The notes under the pieces: model-generated | Told to the model about the DNA's origin: nothing | Seen by the model: the letters and a program-made list of their open reading frames with translations, nothing else | Databases searched by the model: none | Part shown: piece by piece, positions 1 to 64,000 of the stretch | Layout of the letters: each line of letters begins with the position of its first letter | Numbering within the stretch: the stretch's first letter is position 1 | Made by a program: the position numbers and the translations under genes | Origin: an uncultured Muribaculaceae bacterium | Lineage (GTDB): Bacteria; Bacteroidota; Bacteroidia; Bacteroidales; Muribaculaceae | Direction of reading: 5' to 3' | Length of the DNA stretch: 64,000 nt | NCBI GenBank assembly: GCA_905233915.1 | Contig: CAJOFM010000003.1 | Location: forward strand, 124,001 to 188,000

Positions 1-1307
1 TGGTATTCAAATCCGGCTTGATGCAACTCCTCTCCGTCAAGAATGTTGCGTCCGTCTAGGATAAGTCGGCCCCGCATGGATTGCAATAACATTTCAGTGT
101 TGGGCATGCGGAACTCCTTCCACTCGGTGACAAGCATCAGGGCATCGCTCTCTTTGACGGCATCATACATGTTTTGGGCATAAACGACTTTGTCACCAAT
201 CCTGCGGCGGCATTCATCCATTGCCACAGGGTCATATACCTTGACAATGGCTCCAGCCTTGAGTAATAAGTCGATAAGCACTAGAGACGGGGCTTCACGC
301 ATGTCGTCGGTCTCGGGCTTGAATGACAATCCCCACAGGGCAATGATTTTACCTTTGAGTTGTGCCTCATCGCCGCCGTAATAGTTGATAAGCTTGTGGT
401 AGAGAATGAGCTTCTGGTCAGCATTCACATCTTCTACCGCCTGCAGCACCCTCATGTTATAGCCGTGGTCGGCAGCTGTTTTGATTAGGGCTTTTACATC
501 CTTGGGGAAGCAGGAACCGCCATATCCGCATCCAGCATACAGGAATTTCTTGCCAATGCGTGTGTCGCTGCCGATACCTTTGCGCACCATGTTTACGTCG
601 GCACCCACCAGTTCACACAGGTTGGCAATGTCGTTCATGAAACTGATGCGGGTAGCAAGCATGGAATTGGCGGCATATTTGATCATCTCGGCCGAAGGGA
701 TGTCGGTGAAGATAAGTCTGTCGCTCACAATCATGAACGGCTTGTAGAGACGTGCTATCAGCTTGCGTGCACGCTCACTATCAACGCCAACCACGACACG
801 GTCAGGACTCATGAAATCCTTCACGGCATTACCTTCTTTCAGGAACTCGGGGTTGCTGGCCACGTCAAATTCCACGTTTGCGCCCCTCAGTTGCAGTTCT
901 TCGTTGATGGCGGTTTTAACCTTGAGTGCTGTGCCAACAGGAACAGTGCTCTTGGTCACAACAACAACATAGTGGTTGATGTTGCGGCCAATCGTGCGTG
1001 CCACTTCGAGAACATATTTGAGGTCGGCACTACCGTCTTCGTCAGGAGGTGTGCCCACTGCTATGAAGACGATATCCACCTCGTTGATGATATCTTCGAG
1101 ACGGGTCGTGAATCTCATTCTCCCTGATTTCATGTTCTTGCGAACAAGTGTTTCAAGGCCAGGTTCATAGATGGGAACAATACCTTGTTTCAGTTGCTCA
1201 ATTTTGCGCTCGTCAACATCGACACAGGTCACATGGACGCCCATCTCGCTGAAGCATGTCCCTGTTACCAGTCCGACATATCCGGTTCCCACAACAGCTA
1301 TTTTCAT
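1..1307 (-). CDS. ugd: UDP-glucose 6-dehydrogenase, 3' end cut by window
   Basis: Oxidises UDP-glucose to UDP-glucuronate with two NAD+, supplying acidic sugar for capsule or exopolysaccharide in the cytoplasm. I translated it by hand because it has no stop in the window. The start ATG is at 1305-1307 and gives MKIAVVGTGYVGLVTG, an N-terminal Rossmann GxGYVG motif. Other family landmarks are the EMIKYAANSMLA lysine near residue 210 and the catalytic cysteine in GGSCFPKD near residue 266. About 435 residues are present, so only the last few can be missing. It follows the Wzc-like gene by 79 bases on the same strand, which fits a shared role in surface polysaccharide synthesis. Confidence 0.95.
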   Translation of the reverse strand, partial: MKIAVVGTGYVGLVTGTCFSEMGVHVTCVDVDERKIEQLKQGIVPIYEPGLETLVRKNMKSGRMRFTTRLEDIINEVDIVFIAVGTPPDEDGSADLKYVLEVARTIGRNINHYVVVVTKSTVPVGTALKVKTAINEELQLRGANVEFDVASNPEFLKEGNAVKDFMSPDRVVVGVDSERARKLIARLYKPFMIVSDRLIFTDIPSAEMIKYAANSMLATRISFMNDIANLCELVGADVNMVRKGIGSDTRIGKKFLYAGCGYGGSCFPKDVKALIKTAADHGYNMRVLQAVEDVNADQKLILYHKLINYYGGDEAQLKGKIIALWGLSFKPETDDMREAPSLVLIDLLLKAGAIVKVYDPVAMDECRRRIGDKVVYAQNMYDAVKESDALMLVTEWKEFRMPNTEMLLQSMRGRLILDGRNILDGEELHQAGFEY

Positions 1308-1332
1308 ATTATATTGATTTCTATTGATGATA

Positions 1333-1367
1333 CATTCGGGTCCCACATTCATTGTGAGACCCGAATG
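1333..1367 (-). other. Intergenic stem-loop between wzc-like gene and ugd
   Basis: A 10-bp perfect outer stem (1333-1342 with 1358-1367) continues past one mismatch into a 4-bp inner stem with a 5-base loop. It lies between the Wzc-like stop and the ugd start on the transcribed minus strand. No clear T-run follows, so it may be a partial terminator or an mRNA processing or stabilising hairpin that sets different expression of the two genes. The function is inferred only from position. Confidence 0.45.
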
Positions 1368-1386
1368 CTATCGTTGTTGATAATGA

Positions 1387-3834
1387 TTAGCCATTGATAG
1401 GCTTTTCGCGATCCTTGGGAGTGTCATCGACATAGTAGCCACCGCTGTCGCCACCATATCCATAACCATATCCGTATCCATAACCATATCCGTAACCCTT
1501 ACCATAACCGTATGCGTAGGAATAGTTGTAGCGGGTCTTGCTCACCTTGATATCGTTGATAAGGATGGTGAGGTTCTTAATCTTCTTCTCATCAGACAGA
1601 TGCTCGAGCTCATACATGTACTGCTGCTCAACCCTGCCGTCGCGGATTACGTAGATGGTCAGGTCGACATATCGGTTCACGATAGCGGCATCGGCAATCA
1701 GGTTATAGGGCACGGTATCGAGAATCACGAAGTCATACTTCTTCTTGAGTTCGTCAACCATTTTGCCCATATTCTCACTCATCAGCAATGCTGTGGGGTT
1801 GGGAGGAATGGCACCGACACTGATGATGTCGAAGCCCTCATGCAGGGGAGCACGATGGATGACTTTATTCAAGTCGGTTTCCTTGCCAGAAAGGAATGCC
1901 GAAGCACCACGACCGTCCTGAACACCTACATATTCTGAGAACTTACCTTTACGCAAGTCAAGGTCGACTACGATAACGCGCTTGTTGACAAATGCATAGG
2001 ACAAAGCAAGGTTGACTGCCACGAAACTCTTACCTTCACCAGACATTGTGGATGTGAACTGGATTACGGTTCCCTCGCTCTTGTCCTTGTCTTGGTTGGT
2101 TACAAAGTCAAGGTTGTTTCGGACTATTCGGTATGCCTCGTTCATGCGGTCATTGGAGGTCTCGTTAACAACGATCTCACCGGTGACGTTGTTCTTTTTA
2201 GCAGGCAGCTCGCCCAAAATGGGAATATCGCAAACTTCTTCAACCTCTCGACGGGTGTGGATGGTCTTGTCGAGCGAGAAGTACCAGAATACGCCATAAA
2301 GAATGAATGCGGGGATCAACAAACCGATAATCATACCAGTGAGTACAACACGAGTCAAGGGAGCTGTAATCGGTGTGTAGTTAGGAATAGCCGGCTCCAT
2401 GACCTTTGCATTGGGCTCAGTGATTGCCATCTGAAGAGCATTTTCTTCGCGCTTGTTAAGCAGGTAAAGATAGAGCTCTTCCTTAATCTTCTGCTGACGG
2501 GTTACCTCAGTAATGGCTTTCTCATGGGCGGGGTTAGCTGTCATGCTACTCCTGGCCTGGTTCTGTAATCGCTGGGCTTGACTTTGCTTGGTGCGCAATG
2601 AACCAATGTAATTATCAAGGCTGGCGAGAATAGTCTTCTTCTGTGCTGCTAAAGCAGCAGAAAGCTCTTTCATTACCGGGTTCTCAGCGCTGGAAGTTGC
2701 AGAAATCTTTTGATAGTCCTGCATGGCCTCGTTGTATTGGGTAATCTGGGCTGTGATACCGGTGTTATTCATGCCTGTGTTAACAGGAATAAGGTCGCTG
2801 TGGCCCATACTAGCAATATGATTTCGTATTTGTGAAGCCAGATTGATCTCGAGATTGGTATTTTCGGTTTCGTTTACCCTGCTCAAGGTATTGGCCTCAT
2901 TACCCAACATGATCGAGTTTGCAGAGTTTGCCGTAAGAACAGCCACTTCGCTATCGACACCGCTCAAGTCTTTAGAGAGGTCCGAAACACGTTCGGCAAT
3001 AAACGCCTCGGTGTTGCGTGCAACCTGGTTCTTGTCATTGATGCCTTCCTGGTTGTAGGCAACAACCAGTGCGTTAAGGATGTCGGCACACATTTCGGCA
3101 TTTTGTCCCCTGATAGCAAGATTGATAATGTCACTATGCTGATCTGCCAGTTCGACAACCAATGCTGAGGCAAGTGATCTAGCCATCGACGATGGGTCGG
3201 TGACATAAACAATCACATTGTAGTCGGTATAACTCTCATTGAACTTATTGGTCTTAGTGATTGCAATGGGGCCATACTCGGTATTTACCTTGTTGCCGAA
3301 GTGGGCCTTCTTCCACGGACCTTCATTAACCCTGAACTCAAAGTTGTCACCGCCTTTGGGGATGATGGTTAGTGAGAAACTTCGAGTTACCTCCATGAGT
3401 GGTGTCACCTGTACAGGCGTCTCCTTATAGATGTTGACGTCACGCAGGAACATGTGGCCATAATACTGCACGTTAAGTCCCAGTGAGTTTACAACGATCT
3501 CCATAATCCTGGATGACCTGAGCTTAAAGGGCTCGTTAGGGATGTAGTTGACGGTACTGAGTCCTAGATCGCTGAATGTCATCGAAGGAGTACCTTGGGC
3601 ACTGTCCTTAGAACGGATCAAGATGGATGATTTGGCAATGTAGAATTGTGGCTGTGTCTTAGCATACAGGTATGCTATACTGGCACAGATGATCATGGAA
3701 AGGATAAACCAATACCAGTTGTAAGCACATGCTAGGAATAAACGATCCCACTTAATACCAGTGCGCGCGCGTTTTTTCTTTTTCTCCTCAGCGGCCGCTT
3801 TTGCGACCATGTCTTCTTGAGCTATTTGTTGCAT
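1387..3834 (-). CDS. Polysaccharide co-polymerase and BY-type tyrosine autokinase (Wzc-like)
   Basis: Inner-membrane protein that sets polysaccharide chain length and cycles through tyrosine autophosphorylation. The 815 residues match fused Wzz-BY-kinase proteins. A basic N-terminal tail is followed by a membrane segment (about 35-60), a large periplasmic Wzz/GNVR-type region with coiled-coil stretches, a second membrane segment (about 500-525), and a cytoplasmic P-loop kinase domain. The kinase has Walker A (TMSGEGKSF), Walker A' (VIVVDLDLRKG) and Walker B (DFVILDTVP). The C-terminus is a Gly-Tyr alternating tail, the usual autophosphorylation cluster, unusually regular here and encoded by an 18-base tandem repeat. 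It has its own promoter-like sequence upstream and ugd downstream. Confidence 0.93.
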   Translation of the reverse strand: MQQIAQEDMVAKAAAEEKKKKRARTGIKWDRLFLACAYNWYWFILSMIICASIAYLYAKTQPQFYIAKSSILIRSKDSAQGTPSMTFSDLGLSTVNYIPNEPFKLRSSRIMEIVVNSLGLNVQYYGHMFLRDVNIYKETPVQVTPLMEVTRSFSLTIIPKGGDNFEFRVNEGPWKKAHFGNKVNTEYGPIAITKTNKFNESYTDYNVIVYVTDPSSMARSLASALVVELADQHSDIINLAIRGQNAEMCADILNALVVAYNQEGINDKNQVARNTEAFIAERVSDLSKDLSGVDSEVAVLTANSANSIMLGNEANTLSRVNETENTNLEINLASQIRNHIASMGHSDLIPVNTGMNNTGITAQITQYNEAMQDYQKISATSSAENPVMKELSAALAAQKKTILASLDNYIGSLRTKQSQAQRLQNQARSSMTANPAHEKAITEVTRQQKIKEELYLYLLNKREENALQMAITEPNAKVMEPAIPNYTPITAPLTRVVLTGMIIGLLIPAFILYGVFWYFSLDKTIHTRREVEEVCDIPILGELPAKKNNVTGEIVVNETSNDRMNEAYRIVRNNLDFVTNQDKDKSEGTVIQFTSTMSGEGKSFVAVNLALSYAFVNKRVIVVDLDLRKGKFSEYVGVQDGRGASAFLSGKETDLNKVIHRAPLHEGFDIISVGAIPPNPTALLMSENMGKMVDELKKKYDFVILDTVPYNLIADAAIVNRYVDLTIYVIRDGRVEQQYMYELEHLSDEKKIKNLTILINDIKVSKTRYNYSYAYGYGKGYGYGYGYGYGYGYGGDSGGYYVDDTPKDREKPING
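1460..1495 (-). repeat. 18-base tandem repeat encoding the Gly-Tyr tail
   Basis: Two adjacent 18-base units (1460-1477 and 1478-1495) are identical at 17 positions, and degenerate copies flank them. Each encodes three Gly-Tyr pairs of the kinase C-terminal tyrosine cluster. Because the unit is a multiple of three, gain or loss would change the number of phosphorylatable tyrosines without shifting the frame. Confidence 0.8.
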
Positions 3835-3915
3835 ATTGAGCTAATTTTGTTTCAGTTCACATGAATAATGATGACTAATGTGTTATGACTCTTGATAACA
3901 CGGCATAATCAAGTG

Positions 3916-3946
3916 CAAATTTACGGCAAATCGTTTAATCTACAAG
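3916..3946 (-). promoter_or_regulatory. Predicted Bacteroidetes promoter for wzc-like/ugd
   Basis: Read on the minus strand, a -7 box TAAATTTG (3923 to 3916) matches TAnnTTTG exactly. A -33 box CTTG (3946 to 3943; consensus TTTG) lies 19 bases upstream. Transcription would begin near 3909, giving a leader of about 75 bases before the start at 3834. The terminator at 3997-4020 insulates it from the inositol synthase gene. Confidence 0.6.
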
Positions 3947-3996
3947 TGATACCTTATAAAAAAAATATAAAAATGACGAAATGGGCTCAAAAAAAT

Positions 3997-4020
3997 AGGG
4001 AGGGCAAATTTGCCCTCCCT
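3997..4020 (-). terminator. Rho-independent terminator of inositol-3-phosphate synthase gene
   Basis: A perfect 24-base palindrome forms a GC-rich 9-bp stem around an AAATTT loop. On the minus strand it is followed at once by a run of T (complement of the A-run 3990-3996). It lies 43 bases after the stop codon of the gene ending at 4064. Confidence 0.85.
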
Positions 4021-4063
4021 GTTTATGATTTGGCCACTGTTAATTGGCCATTATGTGACAGTT

Positions 4064-5371
4064 TTAATCGATTTCCTCGTCGGCCTCGTAACCTCCCATC
4101 TCACGGATGGCGTTCTTCAGCATTACATACTGCTGGAACAGGTGGTTAACGGGGATTTCATCCTGGGTGTAATCGTGCATCGGGCTCTTGAGGAAGAAGC
4201 TCAGGAAGCGCTGCGTGCCATAGCGGCCGGCGCGGTGAGCGAGGTCCATGAGCAGACACAGGTCGAGGCACAAGGGGGCAGCCAGGATAGAGTCACGGCA
4301 CAGGAAGTTGATCTTAATCTGCATGGGATATCCCATCCAGCCAAAAATGTCGATGTTGTCCCATCCCTCCTTGTTGTCATTGCGGGGAGGATAGTAGTTG
4401 ATGCGCACCTTGTGGTAGTAGTCACTGTACAGGTCGGGCTGGTCATCAGCAACAAGGATGGACTCCAGGGTAGAAAGCTTGCTGACCTCCTTGGTGCGGA
4501 AGTTGGCGGGCTCATCGAGCACGAGACCGTCGCGGTTACCCAGGATGTTGGTCGAGAACCAACCGTTCAGGCCGAGCATGCGGGTGCCGATGATGGGAGC
4601 AAAACCGCTCTTCACAAGGGTCTGGCCGGTCTTGAAGTCCTTACCGGCGATGGGCACCTGGGTCTTCTCTGAAAGTTCCCACATGGCGGGAATGTCAACG
4701 GTGGTGTTGGGAGCGCCCATGATGAAGGGGCAGTCCTCCATAAGTGCAGCATAAGCATAGCACATCGAGGGAGCGATCTTGTCAACCACGTTGTCCTTCA
4801 TTGCCTGCTCGAGAGCTGCAATTGTGCCGTGATACTTCATGTCGGGCTCGACATAAATTTCGGTCGAAGCGGCCCACAGAACAACCACGCGGTCTACACC
4901 GGTTTCCTTCTTGAAGTTGCGGATGTCCTCGCGCACCTGCTCGGTCATGTCCCAGCGGTCCTTGCACTGCTTCACGTTGTCGCCGTCCAGACGCTTTGCA
5001 TAGTTCTTGTCAAAGGCAGCCTTCATGGGCTTGATCTTCAACAGCTCGTCCTTAACGGGCTCTATGTCCTTCTCCTTCAATACCTCGGCATTGATGGCGC
5101 TCTCGTAGGCGTTGACGGGATATACGTCCCATGCAGCAAACACGATGTCATCCAGGCTGGGCATCGATACGATTTCATTATAATGTAAGTACTTCTTGTT
5201 CTCGCCTCTTCCTACGCGAATCTTGTCATACTGGGTCATGCTGCCCACGGGCTTTGCCAGTCCCTTGCGGGTCATCATCACACCAGTCATGAAGGTGGTG
5301 CTCACGGCACCCAATCCTACTACCATAATACCCAATTTGCCGGTAGCGGGCTTAACGATTTCTTTTGCCAT
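4064..5371 (-). CDS. ino1: Inositol-3-phosphate synthase (myo-inositol-1-phosphate synthase)
   Basis: Converts glucose 6-phosphate to 1L-myo-inositol 1-phosphate through an NAD-dependent oxidation, aldol cyclisation and reduction. The 435-residue protein has the NAD-binding loop VVGLGAVSTT (17-26), the MGAPNTTVDIPA segment (218-229) and the active-site stretch GKDFKTGQT (243-251) with its lysines. The length fits the short bacterial form. In gut Bacteroidetes this enzyme feeds inositol lipid synthesis (established for Bacteroides). Upstream on the same strand, after 370 bases, are a nucleotidyltransferase and a HAD protein that may act on the product. A strong terminator follows. No phosphatidylinositol-phosphate synthase is visible in the window. 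Confidence 0.95.
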   Translation of the reverse strand: MAKEIVKPATGKLGIMVVGLGAVSTTFMTGVMMTRKGLAKPVGSMTQYDKIRVGRGENKKYLHYNEIVSMPSLDDIVFAAWDVYPVNAYESAINAEVLKEKDIEPVKDELLKIKPMKAAFDKNYAKRLDGDNVKQCKDRWDMTEQVREDIRNFKKETGVDRVVVLWAASTEIYVEPDMKYHGTIAALEQAMKDNVVDKIAPSMCYAYAALMEDCPFIMGAPNTTVDIPAMWELSEKTQVPIAGKDFKTGQTLVKSGFAPIIGTRMLGLNGWFSTNILGNRDGLVLDEPANFRTKEVSKLSTLESILVADDQPDLYSDYYHKVRINYYPPRNDNKEGWDNIDIFGWMGYPMQIKINFLCRDSILAAPLCLDLCLLMDLAHRAGRYGTQRFLSFFLKSPMHDYTQDEIPVNHLFQQYVMLKNAIREMGGYEADEEID

Positions 5372-5741
5372 AATTTTATTACATTTAAAATGTTTAGGTT
5401 ATTATCTAATGTTGATTTTGTTTACCGCAATTATGGTGTTGCGGTTGTTTAATGCAGGGATAGCAATAGCCCATTGCAAAAAAACGCCGCTAAATTACAG
5501 CCTTTTTTTGAATTGAGTTATAAAAGAACTTTAAAATTTGGTTTGAATACGTTAAAATTTGATTGAAGCTATTAAATAATCAAAAATTCACGTATTATTA
5601 CATATTTATTTGTTAATGAACATTAATGCTACGTATTCGTTATTTAAGCAGATTTTGAACCATTCTTACCAAATAAGTGGCAATTTCGGCTAAAATAACA
5701 TTTTTTAAGCAATGAGAAAAAATGAGTTAATTTCTGGATGA
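5372..5741. other. AT-rich gene-free stretch upstream of ino1
   Basis: These 370 bases contain no credible coding region. The stretch is strongly AT-rich and has a short imperfect direct repeat (TTAAAATTTG, around 5531 and 5552). It must hold the ino1 control region. On the minus strand TAATTTAG near 5490 is one base from the -7 consensus, but I found no convincing -33 partner. The separation suggests ino1 is transcribed apart from the upstream nucleotidyltransferase gene. Confidence 0.5.
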
Positions 5742-6440
5742 TTAACCCGCCAAAAATGCCTCGGCTGTGGCTATGTCATCGGCATGATCAACGTCAACAA
5801 TCTTATCGATACTGTAGGCTTGCAGGTTAAAACCGGCTTCAACAAGTGCGCGCTGGAAATTGCGCATGCGGCTGATGCCTCGCTCGATGCAGTCATCAAG
5901 CACAGTGAATGCTTTGTCGGTCATGGCATAAACCCCACCTGAAACATATTTGGCTCCTTCCCAAGCTTTGTCACGAAAGGCTGTTATGCCCATGTTGTCG
6001 TCAACTTCTACCCAGAGGGGCTTCTCGTCATCGACAAACGGTGTGACTGCCCACATTCCATCATACTCGCAATCGGACTCAAAGGCATCGATATATTCCT
6101 TGAAGTCCTCTTCGCGGAAAATGGTATCTACAGTAGTGAGGCAGAACTTGCCATTAGGGATGACGCGACTCAGGTGCCACAGGCTGTGCATTGAGCTAGG
6201 GGTGGTCTTGACGACTAGATTGAGAGGCACGGGGAGCGTTAATCTCTCAAGGTACTGTCGCACCTCGGTCATGTGCTCATTGACAATAATACTGATGCTC
6301 TCGGCATTACACCTGAGCATGATATTGATCAAGCGGCCAATCATAGGCTCACCTTGCAGTTCCACCAATGGCTTGGGCTTGGTAACACCCTCATGGGCGA
6401 GCCGGGAGCCTTCTCCTGCAGCAATAATCGCGTAATTCAT
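5742..6440 (-). CDS. Nucleotidyltransferase family protein, possibly inositol- or sugar-phosphate specific
   Basis: Predicted to transfer a nucleoside monophosphate from NTP to a phosphorylated sugar, polyol or choline-like substrate. It has the N-terminal GEGSRL loop (9-14), KPKPL (21-25) and a metal-binding-type aspartate in TTVDTIF (105), giving a 232-residue single-domain GT-A-like fold. I chose the ATG at 6440 because the conserved MNYAIIAAGEG begins there; the longer frame to 6506 would add 22 atypical residues and overlap the HAD gene. It lies between a HAD gene (31 bases upstream) and ino1. CTP:inositol-1-phosphate cytidylyltransferase is an attractive guess from context; a sugar-1-phosphate nucleotidyltransferase is equally compatible. 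Confidence 0.82.
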   Translation of the reverse strand: MNYAIIAAGEGSRLAHEGVTKPKPLVELQGEPMIGRLINIMLRCNAESISIIVNEHMTEVRQYLERLTLPVPLNLVVKTTPSSMHSLWHLSRVIPNGKFCLTTVDTIFREEDFKEYIDAFESDCEYDGMWAVTPFVDDEKPLWVEVDDNMGITAFRDKAWEGAKYVSGGVYAMTDKAFTVLDDCIERGISRMRNFQRALVEAGFNLQAYSIDKIVDVDHADDIATAEAFLAG

Positions 6441-6471
6441 TATAATTATGAATATTAAAAAAAACTGTTCG

Positions 6472-7173
6472 TTATAATTTATCGATATATTCCAGCACTT
6501 GGGCAATCTTGGTGATGGTGTGAGGGTGGGTCTGCCGGTCCTCGGCTTCGGTCCAGCCTTTTCCTTTGAGCCACAGCACCTGGCAGCCCAGCTGCTCTGC
6601 TGGTTGTATGTCTTTTTTCAGACTGTCTCCGACAACAAGTACTTGCTCTGGTTGCATTTCCAGGGCGTCTACACCAAGGCGGAATAGGGTGGGGTTGGGT
6701 TTGCGGATGCCCACAACCGCACTCTCGATTATGCCTTTGAAAAAGTGTCGGATGTCGTATTCACGCAGCACCTCGTCGATGTTTCCGTAGAAATTGCTCA
6801 CGAGCATCATGGGAAATCTGTCGTGCAACTGCTCCAACATGGGACGGGCCTCGTCAATGCAGCTGCGCGCGGCATTGTCGCAGTAAGCTGCAATCTGTTC
6901 CACCCATTGATGGCGCGTGACTTCATCGGGCTGCACGGGCAGATAGCTGATTTCAAGAGCGACCTTCTTGCGTAGCAGGGTGTGGAAATTATCCTGAGGC
7001 AATATGATGCGCTCCCTGGCCAAAGCCCGCTCTCCCTCGACGTAGGCTGTGCGGAAAGTCTCCTTATCAATGGGAACTGAAGCATGCTGGTAGCCTTGCC
7101 ACAACACCTCGCTCCAATGCACGCCGCGACTGTCAAGCGTGCCGCCGTAATCAAAGATAATGCCTTGAATCAT
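6472..7173 (-). CDS. HAD-superfamily hydrolase (subfamily IA type)
   Basis: Haloacid-dehalogenase fold protein of 233 residues. Motif I is DYGGT (8-12) with Asp8 as nucleophile. A cap region follows, then motif II in LVSNFYGN, and VVGDSLKKDI near the C-terminus holds the motif IV acidic residue. The usual second aspartate of motif I (DxD) is replaced by glycine, so classical phosphatase chemistry is less certain. It starts 8 bases after the pdxA stop and ends 31 bases before the nucleotidyltransferase start, so the three are probably one transcript. Substrate unknown; removal of phosphate from an inositol or sugar phosphate is one possibility. Confidence 0.8.
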   Translation of the reverse strand: MIQGIIFDYGGTLDSRGVHWSEVLWQGYQHASVPIDKETFRTAYVEGERALARERIILPQDNFHTLLRKKVALEISYLPVQPDEVTRHQWVEQIAAYCDNAARSCIDEARPMLEQLHDRFPMMLVSNFYGNIDEVLREYDIRHFFKGIIESAVVGIRKPNPTLFRLGVDALEMQPEQVLVVGDSLKKDIQPAEQLGCQVLWLKGKGWTEAEDRQTHPHTITKIAQVLEYIDKL

Positions 7174-7181
7174 AGCGGATA

Positions 7182-8291
7182 TTAGTCTTTTTCTCCTTTA
7201 GTCAGATCCAGTTTGACGTTGTCGCGTCCTCTGTCCTGGAACAACTTGGGCAACGGGTTCTTTCCTGACTCGTCATAACGGCTGCGGTTACGGCACACGT
7301 CGATAGCCGTGTAGATGGCATGGCGCATCGAGGATTCGTTGGCAATGCCTTGTCCGGCAATATCGTATCCCGTCCCGTGGTCGGGGCTGGTGCGGACGAT
7401 GGGCAGTCCGGCGGTGAAGTTCACACCCTCGTCCATCGCGATGGTCTTGAAAGGTGCTAAACCCTGGTCGTGGTACATCGCCAACACGCCGTCAAACCTG
7501 CGGTAATGGCGGGCTCCAAAGAAACCGTCGGCAGCATAAGGGCCAAAACATTGAACCCCGTCTTCATCAAGTGACTGTTGCATGGCAGGGATGATGATGT
7601 CGCGTTCCTCGGTGCCCAAGATGCCGTTCTCGCCGGCATGTGGATTCAGGGATAACACGGCAATGCGCGGGTTGTTGATAAAGAAATCGCGCTTCAGCGA
7701 GTCGTTGAACTGGTGCAACTTCTCGCGAATGCCATCAATGCTCAAGGCCGAGGGGACTTGGGCCAGCGGCAGGTGTATCGTGGCCAAAGCGATGCGCAGA
7801 TTTTCGGTGCACATGACCATCATGGCCTTTTCGCCATCGCCGGCAGCACTCTCCAGATACTCGGTATGGCCGGGGAACTTGAATTGTTCGCTCTGGATGT
7901 TCTCCTTGCTGATGGGACCCGTTACCAATGCATCGATAAGTCCCGACTTAAGGTCCCTCACTGCCGACTCAAGTGCCAGGAACGAGGCTACTCCAGCCTG
8001 CTTGCTGGGGTGGCCCAATTCCACCTTGATTTCCTGGTCGATACATTCCACCAGGTTGGGCATGTTGTCCTTTATGTTTGCGGCACTCTTGATGTGGTTG
8101 ATCGAGAAATTGGGCATATTGCAGGCATTGCGATGATAATTCACGAGCTTCCCCGAACCGTAGATGACAGGTATGCACAAATCCATCATTTCAGGCAGGC
8201 AGACTGCCTTCAATGCCACCTCAATACCAATACCGTTAGAATCTCCGATGGTGATGCCCACCTTGAGCCTATTGTTTTTATTGTCAGTCAT
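7182..8291 (-). CDS. pdxA: 4-hydroxythreonine-4-phosphate dehydrogenase
   Basis: NAD(P)-dependent oxidation of 4-phosphohydroxy-L-threonine in the DXP-independent branch of pyridoxal phosphate synthesis. The 369-residue product begins MTDNKNNRLKVGITIGDSNG. I took the ATG at 8289-8291, since the longer frame to 8387 adds 32 low-complexity residues that run past the promoter. Family landmarks are VTGPISKE, the metal-ligand histidines in FPGHTEY, LNPHAGE and MYHDQGLAPFK, and SPDHGTGYDIAGQG. It is first in a minus-strand unit with the HAD and nucleotidyltransferase genes. Many PLP enzymes use its end product, including two in the neighbouring glycan cluster, but adjacency alone does not prove a link. 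Confidence 0.95.
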   Translation of the reverse strand: MTDNKNNRLKVGITIGDSNGIGIEVALKAVCLPEMMDLCIPVIYGSGKLVNYHRNACNMPNFSINHIKSAANIKDNMPNLVECIDQEIKVELGHPSKQAGVASFLALESAVRDLKSGLIDALVTGPISKENIQSEQFKFPGHTEYLESAAGDGEKAMMVMCTENLRIALATIHLPLAQVPSALSIDGIREKLHQFNDSLKRDFFINNPRIAVLSLNPHAGENGILGTEERDIIIPAMQQSLDEDGVQCFGPYAADGFFGARHYRRFDGVLAMYHDQGLAPFKTIAMDEGVNFTAGLPIVRTSPDHGTGYDIAGQGIANESSMRHAIYTAIDVCRNRSRYDESGKNPLPKLFQDRGRDNVKLDLTKGEKD

Positions 8292-8339
8292 TCTAGTGTT
8301 GCAATACTTAGTATTCTGTGTAAATAGTGAAATAATCGG

Positions 8340-8371
8340 CAAAATTAGGTATTTTTTCCAATCCCCGCAAT
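8340..8371 (-). promoter_or_regulatory. pdxA: Predicted promoter of the pdxA unit
   Basis: On the minus strand TAATTTTG (8347 to 8340) matches the -7 consensus exactly. ATTG (8371 to 8368, one mismatch from TTTG) lies 20 bases upstream. Transcription would begin near 8333, about 42 bases before the chosen start, which supports that start over the longer frame. Confidence 0.6.
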
Positions 8372-8427
8372 ACTTCGTGGATAACATGTGTTTTTTGTCA
8401 ACAAACCCGCTCTTTTTGGGCTACAAA

Positions 8428-8459
8428 TTTGCCCATGTTTCAGAATCAAGTTATCTTTG
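8428..8459 (+). promoter_or_regulatory. Predicted promoter of the acyl-glycan gene cluster
   Basis: TTTG at 8428-8431, a 20-base spacer and TATCTTTG at 8452-8459 match the Bacteroidetes primary-sigma consensus at every defined position. The start of transcription would be near 8466, leaving about 230 bases of leader before the first gene at 8697. No comparably clear promoter was found inside the next 27 kb. Confidence 0.7.
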
Positions 8460-8696
8460 CAGATTAAAACGGCGTTTTTTGTGGGGCTCAAAACACCCCA
8501 TTAACAAAGCGCTAACATACATATGCAACAGGTAACTCGCTGATAATGACTACTGTGATAGTGTCACCAGCCTTGCCCGCTCTCCACGTCCACCGCCTCC
8601 CCTCAAGGACCCGGTGACCCTTGTTGTATTATTTTATTCGCCAACCCATGTATTCTCACCTGATTAAGACGTGTAGCCACCTGCTCTCGAAATAAT

Positions 8697-9842
8697 ATGT
8701 CAACAATAACCGACAAAATCCAGAACCATAAATTCATTGTCATAGGTCGTGATGGCATCAATACATTGGGTGTCGTGAGAGCCTTAGGTGAGATTGGCAT
8801 CAGGCCTTATCTTGTTTTATGGACAATACCTGAGCTGTGCAAATATAGCAGATATGTTCAGGAATGTTATCTTTCCCGTACACTTGATAAGGGTTATCAA
8901 TACATACTATCTAAGTTTGGCAACGAGAAGGAGAAGCCATTCATTTTTGCGACCGAAGATGAAACCGTCTCATGTCTAGACCGTCATTTTGATGAGTTGA
9001 AGGATAAATTCTTTTTCTATCATGCAGGTGAGCAGGGACGCATCACTCGGATGATGGAGAAGGGTTATTTGCCCCAACTTGCTGAATCGTGCGGACTGAA
9101 GATTCCAAAAACCGAAGAGGTGAGGAACGGGGAACTGCCCACTACACTATCCTATCCGGTGATTACCAAATCTCCTACTTCGACTTTTTATAACTGGAAA
9201 TCTAACGTACATGTGTGTTATAACGAGGCGGAATTAATGCGGGCCTTCAAGCAGATCAATCAAGAGCGGGTTGTTATCCAAGAATACATTGAAAAGGTTG
9301 ACGAGATTGATTATGAAGGGTTTGTGATAAACGATGGACGGGATTTGTATATGCCGCTAAATAATAGATATTATCGTACAGAGAAGGATAGTTATGGTAA
9401 TTATGCCTATATAGAAAGAAATCCTCGTCCTGAACTAATAGAACCCATCAAGAAGCTGTTCGAAAAGACTGGTTATAACGGCATTTTTGAGATAGAGTTT
9501 TTGGTTGACAAGAACGGACAAACCTATTTTTTAGAAATTAATTTCAGAAGCAGTGCCTGGATGTACGCTTTCCATAAATGTGGCGTTAATCTGCCTTATA
9601 TGTTTGCTCAGTCCTTGTTGCAAGGTCAACTTGATGTCTCGTCAGAGAATATTAGGAAATTACCGTTCTCGTTGATGTTTTCTAGAGCAGACTTCAGAGA
9701 GAGCGTTTTGACAGGTAAAGTGTCTTTTTGGCGGTGGCTGAGGGAATTTTTGAGTACAGATTGCTTATTAGTTTACAACAGGCATGATATGAAGCCGTTA
9801 TGGGGCAAAGTGTACTATTGGCTTCGTCATAGAAGTATGTAA
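8697..9842 (+). CDS. ATP-grasp ligase, carboxylate-amine type
   Basis: Predicted to activate a carboxylate as acyl-phosphate and join it to an amine or similar acceptor. The 381-residue protein has an N-terminal Rossmann-like subdomain (VIGRDGINTLGVVRALG) and a central ATP-grasp region. VVIQEYIEKVDE lies near 200-215, and the metal-binding FEIEFLVD and YFLEINFRSS segments near 260-290. It opens the plus-strand cluster and is 45 bases from a GNAT gene. In glycan clusters such proteins may attach amino acids or other acids to sugars. The substrate cannot be read from sequence. It is distinct from the other two ATP-grasp genes downstream. Confidence 0.85.
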   Translation: MSTITDKIQNHKFIVIGRDGINTLGVVRALGEIGIRPYLVLWTIPELCKYSRYVQECYLSRTLDKGYQYILSKFGNEKEKPFIFATEDETVSCLDRHFDELKDKFFFYHAGEQGRITRMMEKGYLPQLAESCGLKIPKTEEVRNGELPTTLSYPVITKSPTSTFYNWKSNVHVCYNEAELMRAFKQINQERVVIQEYIEKVDEIDYEGFVINDGRDLYMPLNNRYYRTEKDSYGNYAYIERNPRPELIEPIKKLFEKTGYNGIFEIEFLVDKNGQTYFLEINFRSSAWMYAFHKCGVNLPYMFAQSLLQGQLDVSSENIRKLPFSLMFSRADFRESVLTGKVSFWRWLREFLSTDCLLVYNRHDMKPLWGKVYYWLRHRSM

Positions 9843-9887
9843 TTTATGCAGTCTTTTATGTTTTGACACATCAATAAAATAACTAAT

Positions 9888-10649
9888 ATGAACGAAGTAA
9901 TTTACGATTGTAGATGGACAAACGAAGCGGATGATCAATTCGTCAAAGATTGGCAATTTGTTGAAAATCAAGTTTTTGAGAATTTTACTGATGAATTTAT
10001 CAAACGTAAGTATTTTGATAACATCTATGGCCCTTCCATCATGGCTGTTGCATATTTAGATGGTAAGCCTGTAGGTGCAGATGCCTTATGGAGAAACGAT
10101 GTGGATGGTAAATTAGCTTTTTTGTCAGCCGATACATGTGTTTTGCCAGAAGCAAGAGGTCATGGCATTATGAAGGGAATAACTCAGCATGAAATTGCTA
10201 TGGCCCCCCCTGACAGTTACATTTATGGTTGCCCTAATAAGCAATCTTATCATGGGTATAGAAAACTTGGATGGAATGAGGCCAAACTATATGCTGGTTT
10301 TTTTTATTCTCCTAAAAAATATGCCAAAGAGTACCCCGAGAAAATGCCCTATGAATATGCCAAGTGGTGGATAACAGGAACAAATAAATATCATATTAAA
10401 TTTCTGGGTCATTATTATGTAGTCGTGAAATTTGATTCTTTTCCGTTCTGGTACACAGTTTTACTCGCCGAGGTAGATAAAAAAACGGCAGCATTATATC
10501 CTCGATTTAAAGGCTTTTCATTGTTCTTTTACAGGTCACGTAAGCCCATAATCAATTTTGGTGTTTTTAACCAGCCCATCTTTCATATCGCATGGAATGA
10601 TGATCCCCAAAAGTTTCCTTATTGGAAAATTGACGGATTCTGTGAGTGA
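9888..10649 (+). CDS. GNAT-family acyltransferase
   Basis: Acyl-CoA or acyl-ACP dependent N-acyltransferase by fold. The pantetheine-binding loop is LPEARGHGIMKG (86-97), preceded by the beta-strand region AFLSADTCV and followed by a typical C-terminal segment (NKQSYHGYRKLGWNE). The C-terminal 100 residues are aromatic-rich and not typical of small GNATs. Codon use is AT-rich compared with the later cluster genes. It sits between two ATP-grasp/propeller genes at the head of the cluster, so transfer to a sugar amine or ligated amino acid is plausible. Acceptor unknown. Confidence 0.75.
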   Translation: MNEVIYDCRWTNEADDQFVKDWQFVENQVFENFTDEFIKRKYFDNIYGPSIMAVAYLDGKPVGADALWRNDVDGKLAFLSADTCVLPEARGHGIMKGITQHEIAMAPPDSYIYGCPNKQSYHGYRKLGWNEAKLYAGFFYSPKKYAKEYPEKMPYEYAKWWITGTNKYHIKFLGHYYVVVKFDSFPFWYTVLLAEVDKKTAALYPRFKGFSLFFYRSRKPIINFGVFNQPIFHIAWNDDPQKFPYWKIDGFCE

Positions 10650-10776
10650 GAAAGAACATTTGAAATTCTTATGGTTTTTGATAATTGACTCGCACGTTCG
10701 TTATTATTGTTAATGGCATGTAATCAAGCAGTTTGGAGCCAAAGTGAGTTTTTTCCGTCGCAGAATTATATAGATT

Positions 10777-11676
10777 ATGTTGTTCAACGAGTGTTTTGAC
10801 ATATTGGTGTTGGTTTGTGAGGAACCCTTTGAATTGAGGAACAGCAAGATAGTCAAGCGTATCAACAGCAGCCGAAATCCTCTGTCTCTCTCGCCAGTAG
10901 CGATTGATGCTGATCCTTTTTTGGTAGTTAAAGATGACACGTTGTACCTCTTCTATGAGGAGTATCGTTATCGGGACAAAGGTATCATCATGATGACATC
11001 GACCGATGACCTTTTTACATGGTCTGAGCCGAAAGTTGTGCTTGCCGAAGATTTTCACCTGTCTTACCCCTGGGTTTTCCAGCATGATGGGCAATGGTAC
11101 ATGATGCCCGAGACATCAGCAGTTCACGAGATTCGTTTGTATAAAGCAGCCAATAATGAATTTGAACACTTTGATTTTTATAAGGCGATATTGCAACATA
11201 GTGCGGAAGAAATAATGCCGACAGTAGATTTTTGCGATTCGTCGATAGTAAACCGAGATAATAGCTATTATCTTTTTACGACGGTTTATCATGGAGATGA
11301 TAAAGAACAACTCCTTTATTGCTCTGGTAGTTTTGATAGTGATTATGAGATTCATCCTCAGTCCCCTCTGGCTGTAGGGGACAAGTATGGCCGTAACGGA
11401 GGCTCATTGATTGAGCATGAGGGTGTCTTGTATCGTTTTGCTCAGGATTGTGAAGGTGAGTACGGGAAGGATATCCATGTGTTCAGTGTCAAGGAACTGT
11501 CTAGGACCCGTTATCAAGAGTCGCTTATAAGGAACAATCTCCTAACAAGCTGTGGCTTTTCTGCCGGCCATCAATTTAATTTTGTATATTTTAAGGGGAA
11601 TTATATTGTCGCCATAGACCAAAAGCGCAGGTTCCCTCTCCTTGCCTGTAAGGTGAAACGTTTTTTCAAGAAGTGA
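10777..11676 (+). CDS. GINT1 N-terminal-like / GH43-like beta-propeller protein
   Basis: The 299 residues show repeated propeller blades: ADPFLVVKDDTLYLFYEEY, WSEPKVVL, SYPWVFQHDGQWYMMPE and further copies ending FRF/KIH-type strands. This pattern matches the domain at the N-terminus of glucosamine inositolphosphorylceramide transferase 1, a five-bladed GH43-like fold common in bacterial glycan clusters. Whether it hydrolyses, transfers or binds sugar is not established. An in-frame TAG at 10771 fixes the upstream limit. The first 30 residues fit the family poorly, so the start could lie further in or the N-terminus may be degraded. A 127-base gap precedes it. Confidence 0.72.
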   Translation: MLFNECFDILVLVCEEPFELRNSKIVKRINSSRNPLSLSPVAIDADPFLVVKDDTLYLFYEEYRYRDKGIIMMTSTDDLFTWSEPKVVLAEDFHLSYPWVFQHDGQWYMMPETSAVHEIRLYKAANNEFEHFDFYKAILQHSAEEIMPTVDFCDSSIVNRDNSYYLFTTVYHGDDKEQLLYCSGSFDSDYEIHPQSPLAVGDKYGRNGGSLIEHEGVLYRFAQDCEGEYGKDIHVFSVKELSRTRYQESLIRNNLLTSCGFSAGHQFNFVYFKGNYIVAIDQKRRFPLLACKVKRFFKK

Positions 11677-11801
11677 ATGAAATGAGGAATCCTTGAGGTT
11701 TCTTCATGTTACACTATACATGACTAAGGTTTTCTTTCATGTTCAATAACTATTAATGCTTTTTCTCTTACAAATCACCGATTTGTAAAACCAATAAGAA
11801 T

Positions 11802-12980
11802 ATGCAACCTATAGATTTTATTGATTCTTGGTATTATGGTACTGCTTACTATTTCTTCTTCTTGTTTATAAGTTGGGGAACGGTAATTTATTATATAGGC
11901 TCGGGTGGGCAAAAATTGTTGCGCAACAATGGGTCCGCTATGCAAGGGGTTGCACTATTATTGACGATTGCCCTGATCCTTTATTTGGGATTGAGACCCT
12001 ATGGCTCTATTTTTGTGGATTCGAATCAATACCGATGGGCATATCATAATCTTTTTGAAGAATATGTTCCTGTCAACTATAAAACTGAATGGTTTTGGCA
12101 TAACTTCAATTTTTTCTTGAAGCAAATGGGTTTGAATGGTTACGAATTTACTCTTGTAGTTGAGTTCGTCTATTTAGGAGGAATGTTCGTGACCAGTTTG
12201 CTGTTGATGCGCAAGAACTTATGGATGGCGATGTTGTTCTTTTTCACAGCGTTTAGTACTTATTCTTATGGCATTAACGGTATTCGTAATGGGTTTGCTT
12301 GTAGCATAGATCTTGTAGCTATAGCTTTGATAGCAACAGATAGGAAATTCTGGCCAGCAACGTTGTTCTTAATGTTCATGGCACTTGGCGTCCATCGCTC
12401 TACAATGTTGCCGAGTGCTGCGGCTATGGTCTCAGTTTTTGTTATCAAAAGCCCCAAGGTGGCAATCCGATTCTGGTTGCTTTCAATTGCAGTTTCACTG
12501 ATTGGAGGACAATATGTCGAGCAGTTTTTCTCCTCTTTGGGATTTGATGATCGCATGAGTAAATATTCCGAGGGCGCTCAAGATGTAGAGACGATGTCTG
12601 AATTCTCTAAAACTGGTTTCCGATGGGACTTTCTGTTCTATAGCATTTGGCCTGTAATCATGGCATGGTATCTAACCATGTACCGAAAGTTTAATGATAG
12701 AACGTTTAATGTGTTAGCCAATACCTACATCCTCTGTAATGCGTTCTGGATTATGGTAATCCGCGCTTCTTTCTCCAACCGCTTTGCTTATCTGTCATGG
12801 TTCCTTTTCCCCTTGGTTATTGCCTATCCTTTATTCCGCATGAATCTGTGGAAAGACCAGGACCGTAAAACGGCAATTATTTTTTTCCTGTATTCTGGTT
12901 TTGTTTTCTTTATGTTCTTTATCTTCTACTTTGGCACCATGTCTGGTTTCCGTGGCTTTAATTTGTATTGGTGGAGATAA
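11802..12980 (+). CDS. EpsG-family polysaccharide polymerase (Wzy-type)
   Basis: A 392-residue polytopic inner-membrane protein with about ten hydrophobic segments. It has the EpsG-family pattern of an early periplasmic loop (GLRPYGSIFVDSNQYRWAY), a GINGIRNGFA motif and later VHRSTMLPS. Predicted to polymerise lipid-linked repeat units on the periplasmic side. No Wzx flippase is adjacent, although polymerase and flippase normally work together; it may be encoded outside the window. Gaps of 125 and 57 bases flank it. Confidence 0.85.
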   Translation: MQPIDFIDSWYYGTAYYFFFLFISWGTVIYYIGSGGQKLLRNNGSAMQGVALLLTIALILYLGLRPYGSIFVDSNQYRWAYHNLFEEYVPVNYKTEWFWHNFNFFLKQMGLNGYEFTLVVEFVYLGGMFVTSLLLMRKNLWMAMLFFFTAFSTYSYGINGIRNGFACSIDLVAIALIATDRKFWPATLFLMFMALGVHRSTMLPSAAAMVSVFVIKSPKVAIRFWLLSIAVSLIGGQYVEQFFSSLGFDDRMSKYSEGAQDVETMSEFSKTGFRWDFLFYSIWPVIMAWYLTMYRKFNDRTFNVLANTYILCNAFWIMVIRASFSNRFAYLSWFLFPLVIAYPLFRMNLWKDQDRKTAIIFFLYSGFVFFMFFIFYFGTMSGFRGFNLYWWR

Positions 12981-13037
12981 TTAGCGTGAATAACCAGTAG
13001 AATCATATCAAAGAGAATTTGCATTTATACATAAGTT

Positions 13038-13847
13038 ATGGAAAAGATACGGATTAGTGTGATCATGGGAATCTACAATTGTGCTCCGACTTTGGTTGAA
13101 GCTCTTGATTCACTGATGGCTCAGACCTATCAGGGGTTTAAGGTTATCATGTGTGATGACGGTTCCAGTGATGATACTTATCAGGTAGCGCAACAATATG
13201 CTGTAAAGAATCCTGAGCGTTTTGTCCTCGTTAAGAACGAGCACAATATGGGGCTGAATTATACCCTCAACCATTGCCTGGAACATGCTGATACACAGTA
13301 TGTAGCTCGCATGGATGGCGATGACATCTCGATGCCAACCCGTTTTGAGAAAGAAATTAATTTTCTGGATGAACATCCAGAGTATGCGATAGTTTCCACA
13401 CCGATGGTTTATTTTGATGAGCAAGGTGAGTTTGGTCGTGGAAAAGGAGGGTATGAGTCAACAAAGAATAGTTTGATTTATGGCACAGCATTTTGCCATG
13501 CTCCATGCATGGTGCGTGCTGAGGCTTATCAAGCTGTAGGAGGATATACTGTTAATCCTAAGTTGCTGCGATATGAGGATTACAACTTGTGGATGAAGAT
13601 GTTTGCTCTTGGTTATCGTGGCTATATGCTTGACGAGTGTCTTTATGCTATGCGCGATGACCGCACGGCAACCCATCGTCGCACTTTGCAGAGCCGCTTC
13701 AATGGCATTTATGCCCACTATCTGGCCCACAAGACCCTGAGCTTACCCTGGCACAAGTTTGCCATCTTCTCGGTCAACAATATTGCTAAAGGTTTAATGC
13801 CGAATGCGATTTATGAGTTTTTCCACAAACGCAAGTTAAAAAGATGA
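13038..13847 (+). CDS. Glycosyltransferase family 2
   Basis: Inverting GT-A glycosyltransferase of 269 residues. The N-terminal RISVIMGIYNCAPTL and DDGSSDD (40-46) segments bind the nucleotide, and MDGDD (92-96) is the DxD-type metal site. The C-terminus is basic and helical, suggesting association with the inner membrane. It overlaps the next gene by four bases (ATGA), so translation is probably coupled. Donor and acceptor cannot be deduced. Confidence 0.92.
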   Translation: MEKIRISVIMGIYNCAPTLVEALDSLMAQTYQGFKVIMCDDGSSDDTYQVAQQYAVKNPERFVLVKNEHNMGLNYTLNHCLEHADTQYVARMDGDDISMPTRFEKEINFLDEHPEYAIVSTPMVYFDEQGEFGRGKGGYESTKNSLIYGTAFCHAPCMVRAEAYQAVGGYTVNPKLLRYEDYNLWMKMFALGYRGYMLDECLYAMRDDRTATHRRTLQSRFNGIYAHYLAHKTLSLPWHKFAIFSVNNIAKGLMPNAIYEFFHKRKLKR

Positions 13848-14422
13848 AAACCCCATCCTATCGGTACGACTTCTATAGATACGAGGGCCCGCGTATCTGT
13901 CATTGGCACGTTCGGATAGGCAAAATAATCACCTCTCCTGGGTGCGCGTTTATATATATATATCGACATGCCCAAGAAGCAAAAAACGCCTTATCACGTA
14001 TCTTCTGGTATGCTTTGTTGCATGTGACAAAGATAATTACAGGCATCCAGTTTATTCCATATCTGCGTGTCGGAAGAGGGTTGCGCATTTTGCATTTTGG
14101 CGGGATTGTGATAAATACTGATGCTATAATTGGAAAGAACTTTAATATTGCACAGGGTGTACTCATTGGCTTAAATGATGGGGGAAAGAAACCAGGCGCC
14201 CCGATTATTGGCGACAATGTGTATTGTGGTGCTAACTCCATTGTTATAGGCGGAATTAAAATTGGTAACGATGTGTTGATTGCACCCGGCGCCTTCGTTA
14301 ATTTTGATGTGCCAGACAATAGTATTGTACTTGGCAATCCTGGGAAAATTATCCCGCAAGAATCATCACCCACTAGAAAATACATCGTATATCCAGTCGA
14401 GGACTATGAAAAGAATTCTTGA
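13844..14422 (+). CDS. Serine acetyltransferase-like hexapeptide O-acetyltransferase
   Basis: Left-handed beta-helix acyltransferase of 192 residues. Hexapeptide repeats run from about 85 to 175 (GIVINTDAIIGKNFNIAQGV, IIGDNVYCGANSIVIGGIKI), after an alpha-helical N-terminal part resembling serine O-acetyltransferases of capsule loci. Predicted to acetylate a sugar hydroxyl using acetyl-CoA, rather than serine, given its place between two glycosyltransferases. It overlaps the preceding GT2 by 4 bases and the following GT4 by 17 bases. Confidence 0.85.
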   Translation: MKTPSYRYDFYRYEGPRICHWHVRIGKIITSPGCAFIYIYRHAQEAKNALSRIFWYALLHVTKIITGIQFIPYLRVGRGLRILHFGGIVINTDAIIGKNFNIAQGVLIGLNDGGKKPGAPIIGDNVYCGANSIVIGGIKIGNDVLIAPGAFVNFDVPDNSIVLGNPGKIIPQESSPTRKYIVYPVEDYEKNS

Positions 14423-15572
14423 GATAATCAATCTTCCTAATTCTGCTGTGGGTTTCATTGGAGACCAGTTTTCTTATTTCCGTGAGAATGGGGGATATGA
14501 GATGCACCTCATTTGTTCTCCAGGAGCTGGTATTGATCAGTTCTGTAGTGAGCGGCAAGTCAAATACTACCCTGTTAAGATTGAGCGGTCGCCAAGTCCT
14601 TGGCGCGACTTGAAGGCTTTATTCAAGATTTTCAACTACATCCGTCGTAATAAGATTGATGTGGTCATCAGTCATCAAGAGAAATCACGGTTGCTTGGAA
14701 CACTGGCGGCTTGGTTGTTGCGCGTTCCCATGCGAGTGATATATGCCCATGGAGTACTTCTTGACACCATGCGCGGTGCCAAGCGTGCATTCTTCCTTGT
14801 CGAAGGAAAGATGGTCTCACTCATGGCTCATCGGATTGTGTGCGTTAGCCCATCGGTAGCTAAACGCCGCACTGAAATCGGCATGGATAATCCGAGGAAG
14901 CAAGTAGTAATTGGCCATGGTACATGCAACGGCATCGATGTTAAAACCAAGTTTAATCCAGCACTGATGGATGCCGAGGAGCGCAGCCAAATCCGGCAAC
15001 AGTTAGGACTTACCGATGACGTTTTTGTTGTAGGCTTTTGTGGCCGCTTGGTGCGTGACAAGGGCATATCAGAGTTAGCACAAGCAGTTAAGCTGCTGTC
15101 AGAACGTCATCCAGAACGCTCCATAAAACTACTTGTTATAGGAGGTTTTGAAAAACGTGATGCCGTGAACAAAGAAACGGTTGATTTCCTGCAAAACTCT
15201 CCGTTGGTAAAATTCACTGGCCGAGTGCCTTTCAATGATGTTCAGAAGTACTACACTCCCATGAATGTATTTGTATTGCCTAGTTATCGTGAGGGCTTCG
15301 GATTGGCAACGGCCGAGGCCGCTGCAATGCTAGTGCCGGCAGTGGTCTCACGTTCAACAGGTTGCATCGATTCAATTGTGGAAAACGAGACTGGAGTGTA
15401 TGCAGATATTGACCCCAATGATATTGCCGATAAAATTGAACTATTCTTTGACCAAGAGTTTGCGCAGCGATTGGGGCATCAAGCACGTGAACACATTGTG
15501 CAATGCTATGACCACGATGATGTGATGAAAAATACTCTTGACTTTATTAATTTGATATCAAAAAAAGAATAA
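14406..15572 (+). CDS. Glycosyltransferase family 4
   Basis: Retaining GT-B glycosyltransferase of 388 residues. The C-terminal nucleotide-sugar domain has FCGRLVRDKG (211-220), TGRVPFNDV and the EGFGLATAE pattern (296-304) that marks GT4 enzymes. I start it at ATG 14406, where MKRILEII begins the Rossmann fold. The longer frame from 14280 lies wholly inside the preceding acetyltransferase and adds unrelated residues. It ends in a TAATG junction with the next gene, so the stop and start share one base. Confidence 0.93.
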   Translation: MKRILEIINLPNSAVGFIGDQFSYFRENGGYEMHLICSPGAGIDQFCSERQVKYYPVKIERSPSPWRDLKALFKIFNYIRRNKIDVVISHQEKSRLLGTLAAWLLRVPMRVIYAHGVLLDTMRGAKRAFFLVEGKMVSLMAHRIVCVSPSVAKRRTEIGMDNPRKQVVIGHGTCNGIDVKTKFNPALMDAEERSQIRQQLGLTDDVFVVGFCGRLVRDKGISELAQAVKLLSERHPERSIKLLVIGGFEKRDAVNKETVDFLQNSPLVKFTGRVPFNDVQKYYTPMNVFVLPSYREGFGLATAEAAAMLVPAVVSRSTGCIDSIVENETGVYADIDPNDIADKIELFFDQEFAQRLGHQAREHIVQCYDHDDVMKNTLDFINLISKKE

Positions 15573-16171
15573 TGGAAAAGAAGAAACTGAGTTTAACTTA
15601 TCGTTGTTTAAGAGCCATTGGCTTGAATTATTCCGAGGAGGAGTATGGCCAGGTTTCTATTTGGCAAGTGATCAAGCGCGTTTACAAGACTTATCGTGAT
15701 GGCTTCCTGCTCAAGTATGTCATGCATTCTTGGCTGTTATCTCCTATCTTGCCGCGCAAGGTGCGTCCCTGGGTGGCCAAGAAAATTGGTTGTCATGTGG
15801 GCAAAGACATCTTCATCGGAGATTCAGTGAAAATTGATGCCGGACATGCCGATATGATCTATATTGAAGATCATGCTCATATAGCTGGTGGTACCCGTTT
15901 GTTGTGCCATCAACGTGACTTAAGGGATTACAAAGTTGGTGACGATTACGCCAAATTGCCTTATAGGCTTGGAGAAATACACCTCGAAAAAGGTTCACTT
16001 GTAGGCATGGAATCGTTTGTCATGCCTGGTGTGACCATAGGTGAAGGTGCGATAGTAGGAGCCTTCTCTCTTGTGACTCATGATATTCCCGCATGGACCA
16101 TCGCCGTGGGACGGCCGGCTAAAGTCGTGAAACAGATTCCCAGACGAGATATTGAGGAAACACAGGAATGA
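15572..16171 (+). CDS. Hexapeptide-repeat sugar acyltransferase (maltose acetyltransferase-like)
   Basis: A 199-residue left-handed beta-helix protein. After a helical N-terminus, hexapeptide turns begin at KKIGCHVGKDIFIGDSV. An extended loop rich in His and Asp (LLCHQRDLRDYK) holds a likely catalytic histidine, and the final turns are FVMPGVTIGEGAIVGAFSLV with the family ending GRPAKVVKQIP. Predicted O-acetylation of a sugar in the repeat unit. It is the second such enzyme in a row, which points to more than one acetylated position. Translational coupling on both sides (1-base and 4-base overlaps). Confidence 0.87.
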   Translation: MEKKKLSLTYRCLRAIGLNYSEEEYGQVSIWQVIKRVYKTYRDGFLLKYVMHSWLLSPILPRKVRPWVAKKIGCHVGKDIFIGDSVKIDAGHADMIYIEDHAHIAGGTRLLCHQRDLRDYKVGDDYAKLPYRLGEIHLEKGSLVGMESFVMPGVTIGEGAIVGAFSLVTHDIPAWTIAVGRPAKVVKQIPRRDIEETQE

Positions 16172-17043
16172 ATATCTTGACCTTTGACATAGAGGAGTGG
16201 TTCCTAGAGAAACACAATCATGACAATCGGCCGGAGAGGATAAAACTCTTTGACCAGTTTCTTAATCAAATCTTAGATTTGTTAGATGAACGCCAGCTTA
16301 AGGCCACTTTCTTCTGTGTGGGGGGGATGGGAATAGAATTCCCTCATGTAATAAAGCTTATTGAATCGCGCGGACATGAGATAGGCTGCCATAGTTATCG
16401 GCATACCTGGCTCAACAAGATGTCTAGGGCCGAAGTGCTCCAAGACACACGAGAAGCAGTCGATGCATTGGAGCAATGCATCGGTAAAAAGATTCTGAGC
16501 TATCGAGCCCCTGCTTTCTCGATTGGAGAAAGTAACGTATGGGCGTTTGACGTGCTGGCAGAATGTGGTATCGAGCGTGACGCTTCGGTCTTTCCTGCTG
16601 CCCGTGATTTTGGTGGATTTCCTAATTTTGGACACAAATCTCCTGTAATCATTGAGCGGGAAGGAATCCGTATCAAGGAATTCCCAATTTGTACAGCTCG
16701 AATAATGGGAAAAGAATTGGCATATAGCGGCGGGGGGTATTTCCGATTTTTCCCACTGTGGTTTGTAAAGCGTGAATTATCTCTCAGCGACTATGCCATG
16801 TGTTATTTCCATATCGGAGACCTGTTGCCTGGCACAAGCAAAGTGATGTCACGTGTCGATTATGAAGATTATTTCAAGGAGCCAGGAACATTGCTCAATC
16901 GATATAAACGCCACTTGAAATCCAATATTGGGAAAAAATATGCTTTTTTGAAATTAGAGAAGCTAGTACGTTCTTTTGTTTTTAAATCTATTGATCAGGC
17001 TGATAACTTAATTGATTGGCAAAAGCAAAAGGTAGTTATGTGA
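16168..17043 (+). CDS. NodB-type polysaccharide deacetylase
   Basis: Carbohydrate esterase family 4 fold, 291 residues. The metal and base residues are visible: Asp7 in TFDIEEW and His75/His79 in HSYRH, with the RAPAFS motif near 114-119. There is no signal peptide, so it would act in the cytoplasm, probably on a lipid-linked or nucleotide-linked N-acetyl sugar. Removing acetate would expose an amine that the cluster's acyltransferases could re-acylate. It overlaps the upstream acyltransferase by four bases. Confidence 0.88.
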   Translation: MNILTFDIEEWFLEKHNHDNRPERIKLFDQFLNQILDLLDERQLKATFFCVGGMGIEFPHVIKLIESRGHEIGCHSYRHTWLNKMSRAEVLQDTREAVDALEQCIGKKILSYRAPAFSIGESNVWAFDVLAECGIERDASVFPAARDFGGFPNFGHKSPVIIEREGIRIKEFPICTARIMGKELAYSGGGYFRFFPLWFVKRELSLSDYAMCYFHIGDLLPGTSKVMSRVDYEDYFKEPGTLLNRYKRHLKSNIGKKYAFLKLEKLVRSFVFKSIDQADNLIDWQKQKVVM

Positions 17044-17101
17044 ATGGATTATAATTGGTGTTTCTGTATATCTGATTGTAAATAACGTTTTATTTAGATT
17101 T

Positions 17102-18613
17102 ATGAAGTTCATCTATAATTTAAAAGAAAATCTTCCTCCTTTATCTTGGCTTGCTGTGATGAAAAAGGAGTGCGATGAAATACAGGTCTTTGCTGGTAAT
17201 GCTGTGGAAATGTATGACAACTTTTTTGTCTCAGGGGTTTGGGATGGAGATTTTGAAGAGGGAGATTTTGAAAATTGTAATTTTGCTTGTTGCACTGGAG
17301 CTAGAAATAAAGGTGAAAGTGTGATGTTTTTGACCCCTCACCATATAAATGCTTGCATTTTCGCAATAAGGATGGATAATAATCTTTATTTTTCAAATTC
17401 AGCTTCTTTTTTACTGGCATTCACTGATAAGAATTTTGACCCGGATTATTATGAGTTCGACAATGATTTTTGTTGTGAAACATTGGGAAAAAGAAATATG
17501 GAACCTCCATTTCATTCACATGCCCCATTGTTAGACAAATCTCAACTTATTATCTATTCATTCACAAAGATTACTGTTAGTAAATCCTTATCGATTCAAT
17601 TAGAAAGGAGATATTCTGATTTCCAGTTTGATGATTACAAGACTTATCTCAGTGGGTTAAAGACAACCCTAAATCTGATCTTAATAAATTTAAGTAGTAG
17701 TATAAGAAAGTATAACTATGGAATGATAGCAACTGTATCAAGAGGTTATGATGCAACTACTTGTGCGACGCTGGCAAAAGAGATTGGGTGTGATGAAGCG
17801 TTTACTTTTAATCGTCCTTCACATTATGAAAATGATTGTGGAACAGAAATTGCAAAATTATTGGGTTACACGAAAATACACGAATGTGATGGTGATTTTG
17901 CAAAATCCAATACAGAATTCATAGAGGCAGCGGATTTCGCCAGTGGAGATAGTGGTGCCCTTATAACCTTTGAAGCCCACAAGGCCTTATTTAAAAATAA
18001 ATTATTGTTCTGCGGTTTTCAGGGGGATGAGTTTTGGGGAATAGATCATCCTCCATATGAGAATCTTTACTACCCAATAGAGGGCTCCAATTCTAACTCC
18101 TATGAAATTTTTTTGCAAACGAACACTGTTCTCATTATGATTCCAAATATTGGAGCAGACCACGCATCGCAGATTTATGATATTTCGTTATCAGATGAAA
18201 TGTCGCCATGGCGATTAGGGGTAAAATATGATCGGCCAATCTGCAGAAGGATAGTTGAAGAAGCTGGTGTGCCTCGAGAATTATTTGGACAAAAGAAAGT
18301 GGGAGCTGGATATTGTTTTCATTACGATACTCTAAAGACTATTGGTAAAAAAATGTCACCTCAGTCTTATAAATCGTTGCTCAATTTTTCAAAAGAATTG
18401 AAACAGAATCCATTAAAAAAAATCAAAGCCTATTGTCGATTCATTTTTCTTAATACTCCCATTTACTTACCCCACGTATTAAATAAGCTTCACATAAATC
18501 TTAAAATGAAGAAATGGAATAAAGAGCATCTGAGCAATCCAGTTTCTACAACATACATATTATGGGGGGTGGATCATATGAAGAAATACTATAAAGAGGC
18601 CATGACTTCTTAG
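17102..18613 (+). CDS. Asparagine-synthetase-like PP-loop protein with altered motif
   Basis: A 503-residue protein of uncertain role. SRGYDAT (213-219) sits where ATP-pyrophosphatase enzymes such as asparagine synthetase carry SGGxDS, and downstream segments (EIGCDEAFTFNRPS, FCGFQGDEFWG) fit that alpha-hydrolase fold. The N-terminal 200 residues are in the position of a glutaminase domain but lack an N-terminal catalytic cysteine, so glutamine would not be the nitrogen source. The gene is visibly more AT-rich than those further downstream. An amide- or amine-forming ligase on a sugar acid is possible. Cytoplasmic; no membrane segment. Confidence 0.6.
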   Translation: MKFIYNLKENLPPLSWLAVMKKECDEIQVFAGNAVEMYDNFFVSGVWDGDFEEGDFENCNFACCTGARNKGESVMFLTPHHINACIFAIRMDNNLYFSNSASFLLAFTDKNFDPDYYEFDNDFCCETLGKRNMEPPFHSHAPLLDKSQLIIYSFTKITVSKSLSIQLERRYSDFQFDDYKTYLSGLKTTLNLILINLSSSIRKYNYGMIATVSRGYDATTCATLAKEIGCDEAFTFNRPSHYENDCGTEIAKLLGYTKIHECDGDFAKSNTEFIEAADFASGDSGALITFEAHKALFKNKLLFCGFQGDEFWGIDHPPYENLYYPIEGSNSNSYEIFLQTNTVLIMIPNIGADHASQIYDISLSDEMSPWRLGVKYDRPICRRIVEEAGVPRELFGQKKVGAGYCFHYDTLKTIGKKMSPQSYKSLLNFSKELKQNPLKKIKAYCRFIFLNTPIYLPHVLNKLHINLKMKKWNKEHLSNPVSTTYILWGVDHMKKYYKEAMTS

Positions 18614-18683
18614 TATAAAAGATTGTCTTTCTCAAATTGTGTTTTTAATTGTAGAGTAATAACCATCTTTGGGCTACTATAAA

Positions 18684-19325
18684 ATGGAATTTCTTTATCG
18701 CAATTATATCAAGCGTTTTCTGGGTTTTTTTATATCATTGACAGCGCTGATTTGCCTCTCACCATTGTTATTAGTGGTGACCGTGTGTCTCCATTTCGCT
18801 AATAAGGGTGCGGGAGCGTTCTTTTATCAAGAGCGCCCAGGAAAAGATGCAAAGATTTTTAAGATTATCAAGTTCAAGTCAATGACAGATGAATGTGATT
18901 CAAATGGGCACCCTCTGCCTGATGCTCAGCGTTTGACCAAGATTGGAGCGATTGTCCGCAAAACATCTATTGATGAATTGCCACAGCTGATTAATGTAGT
19001 GAAAGGAGATATGGCATTGATTGGGCCTAGGCCATTGCTTCCTGATTATCTTCCATTTTATACTGAAAGAGAAATGTTACGACATTCCGTTCGCCCTGGA
19101 ATTACTGGTTGGGCGCAAGTACATGGCCGTAATCACACTAGTTGGGACGATAAATTGGAAAATGATGCTTATTATGTTGAACACTTGTCATTTAAACTTG
19201 ATTGTAAAATAATATTGATTACAATTAAGGATGTAGTTAGAGGTAAAGGTGTTGATGTTGTTCCTGCTGTAGGAGGAATGAGATTGGATGATGAAAGGAA
19301 AGAGAGATTTGGCTTTTCGAAATAG
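18684..19325 (+). CDS. Initiating phosphoglycosyl transferase (WcaJ/PglC family, short form)
   Basis: Monotopic membrane enzyme that moves a phosphosugar from a UDP-sugar to undecaprenyl phosphate, the first step of repeat-unit assembly. The 213-residue core has one N-terminal re-entrant hydrophobic segment (LGFFISLTALICLSPLLLVV), KIIKFKSM, TSIDELPQLINVVKGDM, GPRPLLPDY and RPGITGWAQVHGRN. The short PglC-like form is typical for di-N-acetylbacillosamine or related 4-amino sugars. I prefer ATG 18684 to the TTG at 18669. It is followed 32 bases later by the MaoC-like gene. Confidence 0.93.
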   Translation: MEFLYRNYIKRFLGFFISLTALICLSPLLLVVTVCLHFANKGAGAFFYQERPGKDAKIFKIIKFKSMTDECDSNGHPLPDAQRLTKIGAIVRKTSIDELPQLINVVKGDMALIGPRPLLPDYLPFYTEREMLRHSVRPGITGWAQVHGRNHTSWDDKLENDAYYVEHLSFKLDCKIILITIKDVVRGKGVDVVPAVGGMRLDDERKERFGFSK

Positions 19326-19357
19326 TCAATATAATGAATAATTTTAATGATTAGCTT

Positions 19358-19756
19358 ATGAGAAAAATAGAAAAAGGACTAACAGCGAGTCTATCAAAAG
19401 CATTTTCATCTGAAGAGGTTGAACTGTTTTCTAGAATTTCGATGGACAGTAATAGACTTCATGTAGATGACCAATATGCTAAAATGAGTCTCTTTCATCG
19501 AAGAATTGTCCATGGTTTTTTGAGTGGCTCCCTCATAAGTGCTGTGATTGGAACAATTTTGCCTGGAGAAGGGACTATTTATCTTCATCAGGATATGGAT
19601 TTCAAAAATCCTGTATTTATAGATGAATTATTAACAGCTATAATTACTGTTGAAGAAGTGAAAGAAGATAAACATATTTGTTATTTGCGCACTCAGTGCG
19701 TGAATAGCCAAGGAGAATTGAAAATTGATGGCAAAGCCGTAGTTAAATATTTATAA
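19358..19756 (+). CDS. MaoC-like hydratase/dehydratase
   Basis: Single hot-dog domain of 132 residues. The motif SMDSNRLHVDDQYA (28-41) carries the Asp30/His35 pair that forms the active site of (R)-specific enoyl hydratases, and the FHRRIVHGFLSGSLIS segment is characteristic. The predicted reaction is reversible hydration of an enoyl-thioester to a 3-hydroxyacyl-thioester. It is unexpected among sugar genes and fits with the ACP, KAS III and SDR genes downstream as part of an acyl side-chain pathway. AT-rich like its immediate neighbours. Confidence 0.85.
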   Translation: MRKIEKGLTASLSKAFSSEEVELFSRISMDSNRLHVDDQYAKMSLFHRRIVHGFLSGSLISAVIGTILPGEGTIYLHQDMDFKNPVFIDELLTAIITVEEVKEDKHICYLRTQCVNSQGELKIDGKAVVKYL

Positions 19757-19772
19757 TAAACGTAATATAATT

Positions 19773-20357
19773 ATGCAGCTATTAAAAGGAGAAAAAGTAT
19801 ATCTTAAGCTTTTTGAAGAAGAAGATATACCCAATAGAGTTAAATGGATTAACGATCCAGATATACAGTTTACTCTTAATTATGATATTCCAACGTCGAT
19901 ATCAAAGACTAAACGCTGGTTTGCTAATGCTGTGATGGACCCTACTCGAAGAGAGTTCTCTATTTTTACAGTTGAAGGGGATAAACATATTGGCTTTTGT
20001 GGTCTCTTCAATATCAAAACTCCTGCGATGAAGGCAGAGTTGCATTGTGTCATAGGAGAGAAAGAGTACTGGAGTGGCGGATATGGGACTGAGGCTTATA
20101 AGCTATTAGATGAATATGGTTTTATAGAGTTGGGGTTAAATAAAATTTATGGTTTTCAGCTCCTACATAATCACGGTGCACATAGGGTTGTAGAGAAACT
20201 TGGTTGGAAGAGAGATGGTTTACTGAGAGAGGAAACCTATTCTCATGGAACTGTGAAAGATGTTTATGTTGTCTCTATTTTAAGAAAAGATTGGCTGATT
20301 CATAATCATTTGAACGAGGATGATTTGCTCTTGTTCCCAAATTCAAGGCATCTTTAG
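19773..20357 (+). CDS. RimJ/RimL-type GNAT acyltransferase
   Basis: A 194-residue GNAT protein with the pattern KLFEEEDIPNRVKWINDP, CVIGEKEYWSGGYGTEAYKL (pantetheine loop) and LGLNKIYGFQLLHNHGAHRVVEKLGWKRDG. This subgroup includes PseH-like enzymes that acylate UDP-4-amino sugars. It could therefore place the acyl group made by the cluster onto an amine created by the DegT aminotransferase; that is inference from context. It lies 16 bases from the MaoC gene and 6 bases from the next PLP-enzyme gene. Confidence 0.85.
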   Translation: MQLLKGEKVYLKLFEEEDIPNRVKWINDPDIQFTLNYDIPTSISKTKRWFANAVMDPTRREFSIFTVEGDKHIGFCGLFNIKTPAMKAELHCVIGEKEYWSGGYGTEAYKLLDEYGFIELGLNKIYGFQLLHNHGAHRVVEKLGWKRDGLLREETYSHGTVKDVYVVSILRKDWLIHNHLNEDDLLLFPNSRHL

Positions 20358-20363
20358 TTTTTT

Positions 20364-21275
20364 ATGGAATTCATATCTCTGGAAAGAGTATTAGTTGATA
20401 GCCTAAACCTGACTATTGTTAGGGACGACATATATCCATTTATTGGAGGTGGAGGTAAAGCTCGCAAGGCGGTTTACTATGAATCTTTCATAAAAAAAAA
20501 TGGATATAATGCCGTGGTGACATGTGGCGGGATACAAAGCAATCACAATCGTGCTATTGCATTGATGGCCGCTCGCAATGGCTGGAAATGCCATTTGTGT
20601 ATTCAGGGTGACGAAAATCGTTTTAAGAGGGAAAAAGGTAACGCTTTACTTGATCGACTGAGCGGTGCTGAATGTGAATTCATTCGACCTGAAGATACAG
20701 CACAAGCAATGGATCTTTCGATGTCACGCCTAAAAGAAAGCGGTTTCAAGCCTTATTATATCCATGGCGGAGGGCATGACTTGCCTGGTGGAATAGCTTT
20801 TGTCGATGCTGTAGTAAGTCTAAAAAAAGAGTGTGACAAGATTGGCTATAAACCTGATTATATCTTTCATGCATCTGGTACTGGTTCAACACAGGCTGGA
20901 ATTTTAGTTGGACTAGATAGAGTGGGTTGGGGTGATGTTGTGGTTATTGGCATCTCAGTCGCTCGACAATATGATCGTGGCCGACAGGTGATTGTGGACT
21001 TTGCTAATATGCTTTCTCGGTATTTTGAAATGACAGACCGATATGAGAATCGAGTCCATTTCTGTACTGATTATCTGTGTGGTGGATACGAACAGTTCAC
21101 TTCAGAAATGAAATTATACCTTGATGAAGTTATGAAGAACACTGGACTTGTTTTTGATACTACTTATTCAGGTAAAGCATTCTTTGGTATGATGGATATT
21201 ATTAGGAAGCGGCATCTTGAGAATAATCATATCATGTTCTGGCATACAGGTGGAATTATGAATGTAATGAGATGA
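20364..21275 (+). CDS. PLP-dependent ACC deaminase / D-cysteine desulfhydrase family enzyme
   Basis: Fold-type II PLP enzyme of 303 residues. The internal aldimine lysine is expected at Lys32 in GGGGKARKAVYY, equivalent to the GGNKxRKL motif of the family. CGGIQSNHNRA follows as the cofactor or carboxylate loop, and SGTGSTQAG binds phosphate. Family members deaminate or desulfhydrate small amino acids, and some make non-standard amino acids. Its place before an ATP-grasp ligase fusion (19 bases) suggests it prepares the acid or amino acid that is ligated. True substrate unknown. Confidence 0.85.
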   Translation: MEFISLERVLVDSLNLTIVRDDIYPFIGGGGKARKAVYYESFIKKNGYNAVVTCGGIQSNHNRAIALMAARNGWKCHLCIQGDENRFKREKGNALLDRLSGAECEFIRPEDTAQAMDLSMSRLKESGFKPYYIHGGGHDLPGGIAFVDAVVSLKKECDKIGYKPDYIFHASGTGSTQAGILVGLDRVGWGDVVVIGISVARQYDRGRQVIVDFANMLSRYFEMTDRYENRVHFCTDYLCGGYEQFTSEMKLYLDEVMKNTGLVFDTTYSGKAFFGMMDIIRKRHLENNHIMFWHTGGIMNVMR

Positions 21276-21294
21276 AAATTATATTTAAATATAT

Positions 21295-23001
21295 ATGAAT
21301 ATTTTATTTACTTGCGCGGGTCGTCGCACATATCTATTAAAGTATTTCAAGGAGCAGCTAGGCTACGGGGACAAAATCATCGGTGCCGACATGCAGTTAA
21401 CCGCCCCAGCATTGTCAGCTGCTGATGTGCGGGTGGTAGTCCCAGCTGTTTATGATGAGCATTATATTGATGCCTTAATCAAGATTTGTAAGGAACACAA
21501 TGTGGACATACTAATCTCTCTTAATGACTTGGAATTACCGATTCTCGCTAAGAATAAGGGCCTATTTACACAAATAGGAGTGACTCCGGTTGTTTCAGAT
21601 CCAGAGGTAATTGATATCTGTTTTGATAAACTTCGTACAAGCGAGTTTATTACTTCACTAGGCCTTAATACCCCCAAAACATATGCCAATATTGATGCGG
21701 CATTGAGAGCCATAAAGAGTGGTGAGCTACATTTCCCCGTAGTTATTAAACCAAGATGGGGATCGGCCTCTATTGGAATTGAATTTGTTGATAATGAGAA
21801 GGACCTTCGTATTATTTACGATTTGATTAAACGTAAAATACTTAGGGGTATTTTAGGCGAAGTTTCTCAACATGATAATAATTTTATCTTGATTCAAGAA
21901 AAAATTACTGGAAAAGAATATGGCCTTGACGTCATGAATGATCTAAATGGTCGTAACGTAGGTGTTGCCGTCAAGGAAAAACTTGCTATGCGTGCTGGAG
22001 AGACAGATAAAGCCGTTACGGTTGATAGCTCTGATTTGAGGTATATAGGAGAAGTGATAGGAAAGAATTTAAGGCATATAGGTAATCTCGATTGTGACAT
22101 CCTTGAGATGGACGACAAGTATTATGTTCTTGAGCTTAATCCTCGCTTCGGTGGAGGATTTCCATTCTCTTATGAGGCTGGCGTGAATCTCCCTAAAGCC
22201 ATCATAGAATGGGCACAAGGCAAATCTTTCGAGAGATCTCAGCTCATTCCAACTTATGGGTTAACTTTTGCTAAATGCGATTATTTAGTAGACATGTCCC
22301 CTCATTCTGGCTCAATGGTTAACACAGATAATAAATCCGAAAAGTCGATCAAGAGGATTGCGATTTATGGTGCTGGTGGTTTGGGCCGTGAAGTGGCTGG
22401 TGGCATCAAGCGCATCAATAATAGCTCAAAAGGTGAGAAATGGGAGCTGGTGGGCTTCTATGACGACCGTTTAGAGCCCGGGACTCAGGTTTCTCATTAT
22501 GGAGAAGTGTTGGGTGGAATGGCCGAGCTTAATAAGCTAAAAGAGCCGCTTGCATTGGCAATTGCAGTGGGCAGTCCATCTACCCGGAAGCTGATTTTTG
22601 AGCGCATTACTAATCCTAATATCAGTTTCCCAAACTTGATTGCTCCGTCATTCAAGATTCTTGATCCTGAGACATTTAAGATTGGCCGCGGCAATATCAT
22701 TCAGGATAACTGCAGTGCTACCTGCGACGTGACAATTGGTGACTTCAATGTTCTAAACGGTTCCGATATCTTGGGTCACGATGATAAAATCGGTAACTTT
22801 AACGTCATTATGCCAGGTGTACATCTCTCTGGAGATGTGAAAATAGGAGAATGTAATCTGCTGGGTGTGAACAGCGTTGTGCTGCAACAAATCAAGATTG
22901 GCAACAATGTTACTTTGGGTGCGGGCAGTGTGTTGATGACAAAACCCAAGGATGGCTACACCTACATTGGCACACCGGCTAAGAAATTTGATTATAAATA
23001 A
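21295..23001 (+). CDS. ATP-grasp ligase fused to PglD/NeuD-type acyltransferase
   Basis: A 568-residue two-domain protein. Residues 1 to about 335 form a carbamoyl-phosphate-synthase-like ATP-grasp ligase (MNILFTCAGRRTYLL, PVVIKPRWGSASIGI, DILEMDDKYYVLELNPRFGGGFPF). After a short linker, residues about 348-568 form a PglD/NeuD domain: the Rossmann motif IAIYGAGGLGREVAGG, then hexapeptide turns with ILGHDDKIGNFNVIMPGVHLSG and the ending YIGTPAKKF. NeuD/PglD enzymes acylate a sugar amine or hydroxyl, so ligation and acylation of the same product is likely. Both halves look complete. The C-terminal half appears more GC-rich than the first. Confidence 0.88.
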   Translation: MNILFTCAGRRTYLLKYFKEQLGYGDKIIGADMQLTAPALSAADVRVVVPAVYDEHYIDALIKICKEHNVDILISLNDLELPILAKNKGLFTQIGVTPVVSDPEVIDICFDKLRTSEFITSLGLNTPKTYANIDAALRAIKSGELHFPVVIKPRWGSASIGIEFVDNEKDLRIIYDLIKRKILRGILGEVSQHDNNFILIQEKITGKEYGLDVMNDLNGRNVGVAVKEKLAMRAGETDKAVTVDSSDLRYIGEVIGKNLRHIGNLDCDILEMDDKYYVLELNPRFGGGFPFSYEAGVNLPKAIIEWAQGKSFERSQLIPTYGLTFAKCDYLVDMSPHSGSMVNTDNKSEKSIKRIAIYGAGGLGREVAGGIKRINNSSKGEKWELVGFYDDRLEPGTQVSHYGEVLGGMAELNKLKEPLALAIAVGSPSTRKLIFERITNPNISFPNLIAPSFKILDPETFKIGRGNIIQDNCSATCDVTIGDFNVLNGSDILGHDDKIGNFNVIMPGVHLSGDVKIGECNLLGVNSVVLQQIKIGNNVTLGAGSVLMTKPKDGYTYIGTPAKKFDYK

Positions 23002-23010
23002 CCATTTAGT

Positions 23011-23757
23011 ATGAACAATAACCCTTTCTCTCTTGAAGGTAAAACTGTACTAGTGACGGGTGCATCTTCTGGAATTGGTCAGGCTACTGCTATTGCCTGT
23101 TCCTGCTTGGGTGCCAATGTTGTGGTCACTGGCCGCAATGCTGAGAGACTACAAGCAACTGTTGGACAATTACAGAAACAACCAGCGGCACAAATCGAAG
23201 CAGAATTGACAAACTATGATGAAGTTGAGAATCTAGTGGCTTCATTACCACCTCTTGACGGAGCTGTTCTGTGCGCTGGCAACTCGACGACGTTGCCGTT
23301 GCAATTCGGCACGCGAGAGAAGTTTGACGAAATGTTCGACGTTAATTTCTTCGCGCCTGTCGAGTTAATGCGATTGATGTACAAGAAGAAAAAACTCCAG
23401 AAAGGCGCTTCGGTGGTTTTGATTGCTTCGATTGGTGGCACTCATAGTTTCATGCCGGGCAATGGCATCTATGGAGCTTCTAAGGCTGCCCTCAACTCCG
23501 TGATGAAATACGCAGCTCGTGAGTACGCTTCGCGCAAGGTGCGTGTCAACAGCATCTGTCCGGGCATGGTGGACACTCCGCTCATCCACCGCGGAACCAT
23601 CACTGAGGAGCAGCTCGCCGAGGATGCCAAGCGATACCCCCTGGGCCGTTATGGCCAACCTGAGGACATCGCCAATGCCGCTGTTTACCTCTTGAGTGAC
23701 GCCTCCAGTTGGGTTACCGGACATGACCTGGTCATTGATGGCGGTTTTTCGATTTAG
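23011..23757 (+). CDS. Short-chain dehydrogenase/reductase, FabG-like
   Basis: NAD(P)-dependent oxidoreductase of 248 residues with TGASSGIGQ (cofactor loop), LCAGN, the catalytic serine in LIASIGG, Tyr-x-x-x-Lys in GIYGASKAAL, and SICPGMVDTPL. Closest in style to 3-oxoacyl-ACP reductases. Directly upstream of two ACPs and an acyl ligase, so reduction of a 3-ketoacyl-ACP made by the KAS III enzymes to a 3-hydroxyacyl-ACP is the natural reading. Reduction of a keto-sugar is the alternative. The base composition becomes more GC-rich from about here onward. Confidence 0.88.
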   Translation: MNNNPFSLEGKTVLVTGASSGIGQATAIACSCLGANVVVTGRNAERLQATVGQLQKQPAAQIEAELTNYDEVENLVASLPPLDGAVLCAGNSTTLPLQFGTREKFDEMFDVNFFAPVELMRLMYKKKKLQKGASVVLIASIGGTHSFMPGNGIYGASKAALNSVMKYAAREYASRKVRVNSICPGMVDTPLIHRGTITEEQLAEDAKRYPLGRYGQPEDIANAAVYLLSDASSWVTGHDLVIDGGFSI

Positions 23758-23858
23758 TTTTGCTTTTTTTGAGTCTTATTAAAATAGTATGTCCTTTTAT
23801 CGTTATAATTAACGGATCTGGATAGTAGATACTTTTTTGAAAAGTAATTTTACAACAT

Positions 23859-24095
23859 ATGAATATTCAGGAATTTATTGAGAATTTTGCTGCTCAGTTT
23901 GATGACACCGATGAATCGTTGTTTACGGCCGATACCAAGTTCAGGCAGATTGATGAATGGTCATCTTTGACTGCTCTCTCTATCATTGCCATGGTTGATG
24001 ACGAGTATGATGTTATTCTTAAAGGTAATGATATCATTAACTCTGAGACGATTCAGGATTTATACAATATTGTTGAAAAAAAGCGGCAAAAGTAG
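23859..24095 (+). CDS. Acyl carrier protein 1 (WSSL type)
   Basis: A 78-residue acidic ACP. The phosphopantetheine site aligns with Ser36 in DEWSSLTAL, where the usual Asp-Ser-Leu is Ser-Ser-Leu. Helix III features (DDEYDVIL, NSETIQDLYNIV) are present. It is a clear paralogue of ACP 3 at 29868, with the same DEWSSL core and IIAM helix. A 101-base gap precedes it and ACP 2 follows within 2-11 bases. Predicted carrier for an acyl intermediate handled by the nearby ligase and KAS III. Confidence 0.88.
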   Translation: MNIQEFIENFAAQFDDTDESLFTADTKFRQIDEWSSLTALSIIAMVDDEYDVILKGNDIINSETIQDLYNIVEKKRQK

Positions 24096-24097
24096 TC

Positions 24098-24337
24098 ATG
24101 TGCGTCATGGAATCGCAGGTTAAAGAAATAATAGCCCGTGTCCTTAATGTGGATGTTTCCCTTGTGAACGATGAACTTTCGTCGGGCGATATTCCTCAGT
24201 GGGATTCGGTCGGTAACTTGGCGATTATCAGTACAATTGAGCAGGAACTTGAAATAGAGTTTCCGCTTGATGTACTGTTTGACCTGACATCGGTTCGCTC
24301 TATCATCGACGAAGTCAATCGACTAACCAATGTTTAG
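24098..24337 (+). CDS. Acyl carrier protein 2
   Basis: A 79-residue ACP with the canonical attachment serine in QWDSVGNLAI (Ser37) and the typical C-terminal helix SVRSIIDEVNRL. Either ATG 24098 or the in-frame ATG 24107 could be the start; the second gives the cleaner MESQVKEIIARV. It overlaps the acyl ligase gene by eight bases, which suggests that the ligase loads this carrier. It differs from ACP 1 and ACP 3 and so probably has a separate partner. Confidence 0.88.
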   Translation: MCVMESQVKEIIARVLNVDVSLVNDELSSGDIPQWDSVGNLAIISTIEQELEIEFPLDVLFDLTSVRSIIDEVNRLTNV

Positions 24338-25796
24338 TGCCCCCCACAGCCAACTGCTGTGTGACATTGTGCGAAATGCTGAACACACCCCCGACAAGTT
24401 AGCGCTTGTTGAGGGTGCCGCGTCTGTTACCTATGCCCAGCTCGTAGCCAATATTGAGTCGGCCGCCGCCAGCCTTCAGGCCCTTGGCTTGAAACAGGGT
24501 GACCATATCATTTTGGCCGCACAAAAGGAGGTTCAGTTCGTTTATCTCTATTTTGCTGCACATCTTTTGGGCATTGTTAACGTGGTGGTTGATTCTGCTT
24601 CTCCTCGAGAGAGGTTGAATTACATTATTGGCGTGGTCAATCCGTCTGTCATCTTTGGGGACGACCTTTCTATTGAGGGCTTGCGATGTCTGCCCTTGAA
24701 TTATTTTGATGATAAGAATAGGGCAGGAGATGCTTTGGAGTTGTCTCATGTGGAGGACGCTGATGTCGCCGATGTAATGTTCACTACTGGCACCACAGGC
24801 TTGCCAAAAGGCGTTTGCCTGACTCACGCTAATATTGCAGGCTCGGCAGGCAATACCAACTCCTTTATCGGTACCAATTCATCGGACATCGAGGCCCTGG
24901 CATTACCATTAAGCCACTCCTTTGGCCTCGGCCGTCTGCGTTGTGTGTTAACAGTTGGTGCGACTTTGGTGCTTGTTGGAAATTTCGCGAACCTCAAGTC
25001 ATTCTTCACGGTGCTTGAAACAGAGCATGTTACGGGATTTGGAATGGTGCCTGCAGTCTGGCAGTATATCAAACGGATTAGTGGCCGACGGATGACGAAG
25101 TTTTCAGAACAGTTGCGGTATATCGAGATAGGAAGCGCTGCCTTACCTCTCGAGGATAAGCAACAGCTCATGGAAATGTTTCCCAACACGCGCCTGTGCA
25201 TGCATTATGGTCTTACCGAGGCCTCTCGTGCCATGTTTACCGAGTTTCATTCCAATGCAGATAACCTTGACTCTGTTGGCCGTCCGGCAACCGATAAAGT
25301 GGAGGCTCTTGTTGTCGATGACCTGGGTAACCCTTTGGCAGATGGCGTGGATGGTGAAATCTGCGTGCGTGGTAACATGGTGACGCATTCCTATTTTCTC
25401 CCGCAGGACAATGATGATGCCTTCTTTGGTGAATGGTTCAGGACTGGAGACTGGGGACATCGAGATAAGGATGGCTATTTTTATTTGACTGGCCGTAAAA
25501 AAGAGCTCATCAACGTTGGGGGAGAGAAAGTGAGTCCGGTAACAATTGAGGACGCTATAAAGTCTCTCGGAATTGAAGACTGCGCATGTATAGCAGTCCC
25601 AGATCCGAAAGGTGTACTTGGCGAGGTGCCAAAAGTGTTCCTGCAGCGTGGACGTGTCATGATGGTTGTCGACGATCTGAAACAACGTCTGGCTCAGTTA
25701 CTCCCGCCTCATGAAATCCCAGTCCAATGGGAATGGATTGATCAGATTCCTCGCACGTCATCAGGCAAAATACAACGACTTAAACTCAAACAATAA
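24330..25796 (+). CDS. Acyl-AMP ligase (ANL superfamily)
   Basis: Activates a carboxylic acid as acyl-adenylate and passes it to CoA or a carrier protein. The 488 residues include the P-loop FTTGTTGLPKG (151-161), YGLTEASR, TGDWGHRDKDGYFYLTGRKKE (hinge region), GGEKVSP and the C-terminal catalytic lysine in SSGKIQR (Lys480). The adjacent, overlapping ACP suggests loading of a phosphopantetheine arm rather than free CoA. The substrate is not evident. It may provide the starter unit for the KAS III encoded three bases downstream. Confidence 0.92.
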   Translation: MFSAPHSQLLCDIVRNAEHTPDKLALVEGAASVTYAQLVANIESAAASLQALGLKQGDHIILAAQKEVQFVYLYFAAHLLGIVNVVVDSASPRERLNYIIGVVNPSVIFGDDLSIEGLRCLPLNYFDDKNRAGDALELSHVEDADVADVMFTTGTTGLPKGVCLTHANIAGSAGNTNSFIGTNSSDIEALALPLSHSFGLGRLRCVLTVGATLVLVGNFANLKSFFTVLETEHVTGFGMVPAVWQYIKRISGRRMTKFSEQLRYIEIGSAALPLEDKQQLMEMFPNTRLCMHYGLTEASRAMFTEFHSNADNLDSVGRPATDKVEALVVDDLGNPLADGVDGEICVRGNMVTHSYFLPQDNDDAFFGEWFRTGDWGHRDKDGYFYLTGRKKELINVGGEKVSPVTIEDAIKSLGIEDCACIAVPDPKGVLGEVPKVFLQRGRVMMVVDDLKQRLAQLLPPHEIPVQWEWIDQIPRTSSGKIQRLKLKQ

Positions 25797-25799
25797 TAT

Positions 25800-26861
25800 A
25801 TGTCGCAACTAACGATAAACAATGTGCGCATTACTGGCATGAGCGCCTGTGTGCCGGCAACAGTTGAGGATAATCGCACACTTCCAATCTATAAGGATGA
25901 GAACGATGCCCTCAAGGTTATTGCATCTACAGGCATAGAGCGCCACCACAAGGTTGAAAATGGTACTACGGCATCTGACCTGACTGTCAAGGCCGTCGAG
26001 CGTTTGTTGGCTGACCTGAATTGGCAGCCCGAGGATGTGGATTGCTTTGCCTATGTCTGCACTTCAAGGGATTATATTGCGCCTCAAACCGCATGTGTGC
26101 TTCAAGACCGCCTGCACTTGCGCAACGATTGCTGTGTCTTTGATTTGCCGTTCGGCTGCTCTGGCTGGGTCTATGGCATGAGCATCGTTGCTTCGCTCAT
26201 GTCTCATGGAACCCTCAAGCGTGCTATCCTTGTTGCGGCCGAAACCAATACTCAGAACCGCAATCCCCGTGACACGGCAGTGCGCCCTCTGTTCGGTGAT
26301 GCGGCAACAGCTACAGCTCTGGAATACGATCCTGAACAGTCACACCCCATGAATTTCATGTATGGTGTTGATGGCAGTGGCTATGATGCCGTGTGGGCTC
26401 CTTATGGCGGTATGCGCAATCCTGTTACGCCCGAGGCGCTAGAGGAAAAGGAGATTTCGCCAGGTGTTTATCGCCGTGGTACTGATATGATTGTCAACGG
26501 CATGGACGTCTTTGGCTTTGCCATCAAGCAACCGCCACGCTCTCTCAAAGAATTGATTTCTACTTTCCACATTGACGTGGATTCTGTGGATTTGTTGTTG
26601 CTGCATCAAGCCAATAAATTCATTGACGAGAAAATACGCAAGTCCGTTAAAATCGCTCCGGAGAAAACTCCGTACTGCTTGGAAGAATATGGCAATGTAA
26701 CCAGCGCATCAATTCCGTTGACGATGGTCACGCGTTGCAGCGAGCAACTGTCGGGCGACGAAAAGCATTGTGTGGCCTGTGGTTTCGGCGTGGGCTTGGC
26801 CTGGGCTAGCATGGAGTTCTATGCAGGCCATGTGAAAGTGAGCGATTTGGTCATCTACTAA
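25800..26861 (+). CDS. 3-oxoacyl-ACP synthase III family (KAS III-1)
   Basis: FabH-type thiolase-fold condensing enzyme of 353 residues with an intact triad: Cys120 in FGCSGW, His269 in LLHQANKF and Asn299 in YGNVTSAS. It should decarboxylatively extend an acyl-thioester with malonyl-ACP, or join an acyl group to another nucleophile as some KAS III relatives do. It is a diverged paralogue of the protein at 30123; both follow an ACP-containing stretch. It is unlikely to be the housekeeping FabH, because it lies in a glycan cluster and is duplicated there. Confidence 0.9.
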   Translation: MSQLTINNVRITGMSACVPATVEDNRTLPIYKDENDALKVIASTGIERHHKVENGTTASDLTVKAVERLLADLNWQPEDVDCFAYVCTSRDYIAPQTACVLQDRLHLRNDCCVFDLPFGCSGWVYGMSIVASLMSHGTLKRAILVAAETNTQNRNPRDTAVRPLFGDAATATALEYDPEQSHPMNFMYGVDGSGYDAVWAPYGGMRNPVTPEALEEKEISPGVYRRGTDMIVNGMDVFGFAIKQPPRSLKELISTFHIDVDSVDLLLLHQANKFIDEKIRKSVKIAPEKTPYCLEEYGNVTSASIPLTMVTRCSEQLSGDEKHCVACGFGVGLAWASMEFYAGHVKVSDLVIY

Positions 26862-26873
26862 TGATTGAGGATT

Positions 26874-27974
26874 ATGGCTCAGTTTTTAAACAGTAACAAG
26901 GAGTTTTATTGGGGTGATTGGTATTTCAAGTCCCATGTGATGGCCGACGGCTTTGATTACAAAGCCCATAAGCGCGAATTAGCGGCCTACTATGAGGAGC
27001 GCGGCTTTAAGGTGTCGATGATGTTTGATGACTACTTCTCACATCTTAACGGCATCCATAGCGACCGCTACTTGTCGATGGATGTGTATTATTTCTATGT
27101 CATCCCGGCGTTGAACCGCCACGATTTCAAGGATGCCTATCTGGATAAGAATATCTATAGCATTCTTTTCCCGGATGTGAAGCAGCCTGCTACAATTGTC
27201 AAGAACATTCATGGGCATTTTTACAATGAGGGAGAGGAAATATCCATTGACCGAGCCATTGAAATCGTTAGAGACAAGGGCGGCGAAATCATGATTAAAC
27301 CGACTGTGGAAACTTGTAATGGCGAGGGCGTAGAGCAAATCACAGACTTTGATGCTGGCAAGCTCCGTGCTCTTTTCAATCATTATGCGTTGAATTTCAT
27401 CGTCCAGGAAAAAGTGAAGCAGCATCCTGATTTGCAGCAGGTTAATCCCACCTCGCTCAATTCGATGCGTCTTTATACCTATCGCCGTGCTGATGGGACT
27501 TATGAGTTCTTGTATCCCTTTGCACACATGCGTTTTGGTGGCAAGGGAGCGATCAAGGACAACGTGTCTCAGGGTGGAGGCACTTGCCTCATCCGTGAGG
27601 ATGGCTTGGTTGACGATAATGTGTATCGTTTCAGGAGCATGAAGGTGTCTTCACTTAAGGAAGAGACAGGAGTCGAGAACCTGGTGATACCCAATTACGG
27701 CAAGGTTATCGAGACATTAAAGAGGATGCACAGCCGTCTGCCGTACTTCGATTTCGTGGGTTGGGATGTGACGGTTTTGCCCGATGGTGAGCCCTTGTTC
27801 ATTGAATTTAATCTCGTTCCAAGCGTTGAAGGCCCTCAGATGATGGCTGGCCCCATGTTCGGAAAGTACTTGGACGAGGTCATTGAGCGGGCTCGGCGCG
27901 TGGACTGCGTTAAGATGCAGACCTACAAGAAGACATTTGACAAGGGTTCATCATTCTACCTGCACATGCAGTGA
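26874..27974 (+). CDS. Sugar-transfer-associated ATP-grasp protein
   Basis: A 366-residue protein of the ATP-grasp family found with hexapeptide sugar acyltransferases. Key segments are IMIKPTVETCNGEGV, NFIVQEKV, NPTSLNSMRLYTYR, FGGKGAIKDNVSQGG and the metal-binding FIEFNLVPSVEGPQ. I take ATG 26874, not the TTG nine bases earlier. It is the third ATP-grasp gene of the cluster and differs in type from the other two. Predicted to ligate an unknown acid to a sugar or carrier. It lies 12 bases after KAS III-1. Confidence 0.85.
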   Translation: MAQFLNSNKEFYWGDWYFKSHVMADGFDYKAHKRELAAYYEERGFKVSMMFDDYFSHLNGIHSDRYLSMDVYYFYVIPALNRHDFKDAYLDKNIYSILFPDVKQPATIVKNIHGHFYNEGEEISIDRAIEIVRDKGGEIMIKPTVETCNGEGVEQITDFDAGKLRALFNHYALNFIVQEKVKQHPDLQQVNPTSLNSMRLYTYRRADGTYEFLYPFAHMRFGGKGAIKDNVSQGGGTCLIREDGLVDDNVYRFRSMKVSSLKEETGVENLVIPNYGKVIETLKRMHSRLPYFDFVGWDVTVLPDGEPLFIEFNLVPSVEGPQMMAGPMFGKYLDEVIERARRVDCVKMQTYKKTFDKGSSFYLHMQ

Positions 27975-28001
27975 TGACGGCCCTCTAGATGAGAATGACA
28001 A

Positions 28002-28589
28002 GTGATTATTAGGCAAGTCATAAATTCGGTTTTCAATTCCTGTAGCTATGTGGTTACACAGGGCAATTGTTCCTGGCTTGTCGATTGTGGAGATGTAGAT
28101 AGGATTTTACCTTTGATCGAAGGCCGGTTGAGTGGGGTTTTGCTCACACATACTCATTTTGATCACATCTATGGTTTGAACCATCTGCTCTCGGTGTTTC
28201 CTCAAGTGCCCATCTACACCAATGAGCATGGACATGTGGGGCTCCTCAGTGACAAGATGAACTTGTCTAGGTATCACGAGAACCCTTTCGTGCTTGACAG
28301 TCCTGGCAATATCCGTGTGATTGAAGACGGAACGGAAATTGGAATGTTCGATGAAGTCACTGCCCAAGCGGTGTTTACGCCGGGTCACAGCCCGAGCTGT
28401 GTGACATGGGTTGTGGGCGATGCGGTTTTTACTGGAGATAGTTACATTCCTGGAATTAAGACTGTTACAATTTTTCCGCATGCCGATAAGGCTTTAGTAT
28501 ATCAAAGCGAGGCTCTAATTCTTGACCTGTTGAAGCATCGTACCATCTATCCAGGTCATTCTATAACTGAAGAAGAACAAATAATATAA
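28002..28589 (+). CDS. Metallo-beta-lactamase-fold hydrolase
   Basis: A 195-residue MBL-fold protein with the dinuclear metal motif HTHFDH (50-55), a later PGHSPS histidine, the bridging FTGDSYI aspartate and the terminal YPGHS histidine. The fold and length resemble glyoxalase II, a thioester hydrolase, so release of an acyl group from ACP, or an editing function, is plausible. It starts at GTG 28002: no ATG lies in frame upstream, and the first internal Met comes after the metal motif. It lies nine bases before the aminotransferase. Confidence 0.82.
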   Translation: MIIRQVINSVFNSCSYVVTQGNCSWLVDCGDVDRILPLIEGRLSGVLLTHTHFDHIYGLNHLLSVFPQVPIYTNEHGHVGLLSDKMNLSRYHENPFVLDSPGNIRVIEDGTEIGMFDEVTAQAVFTPGHSPSCVTWVVGDAVFTGDSYIPGIKTVTIFPHADKALVYQSEALILDLLKHRTIYPGHSITEEEQII

Positions 28590-28598
28590 CGATAAAAT

Positions 28599-29741
28599 AT
28601 GGCTAACAACAAAATTTTACTTTGTCTCGCCCACATGAGTGGACAGGAAATGAAATACATTCAGGAGGCATTTGATACCAATTGGGTTGTGCCTCTCGGT
28701 CCCAACGTAAATGCTTTTGAGGAAGATCTCGAGCAATTGTGTGGCGAGGACAAGAGAGTAGTTGCTCTCAGTTCGGGTACAGCAGCTATTCATTTAGCAC
28801 TTGTTAATCTCGGTGTTACTCGCGGTGATGAGGTGATCTGCCAGTCAATGACTTTTTCGGCCAGTGCCAATCCCGTAGTATATCAGGGCGCGACGCCGGT
28901 ATTTGTTGATAGCGAGCGCGATTCCTGGAATATCGATCCTAATTTGCTCGAAGAGGCAATCAAGGACCGTATCGCTAAGACTGGAAAGAAGCCCAAAGCC
29001 ATCATTCCTGTGTATCTTTACGGCATGCCTGCCAGGATTGACGATATCATGGAGATCGCGCGGCGTTATGAGATACCTGTCATTGAGGATTCTGCCGAGG
29101 CCTTTGGCTCATGTTATCGTGGCCAATTGTGCGGAACATTTGGAGAATTCGGCATCATGAGTTTCAATGGTAACAAAATGATTACCACAAGTGGTGGCGG
29201 TGCCCTTATTTGCCCCGACGAGGCAGCCAAGAAAAAGACCATGTTTTATGCCACACAGTCACGCGAGCCGATGCCTTACTATCTGCACAAGGAAATCGGA
29301 TACAATTACCGCATGAGCAACATCTGCGCGGGCATTGGCCGTGGACAAATGACCATCCTTGATGAGCACCTGGCACATCACAAGCATTTGTGCGATCGCT
29401 ATGTTGAGCTCTTAGGTGATGTGGATGGTATCACCGTCCACACCAATCCCGACGATCGTTGTGACAGTAATTATTGGCTCAATACAATAATAATCGACCC
29501 TAAGAAGACGGGAACTGACTATGAGACAGTGCGTTTGCATCTGGATGCATGCAATATTGAGTCTCGCCCGTTGTGGAAGCCGATGCACACTCAACCCGTA
29601 TTCAGTGGCGCACCCTCCTATGTTAACGGTGTGAGTGAGGATTTGTTCACAATGGGATTGTGTCTTCCCAGTGGTCCTTGGGTAAGTGATGAAGATGTCG
29701 AGCGGGTTGCCCGTGAGATTATTGCTTGCTGCAAGCATTGA
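28599..29741 (+). CDS. DegT/DnrJ/EryC1/StrS-family sugar aminotransferase
   Basis: PLP-dependent aminotransferase of 380 residues that converts a UDP- or dTDP-keto-sugar to an amino sugar. The PLP lysine is Lys193 in SFNGNKMITTSGGG. SSGTAAIHLAL binds phosphate, and EDSAEAFGS holds the cofactor aspartate. It resembles PglE-type enzymes for UDP-4-keto-6-deoxy sugars. The 4,6-dehydratase that would make its substrate is not in the window. Its amine product is the natural acceptor for the GNAT and PglD domains upstream. Confidence 0.93.
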   Translation: MANNKILLCLAHMSGQEMKYIQEAFDTNWVVPLGPNVNAFEEDLEQLCGEDKRVVALSSGTAAIHLALVNLGVTRGDEVICQSMTFSASANPVVYQGATPVFVDSERDSWNIDPNLLEEAIKDRIAKTGKKPKAIIPVYLYGMPARIDDIMEIARRYEIPVIEDSAEAFGSCYRGQLCGTFGEFGIMSFNGNKMITTSGGGALICPDEAAKKKTMFYATQSREPMPYYLHKEIGYNYRMSNICAGIGRGQMTILDEHLAHHKHLCDRYVELLGDVDGITVHTNPDDRCDSNYWLNTIIIDPKKTGTDYETVRLHLDACNIESRPLWKPMHTQPVFSGAPSYVNGVSEDLFTMGLCLPSGPWVSDEDVERVAREIIACCKH

Positions 29742-29867
29742 AAATGTAAAAAATGAAACTGTTTATCCACGAATAAACCACAGTTAGGGCATCGTATCGA
29801 TTTTTTTATAAAATTTGCCCCTTTGTGAAAAATATTGACGTGGATTCTACGTTATATATTCGAATAC

Positions 29868-30110
29868 ATGAGTATCGATAAGTTCATAGAGTTATTTGCG
29901 GATCTGTTTGATGAGACGGACCCCGATACGATACAAGCCACCACTCGTTTCAAGGAATTGGACGAATGGTCATCTCTTATTGCATTGTCGATTATCGCGA
30001 TGATTGACGAGGAATTCGATGTGGAATTCCGCGGTGATGACATTCGTAACAGCGAAACGGTAGAGGATCTGTTCCATATTGCCGAGTCCAGGGTGGAGGA
30101 AGAACTATAA
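29868..30110 (+). CDS. Acyl carrier protein 3 (WSSL type)
   Basis: An 80-residue ACP, paralogous to ACP 1 with the same DEWSSL core and attachment Ser36, followed by IIAMIDEEFDVEF. I choose ATG 29868; the longer frame from 29835 adds 11 non-ACP residues. A 126-base AT-rich gap after the aminotransferase may contain an internal promoter, although no consensus was clear. It lies 12 bases before KAS III-2, repeating the ACP-KAS III pairing seen upstream. Confidence 0.88.
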   Translation: MSIDKFIELFADLFDETDPDTIQATTRFKELDEWSSLIALSIIAMIDEEFDVEFRGDDIRNSETVEDLFHIAESRVEEEL

Positions 30111-30122
30111 TCATCTGATATT

Positions 30123-31172
30123 ATGGCCAAGATTTCTTTTCAAGGGGTTGGTATAACCGCCCTTTCTGCTTGCGTCCCTCCAGAGGTGTACTACAACAAG
30201 GATTTGGGTTACCTTATCCCGCAGGAAGAAATTGAGAAAACGATTGAGAATATAGGCATCGTTGAGCGGCGCATAGCAGCCCCCGATGTCATGGCCAGCG
30301 ACTTGTGCTTTAAGGCCGCCCAGCGATTAATGCAGGATAATGATATTCAGCCCGAGAGCATTGATGTGCTCTTGTTCATGAGCCAGACGGGCGATTATCG
30401 CATTCCTGCCACATCATGCTTGCTGCAGCACCGGTTGGGGTTACCCAAGGAGACGATGTGCTTTGATATCTCATTGGGTTGCTCGGGTTATCTTTTCGCA
30501 CTGAGTACGGCGTTTGCCTATGCCTCGTTGCCTGGTGTGAATCGTGTGTTGTTGCTTGACGGTGAGACGTTCTCTAAAATCGTTAACCGTCGAGACAAGG
30601 TGGACTGGCCCCTCTATGGTGATGCCGGAACGGCAACCCTTATCGAGAAGGGAGATTTCGGACAATCAACATTCTTGCTCTATACCGATGGCAGTGGCGA
30701 GGACAAACTCAAAATCCACGCCGGCATGCGCAATCCCATCACACCTGAGTCCTGTGTCGAGCGCGAGCAGGAAGAGGGTAACATCCGCTCCGACCTCGAG
30801 GTGTTCATGGACGGCATGGATGTCTTCAATTTCGCTATCAGTAAGGTGCCCAAGAGCATCAAGTTGTTGCTTAGCGAGACAGGTAAAACTATCGACGACG
30901 TGGACTATCTCGTTTTCCATCAGGCCAACCGATTCATGATGGATTTCTTTGTGAAGAAACTCAAGATTTCCCATGACCGCGTTCCCTATTGCATTCACAA
31001 GTACGGTAACACCAGCAGCGCTTCTGTGCCTTTGACTATCGCTAGTGAGTTGAGCGGACAGTTGGATGGCACTCACACTGTTTTGTTGAGCGCGTTTGGT
31101 GCTGGACTGAGCTGGGGCTCTGCAATCATGACAACCAGTGACTGCAACGTTTCACCTGTGATTGAGTATTGA
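30123..31172 (+). CDS. 3-oxoacyl-ACP synthase III family (KAS III-2)
   Basis: Second FabH-type condensing enzyme, 349 residues, with triad Cys120 (LGCSGY), His266 (VFHQANRF) and Asn296 (YGNTSSAS). It aligns along its whole length with KAS III-1 (shared SACVP, MASDL-like, GMRNPITPE and MDGMDVF/NGMDVF stretches) but differs around the acyl pocket, so the two may act in successive condensations or on different acyl groups. The next gene begins two bases after its stop, so the unit continues into the VOC protein. Confidence 0.9.
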   Translation: MAKISFQGVGITALSACVPPEVYYNKDLGYLIPQEEIEKTIENIGIVERRIAAPDVMASDLCFKAAQRLMQDNDIQPESIDVLLFMSQTGDYRIPATSCLLQHRLGLPKETMCFDISLGCSGYLFALSTAFAYASLPGVNRVLLLDGETFSKIVNRRDKVDWPLYGDAGTATLIEKGDFGQSTFLLYTDGSGEDKLKIHAGMRNPITPESCVEREQEEGNIRSDLEVFMDGMDVFNFAISKVPKSIKLLLSETGKTIDDVDYLVFHQANRFMMDFFVKKLKISHDRVPYCIHKYGNTSSASVPLTIASELSGQLDGTHTVLLSAFGAGLSWGSAIMTTSDCNVSPVIEY

Positions 31173-31174
31173 CA

Positions 31175-31582
31175 ATGACCCCGCAACTCCTGTTTCACCA
31201 CATTGGCATCGCTTGCCGTGACATCGAGAAGACCAAGGCCTTCTACTTGGACCTGGGTTACGTCGCCACGCCGACGGTCGATGATCCGCTCCAACACGTG
31301 CGAGTGGCTTTTCTCGACAAGCCTGGTGAACCGCGATTGGAGTTGCTGGAGCCGCTCGATGATCAGTCGCCGGTTTTGCGCACGTTGTCCGCTGTCGGGG
31401 TTTCGCCATATCACATGTGTTACACGGTTCAGGATATAGAATCGGCAGTCGCGTCTTTGCGCGAACGTCGCTTTCTTTTGGTAAACGGCCCCGTGCCAGC
31501 TTGTGCGATGAATAACTGCCGTGTCGCTTTCCTTTTCCACAAGAATACAGGATTAATTGAACTGGTTGAGTCCAATCGTTGA
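31175..31582 (+). CDS. VOC-superfamily protein (glyoxalase / methylmalonyl-CoA epimerase-like)
   Basis: A 135-residue vicinal-oxygen-chelate protein with two beta-alpha-beta-beta-beta modules. HHIGIACRDIEKTKAFY opens module one; SPYHMCYTVQDIESAVASL opens module two, and a terminal glutamate lies in TGLIELVE. The spacing of metal ligands resembles methylmalonyl-CoA epimerase, so epimerisation or isomerisation of a carrier-bound acyl group is possible, though the family is very varied. ATG 31175 is preferred to the TTG at 31169. The stop overlaps the next start by one base (TGATG). Confidence 0.82.
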   Translation: MTPQLLFHHIGIACRDIEKTKAFYLDLGYVATPTVDDPLQHVRVAFLDKPGEPRLELLEPLDDQSPVLRTLSAVGVSPYHMCYTVQDIESAVASLRERRFLLVNGPVPACAMNNCRVAFLFHKNTGLIELVESNR

Positions 31583-32586
31583 TGGATGACATGTGTTTGA
31601 CATATATTGTCCCTGTATATAACACCGAGGCCTTTGTGCTTCGGTGCTTGCAATCAGTGGTTAATCAAGATATTCCCGGGGACGATTACGAAATCATTAT
31701 TGTGGATGACGGCTCAACTGATGGCAGCCGTGACTTGATTGAGTCATTTGCCCGCGAGCACCGGCAGGTGAGAATCCTCACCCAAGAGAATGCAGGTGTT
31801 AGCGCTGCGCGCAATTTGGCCATTGACAATGCCCGTGGCCGTTATATTCAGTTTGTTGACAGTGATGACTTTCTTGAGCACAATGTGATGGGGCTATTGC
31901 TCCAACGTGCCATCGACCTCGATGTTGATGCCTTGATTTTCAATTACAAGCCGGTTAATGTCGAGGGGCAGGTTTACCCTCATTCTCGTGAGGACTTTTC
32001 GCTCTCCTCCCAGGTAATGACGGGTGCGGAGTACCTTGATAGTCATGTTATGACGCCTTATATCTGGCGTTTCCTTATTCGTCGTGACTACCTTAATCAG
32101 GGACAGTGGCGCTTTGATCCTTCATTGCTTGTTTGTGAAGACGGGGCTCTGATTGCTCAGGTCCTGCTTCATGCATCACGCGTGGCTCACGACGAGGCGG
32201 CTCCTTACCGCTATATGCGCCGTGACGATAGCGCTATGCACAATCAGGATGAACAACATCTGCGCCGTCGTCTCTTCAGTCAAGTTGATGCTGCTGCTTC
32301 GATTGACGAGACCATTCGCCAGTATGAGGCTCAGTCAGGCGGGAAAGCACCTGTCAGTGTGCTTGGCCTGAGGAATGTGTATCTCTATTTCTCGATGACC
32401 AAGGCATTGACTACAGGCTTAGTGGACAGTGTGCTGCAACACATCCGTCAATTGGGCTTATACCCCTTCCCGTGTGTTGGACCTGAGTCTAACTACTATG
32501 GCAAAAAGTGGAGAATCATCCATGCCATGATGATGCGTCCTGCCGTGTGGAAGCTCTTGAGCAAAGTTTATCGTTTGATTAAGTAG
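31582..32586 (+). CDS. Glycosyltransferase family 2
   Basis: A 334-residue GT-A enzyme: LTYIVPVYNTEAFVLRCL, IIIVDDGSTDGS, and VDSDD as the metal site near 94-98. The C-terminal region (FLIRRDYL, EDGALIAQVL) holds the likely base. Donor unknown. It sits between the VOC gene and the FkbH-like gene, within the acyl-biosynthesis half of the cluster, so glycosyl transfer and acyl synthesis appear to be expressed together. Confidence 0.92.
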   Translation: MDDMCLTYIVPVYNTEAFVLRCLQSVVNQDIPGDDYEIIIVDDGSTDGSRDLIESFAREHRQVRILTQENAGVSAARNLAIDNARGRYIQFVDSDDFLEHNVMGLLLQRAIDLDVDALIFNYKPVNVEGQVYPHSREDFSLSSQVMTGAEYLDSHVMTPYIWRFLIRRDYLNQGQWRFDPSLLVCEDGALIAQVLLHASRVAHDEAAPYRYMRRDDSAMHNQDEQHLRRRLFSQVDAAASIDETIRQYEAQSGGKAPVSVLGLRNVYLYFSMTKALTTGLVDSVLQHIRQLGLYPFPCVGPESNYYGKKWRIIHAMMMRPAVWKLLSKVYRLIK

Positions 32587-32592
32587 AAGAAC

Positions 32593-34188
32593 ATGATGAC
32601 AACTTTTGTCTTTCGCAATCATACAGTAGAACCCTTCCTTGGTGATGATGCCATGACCTATTCAGGTTATGACGACATCAGCATCGTGCCCCGTGATGTG
32701 GAGCGTTACATTTGGTTCTATCAAGTGCCTGTCAATACCGACAGCACCCAACTTGCCGAAGAATTGGCCTCTTATCGTGGCAAACTCGACTTGGTGCTTG
32801 CTGAAGCCGATGACCATAAGCCGTTCATCGTATTCTCGCTTGTAGATCTCTATCCTGTCAAATTCACGGGCGAGGATGTTGCAGTGGCCGATGCCATCAT
32901 GGAGTTTAACCGCTATGTGGCATCGTTAGCGGCTACACGGCCTAATGTCAAGTGGGTGGATTTCAGTGAATTCACGCGGCAATATGAACTTGATGCATTG
33001 GTCAACTGGAAGTACTACCTCATGTCGCAGACACTGCTTAGCCCCAAGTTGGCCCATGATTTCAAGAACTGGTGGCAACGCATTGAGACCCAATTGGCTT
33101 TGCAGCGCAAGAAGTGCTTGGTTCTCGACATGGACAACACCTTATGGGGTGGGGTGCTCGGCGAGGACGGAGTGGATGGCATCAGGTTAGGCGGCGACTA
33201 TCCCGGCAAGGCATTCTCCTATTGGCAGCGTGCGCTGCTGCAACTGGAGAAAAACGGTGTGATATTGACCGTTTGCAGTAAGAATAATGAGGCCGATGTC
33301 ATCGAAGCATGGCAACACAATCCCAACATGGTTCTCAAGCGTGAGCACTTCAGTGCAGTGCGCATTAACTGGCAAGATAAAGTGACCAACCTGCGTGAGT
33401 TAGCGGCAGAACTCAACATCGGATTGGACAGTATGGTCTTCATCGATGACAATCCCACCGAGCGGGAACTTGTCCGTCAACTCCTGCCACAGGTCGCCGT
33501 CCCCGATTTCCCGGAAAAACCCTATCAGCTGATGCCGTTCTTCAAGCAACTGGTTGAGAACTATTTCCGCATCTATACGGTGACGAGCGAAGACCGAGCG
33601 AAGACCGAACAATACCAGGCCAATGCTTTGCGCAAGGCCGACGAGGCCCGTTTCCCCGATATGGAGAGCTATCTCTATAGCCTTGACATGGAATTGGACA
33701 TCGTTCCTGCCGATGAACATAACCTGCCACGCATTGCCCAGATGACTCAGAAAACCAACCAGTTTAATCTGACGACACACCGATACACCGAGGCCGATGT
33801 TCAGCGGTTTTTAGACAATGGTTGGCGCGTCTATTGCCTTGGAGTCAGGGACCGCTTTGGAGACAGTGGTATCACCGCAACGGTTTTCCTGGAACCGGTG
33901 GACGACATTACCGTTAACGTAGACTCGCTGTTGTTGAGTTGCCGCATCCTGGGTAAAGGTATAGAAGAAGCTTTCTTCAAGACGGTGCTCAATCTGTTGC
34001 GCCTCGACGGCTATCGCAAGCTTGTGGCACAGTATTTGCCCACAGTTAAGAATGGCCAGACGGCTGACTTCTATGACCGCATGGGTTTGACTTGCGTGTC
34101 AACTGACAGTGATGGTTCCAAACATTATGAAATGGAACTGAGGGAAGTTTTTGAAATAAAGAATTACTATAACATAAGAGTATTATGA
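32593..34188 (+). CDS. FkbH-like HAD-IIIC protein
   Basis: A 531-residue protein with an N-terminal SGNH-like or linker part and a HAD domain starting at CLVLDMDNTLWGGVLGEDG (DMDNT 179-183). VCSKNNEADV and FIDDNPTERE follow as later HAD motifs, and the C-terminal GNAT-like domain includes DRFGDSG and LLLSCRILGKGIEEAF. Characterised FkbH enzymes dephosphorylate 1,3-bisphosphoglycerate and load the glyceryl group onto an ACP. The next gene is an ACP overlapping by four bases, which supports that role here. The product could be used as a glyceryl decoration or as part of an acyl unit. Confidence 0.9.
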   Translation: MMTTFVFRNHTVEPFLGDDAMTYSGYDDISIVPRDVERYIWFYQVPVNTDSTQLAEELASYRGKLDLVLAEADDHKPFIVFSLVDLYPVKFTGEDVAVADAIMEFNRYVASLAATRPNVKWVDFSEFTRQYELDALVNWKYYLMSQTLLSPKLAHDFKNWWQRIETQLALQRKKCLVLDMDNTLWGGVLGEDGVDGIRLGGDYPGKAFSYWQRALLQLEKNGVILTVCSKNNEADVIEAWQHNPNMVLKREHFSAVRINWQDKVTNLRELAAELNIGLDSMVFIDDNPTERELVRQLLPQVAVPDFPEKPYQLMPFFKQLVENYFRIYTVTSEDRAKTEQYQANALRKADEARFPDMESYLYSLDMELDIVPADEHNLPRIAQMTQKTNQFNLTTHRYTEADVQRFLDNGWRVYCLGVRDRFGDSGITATVFLEPVDDITVNVDSLLLSCRILGKGIEEAFFKTVLNLLRLDGYRKLVAQYLPTVKNGQTADFYDRMGLTCVSTDSDGSKHYEMELREVFEIKNYYNIRVL

Positions 34189-34409
34189 ACATGGAAGAAA
34201 GGGTTTTAGAGATAATGAGAGAAGTCTTTGAAATGGAGGCTGTTACTACCGACGTTTCTCAGAAAAACTGTGCACGTTGGGACTCGTTGCACCACCTCTC
34301 TTTAGCCTCTGAATTGGAGGAAGCTTTTGATATCGATCTCGAGCCTGAGGAAATTGCCGAGATGACCGATTTCTCGCGGGTTATCGATATGCTGAAGAGC
34401 AAGATCTGA
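34185..34409 (+). CDS. Acyl carrier protein 4, FkbH partner
   Basis: A 74-residue ACP with canonical RWDSLHHLSL; the pantetheine-bearing residue is Ser34. Acidic helix II (ELEEAFDIDLEPEEI) and helix III follow. The four-base overlap with the FkbH-like gene and the genetic pairing known from glyceryl-ACP systems make it the likely acceptor of a glyceryl group. It is not closely similar to ACP 1 and ACP 3. Confidence 0.9.
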   Translation: MNMEERVLEIMREVFEMEAVTTDVSQKNCARWDSLHHLSLASELEEAFDIDLEPEEIAEMTDFSRVIDMLKSKI

Positions 34410-34437
34410 TTGGACCCACTAGGTCGAGTGGTTTACA

Positions 34438-35466
34438 ATGATGGCACAGCAGCGCATCGCCTACATCGACTTCATGAAGTGCCTGTGCATCATGCTCATT
34501 GTGATGTACCACATCGACCATGAGTTTTTCAATTATTTTGCACCTAATCTGAACAATGCCCTGCAGGCTTTCCGCCTGCCCATGTATTATTTCCTCTCGG
34601 GTTATTTCTTTAAGCTGTATAACGGCTTTGCCGATTTCACGCGGCGCAAGGTGAACAATATCCTTGTGCCGTTTGTTTTTTTTGTTGTTCTTGCCTATGG
34701 TGTGCGTTGTGTCGAGGCTGGATTGCGGCTTAGTATCGGCGCGGAACCCATTGATGTCTCTCCTGTGCGTCTCGTGGAGCCCTTTTACATGCGCTCTTGG
34801 GAGATGACTGGCCCATTGTGGTTCTTGCTCAGCCTGTTTTGGGTTAATGTCATCTTTTATGCTTTGCAACGTTTCATCAAGCCTGTATGGGGAATGGTGG
34901 TGGCAACGGTTGTGATATCTGTTTTGGGCTATTGGTTAATGGTTAACAAGGTCATGTTGCCACTCATGCTCGATACATCGCTTGTCGCCATGCCCTATTT
35001 TATCCTAGGCTGGGCTATGAAGAAGGCCAAGCCGATACCCTCCACCCCCGTGTGGAACTTATGCCGCGTTTTGCTGCTATGTGTCGTTGCCGTGCCCATC
35101 TACCTCATGAGTGAGTTCATGAATCTCCACTTCCAGGTCTTGCCTAGCTATTGGAAAGTTTACGTCTTGCCTTGCTGTGCCATCTTGACGTTGTTTTTGG
35201 TGTGCATGGCTCTGCCGCGCATCCCCGTGTTGTGCCATTACGGACGTTACTCTCTCATTATTTTGGGCACGCATCCATTGCTTTTCCTGCCCATCCGTTC
35301 GGTGTGCATCTTGCGCTTTGGGATGGAACCAGGCATCGGGCTGACATTACTTGTCTTTATCTTGACGATGCTGCTCGAGTGGCCGTTGATTTGGTTGCTT
35401 AAGACCTATGCGCCTCGTTTTACTGCTCAGCAACCCTTTTTTAAGGATGGTTGGAAACTGAGATAA
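34438..35466 (+). CDS. Membrane acyltransferase family 3
   Basis: An integral membrane O-acyltransferase of 342 residues with about ten hydrophobic segments. The N-terminal family motif RIAYIDFMKCLCIMLIVMYH carries the conserved histidine, and RLPMYYFLSGYFF is typical. It would transfer an acetyl or other acyl group across the inner membrane onto a growing glycan. It follows the FkbH-ACP pair by 28 bases, so use of an ACP-bound acyl donor is possible but unproven. It starts at ATG 34438, with a second in-frame ATG directly after. Confidence 0.87.
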   Translation: MMAQQRIAYIDFMKCLCIMLIVMYHIDHEFFNYFAPNLNNALQAFRLPMYYFLSGYFFKLYNGFADFTRRKVNNILVPFVFFVVLAYGVRCVEAGLRLSIGAEPIDVSPVRLVEPFYMRSWEMTGPLWFLLSLFWVNVIFYALQRFIKPVWGMVVATVVISVLGYWLMVNKVMLPLMLDTSLVAMPYFILGWAMKKAKPIPSTPVWNLCRVLLLCVVAVPIYLMSEFMNLHFQVLPSYWKVYVLPCCAILTLFLVCMALPRIPVLCHYGRYSLIILGTHPLLFLPIRSVCILRFGMEPGIGLTLLVFILTMLLEWPLIWLLKTYAPRFTAQQPFFKDGWKLR

Positions 35467-35484
35467 TAACATTTTTGATTTCTG

Positions 35485-36540
35485 ATGAAATACCTTTTTC
35501 GTCTCATCTCTATAATTCTTGCGTTTGCTTTGCTCCTGGCGGCCTATGGCGGCAGGGTTGATCCCACCATTTGGACCTTGCCCTCGATGGCTACATTGGC
35601 TTTGCCGGTAGTGGCGATTGTTGTACTGGCTTGGTTACTGCTGCTGGTTCTTTTCCGTCAATGGAGAGCGGCTGTTATCATTGTGGGCGCTTTGTTCTTG
35701 GCATGGCCCACCTTGCGATTGATAACGCCGGTCAACCTTTTTTCTCCCAAAGCCGATTCTGATAAAACCCAACTCAAGGTGTTGACAATGAATGTGACAG
35801 AGTTCAACTGGTTTGATGATACCAAGGAACCCAGTAAGAACATGCGTTACATTCTTGACGAGGATGCCGACATCGTGGTGATTCAAGAGGGATTGGTTTA
35901 TTTCTCCTATGAGCACCAGAAACGTATCAAACCCATGTTGAAGGAGTTATATAAGAAGTATCCCTATCGCAAAAAGCATTGCTTTGACGTTGGTATCTTG
36001 TCTAAATACCCATTCACCGAAGTGGAATCTCCTACGATTAATTCTGACTCACTTTCATACTTCATCAAAGCCTGGGATGTGGAAGCTCCTGGCGGAGACA
36101 TCAGGGTGGTGAGCATGCACCTGAGCTCGTTAAGGCTGAATAAAGACGATGCCTCGGTCATCGAGTCAATTAGAATCCCTTCGGGACGCAAGGGGCGCAT
36201 CAAGTCTGTCCACCGCAAGTTGGATGAGGGTTTTAAAAAGCATGTCCATCAGGCAAGGGCTATGCGCAAGTTGATTGATGAAACCCCGGGTGATATATTG
36301 GTTATGGGCGACATGAATGACACGCCAGGCTCTTTTGCCTATCGCACAGTGTGTGGCGATGATCTGCATGATGCCTGGGCCGATGTGGGGTTTGGCCCCA
36401 TTTATACCTTCCATGAGCATCACATGTATGTCAAGATAGATCATATCTTCTACCGTGGTGACCTGCGTGTGCTCTCTTCCCGCTGTGATAAGGCTGGGGA
36501 GAGTGATCATTATCCGTTGGTTGCTGTTTTCGAGCGGTAG
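35485..36540 (+). CDS. Endonuclease/exonuclease/phosphatase family membrane protein
   Basis: A 351-residue protein with two or three N-terminal hydrophobic segments (about 1-75) and a C-terminal EEP domain exposed outside the cytoplasmic core. Catalytic features are KVLTMNVTEFN, VVIQEG, DVGILSKYP, MHLSSLR, MGDMNDTPG and the final SDHYPL. Such membrane-anchored EEP proteins are common in Bacteroidales and may be phosphodiesterases rather than nucleases. It is 18 bases from the acyltransferase, so probably co-transcribed, but it may not belong to glycan synthesis. Confidence 0.88.
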   Translation: MKYLFRLISIILAFALLLAAYGGRVDPTIWTLPSMATLALPVVAIVVLAWLLLLVLFRQWRAAVIIVGALFLAWPTLRLITPVNLFSPKADSDKTQLKVLTMNVTEFNWFDDTKEPSKNMRYILDEDADIVVIQEGLVYFSYEHQKRIKPMLKELYKKYPYRKKHCFDVGILSKYPFTEVESPTINSDSLSYFIKAWDVEAPGGDIRVVSMHLSSLRLNKDDASVIESIRIPSGRKGRIKSVHRKLDEGFKKHVHQARAMRKLIDETPGDILVMGDMNDTPGSFAYRTVCGDDLHDAWADVGFGPIYTFHEHHMYVKIDHIFYRGDLRVLSSRCDKAGESDHYPLVAVFER

Positions 36541-36605
36541 TGTACACACTAAAAGACCCACTTTTGCGTTCTTAAAATATAGACATTTAGATAATCCGAT
36601 TCATA

Positions 36606-38033
36606 ATGACTCATTGCAAATATAACCTGTGGATTGTGGCCGTTGCACTGATGTTGGTCACCATGTTCTCGTCTTGTATCGAGGACGGCTTCACCACATC
36701 ATCAAGCGACGTGTTGGCTTTCAGTAAGGACACGGTGGCATTTGACACAGTGATAACCCTTCAAGGCACAGCCACCAAGCAGATGGTGGTTTATAACCAT
36801 AGCAAGAAACAGATCAATATCTCTTCCATCAAGGTGGCAGGTCTCTCCAATAAGGGCCATTTCCACCTCAATGTTGATGGCGTGCGTGGCGATGAGTTTC
36901 AAAATGTGGAAATACGTGGCAATGATTCCATCTTCATTTTCATCGAGGCTTATCTCGACGAGATGGAGCGTAATGAACCCACCTTGTTGGAGGATCGTTT
37001 GGAATTTGTGACCAATGGCGTGAGTCAGAGTGTGCTTCTAAGCGCATGGGGACAGGATGTGGTGCGCATCACGGGCGACACCATCTCCCGCAACACGCGT
37101 TTCACGGCCGACAAACCCTATCTCATCTATGACACCATGTTTGTCGCTCCTCGGGCTACGTTAACGATTGATGCTGGAGCGACCCTGTTGTTCCATGACA
37201 AGGCTGCGATGCGTTGTGCGGGCAAGATGCTGGCCAACGGCACTGTCGAGGCTCCGATTACCATCCGTGGCGACCGTTTGGACCGCGTGGTGGGCAGCAT
37301 CAGCTTTGATGTGATGTCAGGACAGTGGGGAGGTATTATCTTCACGCCGCCCACGATGGGAAATGTCTTGAAACATGTCATCATGAAGGGTAGTAGCATC
37401 GGTATGCACTGCAGTTCCTATGGTGACACAGTCCAGTGTGCGCTCAAACTCGTCAACTGTGTGCTCACTAACTCTGCATCGACCTGCTTGGCAACTGCTG
37501 CTTGTTATGTGCAGGCTATTGGAACCGAGTTCAGCGATGCGGCCGAGGAAGTGGGTTACTTCGCTGGTGGCAAGGTAACGATGAGCCAGTGCACTTTTGC
37601 CAACAATTATCTCTTCGTCGTTCCCTCGTTACCCCTTGTCAACATCTATGATGTGGAGTTCTCCGATGGTAGTATCGGCAAGATTAGGGCTGATTTCAAT
37701 AATTGTATCCTCTATGGCCTGTGCCCTGAGCTCAACAACAAGGGCAAGCTGGATGACTTCAACGTCTATATGCGTTATTGCCTGTTCAAGAGCGATGGCG
37801 ACGATGACAACCATTTCATTAACTGTATTTGGGATGCCGATCCTCATTTCCTAACGGTGCGCGACGACTACGTCTTTGACTACCGTTTGGGCAACGAGAG
37901 TGACGCGAGAGGCAAGGGAAATCCCGCTTTATGCCCCAACGAGGCCCGTTATGACCGCTATGGAAATGACCGTTTGGCCACTGGCACCATCGACTTGGGC
38001 GCCTATGTCTGGACGTACGTTCCAGAGGAATAA
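36606..38033 (+). CDS. Predicted surface lipoprotein, unknown function
   Basis: A 475-residue lipoprotein. The signal peptide ends in a lipobox, TMFSSC, with acylated Cys24. An immunoglobulin-like N-terminal part (VVYNHSKKQINISSIKVAG) is followed by repetitive short strands (LTIDAGATLLFHDKAAM, CVLTNSASTCLATAACYVQ, KVTMSQCTFANN) that suggest a right-handed parallel beta-helix. No catalytic motif is recognised. Likely on the periplasmic or outer face of the outer membrane. It lies 65 bases from the EEP gene and 26 bases before a GHL10 glycosidase-like gene, so the two may form a pair. Confidence 0.7.
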   Translation: MTHCKYNLWIVAVALMLVTMFSSCIEDGFTTSSSDVLAFSKDTVAFDTVITLQGTATKQMVVYNHSKKQINISSIKVAGLSNKGHFHLNVDGVRGDEFQNVEIRGNDSIFIFIEAYLDEMERNEPTLLEDRLEFVTNGVSQSVLLSAWGQDVVRITGDTISRNTRFTADKPYLIYDTMFVAPRATLTIDAGATLLFHDKAAMRCAGKMLANGTVEAPITIRGDRLDRVVGSISFDVMSGQWGGIIFTPPTMGNVLKHVIMKGSSIGMHCSSYGDTVQCALKLVNCVLTNSASTCLATAACYVQAIGTEFSDAAEEVGYFAGGKVTMSQCTFANNYLFVVPSLPLVNIYDVEFSDGSIGKIRADFNNCILYGLCPELNNKGKLDDFNVYMRYCLFKSDGDDDNHFINCIWDADPHFLTVRDDYVFDYRLGNESDARGKGNPALCPNEARYDRYGNDRLATGTIDLGAYVWTYVPEE

Positions 38034-38059
38034 TCCATAACCAATCAAGTTATCACATC

Positions 38060-39577
38060 ATGAAACGACTATTCTTTACGTCGATGCTCATTTTGGCATT
38101 GACGATGTGCGTCAGTGCGCTAGAGCCTGGCATTTCGGCTAAGCAGTTGCCCAAGCGCGAGTTCCGTGGAGCGTGGATGCACATCATCGGGCAGAAGCAG
38201 TATGCCGAGATGACACCTGAGCAGACCCGCAACTACCTTATTGAACAGCTCGACCTGCTGCAGCGTGCCAACTGCAATGCCATTATTTGGCAGATACGTC
38301 CTCAGGCCGATGCTGCCTATGTGAGCGACCTCGAGCCTTGGAGCCGCTGGCTCACGGGAGAGCCGGGCAAAGCCCCTGTTCCCGTGTGGGACCCGCTCCA
38401 GTTCATGATTGAGCAAACCCACAATCGGGGAATGGAACTCCACGCATGGATCAATCCTTATCGTGTGACCAGTAGCAAGGATGACGAGCCCGCACAGGGA
38501 CACATCTATTACGAGCATCCCGAGTGGTTCCTCAAGTATGCCGACGGCAAACTGTACTTCGACCCGGGCTTGCCCGAGTGCCGCAATTTCATCGACACCG
38601 TTGTCAGGGACATCCTGAACCGCTATGACATCGACGCGCTGCACATGGATGACTACTTCTATCCTTATCCTGTCGAGGGCGTCGAGTTTCCTGACACGGC
38701 ATCCTATGACGCCTATGGCATTGGATGGGACAAGAACGATTGGCGACGTCACAACGTGGACTTGCTCATCGAGCAATTGCACGAGACTATTCAGGAGGTG
38801 AAACCCTGGGTGAGGTTTGGCATCAGCCCCTTCGGCATCTGGCGCAACAAGGCTAGCGACCCCGACGGCAGTGAGACCAATGGCCTCCAGTGCTATGACG
38901 CCCTGTTTGCCGACTGCCTCAAGTGGACCGCCGAGGGTTGGGTCGATTATATGGTGCCTCAACTCTATTGGGAACTGGAACACAAGGCAGCCAGCGATCT
39001 TGTGCTCATGCACTGGTGGAATGACCATGCCAATGGCCGTCACATGTATTACGGCCAGGCAGTCAATAATGTGATGAATCACCGCGACATCGCCGCCGAG
39101 GGTGGTGACACGATTAACCCCACACAGCTCGACCACAAGCTGCGACTGCAACGTGCCATGGACGATGTGCATGGTGTGACTTGGTGGCCTGGATACTCCA
39201 TCACAGGCAATTTCAAGGGTGTGCTTGACTCCTTGTCCACCTCACAGACCTGTCATCCTGCACTCATTCCAGCCTATTCATGGATTGATAACGAGGCTCC
39301 CCATAAGGTGCATGACCTTAATATCAAGAAGGTGGGTGTCAAGAAATGCCTCGTGTGGCGTGCCCACGATACCGACGACCCCATGCAGCAGGCCGTCCGA
39401 TTTGTCATCTACCGTTACCCCAAGGGAAAAAAGGGCAAACTTGAAAATCCTGCCAACATCCTCGCTATTACAGGTGAGACGACATTTGCCTTGCCCGACG
39501 GCGGCAAGGGCAAATGGCAATATGCTGTGACCGCCCTCGACCGCTGCTGGAACGAGAGTGATCCTGCCTGGAAATAA
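38060..39577 (+). CDS. GHL10-family glycoside hydrolase-like protein 1
   Basis: A secreted 505-residue protein with an N-terminal signal peptide (MKRLFFTSMLILALTMCVSA). The GHL10 domain from about 33 begins FRGAWMHIIGQ, with NAIIWQIRPQADA, HAWINPYRV, DIDALHMDDYFYPYP and MVPQLYWE. The acidic and aromatic residues lining a TIM barrel fit a glycosidase, although few members are characterised. A C-terminal fibronectin-like region follows (about 400-505). It has no dockerin, unlike its paralogue at 46335. A strong bidirectional terminator follows the stop. Confidence 0.88.
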   Translation: MKRLFFTSMLILALTMCVSALEPGISAKQLPKREFRGAWMHIIGQKQYAEMTPEQTRNYLIEQLDLLQRANCNAIIWQIRPQADAAYVSDLEPWSRWLTGEPGKAPVPVWDPLQFMIEQTHNRGMELHAWINPYRVTSSKDDEPAQGHIYYEHPEWFLKYADGKLYFDPGLPECRNFIDTVVRDILNRYDIDALHMDDYFYPYPVEGVEFPDTASYDAYGIGWDKNDWRRHNVDLLIEQLHETIQEVKPWVRFGISPFGIWRNKASDPDGSETNGLQCYDALFADCLKWTAEGWVDYMVPQLYWELEHKAASDLVLMHWWNDHANGRHMYYGQAVNNVMNHRDIAAEGGDTINPTQLDHKLRLQRAMDDVHGVTWWPGYSITGNFKGVLDSLSTSQTCHPALIPAYSWIDNEAPHKVHDLNIKKVGVKKCLVWRAHDTDDPMQQAVRFVIYRYPKGKKGKLENPANILAITGETTFALPDGGKGKWQYAVTALDRCWNESDPAWK

Positions 39578-39593
39578 ACGTCAGCCTTGATTA

Positions 39594-39639
39594 TATAACA
39601 GAGACAGCCGCCTAACCTTAGGCGGCTGTCTCTGTTATA
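39594..39639. terminator. Bidirectional terminator with perfect 22-bp stem
   Basis: The arms 39594-39615 and 39618-39639 are exact inverse complements separated by only two bases. The hairpin lies between the convergent GHL10 gene (stop at 39577) and MarC gene (stop at 39656) and can terminate both. A T-rich stretch on each side is short, and the stem is unusually long. Confidence 0.85.
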
Positions 39640-39655
39640 ATTACTCAATGATTTA

Positions 39656-40234
39656 TCAAAACAACAGGGCGATGTTTTCGGTCATCATTTTCACTGACAT
39701 GGCCAGCAGGATAATGCCGAAGAACTTGCGCGAGAACATCATGCCGCCTTCGCCCAGCCACCGCTGAATCTTGTCGGTGCTCTTGATCACAACATAGACC
39801 CATATCATGTTGATGGCCAGACCGATAAAGATGTTGATGTCGGCATACATGGCCTTGAGCGAAATGAGCGTGGTGAGCACTCCGGCTCCGGCAATCAAGG
39901 GGAAGACCATGGGCACCATCGTGGCTCCCTTGTTGGGTGTGTTGTTCTTGAAAATCTCGACATCGAGAATCATCTCTAATGCCATCAGGAACATGAGGAA
40001 GCCGCCCGCTGTGGCAAACGAGTTAATCGTGCAGTTGAAAATGTTGAGCAGCCAGTAACCGCCATAGTAGAATCCCACCATGAGGATGGTCGAGTAAATG
40101 GTAGCCTTGGTGGCATCCACATGCCGGCCTTTCTCACGCAGCTGCAGGATAATGGGAATGGACCCCACGATATCGATAATACTGAGCAACACCAGTGTTG
40201 CACTTAGGATTTCAGTGAAATTAATCTTACCCAT
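39656..40234 (-). CDS. MarC-family integral membrane protein
   Basis: A 192-residue protein with six predicted membrane helices, the usual length for MarC/NAAT proteins. It starts INFTEILSATLVLLSIIDIVGSIPIIL, includes the second repeat PLIAGAGVLTTLI, and ends in a hydrophobic helix. Its transported substrate is unknown; the old link with multiple antibiotic resistance was not upheld for E. coli MarC. Transcribed alone on the minus strand from its own predicted promoter, convergent with the GHL10 gene. Confidence 0.88.
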   Translation of the reverse strand: MGKINFTEILSATLVLLSIIDIVGSIPIILQLREKGRHVDATKATIYSTILMVGFYYGGYWLLNIFNCTINSFATAGGFLMFLMALEMILDVEIFKNNTPNKGATMVPMVFPLIAGAGVLTTLISLKAMYADINIFIGLAINMIWVYVVIKSTDKIQRWLGEGGMMFSRKFFGIILLAMSVKMMTENIALLF

Positions 40235-40271
40235 AATTCTTGTGTTGATGATGATTCATGTTATTGTCATG

Positions 40272-40303
40272 CAAAATTACTATTATTCTCTCTCACTTGC
40301 AAG
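40272..40303 (-). promoter_or_regulatory. Predicted promoter of the marC-like gene
   Basis: On the minus strand TAATTTTG (40279 to 40272) matches the -7 consensus. CTTG (40303 to 40300) serves as a -33 box with a 20-base spacer and lies inside the last codons of hydE. Predicted start of transcription is near 40265, about 30 bases before the ATG. Confidence 0.55.
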
Positions 40304-41348
40304 TTGGCATGTGGGAAGGGGAGTCGCCCCTTGACCAGTCGATGTGATAACCGATGTTGCCCAATTCATTCTCCAACTTGCGCACGCCTTGTGCCGACTC
40401 GGCACCTAAAGAAGCCTTGTTGTCGTAGAGGGCATACAGGCTGCGGCTATCCTGAGGCGAGAGGTTGGGCATCACCACATTGGCACCTGCAAGGATGCCG
40501 CGAAGGCGGCCATCAGGGGCCAATGAAGCCATGGCGGTGGTGCTTGGGATCAACGCTTTGGGCAATGCCAGTCGCAGGATGGCATACAGGCGCGCTGTCA
40601 GTTCAACGCTCCCTGCAGGGAATCGGCCTAACGGCGTGTCATGTTGCGGAATGAATGGCCCTATGCCAATCATCTGAGGCTTGAAACGGGTCAAGTATTG
40701 GATGTCCTCGACGATGCTTGCTAATGTCTGAAATGGTGACCCCACCATGATGCCTGCTCCCACCTGGTAGCCGAGGTCTTTGAGCCATTCGAGGCATTGC
40801 AGGCGGTGGGCGTGTGACATTTCGCATGGATGAAGCAGGTTGTAAAGCCGCTCGTTGTGCGTCTCGTGACGCAGCAAGTAGCGGTCGGCGCCGGCCTCAC
40901 GCCACAGGGCATAGGTCTCACGCGGGTGCTCTCCTAGCGAGAGGGTGATGGCGCAATCGGGCCACTTTTGGCGGATTTCGGAGATAAGGTTGGCAATCCA
41001 TGTTGTCCGTTCCTCGCCCCATTCGCCGCCTTGCAGTACAAAGGTGCGGAATCCGATTTCGTATCCAGTTTCGCAACACCCTATTACCTGCTCTCGAGTC
41101 AGTGTGTAACGGGTGACGTGCCGATTGCTGCGCCTGATGCCGCAATAAAGGCAGTCGTTGCGGCACACGTTAGACAACTCAACAAGCCCTCTCACAAAGA
41201 TTCCTTTACCGAATTGTTGTTGAGCTACCCCACGGGCTTGTTGATAGAGATATTCAACGTCATGCGGGTTGGTCATGTTGAGCAGTGCCAGATACTCTTC
41301 TGCCACCAACTCATGCCGTTCTTGCAATCGGTTAATAAGGTCTATCAT
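40293..41348 (-). CDS. hydE: [FeFe]-hydrogenase H-cluster radical SAM maturase HydE
   Basis: Radical SAM enzyme that works with HydF and HydG to build the diiron subcluster of [FeFe] hydrogenase. The 351-residue length fits. The 4Fe-4S cysteines are Cys62, Cys66 and Cys69 in CRNDCLYC, followed by GIRRSNRHVTRYTL and FRTFVLQGGEWG, typical of HydE rather than BioB. The start overlaps the stop of the transglutaminase-like gene by four bases (ATGA), so it is translated with an unrelated secreted protein. Neither hydF, hydG nor a hydrogenase gene is in the window. Confidence 0.9.
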   Translation of the reverse strand: MIDLINRLQERHELVAEEYLALLNMTNPHDVEYLYQQARGVAQQQFGKGIFVRGLVELSNVCRNDCLYCGIRRSNRHVTRYTLTREQVIGCCETGYEIGFRTFVLQGGEWGEERTTWIANLISEIRQKWPDCAITLSLGEHPRETYALWREAGADRYLLRHETHNERLYNLLHPCEMSHAHRLQCLEWLKDLGYQVGAGIMVGSPFQTLASIVEDIQYLTRFKPQMIGIGPFIPQHDTPLGRFPAGSVELTARLYAILRLALPKALIPSTTAMASLAPDGRLRGILAGANVVMPNLSPQDSRSLYALYDNKASLGAESAQGVRKLENELGNIGYHIDWSRGDSPSHMPTCK

Positions 41349-43915
41349 TTGTCCAGATTATTAATTACCTTGGTGAACTGCTCGCCCAAGCCGATGGTGT
41401 AGCCCTGAGAGCAGAACATCACACGGTTAAAGGTGTCGGCAAGAATAAAGACGGGTAGCTGAGTCTTGCTTTGCAGTTTCATCTCTTGGGCAATCTGCTG
41501 AAGGATGCTGCCGTCAAGGTCGATGCCGTAGATGATGTTGCGGGGCAAGGCGCCAAAGTTCTCCTGACGATATTTCTGCGCCTCCTGCTCATTCTCAAAC
41601 AGCAATACCAAGGGGCGTCCCCACTTGTCGAGGGCATCCTTCATTTGCGCAATGTCACGCATGGCATGATTGGTCGGTTCCCCGCCCACGCCCAGAATAC
41701 CGACGATGAAGTATCCGCGACCCGTTTGAGACAGGATGCTCACAGGGTCACCCGAAATGGGATTTAAGTCGCTGTTGAGGAGCTGGAACTTGGATTCGGA
41801 ATTGAAGTTGCCAATGACAGCCACGATGTCATCGCTCTGGCGCATGGTCAGGTTGATGGTCGTTGTCTCATCGGGCTTTACATTGAAAATGCGGTTAGCA
41901 ACGAGCACTTTGCCGCTGGCGGCACGGGTGCCGCTGGTCAGCATGTAAGTGCCTGCATCGAGTGCTGTGCCATTATTGAACGTGTTGCTCCACGATGACC
42001 CTTGCTCCAAGCCCGAATCTCCCTCGTCGTAGTTCAGCAACTGCGTCGAGCCGTCATCCAGGATGCGAGACAGGCTGAAGTGATGGTAGTATTTAGGATC
42101 GTCGAGGGTTGGGGTGGGGGTATAGCGCAATTTCAGGATGCCTGTCTGGGCATTCTGTTGCTCGATGGCTTCAAAATTGACGTCTTGCCAGTCTCCGTTG
42201 GTGCGGTACTGCACCTTGCCTGTAACGGGATCCATTCGGGACTCGATATCCAGCGAGCGGGCCAGGTCCACAAAGAATATGTCCCTGCCACGGTTGTCGC
42301 TCACGCGTGAACGCCACACGCCCATCGGCGTTTGGGCGATGTGCAAGGCATTCTCTTCGGGGCGTATGTCGATATTGTCATGCACCCAAGCAACCAGCAA
42401 CGACGGATCTTGACGCATCTGCTCGGCAGCGGCGCCAAAGGCATCCTGCAATTCCATCTTGAATGGCGACGTTATCATTTCATATTCAACACGTTGCCCT
42501 AATTGGTTGCTGCGTGCGTTGAAGGCATCCTCGAGGATTGCCATAGGAACATCTCTCATGTCCTTGTCATTTAGACCCTTGAGAATTCCGATTACGCGCT
42601 CCATGTTTTCGCTGTGGTTGGTGGCAAACTCCAGGATAGTAGTCCAGTTGCCACGAGCTTTCACCAGATAATCGGCTATAGCAGGGCATAGTGATTGTGC
42701 TTTCTCGGCAGTAACAAACGTTGCCTCATAAGCCTTGCGGATAGAGTCCTCACGGGCAAAACGCACCTTGTTGGCGGCGGCCATTTCTGGGCTCACGTTA
42801 GGCATCACGGCATGCTCCTGGGGCGGCATGATATCAAAAGTCTCATAGCTGGGTCCGCTCTTGAGGCTGTTGCTGCGGGTGAGCATGATGTCCACCTTGC
42901 CATCTTTGCCAAAGGTGACCTTGCGATATCCGTACCACCCGTCCTTGCTGGCCCACACCAGCATGTCGCCGCGGCCCGCAGTAAGCGAGGTCTTGCCTTT
43001 GGTGTCGGTATATTTGGTGGCGGCAGGATAGAACTCGCCGTAGTTATAGATGCGGAATTCTACCTTAGCGCCCTTAACGGGGTTGCCGATGCGGTCCAGC
43101 ACCTGTACTTGGGTTGATGCGGTGGCGGCATAGTTGCCGATTAGGTTGATTTCAGTGAAGTTGCGGGTGCGCAGCATCACTTCTTCGGGACCGTTATAGT
43201 CACCGAAGGCGCGCGTATGCATCAACAGGGCCCTGGATGCGGGTGCATTGAACCATCCCAGGTCCAAGACTGCCTCGGGCTCACAGGCTCCCATAAAGTG
43301 CCACTTGCCATCGGCCCAGGCCTCGACCCAAGCGTGGTTGTCGTCGGTGTGTGCCCAGCGGGGCGTATACACCTGACGGGCAGGGATGCTGATGGAACGC
43401 AGTGCGGCGACAGTAAATGTGGACTCTTCGCCACAACGGCCGATGGCGGTGTTCATGCAGGCCAGCGGTGACAGTGTGCGGGCATCACTCGGTTGGTAAG
43501 TCACATGCTCGTGGCACCAATGGTTAACCTCAAGAATTGCCTCTTCCATGCTCATCCCTTTCACACGCTCTTTCAATTCCTCGAAGAAGACCGGGCGTGA
43601 CATATCGAGCGCCTCGTTGTTGACGCGCAATGGCAGCACAAAATGCCGCCACAACAGGTCGGGCACCGTTTTACCCCACGGCATCTGTTCCCGGGCCTCT
43701 AGGGTGGCCCTCACGTTATCGAGGTGGAACTGCACAGTGTAGTCTGTTACGTCAGCAAGCGGCATATAAGCATACAGGAATTCCAGCGCTTCCATCTCCC
43801 GCTCATTAACGTTTAGCCCCTTCACATCAGGTTTTCTTAACTCCACTATATTGTCGGCAACAGCATTAAATGCCATTGCGCCGACCATAAGCAACAGAAT
43901 TATTATCTTTTTCAT
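41345..43915 (-). CDS. Secreted transglutaminase-like multidomain protein
   Basis: An 856-residue exported protein (signal peptide MKKIIILLLMVGAMAFNAVA). The transglutaminase-like fold has Cys161 in GRCGEESTF and His194 in DDNHAWVEAW; the third acidic residue probably lies in GACEPE. A carboxypeptidase-regulatory-like beta-sandwich follows (about 275-345), then a long helical and beta region, and a C-terminal thioredoxin-like segment (PLVLLFENEQEAQKY, LPVFILADTFNRV). It may be a protease or peptide ligase acting on cell-envelope proteins. It has its own promoter and is coupled to hydE downstream. Confidence 0.82.
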   Translation of the reverse strand: MKKIIILLLMVGAMAFNAVADNIVELRKPDVKGLNVNEREMEALEFLYAYMPLADVTDYTVQFHLDNVRATLEAREQMPWGKTVPDLLWRHFVLPLRVNNEALDMSRPVFFEELKERVKGMSMEEAILEVNHWCHEHVTYQPSDARTLSPLACMNTAIGRCGEESTFTVAALRSISIPARQVYTPRWAHTDDNHAWVEAWADGKWHFMGACEPEAVLDLGWFNAPASRALLMHTRAFGDYNGPEEVMLRTRNFTEINLIGNYAATASTQVQVLDRIGNPVKGAKVEFRIYNYGEFYPAATKYTDTKGKTSLTAGRGDMLVWASKDGWYGYRKVTFGKDGKVDIMLTRSNSLKSGPSYETFDIMPPQEHAVMPNVSPEMAAANKVRFAREDSIRKAYEATFVTAEKAQSLCPAIADYLVKARGNWTTILEFATNHSENMERVIGILKGLNDKDMRDVPMAILEDAFNARSNQLGQRVEYEMITSPFKMELQDAFGAAAEQMRQDPSLLVAWVHDNIDIRPEENALHIAQTPMGVWRSRVSDNRGRDIFFVDLARSLDIESRMDPVTGKVQYRTNGDWQDVNFEAIEQQNAQTGILKLRYTPTPTLDDPKYYHHFSLSRILDDGSTQLLNYDEGDSGLEQGSSWSNTFNNGTALDAGTYMLTSGTRAASGKVLVANRIFNVKPDETTTINLTMRQSDDIVAVIGNFNSESKFQLLNSDLNPISGDPVSILSQTGRGYFIVGILGVGGEPTNHAMRDIAQMKDALDKWGRPLVLLFENEQEAQKYRQENFGALPRNIIYGIDLDGSILQQIAQEMKLQSKTQLPVFILADTFNRVMFCSQGYTIGLGEQFTKVINNLDK

Positions 43916-43938
43916 GATGCGCTATTTCAGTTTATTTG

Positions 43939-43969
43939 CAAAAGTAGTTAAAATTGCCCGTTTCAACAA
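43939..43969 (-). promoter_or_regulatory. Predicted promoter of the transglutaminase-hydE operon
   Basis: On the minus strand TACTTTTG (43946 to 43939) matches TAnnTTTG, with ATTG (43969 to 43966) 19 bases upstream. Predicted transcription start near 43932, about 16 bases before the ATG at 43915. Confidence 0.55.
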
Positions 43970-43985
43970 TTATTGACGTAATCTA

Positions 43986-44016
43986 TTCGTCATTTGCCTT
44001 TTTTTCAATAACTTTG
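43986..44016 (+). promoter_or_regulatory. Predicted promoter of the dockerin-SUMF1 gene
   Basis: TTCG at 43986-43989 (one mismatch to TTTG), a 19-base spacer and TAACTTTG at 44009-44016 (exact). It is divergent from the transglutaminase promoter in the same 142-base gap. Start of transcription near 44023, 35 bases before the ATG. Confidence 0.55.
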
Positions 44017-44057
44017 TACAATACTAAACATGTGGTTCTTCAAATGCTTTTTTCAAG

Positions 44058-45035
44058 ATGGAAAATCAAATTAAATACCCAAAATTCTTTTTGTTGTCAT
44101 TGGTGATGCTTATCTCGTTATCGATGACAGCAATGGCTACGTCAGACAAGATGGGCGATGTCGATGACAATGGTTTTGTAAACGTGGCCGATGTGACCTT
44201 GCTGATTTCCCATGTCCTTGGCAATGAATGCGATATTAACGAGTGGGCTGCCGATATCAATGCCGATGGGCTACTCAATGTCGCTGACGTGACTGGAATC
44301 ATTCGGATGATTCTTGACCCAGGTTCTCAGATTGATAAAGTCACCATAACAGCCAATGGGGTTTCATTCACGATGGTGTATGTGCCTGGTGGCACGTTCA
44401 TGATGGGATCCACGCCCGCAACCGATCCTGATGCCTACCGCAACGAGAGTCCTGTTCATGAGGTGACCGTCTGGAGCTACTATATTGCCGAGACCGAGGT
44501 GACACAGGAACTATGGCAGGCGGTGATGGGCAACAACCCCAGCAAGTGTCAGGGCGACCCAAGACGTCCTGTTGAGAATGTGACGCTGTTTCAGTGCGTG
44601 CGTTTTGTGGACAAGCTGAGCGCACTCACTGGCAAGGTTTTCCGTTTGCCCACCGAGGCCGAATGGGAATACGCTGCTCGTGGTGCCGGCTATAGCCGTG
44701 GCTTTAGGTTTGCTGGGAGTGCCGATGTCGACTTGGTCGCATGGTACTATGAGAATGCGCTGGATAGCCCGCATCCCGTTGGATTAAAACAGCCTAATGA
44801 AATAGGCCTCTATGACATGAGCGGCAACGTCTTTGAGTGGTGCCAGGATTTTTACAGCAGCTACGATGGGGAGCCCGCAGTCAATCCCATTGGACCCGAG
44901 TCGGGTTCTGACAACATTATCCGTGGTGGGTCTTGGGGTTCCATGGCCCCTTTGTGCAGGGTCTCTTTTCGTGGCATGATGCCTCCATCTGAGTCGACAG
45001 GCTATGTGGGCTTGAGGTTGGCGATGAACTATTGA
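44058..45035 (+). CDS. Secreted dockerin-SUMF1 (FGE-fold) protein
   Basis: A 325-residue exported protein. A hydrophobic signal peptide (about 10-27) is followed by a dockerin type I pair of calcium-binding repeats (MGDVDDNGFVNVADVTLLI and ADINADGLLNVADVTGII, about 32-92). A SUMF1/FGE domain follows from about 105 (MVYVPGGTFMMGS, AETEVTQELWQAVMG, RLPTEAEWEYAARG, GLYDMSGNVFEWC, IIRGGSWG). Of the paired copper-binding cysteines of genuine formylglycine-generating enzymes, only one is kept (LCRVSFRG), so sulfatase activation is unlikely; an adhesive or binding role is possible. No cohesin was seen. Confidence 0.88.
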   Translation: MENQIKYPKFFLLSLVMLISLSMTAMATSDKMGDVDDNGFVNVADVTLLISHVLGNECDINEWAADINADGLLNVADVTGIIRMILDPGSQIDKVTITANGVSFTMVYVPGGTFMMGSTPATDPDAYRNESPVHEVTVWSYYIAETEVTQELWQAVMGNNPSKCQGDPRRPVENVTLFQCVRFVDKLSALTGKVFRLPTEAEWEYAARGAGYSRGFRFAGSADVDLVAWYYENALDSPHPVGLKQPNEIGLYDMSGNVFEWCQDFYSSYDGEPAVNPIGPESGSDNIIRGGSWGSMAPLCRVSFRGMMPPSESTGYVGLRLAMNY

Positions 45036-45179
45036 TATTGGTTAGTCATTGTCTTCAAATGATGTGTTGACTGTGCACCGTGTGTTGCCGTGTTAACAAG
45101 TTTTTTGTTTTTTTCTTATGATCACCTGTTATAGAACCGCGGGATTTTTGCTAATTTCGCACATCTTTTTGAACCTTTA

Positions 45180-45842
45180 ATGACCAAAATGAAAAAATTA
45201 GATACTTTGCTTGCCGAGAAACTGATGCAGATCAGTGCCATCAAATTGCAGCCCGATAGTCCGTTTGCTTGGGCCACGGGTTGGAACTCTCCCATTTACA
45301 CCGACTTGAGAATGACGTTGTCCTATCCCGAGGTGCGCAACCTCATCAAGGTGGAGATGGCACGACTCATCATGGAGAATTTTGGCGACACCGAGGTGGT
45401 TGCCGGCATTGCCACTGGCGCCATTGCTCATGGTGCGCTGGTTGCCGACTCATTGGCCATGCCGTTTGTCTATGTGCGCTCGACGCCTAAAGACCATGGC
45501 CTTGAGAATCTGATTGAAGGTGACATCAAGCCTGGGCAGAAAGTTGTTCTCATTGAGGATCAGCTCTCTACTGGCAATAATTGCATGAAATGCCTGAACA
45601 CAGTGCGTGAGGCTGGCGGTATCGTGCTTGGTGTGATTGTCATCTTCGACTACCAGTTCTCTCGTGCTTCCAAGGCGCTCAGACGTGCCAAGCTACCTGT
45701 TATCACGCTCACCAACTTTGACACAATGATTGATGTGGCGATGGATAGCGGCAATTTGTCACAGGCCGATGCCGACACCCTGCAGCAATGGCATAGTGAT
45801 CCCGAGAATTGGACGCCACTGGGCTTTGATACAGTCGATTAA
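45180..45842 (+). CDS. pyrE: Orotate phosphoribosyltransferase
   Basis: Joins orotate and PRPP to form OMP in pyrimidine synthesis. The 220-residue protein shows FAWATGWNSPIYTDLR near the N-terminus, GIATGAIAHG, VRSTPKDHG (catalytic loop with lysine) and the PRPP-binding motif VVLIEDQLSTGNN. ATG 45180 is used; ATG 45189 is possible. A weak promoter-like TAATTTCG is at 45152-45159. It is 31 bases from the small SRPBCC-like gene, a pairing I believe is common in Bacteroidales. Confidence 0.95.
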   Translation: MTKMKKLDTLLAEKLMQISAIKLQPDSPFAWATGWNSPIYTDLRMTLSYPEVRNLIKVEMARLIMENFGDTEVVAGIATGAIAHGALVADSLAMPFVYVRSTPKDHGLENLIEGDIKPGQKVVLIEDQLSTGNNCMKCLNTVREAGGIVLGVIVIFDYQFSRASKALRRAKLPVITLTNFDTMIDVAMDSGNLSQADADTLQQWHSDPENWTPLGFDTVD

Positions 45843-45873
45843 TTTTTCTAACCTCTCATATATTTTATTCTAA

Positions 45874-46317
45874 ATGGAATCATTCAAGAGCAATCCGCAC
45901 GCCATAGCTTGTGACGCTGCGACTATTTATAGCAAACTCACTAATCCCTCGCTTATTAAGAACCAGATTGATGCCCATGCCGACAAAATCGATGGCGAGG
46001 CTAGGCAGCATCTCGATACCGTTAAGTTCACCGAGGACTCCATCGCCATCCAGTCGCCGATGGGCGAGGTGACGCTTGCCCTTGACCATGAGAACAGCGT
46101 GGAAGGTAGGCGTGTGGTATATACGGCAACATCATCGCCCGTGCCCATCAGCATGGTCATTAATCTTGAGCCGCAGTCCGATGAGACCACGATGAGTACC
46201 GCCGAGTTGCAGCTTGAATTGCCATTCTTCCTGCGCAAGATGGTGGAAGGACAGTTGCAGGAGGGGGCAAATCGCTTCGGCGAGTTGCTGACCCACATTC
46301 CCTTTGACAGACTCTAA
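45874..46317 (+). CDS. Small SRPBCC-like protein of unknown function
   Basis: A 147-residue soluble protein. The pattern of an N-terminal strand (FKSNPHAIACDAATIYSKLTN), two amphipathic helices, central antiparallel strands and a long C-terminal helix (RKMVEGQLQEGANRFGELL) fits a START/polyketide-cyclase (SRPBCC) hydrophobic-pocket fold. No catalytic residue is evident. It follows pyrE closely and precedes a GHL10 gene by 17 bases, so all three may be on one mRNA. The role is not recognised. Confidence 0.75.
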   Translation: MESFKSNPHAIACDAATIYSKLTNPSLIKNQIDAHADKIDGEARQHLDTVKFTEDSIAIQSPMGEVTLALDHENSVEGRRVVYTATSSPVPISMVINLEPQSDETTMSTAELQLELPFFLRKMVEGQLQEGANRFGELLTHIPFDRL

Positions 46318-46334
46318 CCAAATTTCGTAGCACT

Positions 46335-48893
46335 ATGAAACGATATATTACAATAATGCTCGTGGCGTTGCTGCTTTCGGGCCTGTTGACGTGTGCATGG
46401 GCCTATGGTCAGCCCAAGCGTGAGTTCCGTTCGGCTTGGATTGCCACGGTCTGGTGTCTGGACTGGCCCTCGCAGGGTGCAGGGGCCGATGTTCAGAAGG
46501 CTCAGATGGACCGTTTGCTCGATTCATTGCAGGTCAATAACTTCAATGCTGTCAATTTCCAGGTGCGCTCGATGTGCGATGCGATGTATCAGTCGAGCTT
46601 TGAGCCCTGGTCGAGTTACTTGACGGGAACGCGTGGGCAGTATCCTGGCTTTGACCCGTTGCAGTATGTGGTCGAGGGTTGCCACAAGCGCGGCATGGAG
46701 TGTCATGCTTGGGTGAATCCCTATCGATGGAGCACGGGCACCAACTGGAATACCGCCCAAGACCAGGAACTAAAGAACGATGGCTGGTTGCTCACCTACG
46801 GCACGACCGTCATCCTTGACCCGGGACAGCAGCGTACCATCGACCGTATCGTTGCCGTGTGCAAGGAGATTATTACCAATTATGATGTTGACGGCATCTT
46901 GTATGACGACTACTTCTATCCCAGCGGTATTCCAGCCAACTCTACAGCGCAGGACTATGGCGAGTGGCAATCATCGGGCACATCGCTCTCGTTTTGCGAC
47001 TGGCGTCGTGACAATGTCAACCGCATGGTTCAGGCTGTGTATGACATGATTCAGGAGACCCGTCCCGAGGTTCGTTACGGTATTTCACCGGCTGGTGTCG
47101 CCGCCTCGAGTTCGGCTGTGGCTAACATGCATGGTGTGGATCCTTGCCCCACAGGCAGCGACTGGCAGTATAACAGCATCTTCAGTGACCCGCTGGCATG
47201 GCTCGAAGCCCAGAGTATCGACTACATCTCGCCCCAGGTCTATTGGCCCTTTGGACACAGCACCAACGATTACGGCCAGATTACTGGCTGGTGGGGCCAG
47301 ATTGCCGATCATTTCGGCCGTCAGGTCTATATATCCTCATCAATATCGGGGTTGACCAGCTCATCGACTGCGGTGCAGTACAAGGAATATGCCAATGAGG
47401 TGGAATTCAACCGCACATCATCTGTTGACGGTAACCCCGGCTGTATCTTCTACTCGTGCAAGTACCTGTATGCGCTCAACAGCAACACGTTGGCCCATTA
47501 TCTCAAAAATACCGTGTTTACTCGTCCCGCCCTGCCGCCCCCCATGCCATGGAAGGAGGGTTATAATCCAGGCGTTGTTCAGAATTTGCAGCGCTTGGGA
47601 GACGTTCTCAGCTGGGACGGATATGATAACGTTCGCTACACGGTATATGCTTTTCCCATTACGATGAACACATCGACCTTTGCCGGCCAGATCGACTACT
47701 TGTTAGGCATGACCTATGGCTCGTCCTATGATATCCCGGAACAATATCGCCAGGGTTATCAGTTTGCCGTGTGCGTGCTTGACCGCGTGGGTAACGAGTG
47801 GGAACCTGCATTCTTGAGTGTGGAGCTTGAACAGCTTGATGATCCTGTCTTGATTTCTCCCGAGGCTGGAGCCACTGTCGATGCTCCGTTCAGTTTCACC
47901 TGGCACAAGGTGGATGGCGCTTCCCGCTATGTCGTGGAACTGTCCGCCACCCCCGAGTTCGACAATGTGTTAGAGCGTGTTACCGTGACCGACACTGCCG
48001 TCATCATGATGCACTTCAATAAACTCACCCACGGCAAGACGCAGTACTGGCGTGTGCAGTCCTGTTCCGACAGTTGCTACAGCGGTGTGAGCGAGGTGCG
48101 TGCCTTCACGCCCATGTTGCTTACCATCACTGACCCGGCCGATGGCAGCCAAGACCTTGACGTGCCGGTTACCGTTAAATGGTACACCTGCGGCAGCAGT
48201 AATGATGCCTACCTGTATATATCGAGTGACGACATGTTCCAATCCGTCATCTATCAGGGAACTTCGTCAACGGGAGAACTCCAGATTCCTGATGACTTGT
48301 TGGAACCTGGTAACACTTATTTCGTGCGTGTGCTATTGCCTGCCGATGGGGTGACAATGACCAGCAACACCGTGCGTTTTTCGGTGGCTCATTCAGCAGC
48401 CTATTTTGTTGTGCCCATCGATGGCGGTGTGCTGAATATGGGTGAACACATCACGCTGAAGCCTCAAAGTTGGGCGACCTCCTACGTCATCGAGGTATCC
48501 AACAGCGCGACTACTTGGGGCCGCACCCGTTTCATCGAGACATTGAAAGATGGTCAGTATCAGACCACCTTGCCCGCCGAGAGTATAAAGGTCAATGGCA
48601 AACTCATGGTTGACGGTTCGACCTATTACGCTCGCTGCAAGACCAGTTACCTCGACTTTGATGGTAACGCTCACACCACGCCCTATGGACCTATCATCAG
48701 CTTTGTTTATAAGGAGAAGGCTGCGTTGCCCGGTGATGTTAATGGTGACGGAGAGATCAATATTGCCGACGTCAACGTTCTCATCGACATGATCCTTGGT
48801 GGTGACTGCAATGAAATTGGCGACGTCAATGGTGACAACGAAGTTAATGTCGCCGACGTTAACGCCCTCATTAATATCATTTTAACAGCATAA
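46335..48893 (+). CDS. GHL10-family protein 2 with C-terminal dockerin
   Basis: An 852-residue secreted protein: signal peptide, then a GHL10 TIM-barrel domain (about 28-380) with REFRSAWIATVWCLDWPS, FNAVNFQVRSMCDAMY, HAWVNPYRWSTG, DVDGILYDDYFYPSG and DYISPQVYWPF. Several fibronectin/Ig-like modules follow (about 400-780; SPEAGATVDAPFSFTW, TDPADGSQDLDVPVTV). The C-terminal dockerin type I has two DVNGDxEINIADVN-type repeats (about 788-852). The dockerin suggests docking to a cohesin-like partner or calcium-stabilised display. The catalytic domain is related to the protein at 38060, which lacks these extensions. Confidence 0.9.
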   Translation: MKRYITIMLVALLLSGLLTCAWAYGQPKREFRSAWIATVWCLDWPSQGAGADVQKAQMDRLLDSLQVNNFNAVNFQVRSMCDAMYQSSFEPWSSYLTGTRGQYPGFDPLQYVVEGCHKRGMECHAWVNPYRWSTGTNWNTAQDQELKNDGWLLTYGTTVILDPGQQRTIDRIVAVCKEIITNYDVDGILYDDYFYPSGIPANSTAQDYGEWQSSGTSLSFCDWRRDNVNRMVQAVYDMIQETRPEVRYGISPAGVAASSSAVANMHGVDPCPTGSDWQYNSIFSDPLAWLEAQSIDYISPQVYWPFGHSTNDYGQITGWWGQIADHFGRQVYISSSISGLTSSSTAVQYKEYANEVEFNRTSSVDGNPGCIFYSCKYLYALNSNTLAHYLKNTVFTRPALPPPMPWKEGYNPGVVQNLQRLGDVLSWDGYDNVRYTVYAFPITMNTSTFAGQIDYLLGMTYGSSYDIPEQYRQGYQFAVCVLDRVGNEWEPAFLSVELEQLDDPVLISPEAGATVDAPFSFTWHKVDGASRYVVELSATPEFDNVLERVTVTDTAVIMMHFNKLTHGKTQYWRVQSCSDSCYSGVSEVRAFTPMLLTITDPADGSQDLDVPVTVKWYTCGSSNDAYLYISSDDMFQSVIYQGTSSTGELQIPDDLLEPGNTYFVRVLLPADGVTMTSNTVRFSVAHSAAYFVVPIDGGVLNMGEHITLKPQSWATSYVIEVSNSATTWGRTRFIETLKDGQYQTTLPAESIKVNGKLMVDGSTYYARCKTSYLDFDGNAHTTPYGPIISFVYKEKAALPGDVNGDGEINIADVNVLIDMILGGDCNEIGDVNGDNEVNVADVNALINIILTA

Positions 48894-48932
48894 GGGTGAT
48901 TTTGAGCTGAAATTTTTGTCACATGTCAAGTA

Positions 48933-48953
48933 GTGCAAGGCATCGCCTTGCAC
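48933..48953. terminator. Short hairpin between convergent genes
   Basis: A perfect 9-bp stem (48933-48941 with 48945-48953) with a 3-base loop lies between the GHL10-2 stop at 48893 and the stop of the symporter gene at 48961. The flanking T-runs are weak, so termination efficiency is uncertain. Confidence 0.6.
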
Positions 48954-48960
48954 CCGTTTG

Positions 48961-50466
48961 TCATGCCTTTTCGGCGTTTTTCTTGCCGGTAATCAGGAGG
49001 ATGGCAAGGGAGACGGCGAGCCCGTAATAGACAGCATCGCCTGGCAGGGAGGCTGCGTTGGCAAGCAACATGGCAGCGACGCCCACGGGCATGGAAAGAA
49101 GGATAATGCTGGACTTGAAACGCCCGGGATACCACAAGGCAAAACTCAGTGGGAGCAGGATGGCGGCAGCGCGCAGGCCTAAGGACAGGAAACCCAGGTC
49201 GTTGATGAAACTGCTCTTGAAGATAAAGGTGGCTATCACAGCCGCAGTAAGGATGCCGATGATGGACAGGCGGGTCTGGGCGAGTGGTGACAGGGGAGAA
49301 GACGTCATGCCCATGCGGCGCTTGAAGTTACCATACACGTCACGCACCAGAATGGTGGCGGCACCCAACGACAAGCCACTGCCGCACCCCAGGATATTGA
49401 TGAGCATGGTACCGAGCATCAGGCCGCCCAACCATGCTGGCATGTGACCGAGGATAAAGGCGGGAAATGCCTGTGCCGAGTTTTCGATAACGCCAATCCC
49501 CGCAGGCAGGGACTCGCTTGCTGCTTGCAGTGCCTTGAGTTCGTCGGCTGTGACATAATGACCGCGCATATAGATGCCCACAAGGGTGCAGGCGGCACCG
49601 ATGATGGGCATGAACAACGAGCACAGCAAGGCTCCGCGACGGGCCTTGGCCGTGCTGGCTGCTGACCAGATGCATTGGGCGTAACTCTGGGTACAAACGA
49701 CACCCAGGACGAGCGACAGACAACCGCCCAAGTCCTTAAATGCACCGCGTGCGAACGGACTGCCATAACGGTGATGGATGCTCTCGATATCGGTCAAGTC
49801 ATTGAACTGGGCGAGGGCAGGGGAGTGATAGATCGTGTCAACCCCGTCGCGCAGCCCCGACCAGCCGCCTGCCACATGCCAAACCACGATGCCAGCTATA
49901 ATCGAACACAGATAGAGCAGTATTAATTTGACGATTCCGGCCACTCCGGCGCTGCGGATACCGCCATAAAGCACCATCAGCATGATAAGCACGGCACCCG
50001 TGATAGAAGCCCATACTGTGGTCATGCCGAACAGGCTGCCAATCATCGCCGATGACGACAACACCTGCGACATAATGCTGATGAAAATACCAATCAGAAA
50101 CAGAATTGAACCTATGGTCTCGGCTTTGCGGCCATACTCACGACTGACAACCTCAAGCAGGGTTGTGCACCCGCTGCGTCGCAATGGACCGGTATAAAAC
50201 AGTCCTAATACCAGAGATCCCAGCCCGGCACCGATAGTGAACCACCATGCCGACATACCGTAACAAAACGCCAACTGCGCCGTGCCGATGGTGGATTGCC
50301 CCCCGGCCAATGTGCCCAACAAGGCGCCGCACACCATCCAACTACCGGCGCGTCCGCCAGTGGTGAACGTGTGCTCGTCTTTCACGTTGCGGCCGGCTAG
50401 CCAACTCAATGCCAGCAGCAACGCTACGGTCAGCAGGACCCCGATGAGATGCACGATAGAAACCAT
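48961..50466 (-). CDS. Sodium:solute symporter family transporter
   Basis: A 501-residue polytopic protein with about 13 membrane helices and the SSF (solute:sodium symporter) pattern. GRNVKDEHTFTTGGRAGSW lies after the first helix, followed by LLGTLAGGQSTIGTAQLAF, FLIGIFISIMSQVLSSSAMIG and SYAQCIWSAASTAKARRGAL. The substrate cannot be deduced (family substrates include sugars, amino acids, nucleosides and vitamins). Monocistronic on the minus strand with a promoter-like element at 50544. Confidence 0.88.
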   Translation of the reverse strand: MVSIVHLIGVLLTVALLLALSWLAGRNVKDEHTFTTGGRAGSWMVCGALLGTLAGGQSTIGTAQLAFCYGMSAWWFTIGAGLGSLVLGLFYTGPLRRSGCTTLLEVVSREYGRKAETIGSILFLIGIFISIMSQVLSSSAMIGSLFGMTTVWASITGAVLIMLMVLYGGIRSAGVAGIVKLILLYLCSIIAGIVVWHVAGGWSGLRDGVDTIYHSPALAQFNDLTDIESIHHRYGSPFARGAFKDLGGCLSLVLGVVCTQSYAQCIWSAASTAKARRGALLCSLFMPIIGAACTLVGIYMRGHYVTADELKALQAASESLPAGIGVIENSAQAFPAFILGHMPAWLGGLMLGTMLINILGCGSGLSLGAATILVRDVYGNFKRRMGMTSSPLSPLAQTRLSIIGILTAAVIATFIFKSSFINDLGFLSLGLRAAAILLPLSFALWYPGRFKSSIILLSMPVGVAAMLLANAASLPGDAVYYGLAVSLAILLITGKKNAEKA

Positions 50467-50543
50467 GTTGCAAATGTGTTGTCATGAGCAACTTGTGGCA
50501 TGTTGAGCACCATCGGTTACTCCCTCTTTGACAACTTTGGCTG

Positions 50544-50551
50544 CAAAGATA
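50544..50551 (-). promoter_or_regulatory. Predicted -7 box for the symporter gene
   Basis: On the minus strand TATCTTTG (50551 to 50544) matches the consensus exactly. A TTTG complement at 50575-50578 gives a 23-base spacer, slightly long. Transcription would start near 50537. Confidence 0.45.
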
Positions 50552-50628
50552 CGGTAAAATTTGTTCAAAATGGGCAAATTGTTAATAACTATTGCACTAA
50601 AATGTTTTTTATTTGTTTAAAATAAGTG

Positions 50629-50636
50629 TAATTTTG
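50629..50636 (+). promoter_or_regulatory. Predicted -7 box for the dockerin-VWA-SUMF1 gene
   Basis: TAATTTTG matches the -7 consensus exactly. No well-spaced -33 box is clear, although the upstream stretch is T-rich. It lies 49 bases before the ATG at 50685 that begins the reconstructed signal peptide, supporting that ATG as the ancestral start. Confidence 0.45.
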
Positions 50637-50684
50637 TAGGTTGATTTTTGTGCGGAAAATAAATTAACTAAAACATAATTGAAT

Positions 50685-52668
50685 ATGAGAAGACTGACTG
50701 ATTTTAATATCAACATTAATGGCTTTGGCGGCCCCAAATCGCTATGTGAGCAACATCGATGGCGACGTCAATGCCGATGGTGATGTGAACATCGCTGATA
50801 TCAATGTGTTGATTGATGCGATCATGTCAGGTCGTACCGATTCTCAGTGTGATGTCAATCATGACGGCGATATCACCGTTGCTGATATCAACTACCTGAT
50901 TGACCTCATCTTGAACGGTCCTGTTATTCCTACTGCCGAGACTGGTGTCTATCTGGGCATTATCGGCTACAACCAGACCTTGAACACCAAGGAACTCTCG
51001 TTACTTGACACAACAACCGTCGTTGGCTTTAACGATTTTGTGTCCTCGCTGACTACTCAGCAGGGACGTCTGTTGTACTACTCTGTGGATCAGGCTATCG
51101 ATGCACTGAAGACTGCCAGGAATCCTCGCAACCTCAAGAATGTGGCAATGGTGACTTTCACCAAGGGTGTTGACCAGGGTTCACTCATGATGACCGATAA
51201 GTATGACACCGAGGCCGAATATGCCAATGCCATTACCGCTCGTCTTGACAATGAGCGCATCTACGGTCAGCCCATCAAGTCTTACACCATTGGACTGATG
51301 AATGACAACATCAAGGACGCCAACCAGTTCCGTAGCAACTTGTATGCGTTAGCCAGCGATTCGACCAAGGCATTTGAGATCACTGACATGGCCGAGGTGA
51401 CTCCATACTTTGAATCGATTGCCGAAGAGTTGGTGGGTCGCAATATGTCCGAGACGCTGACGCTCATCTTCCCGGGTGTGGGCACTGGTACACGCATCCG
51501 CTTCACGCTCGATGATGTTGACAGTGAGACGGTCAACGATTCACAGATTTACATCGAGGGCACTTTCTCGCTCAAGTCCCGTAGCCTGACCGACATCGTC
51601 TACAACGGCATGGTTTGCAATGCTGGTGACAGTGTCGCTGCAACGAGCACCGATGGCATGTTTGTGAATATGGTATTTGATGGTATCCAGCTCGATAACG
51701 AGGAAACTATCGATAAGAATAAGATTCAGGAATGGTACTGGATCGATGACCAGAGTGCATGGGAGGCCAGCACCGAGTTCTCGGCTTCACGCCTTCCCGA
51801 TGTGGATAGTGTCTATTCAAGCACCCTCGTGATGCTCCTGCTTGACTGCAGCTCGGTGATGGATGAGAACTTCGATGAGATGCAGGCTGCCGTGGGCACC
51901 TTTATGGACCGTTTGCAGAACATCCCCGAACCCGAGCCCATTCCCGATCCCGGACTCATTACTGTCAATGGCGTGACGTTCCAGATGGTAGCCATTGAGG
52001 GTGGCACTTTCAAGATGGGTGTTGACACCGCCATGGTAGAAATGGGATATGCCAACAACGACGAGCTTCCCGCCCACGAGGTGACTCTTGAGCCTTATTT
52101 CATCGGTCAGACCGAGGTGACCCAGGAGTTGTGGGAGGCTGTGATGGAAGGTACCAACCCGAGCGCCTTTACAGGTAATCCCATGCGTCCTGTTGAGCAG
52201 GTGACCTGGGAAGATTGCCAGATCTTCATTGAGCGCCTGAATGAGCTCACCGGAAAGACCTTCCGCTTGCCTACCGAGGCTGAATGGGAATTTGCCGCTC
52301 GTGGCGGTAACGAGAGCGCCGGCTATCTGTATGCTGGTAGTGACTTTATCGACGAGGTAGCATGGTACTATGACAACAGCTATGCTATGGGTATCGGTAA
52401 TGACGATTATGGCACTCATGCAGTTGCCACCAAGAGCCCCAACGAATTGGGCCTGTATGACATGAGTGGTAATGTATATGAGTGGTGCAGCGACTGGTAT
52501 AAACCTTACGATAGTGAGGATACCTATGATCCCTCTCACAGCATTAACCGTCGTGTCATCCGTGGTGGCTGCTGGTTTGATGCACCGACCGATTGCCGCT
52601 CGACTTGCCGCGAGTATCAGCTTGCAGGCATGCGCACCTATTCCATTGGATTCCGCATTGCGATGTAA
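50685..52668 (+). pseudogene. Dockerin-VWA-like-SUMF1 protein with frameshifted signal peptide
   Basis: The intact downstream frame (50719-52668, 649 residues) has a dockerin pair (about 13-75; DVNADGDVNIADINVLIDAI, DVNHDGDITVADINYL), a von Willebrand A-like region (LGIIGYNQTL; VMLLLDCSSVMDEN) and a C-terminal SUMF1/FGE domain from about 415 (FKMGVDTA, RLPTEAEWEFAARG, GLYDMSGNVYEWCSDW, DCRSTCRE). As read, it begins MALAAPNR and has no complete signal peptide. The ATG at 50685 gives MRRL, then loses frame at a tandem CTGA CTGA (50694-50701). Removing one CTGA joins them as MRRLILISTLMALAAP, a good signal peptide. This is a disrupted or phase-variable gene, or an assembly error. Translation from 50719 would give a cytosolic product. 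Confidence 0.8.
50694..50701 (+). repeat. CTGA tandem duplication in signal-peptide codons
   Basis: Two copies of CTGA (within GACTGACTGA at 50692-50701) shift the frame of the first four codons relative to the rest of the gene. One copy restores a continuous reading frame from the ATG at 50685. Confidence 0.8.
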
Positions 52669-52695
52669 ATAATAAATAATCTTTTTTAAACTAAA

Positions 52696-52736
52696 GCACC
52701 CGATGGCAGTTATCACCATGTCATCGGGTGCCTTTT
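52696..52736 (+). terminator. Terminator after the dockerin-VWA-SUMF1 gene
   Basis: A 10-bp GC-rich stem (52696-52705 with 52722-52731), a 16-base loop and a following TTTT (52733-52736). It lies 28 bases after the stop at 52668 and before the PrsW-type gene. Confidence 0.8.
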
Positions 52737-52752
52737 AAAAAACGATACCACT

Positions 52753-53508
52753 ATGCTACTTGTTATCATCACGGCACTGATACCGGCTGCTCTTCTCGGC
52801 TGGTGGATTTATAAAAAGGATTCAGACCGGCCCGAACCGCCGCAAATGCTGTTTAAAGCCTTTCTCTATGGCGTCGGTTCAACGTTCGTCACATTGGTCA
52901 TTACTCAGCTGCTGGCCATCGTGGGCTTATTCACTTATGATTTGGGCTCGTTCTCCGGTGCGGTTTCCACAGCACTGTTTGCAGCCGCCTTGCCCGAGGA
53001 AATGAGCAAACTATTGATGTTATGGCTCTTCTTGCGCAAGAATCCCTACTATGACGAGTATTTTGACGGTATTGTCTATGCCGCTTGTGTGGGACTTGGC
53101 TTTGCCGGTACCGAGAATGTCCTGTATCTGTTGCAGAGCGAGGATTGGTTGGGAACAGGCATCATGCGTGGCATCACGGCTGTTCCGGCCCATTTCGCCA
53201 TAGCCTGTGCCATGGGATATTTCTATAGCAAGCGCCACTTTGGTGACCGCTCGAGACTCACGACTGCCTGTGTGCTGGCGGTGCCGGTGCTCATTCATTG
53301 GGTATATGATGCGTTGGCTTTCAGCGAGGGCATCTTCCCCGCTATGTCGGTGGTCATCAACATTCTGTTTGTGCTGCTCATCTACCGCGTCTACAAGAAC
53401 ACCATGAAACGCATTGACGAGCTCAGACAACGCGATCAGGCGCGAATGACCCCGCCGCCCCTTCCTGGCAACGGCCCGTCTATTCCACCGCCCTTCTCTC
53501 AGCAATAG
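52753..53508 (+). CDS. PrsW-family intramembrane metalloprotease
   Basis: A 251-residue membrane protein with about seven to eight helices. Conserved catalytic elements are the paired glutamates in PEEMSKLLMLW, VGLGFAGTENVLYL, and histidines in PAHFAIACAMGYF and VPVLIHWVYDAL, as in PrsW and related CPBP-like proteases. Members cut membrane-bound regulators such as anti-sigma factors; the target here is unknown. The C-terminus is a proline-rich cytoplasmic tail (TPPPLPGNGPSIPPPF). It follows a terminator, so it needs its own promoter. Confidence 0.87.
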   Translation: MLLVIITALIPAALLGWWIYKKDSDRPEPPQMLFKAFLYGVGSTFVTLVITQLLAIVGLFTYDLGSFSGAVSTALFAAALPEEMSKLLMLWLFLRKNPYYDEYFDGIVYAACVGLGFAGTENVLYLLQSEDWLGTGIMRGITAVPAHFAIACAMGYFYSKRHFGDRSRLTTACVLAVPVLIHWVYDALAFSEGIFPAMSVVINILFVLLIYRVYKNTMKRIDELRQRDQARMTPPPLPGNGPSIPPPFSQQ

Positions 53509-53518
53509 AGATGACTAT

Positions 53519-53561
53519 AAACAAATCAGGCGACTTCAAATCGAAGTCGCCTGATTTGTTT
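53519..53561. terminator. Bidirectional terminator between prsW-like and adhesin genes
   Basis: A 19-bp stem (53519-53537 with 53543-53561) with a 5-base loop and a T-run on the plus side. It serves the convergent PrsW gene (stop 53508) and the minus-strand secreted protein gene (end 53598). Its core resembles the hairpin at 54769-54797, in keeping with duplication of the region. Confidence 0.87.
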
Positions 53562-53597
53562 TCTAAAAGCGTATTGCTATTAGTTTGAGCAGATTGC

Positions 53598-54621
53598 TTA
53601 CTTCACAACCTTAACAGCGCTCTGGGTGCCATCGGTGAAGGTGGTCACCATGATGGTCAGACCATTGGCCTGCTGCATCTCCTGACCAGCCAGGTTGAAG
53701 TAACGCACGTTGGCAACGGTCTTGCCAGCGAAGAGCTCCTCAACGTCAACCATCTTGGATACGGTGGATGTGGTCGCTCTCGGTCTTGCCCTCGGCCACA
53801 GCATAAGCCTCGATCATGTAGGTGCCCTCATCGTCGAAGTTCAACTCACCAGTGTACTCCATCCACTCGCCAAATACATACTCACCGTCAACCAGAATGC
53901 CAACACGGTAATAGATGGTGCTGGGCTCGGTCGGGATCAGGTTTACAGTGTAGGCGTTGTAGTACAGGTTGCCGTCGTTGTAAACGTAGTTCTCCTTAGC
54001 GCTGCTGGGAGCATCGGTCTTCTCGGTGGGTTCAACGGGAGTAACCTCACCGGGCTCATAGGTGAAGCTGCACTTGGGCAGGAACTGATGCAGGGCATCA
54101 CTCGGGGTGCCATAGGACATGTAGTGTGACATAGAGGCATTGTACTCGGTGTTCACGCCGAGGAAGTAGGTGGAGGTATAGTTGTAATCACCTTCGATGC
54201 TTACGTTAACCTCCACCATGAGGTTGCCACCAGTGTACTCATAGGGCTGATACAGGTCAAAAACCAACTCAGTGCGGCCATACATAACATCCATTGCGGC
54301 AACAACGGTTGCGCCAGTAACAGCGGTAGTCGTCTCAAAACCAATCTGATCAACGGTCTTGAAAGACAGTTCCAACTCGCAGTTCTCAAATTCGATAGTC
54401 TCCTCGGGATAGAACTTCACCTGAGTGATTTTGCCATTCTGCATCTCGGTGAGCATGTCGGCGGGATAGATCATCTGAGCCATAGTACCTTCTTGATCAA
54501 CATACCAACCATTAATGGGAACCAGGTAATTGATTGCGTCACCATCACAAACGGTGAGCACGTTGGCCTGAGCGGCCAATGCCATTGCGGCAACAGCAAA
54601 AAGCGTAAATAATTTCTTCAT
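53598..54621 (-). pseudogene. Secreted protein with frameshifted T9SS-type tail (paralogue of next gene)
   Basis: The main frame (53746-54621, 291 residues) encodes a signal peptide (MKKLFTLFAVAAMALAAQA), a beta-sandwich region (about 25-190) and the module YVYNDGNLYYNAYTVNLI, YTGELNFDDEGTYMIEAYA. It then ends in unrelated residues after AEGKTESDHI. The expected continuation lies in another frame (53598-53804): VSKMVDVEELFAGKTVANVR to QSAVKVVK, a tail resembling T9SS type A sorting domains. Against the paralogue at 54834-56639, 11 bases are missing at about 53766. The product would be exported to the periplasm but lack the signal for outer-membrane secretion. Confidence 0.85.
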
Positions 54622-54705
54622 AATAAAAAACTTAAGATTAATTAAACAATTATTGAAAAATTCAGTTACATCTCTAATGAAAATCCATTATAATTGTGAT
54701 ATCGG

Positions 54706-54736
54706 CAAAATTACTACTTTTTATGCAGGTTGCAAT
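54706..54736 (-). promoter_or_regulatory. Predicted promoter of the frameshifted secreted-protein gene
   Basis: On the minus strand TAATTTTG (54713 to 54706) is exact, with ATTG (54736 to 54733) 19 bases upstream. The start of transcription would be near 54699, about 78 bases before the ATG, so the damaged gene probably still has a working promoter. Confidence 0.55.
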
Positions 54737-54768
54737 CTTTTTTCAAAATAAAAAGCCAATACAAATAA

Positions 54769-54797
54769 TCAGGCGACCTCAAAGCGAGGTCGCCTGA
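54769..54797 (-). terminator. Terminator after the 601-residue adhesin gene
   Basis: A 12-bp GC-rich stem (54769-54780 with 54786-54797) and 5-base loop, 37 bases past the stop at 54834 on the minus strand. Its sequence closely resembles the hairpin at 53519-53561, so gene and terminator were probably duplicated together. Confidence 0.8.
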
Positions 54798-54833
54798 CAT
54801 GTTTCTAATAGCTATAAGCTAAAGGCAGATAGC

Positions 54834-56639
54834 TTACTTCACAACCTTAACGGCGCTGGTGGTGCCATCGGTGAAGGTGGTCACCATGATGGTCACACCA
54901 TTAGCCTGCTGCATCTCCTGACCCATTAGGTTGAAGTAGCGTACGCCTGCAACGGTCTTGCCTGCGAAGAGTTCCTCAACGTCAACCATCTTGGATACGG
55001 TGAAGCCGTCCCAGATGTGATCGCTCTCGGTCTTGCCCTCGGCGATAGCATAAGCCTCGATCATGTAGGTACCCTCCTCGGTGAAGTTCAGCTCACCGGT
55101 GTACTCCATCCACTCGCCATATACATAGTCACCGTCAACCATGACACCAACACGGTAGTAAATGGTGCTGGGCTCGGTCTCGATCAGGTTTACAGTGTAG
55201 GCGTTGTAGTACAGGTTGCCGTCGTTGTAAACATAGTTCTCCTTGGTGCTGCTGGGAGCATCAGTCTTCTCGGTGGGCTCGATGGGACCAACCTCGGGAT
55301 TATAGGTGAACACGGTGCTTTCAGTCCAATTGCTGGTGCGCTCACCCTCACCAACAGCCTGTACCTGTACCTCATAGGTGGTGCCTGGAACGAGGTTCTC
55401 GAGAGCAAATTCGTTACCCTCGGTGCCTGCATAGATCCACTCGCCTGCTTCGTCACCAGGAATATCGAGAACGATGTCGTCAATTCTCAGTTTGTACTGA
55501 TCATAGCAGCCATAGTGACGGATAGCGAAGCGTCCAGTCTTACCGGCAAATTCACTCAAGTCGAAGGTGAACTGGGTCCAGCCATCAGGGATGAGGTTAT
55601 CGGCAATCAGTACATAATTGTCGATGCTCATGCCATCACCTTCTGCTACATAAACGGCAATTACATCATCCCATGATGCATATGCCCAGAATGACAATGT
55701 TCCACCTAAATCCACAACGGGCGAGAACAGCCAGTTGTCGGGGTATAAGCCACCAACGCCTGCGATCCAACTTACCGATTCAAAGTAATTCGAACCGCTG
55801 TGAGCATTATACTCATCCGATTCTGCGGTCCAGCTATAGCCGTCGTTATCGTTGTCGAGGGCCATCCAGCCTTCAAATTGTTCTGCGGTCTCAAGGTCCC
55901 AAACATATTGATGACCTACATTGGGATTATACTCCCTGTAACGCAGGTTGAAGAACGGATCGTGGTCGTTCTCCCAAGTTACGACACCGGTAGCAGGATC
56001 AACGGTCACGTTCTCGGGCATCACGGGTGCGTTGGGATCGATTAACTCGAGGTCAACACGGTCGTTGTTCGAACCCAGCGTTACGGTGAAGATGTAGGTG
56101 GCACCACTCATGAACTCATAGTTATCGGCGCGGCCAGGAGCTGTACCGTCGTTGGTGGAAATCCAAATCCTGTCACCGGGAGTGGGGTTGGTAATCACAT
56201 AGTCATAGACACCGGCGGGAATAAGGATGGTCACTGCATTGTTCATTACAATGTTATTAGTATTACATGAGCCATCGGCATTCTCGGGAATCTTGTACTC
56301 AAACTCAGCATAAACAGAAGCATCGGCATCACCACCCTGGGTCAGAGGACCTGTCTCGGGGAAGAGAACGCCATAGGCGGTGGCATCAGCATCCAGCAGC
56401 ATCTGGTAGCCAGAGCCGTCTTGCCATAAGTCGCCAGCAGCGAGCGTTACACTAGCATAGCCCTCAGGAATTTCATCGCGCAGGGCAACATTGATGTGTT
56501 GACGTTTGAAGGTCTTATGGGCAACAACCTTAGTCGTGCTACGGAAACCAGCCCTGTAAGCGGCTTCTTCTACCTTGCTTTGGGACATCATCGGCAGTGC
56601 CAAAACGCCCATCAACAGAATAAATAAAAATTTTTTCAT
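54834..56639 (-). CDS. Gingipain-adhesin-like secreted protein with T9SS-type tail
   Basis: A 601-residue surface or secreted protein. Signal peptide (1-20); a DUF2436-like domain (about 58-200: TLAAGDLWQDGSGYQMLLDAD, PAGVYDYVITNPTPGDRIWI, DNYEFMSGATYIFTV), as in the haemagglutinin/adhesin regions of Porphyromonas gingipains. A choice-of-anchor J / cleaved-adhesin domain follows (about 245-400: FEGWMALDNDNDGYSW, NYFESVSW, PDNWLFSPVVDLGG), then a fibronectin-like module (about 405-450). The repeat module shared with the neighbouring pseudogene comes next, then a C-terminal T9SS-type tail ending GTTSAVKVVK. No protease domain is present. Intact, unlike its downstream paralogue. Confidence 0.87.
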   Translation of the reverse strand: MKKFLFILLMGVLALPMMSQSKVEEAAYRAGFRSTTKVVAHKTFKRQHINVALRDEIPEGYASVTLAAGDLWQDGSGYQMLLDADATAYGVLFPETGPLTQGGDADASVYAEFEYKIPENADGSCNTNNIVMNNAVTILIPAGVYDYVITNPTPGDRIWISTNDGTAPGRADNYEFMSGATYIFTVTLGSNNDRVDLELIDPNAPVMPENVTVDPATGVVTWENDHDPFFNLRYREYNPNVGHQYVWDLETAEQFEGWMALDNDNDGYSWTAESDEYNAHSGSNYFESVSWIAGVGGLYPDNWLFSPVVDLGGTLSFWAYASWDDVIAVYVAEGDGMSIDNYVLIADNLIPDGWTQFTFDLSEFAGKTGRFAIRHYGCYDQYKLRIDDIVLDIPGDEAGEWIYAGTEGNEFALENLVPGTTYEVQVQAVGEGERTSNWTESTVFTYNPEVGPIEPTEKTDAPSSTKENYVYNDGNLYYNAYTVNLIETEPSTIYYRVGVMVDGDYVYGEWMEYTGELNFTEEGTYMIEAYAIAEGKTESDHIWDGFTVSKMVDVEELFAGKTVAGVRYFNLMGQEMQQANGVTIMVTTFTDGTTSAVKVVK

Positions 56640-56694
56640 AAGCGATTCAATTAAAAAAATTAATAAATTAAAGAATAAAATCGGGTTTAGATTG

Positions 56695-56726
56695 CAAAGT
56701 TACAAATTATGAATAAGAAAAACAAA
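56695..56726 (-). promoter_or_regulatory. Predicted promoter of the adhesin gene
   Basis: On the minus strand TAACTTTG (56702 to 56695) and TTTG (56726 to 56723) match the Bacteroidetes consensus exactly with a 20-base spacer. Transcription would begin near 56688, about 49 bases before the ATG at 56639. Confidence 0.7.
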
Positions 56727-56744
56727 GAAATGCTCAAAAAATAA

Positions 56745-56781
56745 AAAAACATGATACTCCGCCACGGAATATCATGTTTTT
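56745..56781 (-). terminator. Terminator after the S41 protease gene
   Basis: A 12-bp outer stem (56745-56756 with 56770-56781) plus a 3-bp inner GC stem, followed on the minus strand by a T-rich run. It begins 23 bases past the stop at 56804 and separates the protease gene from the adhesin promoter. Confidence 0.75.
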
Positions 56782-56803
56782 CGGCAGTGATGATTAATTC
56801 TCT

Positions 56804-58435
56804 TTAATGCTTCTTGACTAGACGCTCATATTCGGGATTGCCCTCGAGCAAGAGGCGATTGTAGCGGTCACGGTCATTAAGTACGTTATAGGCGGCTTGC
56901 ACGTCAGGATTGCGGTGGTTGATAATGACGCTGTAAGCTCCGGGGTCGCTATAGACGTCACGCGCAATCAAGCCTTTGATGATGGCCTTGAGCATGTTCT
57001 CGCTGGTGCGGTATTTCTCCTCATCATATTTCACACTGTCTTTTTCGCCCATGGCGATGAAATCGCGCATCATCCCGTCGGTGACAACAAAGCCATTGTC
57101 AAACTCCTTGACGGTAGGGAACTGCTTGCTGATGGTCTTGCGGTTCTTGTCCACATATCCGATGACATACTGGTTAGTAATGCCCTTGGCGGTCAGGTCG
57201 CGGTAATAGGTGGAATATTCGCTGGTGTCAACAGGCACAAACACGTCAGGCATAACCCCGCCGCCTCCGTATATGGTGCGATGGTTGATGAGTGTAGTGT
57301 ATCGCAGTGAGTCGTTGAACTGGATGCTGTCAAGACTATAGTATTCACCCTCATTGTAGCGGTCATACAGTTCCTTCTCATAAGACTTTTTGTCACCGCG
57401 CTTGTAAGGTTTCTGGATGCAACGGCCGCTGGGTGTATAGTAACGGGCTACGGTCAGGCGCATCATTGAGCCGTCTTCAAATTTGAAGGGTCTTTGCACC
57501 AATCCTTTGCCAAAGGTGCGGCGACCGACAACCACGGCGCGGTCCCAGTCTTGCATGGCTCCTGCAAAAATCTCTGCAGCCGATGCCGAGTACTGGTTCA
57601 CGATGACTACCATGGGTAAATCCTTATAATCGCCCCAACCGTTGGCTGTAGCGTCGTTGCGGGGAGCATTGTCGCCCTCGGTATAGACCATGAGCTGGCC
57701 GCGCTCCAGGAACTCGTTGCACATGTCGATAGCGGCATTCAGGTAGCCGCCGCCATTGTCGCCCAAGTCCATGATGAGCTGGGTCATGCCCTGCTTCTTG
57801 AGGCTCTTGAGGGCGTCCATCATCTCCTCGTGGGTCTTGGCGCCAAAGCGAGAGATGCGCAGGTAGGCAGTCTTGTCATCAAGCATGTACTGGGCATCAA
57901 TGCTGTGCAGGGGGATGTTGTCGCGCGTGATGCGGAATGTGATAGGTTCCTTCACTCCAGGACGCAATACCTTGACGGTCACTTGTGTGCCCTTTTTGCC
58001 GCGCAGCCGTTTTTGGATGTCGATGTTCTTCATCTTCACACCGGCGATAACAGTGTCATTGACCGTGATGATGCGGTCTCCTGCTAGGATACCCACGCGC
58101 TCACTGGGACCGCCGGGAACGGTCTGAATTACATAGAGTGTGTCCTGATTCAGGTTGAACTGAATGCCCACGCCACTGAATTCACCCTGCAGGGGCTCTT
58201 CCAGTTCCTTGGTTTCCTTGGCATCGGTGTACGATGAATGGGGGTCCAGGCTTTCAAGCATTCCCCTGATGGCATCTTCAATCAGTTTGTCCTCGTTGAC
58301 CGAGTCCACATACAGTGTCGAGATGGCATACTCGGCATTCAACAGCTTCTGCAACGCTTGGGGCATGGTCCGCTGGGCCATACAGGTCAAGGAGAAAGCC
58401 AGGCACATAGTGATGGCCAGTGATATTTTTTTCAT
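56804..58435 (-). CDS. S41-family C-terminal processing protease
   Basis: A 543-residue periplasmic serine protease. Signal peptide (1-20), an N-terminal helical part (DPHSSYTD), a PDZ domain (about 85-170: GEFSGVGIQFNL, GPSERVGILAGDRI) and the S41 catalytic domain, with the nucleophile serine in NQYSASAAEIFAG (283-287) and the catalytic lysine Lys310 in RRTFGKGLVQ. It trims C-termini of envelope proteins. It lies 27 bases after coaD on the same strand, so probably shares its transcript with parE and coaD. Confidence 0.93.
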   Translation of the reverse strand: MKKISLAITMCLAFSLTCMAQRTMPQALQKLLNAEYAISTLYVDSVNEDKLIEDAIRGMLESLDPHSSYTDAKETKELEEPLQGEFSGVGIQFNLNQDTLYVIQTVPGGPSERVGILAGDRIITVNDTVIAGVKMKNIDIQKRLRGKKGTQVTVKVLRPGVKEPITFRITRDNIPLHSIDAQYMLDDKTAYLRISRFGAKTHEEMMDALKSLKKQGMTQLIMDLGDNGGGYLNAAIDMCNEFLERGQLMVYTEGDNAPRNDATANGWGDYKDLPMVVIVNQYSASAAEIFAGAMQDWDRAVVVGRRTFGKGLVQRPFKFEDGSMMRLTVARYYTPSGRCIQKPYKRGDKKSYEKELYDRYNEGEYYSLDSIQFNDSLRYTTLINHRTIYGGGGVMPDVFVPVDTSEYSTYYRDLTAKGITNQYVIGYVDKNRKTISKQFPTVKEFDNGFVVTDGMMRDFIAMGEKDSVKYDEEKYRTSENMLKAIIKGLIARDVYSDPGAYSVIINHRNPDVQAAYNVLNDRDRYNRLLLEGNPEYERLVKKH

Positions 58436-58462
58436 CTTGGTTTTGTTTTTTTGTTCTGTGAT

Positions 58463-58963
58463 TTAGTGGGGGAGTTGTGTCACGTCGGCATCGACCGGTA
58501 GATATGCCTTTACGTCCTGGCCGTAATTGTAGAGCTCGCGCACGATGCTGCTGCTGATGTGGCTGTACTCGGGCAGAGTGTAGAGCAGAATAGTCTCGAT
58601 GCCAGTCAGGTCACGGTTCACCTCGGCCAGGTGCTTCTCGTTCTCGAAGTCTTGAATCAGGCGTACGCCGCGAACGATGAATTGTGCCCCTATCTCGCGG
58701 GCAATGTCAACTGTCAAGCCGGTATAGGTGATGACCTCGACGCGCGGTTCATCCTTAAATACGCTCTCAATCCATGCCTTGCGTTGCTCCATAGTCATGA
58801 AAGACCGCTTGTCGGCATTCACGCCGATGGCGATGACAAATCTGTCAAACAGTGGCAACGCCCTGCGCACAATAGACTCATGGCCACGGGTGAAAGGGTC
58901 AAACGACCCGGGGAAAAGCGCTATTCGCTTCCCTTCTTTCTCAATGCACTGTGATGTCTTCAT
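58463..58963 (-). CDS. coaD: Pantetheine-phosphate adenylyltransferase
   Basis: Adenylates 4'-phosphopantetheine to dephospho-CoA. The 166-residue protein has the nucleotidyl-transferase motif [11 protein letters not shown] (TxGH), the RKAWIES segment, [13 protein letters not shown] and the C-terminal [10 protein letters not shown]. Its start lies 23 bases inside the 3' end of the topoisomerase gene, so translation may be coupled. The cofactor it leads to also arms the four ACPs of the glycan cluster, but this is a housekeeping gene. Confidence 0.95.
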
Positions 58964-60926
58964 CGTCTTCGTTTACTAAGTTGTCAATAATAAAGCCCTG
59001 GCGTTCCATGGTGTTCTTGCCCATGAAGAAGGCGAGCATCTGTTTTACGGAGTCTTCCTTGCGCAGCTGCACACGGTCGAGACGCATGTCGGGACCGATG
59101 AAGTCCTTGAACTCGTCGGGCGAGATTTCACCCAAACCTTTGAATCGCGTGATCTCGGCGGCGTCACCCAACTTGTCGAGGGCAGCAAGGCGCTCCTCGT
59201 CATTATAGCAGTAGTAGGTCTCAACCTTCTGCGGTTTGGCCTCGCGCTTGGTCGAACGGTTTTTGCGTTTTGCCTCCTTCTTGTTAAGCACACGGAACAG
59301 AGGCGTCTGCAGGATATAGAGGTGGCCTGTCTTGATGAGCTCGGGGCAGAACTGCAGGAAGTAAGTGAGCAATAGCAGGCGGATGTGCATACCGTCAACA
59401 TCGGCATCGGTAGCGATGATGACCTTGTTGTAGCGCAAACCCTCGATTCCGTCCTCGATATTGAGTGCTGACTGCAGCATCGCGAACTCCGTGTTGATGA
59501 TGACTTTCTTGGGGTCCATGCCAAATGTGTTCAGCGGCTTGCCTCGCAGCGAGAACACGGCCTGGGTTTCCACATCGCGTATCTTGGTGATAGAACCGCT
59601 TGCCGAGAGACCCTCGGTGATGAAGATGGCGGTGTCGCCACGGCGGTCGTTGTCCTTGGGGGCGCGGGAGTCATTGAAGTGGACGCGGCAGTCACGCAGC
59701 TTGTCGTTGTGCAGGGTAGCTTTCTTGACATTCTCGCGCACTTGCTTGCTCACGCCAGCGATGGCCTTGCGCTCGCGCTCGTTATCCTGAATCTTCTTCA
59801 ACAGCACTTCGGCGGTCTCGGGCGCTTTGTGCAGATAGTCGTCAAGTTCCTTCTTGATGAAGTCGTTGATGTACTTGTAGATGGTGGGACCATCTTTCCA
59901 CATGATGCTGCTGCCCAGCTTGATCTTTGTCTGGGACTCAAACACGGGCTCTTCGACCTTGATGCTGATGGCGGCGACGATACCGTTGCGGATGTCGCTA
60001 TATTCAAAGTTCTTGCTGTAGAACTCCTTGATGGTCCTAGAGAGCGCCTCGCGGAAAGCACTTTGATGGGTGCCGCCCTGGGTGGTGTGCTGGCCGTTGA
60101 CAAACGAGTAGAATTCCTCGCCCAATTGGGCCGCATGGGTGATTACCACCTCGATGTCGTTACCCGTGAAGTGCATGAGCGGGTACAGCGGGTCGTTGGT
60201 CATATTCTCCTTCACCAGGTCGCTCAAGCCGTTGCGCGAGTGGTATTTCTTACCGTTGAACGTGAGCGTCAGACCCGTGTTCAGGTAAGAGTAGTTCTTG
60301 ATCATCTGCTCGATGATCTCCTCGCGGAACTCGTAATTCTTGAAGATGCTGCCATCGGGTTTGAAACGTACCAGCGTGCCGTTCTCCTCACCCTCGGCAG
60401 CGGCGATGATGCCGCTTTCCTCCTTGGCCACGCCCTCGTTGTAGAGCACCGATGAGCACTGGCCGTCGCGCACGCTGCGGATGTAGAACTCTGTCGAGAG
60501 GGCATTGACAGCCTTGATACCCACACCGTTCAGACCCACTGAGCGTTTGTAGGTTTGGGTGTCATACTTGGCGCCGGTATTCATCTTGGATGAGGCTGCC
60601 TTGACCTGGTCCAGGGGGATGCCACGTCCGTAGTCGCGGATGGTAACCGTGCCGTCGGCAACGTCAATATCGATGTTGGGCTTGGCATAGCCCGTGTTGA
60701 ACTCGTCAATACTGTTGTCGATGACCTCCTTGATGAGGACGTAAACGCCATCATCGTTCTGGGAGCCGTCACCCAACTTTCCGATGTACATGCCGGGGCG
60801 CTGGCGGATGTGTTCGCGTGGTGATAAAGTAACCAGGCGGTCATAACCGCCGAAGTCGCTTGCTGACTGCTGAGCGCCATCCATAGCGCTATCTTCTGCT
60901 ATCTGATTCTGTTTGTCTTGTGACAT
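58941..60926 (-). CDS. parE: DNA topoisomerase IV subunit B
   Basis: ATPase subunit of the type II topoisomerase that decatenates daughter chromosomes. The 661 residues contain the GHKL ATPase motifs ([31 protein letters not shown]), the transducer domain ([13 protein letters not shown]) and the TOPRIM motifs [10 protein letters not shown] and [11 protein letters not shown] call ParE rather than GyrB from the length and the EGLSASGS form typical of Bacteroidetes topoisomerase IV. The ParC subunit is not downstream in the window; coaD follows instead. Confidence 0.9.
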
Positions 60927-60955
60927 TCTTTATATAAATTCTGCGTTTTAACCAA

Positions 60956-60963
60956 CAAAGATA
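60956..60963 (-). promoter_or_regulatory. Predicted -7 box for parE-coaD-protease unit
   Basis: On the minus strand TATCTTTG (60963 to 60956) is an exact match. The only nearby TTTG complement (60976-60979) is too close, so the -33 element is unclear. Transcription would start near 60949, about 23 bases before the ATG. Confidence 0.45.
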
Positions 60964-61149
60964 CTAAAAATCCCGCAAACACCATGCCATCGACCCTCAT
61001 CTATAAGGATTATTAACGATTTGATAAGCGTTTAGTGGGCATCTGTCGCCTTCTAAAAATGGGAATGGCCATAAATTTGACGGGAGTAAGGCAAGATATT
61101 GAATGCTGAGACGTTAATATATTGTAATCCGTTAAACCGCTCAGTAGAA

Positions 61150-61602
61150 ATGAAAGCAACCGTTTTTCAAGTGTGGGTGGCTGCTTTGTCTGTCATCTTG
61201 TTGCTCACCTCGTGTGACCCCTTGTCATCGGTGGAATACAATATCCATAACATGACCGAGGACACGGTGACAGTAGCCATGTACAAGGAAATATTAACAT
61301 CAGCATATCAGGGATTTGACATCGTCGAGAATGACAGCGTGACGACTCATTACGGTAAGGAAGACAGCATCAGCGTGGCTGTTTTGGCGCCTCATCAGTA
61401 CATGAGTGTTCAACGGGAATGGAGCGGCATCTATCGCGAGGAGCTTGTGGTCCCAATATGGAAATTCATGAAATCAATCACTGTCGGGGACGTCGAGCTG
61501 TCACCTGAGCGGTGGAATAAAGAATCGGCATGGCACCTCAAGACAACGGGCGGCGGATTGGGTGAAGGCGAGTCCCGTTACTATGACCTCTATCTCAGGT
61601 AA
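61150..61602 (+). CDS. Small predicted lipoprotein
   Basis: A 151-residue protein with a lipoprotein signal peptide ending LLLTSC, lipidated at Cys22. The mature part has short beta-strands (VEYNIHNMTEDTVTVAMY, HQYMSVQREWSG) and resembles Bacteroidales lipoproteins of unknown role. The in-frame ATG at 61099 would add 17 polar residues before the signal peptide, so 61150 is preferred. Divergent from parE and 90 bases before the acyltransferase gene. Confidence 0.7.
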   Translation: MKATVFQVWVAALSVILLLTSCDPLSSVEYNIHNMTEDTVTVAMYKEILTSAYQGFDIVENDSVTTHYGKEDSISVAVLAPHQYMSVQREWSGIYREELVVPIWKFMKSITVGDVELSPERWNKESAWHLKTTGGGLGEGESRYYDLYLR

Positions 61603-61658
61603 TAGACAATTCTGCCAAAAATTGCCTTAATGTTGCAGGGGCGTGTCCAAAAATAAGT

Positions 61659-61666
61659 TACCTTTG
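61659..61666 (+). promoter_or_regulatory. Predicted -7 box for the membrane acyltransferase gene
   Basis: TACCTTTG is an exact match to TAnnTTTG. A TTG at 61633-61635 gives a 23-base spacer, slightly long. Transcription would start near 61673, only 20 bases before the GTG start. Confidence 0.45.
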
Positions 61667-61692
61667 CACATCTATATAATGATTTAGCGCAA

Positions 61693-62718
61693 GTGAATAA
61701 GGTAAGAGATATTCAACTCGATAATTACAGGGCACTGGTGATGATATACATCTTGTGTGTATCCCATGTACTGCATTGGCTATTAAATGCTGGAGAACCC
61801 ATACTCTCGTTGGTGGTGATTGGTACACCGGTTATTTTCTTTGTTTCGGGTGCCGCTCTCTCGGTAAGCCGTTCCAAACGTGGTATCGTGGAAACGGTCA
61901 TCAATCGACTCAAGAGGATTGTAGTGCCATTCTATATCTATGCCATTGTGGCGATAGTCATCGCCGTTGTGGCGACACTGCTGATTCCCAGAATTGAACT
62001 GGTGGGTTTCAGGCCGGTTCGCTTGTCGGACTTCAGCTGGACCGATGCGTTGAAGGTTATTTTTTGCCAGGATGTCCCCCACATCCCCTATATGGCGCAC
62101 TTGTGGTTTATTATCCCTTATCTGATTCTGGCTTGTTCGTTCCCGCTACAGGTGAAGTTGACAAAGCACGTCAATCGTCATGTGTACTTCGTGGCATGTA
62201 TTCTCCTGTTCGTTGTGGTTCAGTCGTTTACACAAAACGCTCTCATCAGAGAGGTGTTGTGTTACAACGTGTTTATCGTTGCGGGATACCTGTACTACAG
62301 GAAATGTGACATGAGGTTGTGCGTGCTCTTGGCGGTTATCGCTTTGGCAGCCTTACTGGTTAACGAATTCTTATTAGGCGGGCATTTCAGCCCGTTGCAG
62401 GACCATAAATTCCCGCCCGATTGGGTGTTCTGTGCCTATAGCCTTTTTGTACTGTGCTTGGTTTCGCTGGTGTTCTGGAAAATACGTGTTCCCCAAAACC
62501 GGCTTTTGCGCATCTGGAACAAGCGAGGTTACACCATGTACCTGTATCAGAGCGTGATTTTTGCAGTGGTGGCAGCATTGCGCCAGCACACCTACGTGAG
62601 CTCTGCGATGCCGGTCGTGAGGGTGCTGACAGATGCGGCCCTTGTCTTTGTGTTGTCAACCGCCCTGTCTTATCTGACTTACCCCCTCGAGCGTTATATC
62701 ATGGATAAGCTGAAATAG
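61693..62718 (+). CDS. Membrane acyltransferase family 3 (second copy)
   Basis: A 341-residue inner-membrane O-acyltransferase with about ten helices. The N-terminal motif VRDIQLDNYRALVMIYILCVSH has the conserved Arg and His. GTG 61693 is the start, because the only nearby upstream ATG reads into a stop after one codon and an internal start at 61741 would cut the motif. It differs from the enzyme at 34438 and is not in a glycan cluster; the substrate is unknown. It runs convergent to the symporter gene with only seven bases between the stops. Confidence 0.85.
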   Translation: MNKVRDIQLDNYRALVMIYILCVSHVLHWLLNAGEPILSLVVIGTPVIFFVSGAALSVSRSKRGIVETVINRLKRIVVPFYIYAIVAIVIAVVATLLIPRIELVGFRPVRLSDFSWTDALKVIFCQDVPHIPYMAHLWFIIPYLILACSFPLQVKLTKHVNRHVYFVACILLFVVVQSFTQNALIREVLCYNVFIVAGYLYYRKCDMRLCVLLAVIALAALLVNEFLLGGHFSPLQDHKFPPDWVFCAYSLFVLCLVSLVFWKIRVPQNRLLRIWNKRGYTMYLYQSVIFAVVAALRQHTYVSSAMPVVRVLTDAALVFVLSTALSYLTYPLERYIMDKLK

Positions 62719-62725
62719 TTCCCGC

Positions 62726-63571
62726 TCAACGGTTCTTGATGAGAGCAACGTAGGTGATGAGGATGACGTTCATCATCAGTGCATAGATGATGGCGGGAAT
62801 AGCAATGATGTCATTGTTGAATACGAGTGGACTGCTGGCGATGGCGATGGCCTGAGCCGCGTTCTGCATACCCACCTCGATAACGATGGTGCGGCGTTCC
62901 TTACCCGTGAGGCGCATGGCGCGGGAGAGTAGGGCACCACTTCCCATAGCCAACAGGATGAGCACGCTGATGGAAAGACCAAGCTGACCGAAGCTGTCGA
63001 TGATGGCGTCACGGTTCTGGATGAAGAATACCGTGGCAAGGAAAATCAGGGCAGGGAAAGCGATGCGGGACAGAATGTTGTGCAGTTTCTCAGCGATTTT
63101 CTCCCACTTCTTCCTCACGGCAATACCCACGGCGATGGGCAGGAACATGAGCACGATGTTCTGCATGAACAGTTTGCCTACGGGCAGATGCACTTGAATG
63201 GCACTGCCGGCTGCTGTGGTAACCCATTCCATGATGAGCGGCACGGTAACCAGCGTGATGATGCTGCTGCAGGCAGTGAGCGACACCGACAGGGCCACAT
63301 CTCCCTTGGCGAGCATCGAGAACACGTTAGACGAACTGCCACCTGGGCAGCAACCGATAAGCACGAAACCGATTAGGAAAATCGGGTCAAGCCCGATAGC
63401 TTTACCAATGAGCCATGCCAGCAAGGGCAAGGCGATAATTTGTCCAATAAGACCGGCCAACACAGGCTTGGGACGTGTTTTAAACAGCTTAAAATCTTCA
63501 ATCTTCAGGTTTAGACCCAGCTCAAACATCAGCAGGGTTAGGATGGGCAAAACAATCCAAATCGTGTTCAT
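62726..63571 (-). CDS. Bile acid:sodium symporter (BASS) family transporter
   Basis: A 281-residue membrane protein with about nine to ten helices. Hallmarks are MFELGLNLKIEDFK, the IGCCPGGSSSNVFSMLAKGDVALSV-like crossover region (GCCPGGSSSN) and EVGMQNAAQAIAIA. I start at ATG 63571, where MNTIWIVLPILTLL matches the family, rather than 36 bases upstream. Bacterial members move bile acids or other organic anions such as pantoate with sodium; the substrate is not determined here. A hairpin at 63609-63643 separates it from the HIT gene. Confidence 0.9.
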   Translation of the reverse strand: MNTIWIVLPILTLLMFELGLNLKIEDFKLFKTRPKPVLAGLIGQIIALPLLAWLIGKAIGLDPIFLIGFVLIGCCPGGSSSNVFSMLAKGDVALSVSLTACSSIITLVTVPLIMEWVTTAAGSAIQVHLPVGKLFMQNIVLMFLPIAVGIAVRKKWEKIAEKLHNILSRIAFPALIFLATVFFIQNRDAIIDSFGQLGLSISVLILLAMGSGALLSRAMRLTGKERRTIVIEVGMQNAAQAIAIASSPLVFNNDIIAIPAIIYALMMNVILITYVALIKNR

Positions 63572-63608
63572 GATTACTTTAGTGTGGTTGATGGTGATAT
63601 CTAACACG

Positions 63609-63643
63609 AAGTACCCACTCCAAGTGTGGCGGAGCGGGTACTT
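63609..63643 (-). terminator. Hairpin after the HIT-protein gene
   Basis: A 13-bp stem with one mismatch (63609-63621 with 63631-63643) lies 20 bases after the HIT stop on the minus strand and just upstream of the symporter start. It is a likely terminator, although the T-run is poor. Confidence 0.6.
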
Positions 63644-63662
63644 GATGAATTATCTCTGTGGC

Positions 63663-64000
63663 TTAGAGCTTGGCAGCTATAGCTGCGGCAATAGCTTGCA
63701 TCTCCTCGGCAGGCAAGGTGAGCTTGGGTCCGCCAAAGGCCATGTCCTTCTCGCTCTGCAGGGGAACGAGGTGGATGTGGCAATGAGGTACCTCAAGACC
63801 TAAAACACCGATGCCGATGCGCTTACAGGGAACGGCCTGCTCAAGGGCCATAGCCACCTTGCGGGCAAATGCCCACAGGCCAGCATATTCCTCCTCGTCG
63901 AGGTCAAACATGTAGTTCACCTCGTGCTTGGGGATAACCAGGGTGTGACCTTTGGCCATGGGGTTGATGTCGAGAAACGCGTAATAGCGGTCATCCTCGG
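63663..64000 (-). CDS. HIT-family protein, 5' end cut by window
   Basis: Histidine-triad nucleotide hydrolase or transferase. The C-terminal part in the window has TLVIPKHEVNYMFDL and the triad PHCHIHLVP. The frame continues upstream of the internal Met at 63959 through DDRYYAFLDINPMAKGH, typical of HIT proteins, and runs off the right edge without a stop. About 112 residues are visible of an expected 130-135. It acts on AMP- or GMP-linked substrates in the cytoplasm. Confidence 0.92.
   Translation of the reverse strand, partial: EDDRYYAFLDINPMAKGHTLVIPKHEVNYMFDLDEEEYAGLWAFARKVAMALEQAVPCKRIGIGVLGLEVPHCHIHLVPLQSEKDMAFGGPKLTLPAEEMQAIAAAIAAKL

Follow-up and report, generated by a model that had tools for sequence, protein, structure and literature searches.

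A modular acyl-group cassette with a putative glyceryl starter in the surface-polysaccharide locus of an uncultured rumen bacterium (Prevotellaceae)

Gene content of the locus

We analyzed a stretch of 64,000 nt (the window) from the genome of an uncultured rumen Prevotellaceae bacterium. Between positions 8697 and 36540, surface-glycan genes were found on the plus strand together with four acyl carrier proteins (ACPs), two KAS III enzymes, an AMP ligase, an SDR, and a MaoC. The same run of plus-strand genes also contained a metallo-hydrolase, a VOC enzyme, and FkbH. Profile matches across 8697-36540 bore out the first-pass annotation, which had placed all of the named genes on one strand with short gaps or overlaps. 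Intergenic gaps were at most 127 nt, or the genes overlapped slightly, from 8697 to 39577; the 143-nt overlap between 13844-14422 and 14280-15572 is an effect of choosing the first start codon. The features are as follows.

8697..18613, +, variable sugar region: ATP-grasp, GNAT, GINT1_N-domain protein, EpsG-type polymerase, GT2, two hexapeptide transferases, GT4, deacetylase (DUF3473), and a 503-aa ORF without family (Pfam)
18669..19325, +, initiating sugar-phosphate transferase, PglC type (BacTr; PF02397, 195.9 bits)
19358..21275, +, insert of three genes (profile matches): MaoC (19358-19756, +), GNAT2 (19773-20357, +), and a PLP enzyme of the D-cysteine desulfhydrase/ACC deaminase family (20364-21275, +)
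21295..23001, +, ATP-grasp fused to a PglD acyltransferase domain (residues 353-567), the predicted N-acyl transfer step
23011..23757, +, SDR, predicted 3-oxoacyl-ACP reductase (77-85% identity in same-genus loci)
23859..24095, +, ACP1 (Pfam match below cut-off; motif by eye)
24098..24337, +, ACP2, partner of the ligase (Pfam; linkage to KASA)
24330..25796, +, AMP-forming acyl ligase (PF00501, 233 bits)
25800..26861, +, KAS III A, KASA (profile match, triad)
26865..27974, +, sugar-transfer-associated ATP-grasp (PF14397)
28002..28589, +, metallo-beta-lactamase-fold hydrolase, MBL (a role as thioesterase is conjectural)
28599..29741, +, DegT/LegC-type aminotransferase, predicted to introduce the amino group at C4 (PF01041, 313 bits)
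29835..30110, +, ACP3 (PF00550); translation probably begins at an internal ATG, a few codons downstream
30123..31172, +, KAS III B, KASB, the FkbH-linked KAS (profile matches, triad, tree, neighbourhood)
31169..31582, +, VOC enzyme, relative of methylmalonyl-CoA epimerase / glyoxalase I
31579..32586, +, GT2 glycosyltransferase between VOC and FkbH (found in the 14 same-genus loci)
32593..34188, +, FkbH, predicted glyceryl transferase/phosphatase (TIGR01686)
34185..34409, +, ACP4, overlapping FkbH, predicted glyceryl carrier
34438..35466, +, membrane acyltransferase (PF01757)
35485-36540, +, endonuclease/exonuclease/phosphatase-type gene (EEP)

All genes of the annotated extent were present, but its last gene, EEP, is probably flank rather than cassette. 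EEP, U1, and GHL10 are the three genes 3' of the cassette in same-genus loci, and 35485-36540 is the first of them.

We then examined the family assignments. The Cys/His/Asn triad was intact in both KASA and KASB (aligned to E. coli FabH C112/H244/N274), and a Ser was present by eye at the expected motif in each of ACP1, ACP2, ACP3, and ACP4. ACP1 (19.9 bits) and ACP4 (18.8 bits) both fell just below the Pfam cut-off of 20.8, and ACP4 matched the NCBIfam ACP model at E=9.3e-7, below that model's cut-off. FkbH, the sole FkbH in the genome, passed TIGR01686 with 284.7 bits against a cut-off of 146.65. The LegC-type aminotransferase (TIGR04181, 361 bits against 420) and the PglD domain (156.4 bits against 160.8) both scored below their NCBIfam cut-offs, although they were good matches along their length. 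The genome has one near-full-length PglD match, which lies in the cluster. The VOC enzyme scored 66.2 bits against the 114.95 required by the methylmalonyl-CoA epimerase equivalog TIGR03081, and was therefore classed as an epimerase relative only, not as an epimerase. The FabH residues W32 and R36, which contact CoA, were lost in KASA and KASB. Relatives without FkbH have lost both too, so this loss was set aside as proof of an ACP-borne starter.

No PDB relative of the ATP-grasp at 26865..27974 was found by sequence. No Pfam family matched 17102-18613, and its single-sequence AlphaFold model had a mean pLDDT of 30. This gene was considered as a Wzx flippase and dropped, given its asparagine-synthase-like SRGYDATTCA stretch (by eye) and the absence of a Pfam family. 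Neither a 4,6-dehydratase nor a flippase gene was found within the cluster; a UDP-GlcNAc 4,6-dehydratase-type gene (PF02719) is located outside it, on contig C6 of the genome.

Conservation of the cassette and linkage of KASB to FkbH

When 39 further genomes of the same genus were searched with KASA, 14 of them had the gene order of 23011-34409 (SDR to ACP4), in one case with the block divided between two contigs. MBL was absent from one of the 14 (L046), and the membrane acyltransferase was absent in L043. In the relatives the block is neighboured by PglD/LegC-type sugar genes, while the upstream sugar genes vary, as does the gene content of the region corresponding to 8697..18613. Copies of the PglC-type transferase with 63-70% identity were present in most same-genus loci. 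This synteny supports the earlier proposal that the surface-glycan locus has an associated cassette for carrier-bound acyl groups, in which the genes of 23011-34409 co-occur with sugar genes; in the relatives the acyl genes are not a free-standing locus without sugar genes. In 10 of the 14 syntenic relatives, median pS per gene was near saturation (0.66-0.86) with a low mean dN (0.07-0.33; 15 genes). These values show purifying selection on the block, so its genes have not come together by chance.

The insert genes behaved differently from the block. Among 161 loci, a set that includes the window itself and some loci that stop short of this stretch, MaoC, the PLP enzyme, GNAT1, and GINT1 each had a single best blastp match (E<=1e-5), the window's own gene; GNAT2 was matched in 3 of the 161. 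MaoC and the PLP enzyme thus lie outside the conserved block, and MaoC, which the first-pass annotation had included in the pathway, was rejected as a pathway member. MaoC (19358-19756) is also set apart from the remaining acyl genes. Weak MaoC matches (29-35%) were seen near unrelated FkbH genes.

Each KAS III is tightly linked to its own partners, KASA to the AMP ligase and ACP2, and KASB to FkbH and ACP4. For all 20 KAS with at least 60% identity to KASA, the ligase was within 200 nt and ACP2 within 5 kb. Similarly, FkbH and ACP4 were found within 5 kb of the KAS in 28 of 28 KAS III with >50.5% identity to KASB, and VOC was present in 25 of these loci. Because most of the linked loci are related, the 28 cases cannot be counted as independent; on the tree, about two independent events are supported. 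We built this KAS III tree, a quick build without a mixture model, after counting identical sequences once (200 rows) and merging those with at least 88% identity (183 tips). An FkbH neighbour was scored as present for 24 tips, absent for 142, and unknown for 17 with too short a flank, which were omitted from the counts. The label required two changes on the tree, against 20 or more in each of 100 shuffles. FkbH also adjoined the KAS in 11 of 11 genomes with KASB at 53.5% identity or more and in none of the other 29, in a set of 40 genomes of which most had already supplied tree loci and 11 of the 29 KASB-less ones were new.

In two relatives (L210 and L220), we found nine-gene cassettes with KASB as their only KAS, and L111 carries the same nine genes plus a GT2. 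FkbH, ACP4, KASB, and SDR are grouped in these three single-KAS cassettes and in two more (L190 and L211). In L211, an acyl/malonyl transacylase-type gene (PF00698) is inserted between PglD and the ACP. A distant Clostridiales record (L163) has its own PglC-PglD-KAS-FkbH. Of 27 loci with KASB at 54% identity or more, 26 had a PglD-, LegC-, or PglC-type match no more than 5 kb away. The sole exception is L189, a 7-kb contig; the sugar-gene matches of L190 are weak (27-28%), and within that distance L068 has the PglD match alone. All 119 records found by comparing KASB with plasmid sequences had <60% identity.

FkbH is the most distinctive part of the cassette. Across the order, it gave 29 matches in 28 of 393 genomes, with KASB adjoining in 3 genomes, and 16 of 16 further FkbH regions inspected had no KAS beside FkbH. 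FkbH is thus not specific to this cassette, and FkbH alone was rejected as a marker. Among same-genus loci, the C-terminal PglD domain lies upstream of SDR in 18 of 18 loci covering that stretch, and a stand-alone PglD was present in the 14 KASA-bearing relatives and absent from the window and L214. The number of PglD domains did not follow that of KAS III in these relatives, which weakened the idea that each of two acyl chains has its own PglD enzyme.

Comparison with known systems

The flagellin glycan of Treponema denticola carries a trihydroxyhexanoyl group, but this term was not found among the matches listed, and the glycan is not used as evidence here. No paper describing the gene set of the window was found by title or abstract start among the matches listed, and no literature joining FkbH, acyl carrier protein, and O-antigen was found.

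The earlier statement that no described system has this exact set held in its literal sense, but two described systems follow the same logic. In the Flavobacterium psychrophilum O-antigen locus, wfpC-wfpG acylate the 4-amino group of Qui2NAc4N with two ketoacyl-ACP synthases, a dedicated ACP, a reductase, a PglD-type acyltransferase, and a PglC homologue; the product is 3,5-dihydroxyhexanoyl, and the portion of the source available mentions no FkbH, AMP ligase, VOC, or extra ACPs (PMC6519341). The viosamine island of Pseudomonas syringae (vioA-vioM-vioT-vioS-vioB-vioR-acp) resembles the window in its KAS III, ACP, reductase, VioB, and aminotransferase, which lead to an N-hydroxyacyl 4-amino sugar that is lost in a vioR mutant. 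It differs in having one KAS and a 3-hydroxybutyryl product on a flagellin glycan, with no FkbH in the seven-gene table of the source excerpt (PMC3927599). The window has features of this kind: a dedicated ACP, an SDR reductase, and a PglD-type acyltransferase in one operon, with an aminotransferase and a PglC-type transferase as 4-amino-sugar genes.

Other systems share the FkbH part. In the window, FkbH, an ACP, and a FabH-like enzyme lie side by side, as do the FkbH-like enzyme, stand-alone ACP, and FabH-like KAS of the tetronate glycerate-utilisation operon (mad7/mad8/mad16), where, according to the accessible part of the source, glyceryl-ACP is used. That likeness is one of gene content alone: the tetronate operon serves a polyketide antibiotic, whereas the window has SDR, PglD, and sugar genes (PMC7489565). 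Campylobacter jejuni cj1302 (fkbH), cj1303 (FabH2), and cj1304 (acpP3), likened here by description alone, have consecutive locus tags, and cj1302 is discussed together with the flagellar glycan locus; the source text at hand, however, links the change in dimethylglyceryl to Cj1295 alone (PMC7099621, PMC3229698, PMC4435418). Flagellin glycosylation islands of Aeromonas and enterobacteria contain an ACP, a 3-oxoacyl reductase, and an AMP ligase amid glycan genes, but have LuxE/LuxC, and the available portions of the sources mention no FkbH or KAS III (PMC7874193, PMC4875605). An acyl cassette in a glycan locus is thus already known in kind, while the glycerate starter looks new.

Proposed pathway and alternatives

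From the observed linkage, we infer a chemistry in which a modular acyl-group ('R-group') cassette of the surface-polysaccharide locus is glyceryl-primed, an explanation that as a whole we favour by a narrow margin. The cassette very likely makes an acyl group for the glycan. The first-pass annotation had listed FkbH without assigning it a role. Here, FkbH would load glycerate from 1,3-bisphosphoglycerate onto ACP4, and KASB would join glyceryl-ACP4 to malonyl on ACP3 (or ACP1) to give 4,5-dihydroxy-3-oxopentanoyl-ACP. This alpha-hydroxyketone may be epimerised or isomerised by VOC before its reduction by SDR, which would give 3,4,5-trihydroxypentanoyl-ACP. The LegC-type aminotransferase is predicted to place a 4-amino group on a UDP-2-acetamido-2,6-dideoxy sugar. 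The PglD domain (the C-terminal part of 21295-23001), whose earlier proposed role as transferase is likely, would transfer the acyl chain to this 4-amino group, and the PglC-like enzyme would begin the lipid-linked unit with the acylated sugar. A second arm (ACP1, ACP2, ligase, KASA, and ATP-grasp), inserted between SDR and MBL in this genome, may give either a longer first chain or a separate second acyl group. That KASB uses a glyceryl starter is reasonably probable, while the exact product, a 3,4,5-trihydroxypentanoyl amide, is a tentative assignment. In favour of this pathway are the synteny, the purifying selection, the association of KASB with FkbH on the tree and across genomes, the single-KAS cassettes, the L163 and L211 loci, the 4,6-dehydratase-type gene on contig C6, and the single near-full-length PglD match. 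Counting against it are the occurrence of FkbH outside such cassettes, the lack of a stand-alone PglD in the window and L214, the absence of 4,6-dehydratase and flippase genes from the cluster, and the VOC score below the epimerase cut-off.

The main alternative, which we consider unlikely, is a conventional pathway of the F. psychrophilum type, in which acetyl or 3-hydroxyacyl units prime both KAS III, the product is a C4-C6 amide with one or two hydroxyls, and the glyceryl of FkbH/ACP4 goes directly onto the glycan. In F. psychrophilum, according to the part of the source available, two KAS, an ACP, a reductase, and PglD are predicted from a solved structure to make 3,5-dihydroxyhexanoyl (PMC6519341), and pseudaminic acid of C. 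jejuni is described in the source excerpts as decorated with dimethylglyceryl (PMC3068675, PMC7099621). However, it is KASB, not KAS III at large, that tracks FkbH, and the five single-KAS cassettes hold FkbH, ACP4, KASB, and SDR together; direct transfer of glycerate would require neither association. The C4-C6 hydroxyacyl chain from two KAS III rounds, as proposed in the first-pass annotation, is possible, but the single-KAS cassettes with FkbH point to a glycerate starter for KASB.

A tetronate-type reaction, in which KASB couples glyceryl-ACP4 to a beta-ketoacyl-ACP with ring closure to give a tetronate-bearing or released product, would use the same FkbH, ACP, and FabH-like enzyme as the tetronate set in the available source text (PMC7489565). 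It would leave SDR and PglD without a role, no second local supplier of a beta-ketoacyl-ACP is present in the single-KAS cassettes, and the transacylase-type gene of L211 fits malonyl loading instead, making this route highly unlikely. KAS III, ACP, SDR, and AMP ligase are general families, which would also suit a lipid or small molecule unrelated to the glycan whose genes are merely co-located. The PglD-, LegC-, or PglC-type matches near KASB in 26 of 27 loci argue against such a product, and we give it marginally less weight still.

Returning to the glyceryl-primed pathway, we tentatively propose a wider form of it, glycolysis-primed sugar N-acylation. Glyceryl-ACP from 1,3-bisphosphoglycerate would prime a dedicated KAS III clade, so that 4-amino sugars in the surface glycans of Bacteroidales would carry 3,4,5-trihydroxypentanoyl amides (longer or second ones with the ligase-KASA arm). 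VOC would edit the sugar-like chain before reduction, and the nine-gene core would be a unit common to different genera that takes up further acyl modules. If true, a glycolytic intermediate can be a building block of surface-sugar acyl groups, in addition to acetyl and butyryl units, and a polyhydroxylated amide of exact mass is predicted on rumen Prevotellaceae glycans. The nine-gene core would be a compact, testable pathway, and the KASB clade together with FkbH would be a marker for such glycans in metagenomes. The pathway would also offer a candidate reason for the adjacency of FkbH and FabH2 in the Campylobacter flagellin locus.

Acyl cassette and its conservation within the genus

All genes from 8697 to 39577 were found on one strand with intergenic gaps of at most 127 nt, in a window located on contig 3 of a 2.8 Mb genome. 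The first-pass annotation had listed genes for a surface-glycan cluster with built-in acyl functions, and this list was borne out by Pfam and NCBIfam matches. The FabH triad was intact in both KAS III enzymes, KASA (25800-26861) and KASB (30123-31172); the third KAS III of the genome is its own FabH, on another contig. The serine of the expected motif was seen by eye in all four ACPs. The FkbH match scored 285 bits (cut-off 147), and this FkbH is the only one in the genome. A 4,6-dehydratase-type gene was located outside the cluster on contig C6. No flippase was found in the cluster, as none of the genome's five PF01943 matches (three over the cut-off) fell in the window. A 503-aa ORF (17102-18613, plus strand) had no Pfam or NCBIfam match; an asparagine-synthase-like loop was noticed by eye, and the predicted structure was uninformative. 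A GINT1_N-domain protein (10777-11676, plus strand, E=5.8e-40) had no match in the 161 loci analyzed other than in the window itself. The locus is flanked on the left by the following genes:

1387-8387, minus strand: Wzc-like protein, myo-inositol-1-phosphate synthase, nucleotidyltransferase, HAD hydrolase and PdxA-like gene

Of 12 upstream stretches (L054-L065) from the KASA-bearing same-genus relatives described below, three reached this flank, which had the same reversed orientation there as in the window; all five genes were found in L058 and L061 and three in L063, where the stretch stops. The synthase and nucleotidyltransferase suggest an activated inositol or polyol phosphate. In L125 and L126, from Lentimicrobiaceae and Bacteroidetes metagenome-assembled genomes, we also observed ACP-KAS III-SDR with a PdxA-like gene next in line that shares 45-48% identity with window 7182-8387.

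Using KASA as the query over 297 genomes of the family, we found orthologues with 85-89% identity in 14 of the 39 other same-genus genomes; 27 of the 39 had some KASA match at the threshold and 12 had none. The order in the 14 relatives was SDR-ACP1-ACP2-ligase-KASA-ATP-grasp-MBL-LegC-PglD-ACP3-KASB-VOC-GT2-FkbH-ACP4 (MBL, metallo-hydrolase; LegC, aminotransferase; PglD, acyltransferase domain), spread over two contigs in one of them. The exceptions were L046, without MBL, and L043, without the acyltransferase that comes after the block. The stand-alone PglD between LegC and ACP3 was present in the 14 relatives and absent from the window and L214. The upstream sugar genes were not constant among same-genus loci. 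Between the window and 10 of the 14 relatives, selection analysis of 15 genes gave a median pS of 0.66-0.86 and a mean dN of 0.07-0.33. The cassette is real and conserved, and looks functional.

Two separable arms and exchangeable PglD fusions

Three same-genus loci (L214, L215, and L216) lacked ACP1-ACP2-ligase-KASA-ATP-grasp between SDR and MBL and kept the remainder, which makes this stretch a gain/loss module. Outside the genus, the ligase-KASA arm occurred as PglD-ACP1-KAS-SDR-ACP2-ligase-KASA in L048, L050, and L143, and in the same layout without a PglD match in L168. All 20 KASA at ≥60% identity had the ligase at most 200 nt away and ACP2 within 5 kb. The FkbH arm occurred alone as PglC-PglD-ACP-SDR-KASB-VOC-FkbH-ACP4-LegC (PglC, initiating transferase) in L210 and L220. 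L111 had an extra GT2 and a different gene order, and VOC was absent from the arm in the single-KAS loci L190 and L211 and in the two-KAS locus L067.

The gene upstream of SDR carried a C-terminal PglD domain in all 18 same-genus loci with that stretch covered. The front part of this gene varied: three loci (the window, L034, and L045) had an ATP-grasp there, 13 had a second PglD-like domain, and L035 and L036 had about 370 residues without family assignment. Pfam detected two PglD_N stretches in each of three tandem PglD proteins tested. The constant domain with exchangeable front parts can be seen at window 21295-23001, L037:16315-17580, L039:2377-3621, and L214:12099-13373, as well as in L035 and L036. 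PLP enzymes adjoin the ATP-grasp-PglD fusion in two loci: the window (enzyme and fusion together at 20364-23001), where the enzyme is D-cysteine desulfhydrase-like, and L045 (18002-19282), where it is ornithine/arginine decarboxylase-like. These enzymes would fit an N-aminoacyl sugar, which is only a lead. In Prevotella intermedia, the route to the N-alanyl linking sugar is reported to be unknown (PMC11969387). The window genome had eight weak matches to the T9SS tail, seven over the cut-off.

Linkage of KASB to FkbH

We collected 200 distinct KAS III sequences from the 161 loci. FkbH was within 5 kb of all 28 KAS III more than 50.5% identical to KASB (27 at ≥54%, L211 just below 54%). Of the remaining 172, three belonged to those operons as their second KAS, and a further one, from a Clostridiales Family XIII record (L163; PglC-PglD-KAS-FkbH), had its own FkbH 13 nt from the KAS. 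On a tree of 183 KAS III sequences, the FkbH label (24 linked, 142 not, 17 unknown) required two changes, compared with at least 20 (mean 23) in 100 shuffles; for ligase linkage (16 yes, 150 no, 17 unknown), four changes were needed, compared with at least 12 (mean 15.5). In a whole-genome search of 40 genomes, all 11 with KASB at ≥53.5% had FkbH no more than about 2 kb from the KAS, and none of the other 29 did, four of which had an FkbH on another contig; this is only a partly new test because most of the 40 had already supplied tree loci.

FkbH is not specific to the KASB cassette. Across the order, 29 FkbH matches were found in 28 of 393 genomes, with KASB adjoining in three, and none of 16 regions examined around other FkbH had a KAS III nearby. 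Eight FkbH loci of the order (L260, L262, L263, L266, L270, L272, L273, and L274; 32-39% identical to the window's FkbH) had MaoC- or VOC-like matches nearby and no KAS III, and are apparently different FkbH systems. A phylum-wide search of 395 genomes found KASB-like proteins in 11 other genomes at 45-49% identity and none above.

Proposed product

The logic of KAS III, ACP, reductase, and PglD in a glycan locus is already in print. It has been described for the F. psychrophilum O-antigen with 3,5-dihydroxyhexanoyl (PMC6519341) and, with mutants, for modified viosamine in P. syringae (PMC3927599); flagellin islands carry fatty-acid-type genes (PMC4875605, PMC7874193), and FkbH, FabH2, and AcpP3 of C. 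jejuni have consecutive tags (PMC7099621, PMC3229698, PMC4435418). We found no report tying FkbH to sugar N-acylation in the literature searched, whose coverage mostly excludes subscription journals.

FkbH-like enzymes are held to put glycerate from 1,3-bisphosphoglycerate onto ACP, and in tetronate pathways a FabH-like enzyme takes up this glycerate (PMC7489565). In L211, an additional acyl/malonyl transacylase-type gene (PF00698, E=2e-33) lies between PglD and ACP; such a gene would be expected with malonyl-ACP as the extender. VOC is a relative of methylmalonyl-CoA epimerase and glyoxalase I that scores below the epimerase cut-off, and it may catalyze enediol-type epimerisation or isomerisation of a 3-oxo-4-hydroxy intermediate; MBL could act as a thioesterase. 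Because the single-KAS cassettes pair a single KAS, reductase, and PglD with FkbH-ACP4, their simplest product would be a 3,4,5-trihydroxypentanoyl group, predicted to be transferred to a 4-amino sugar.
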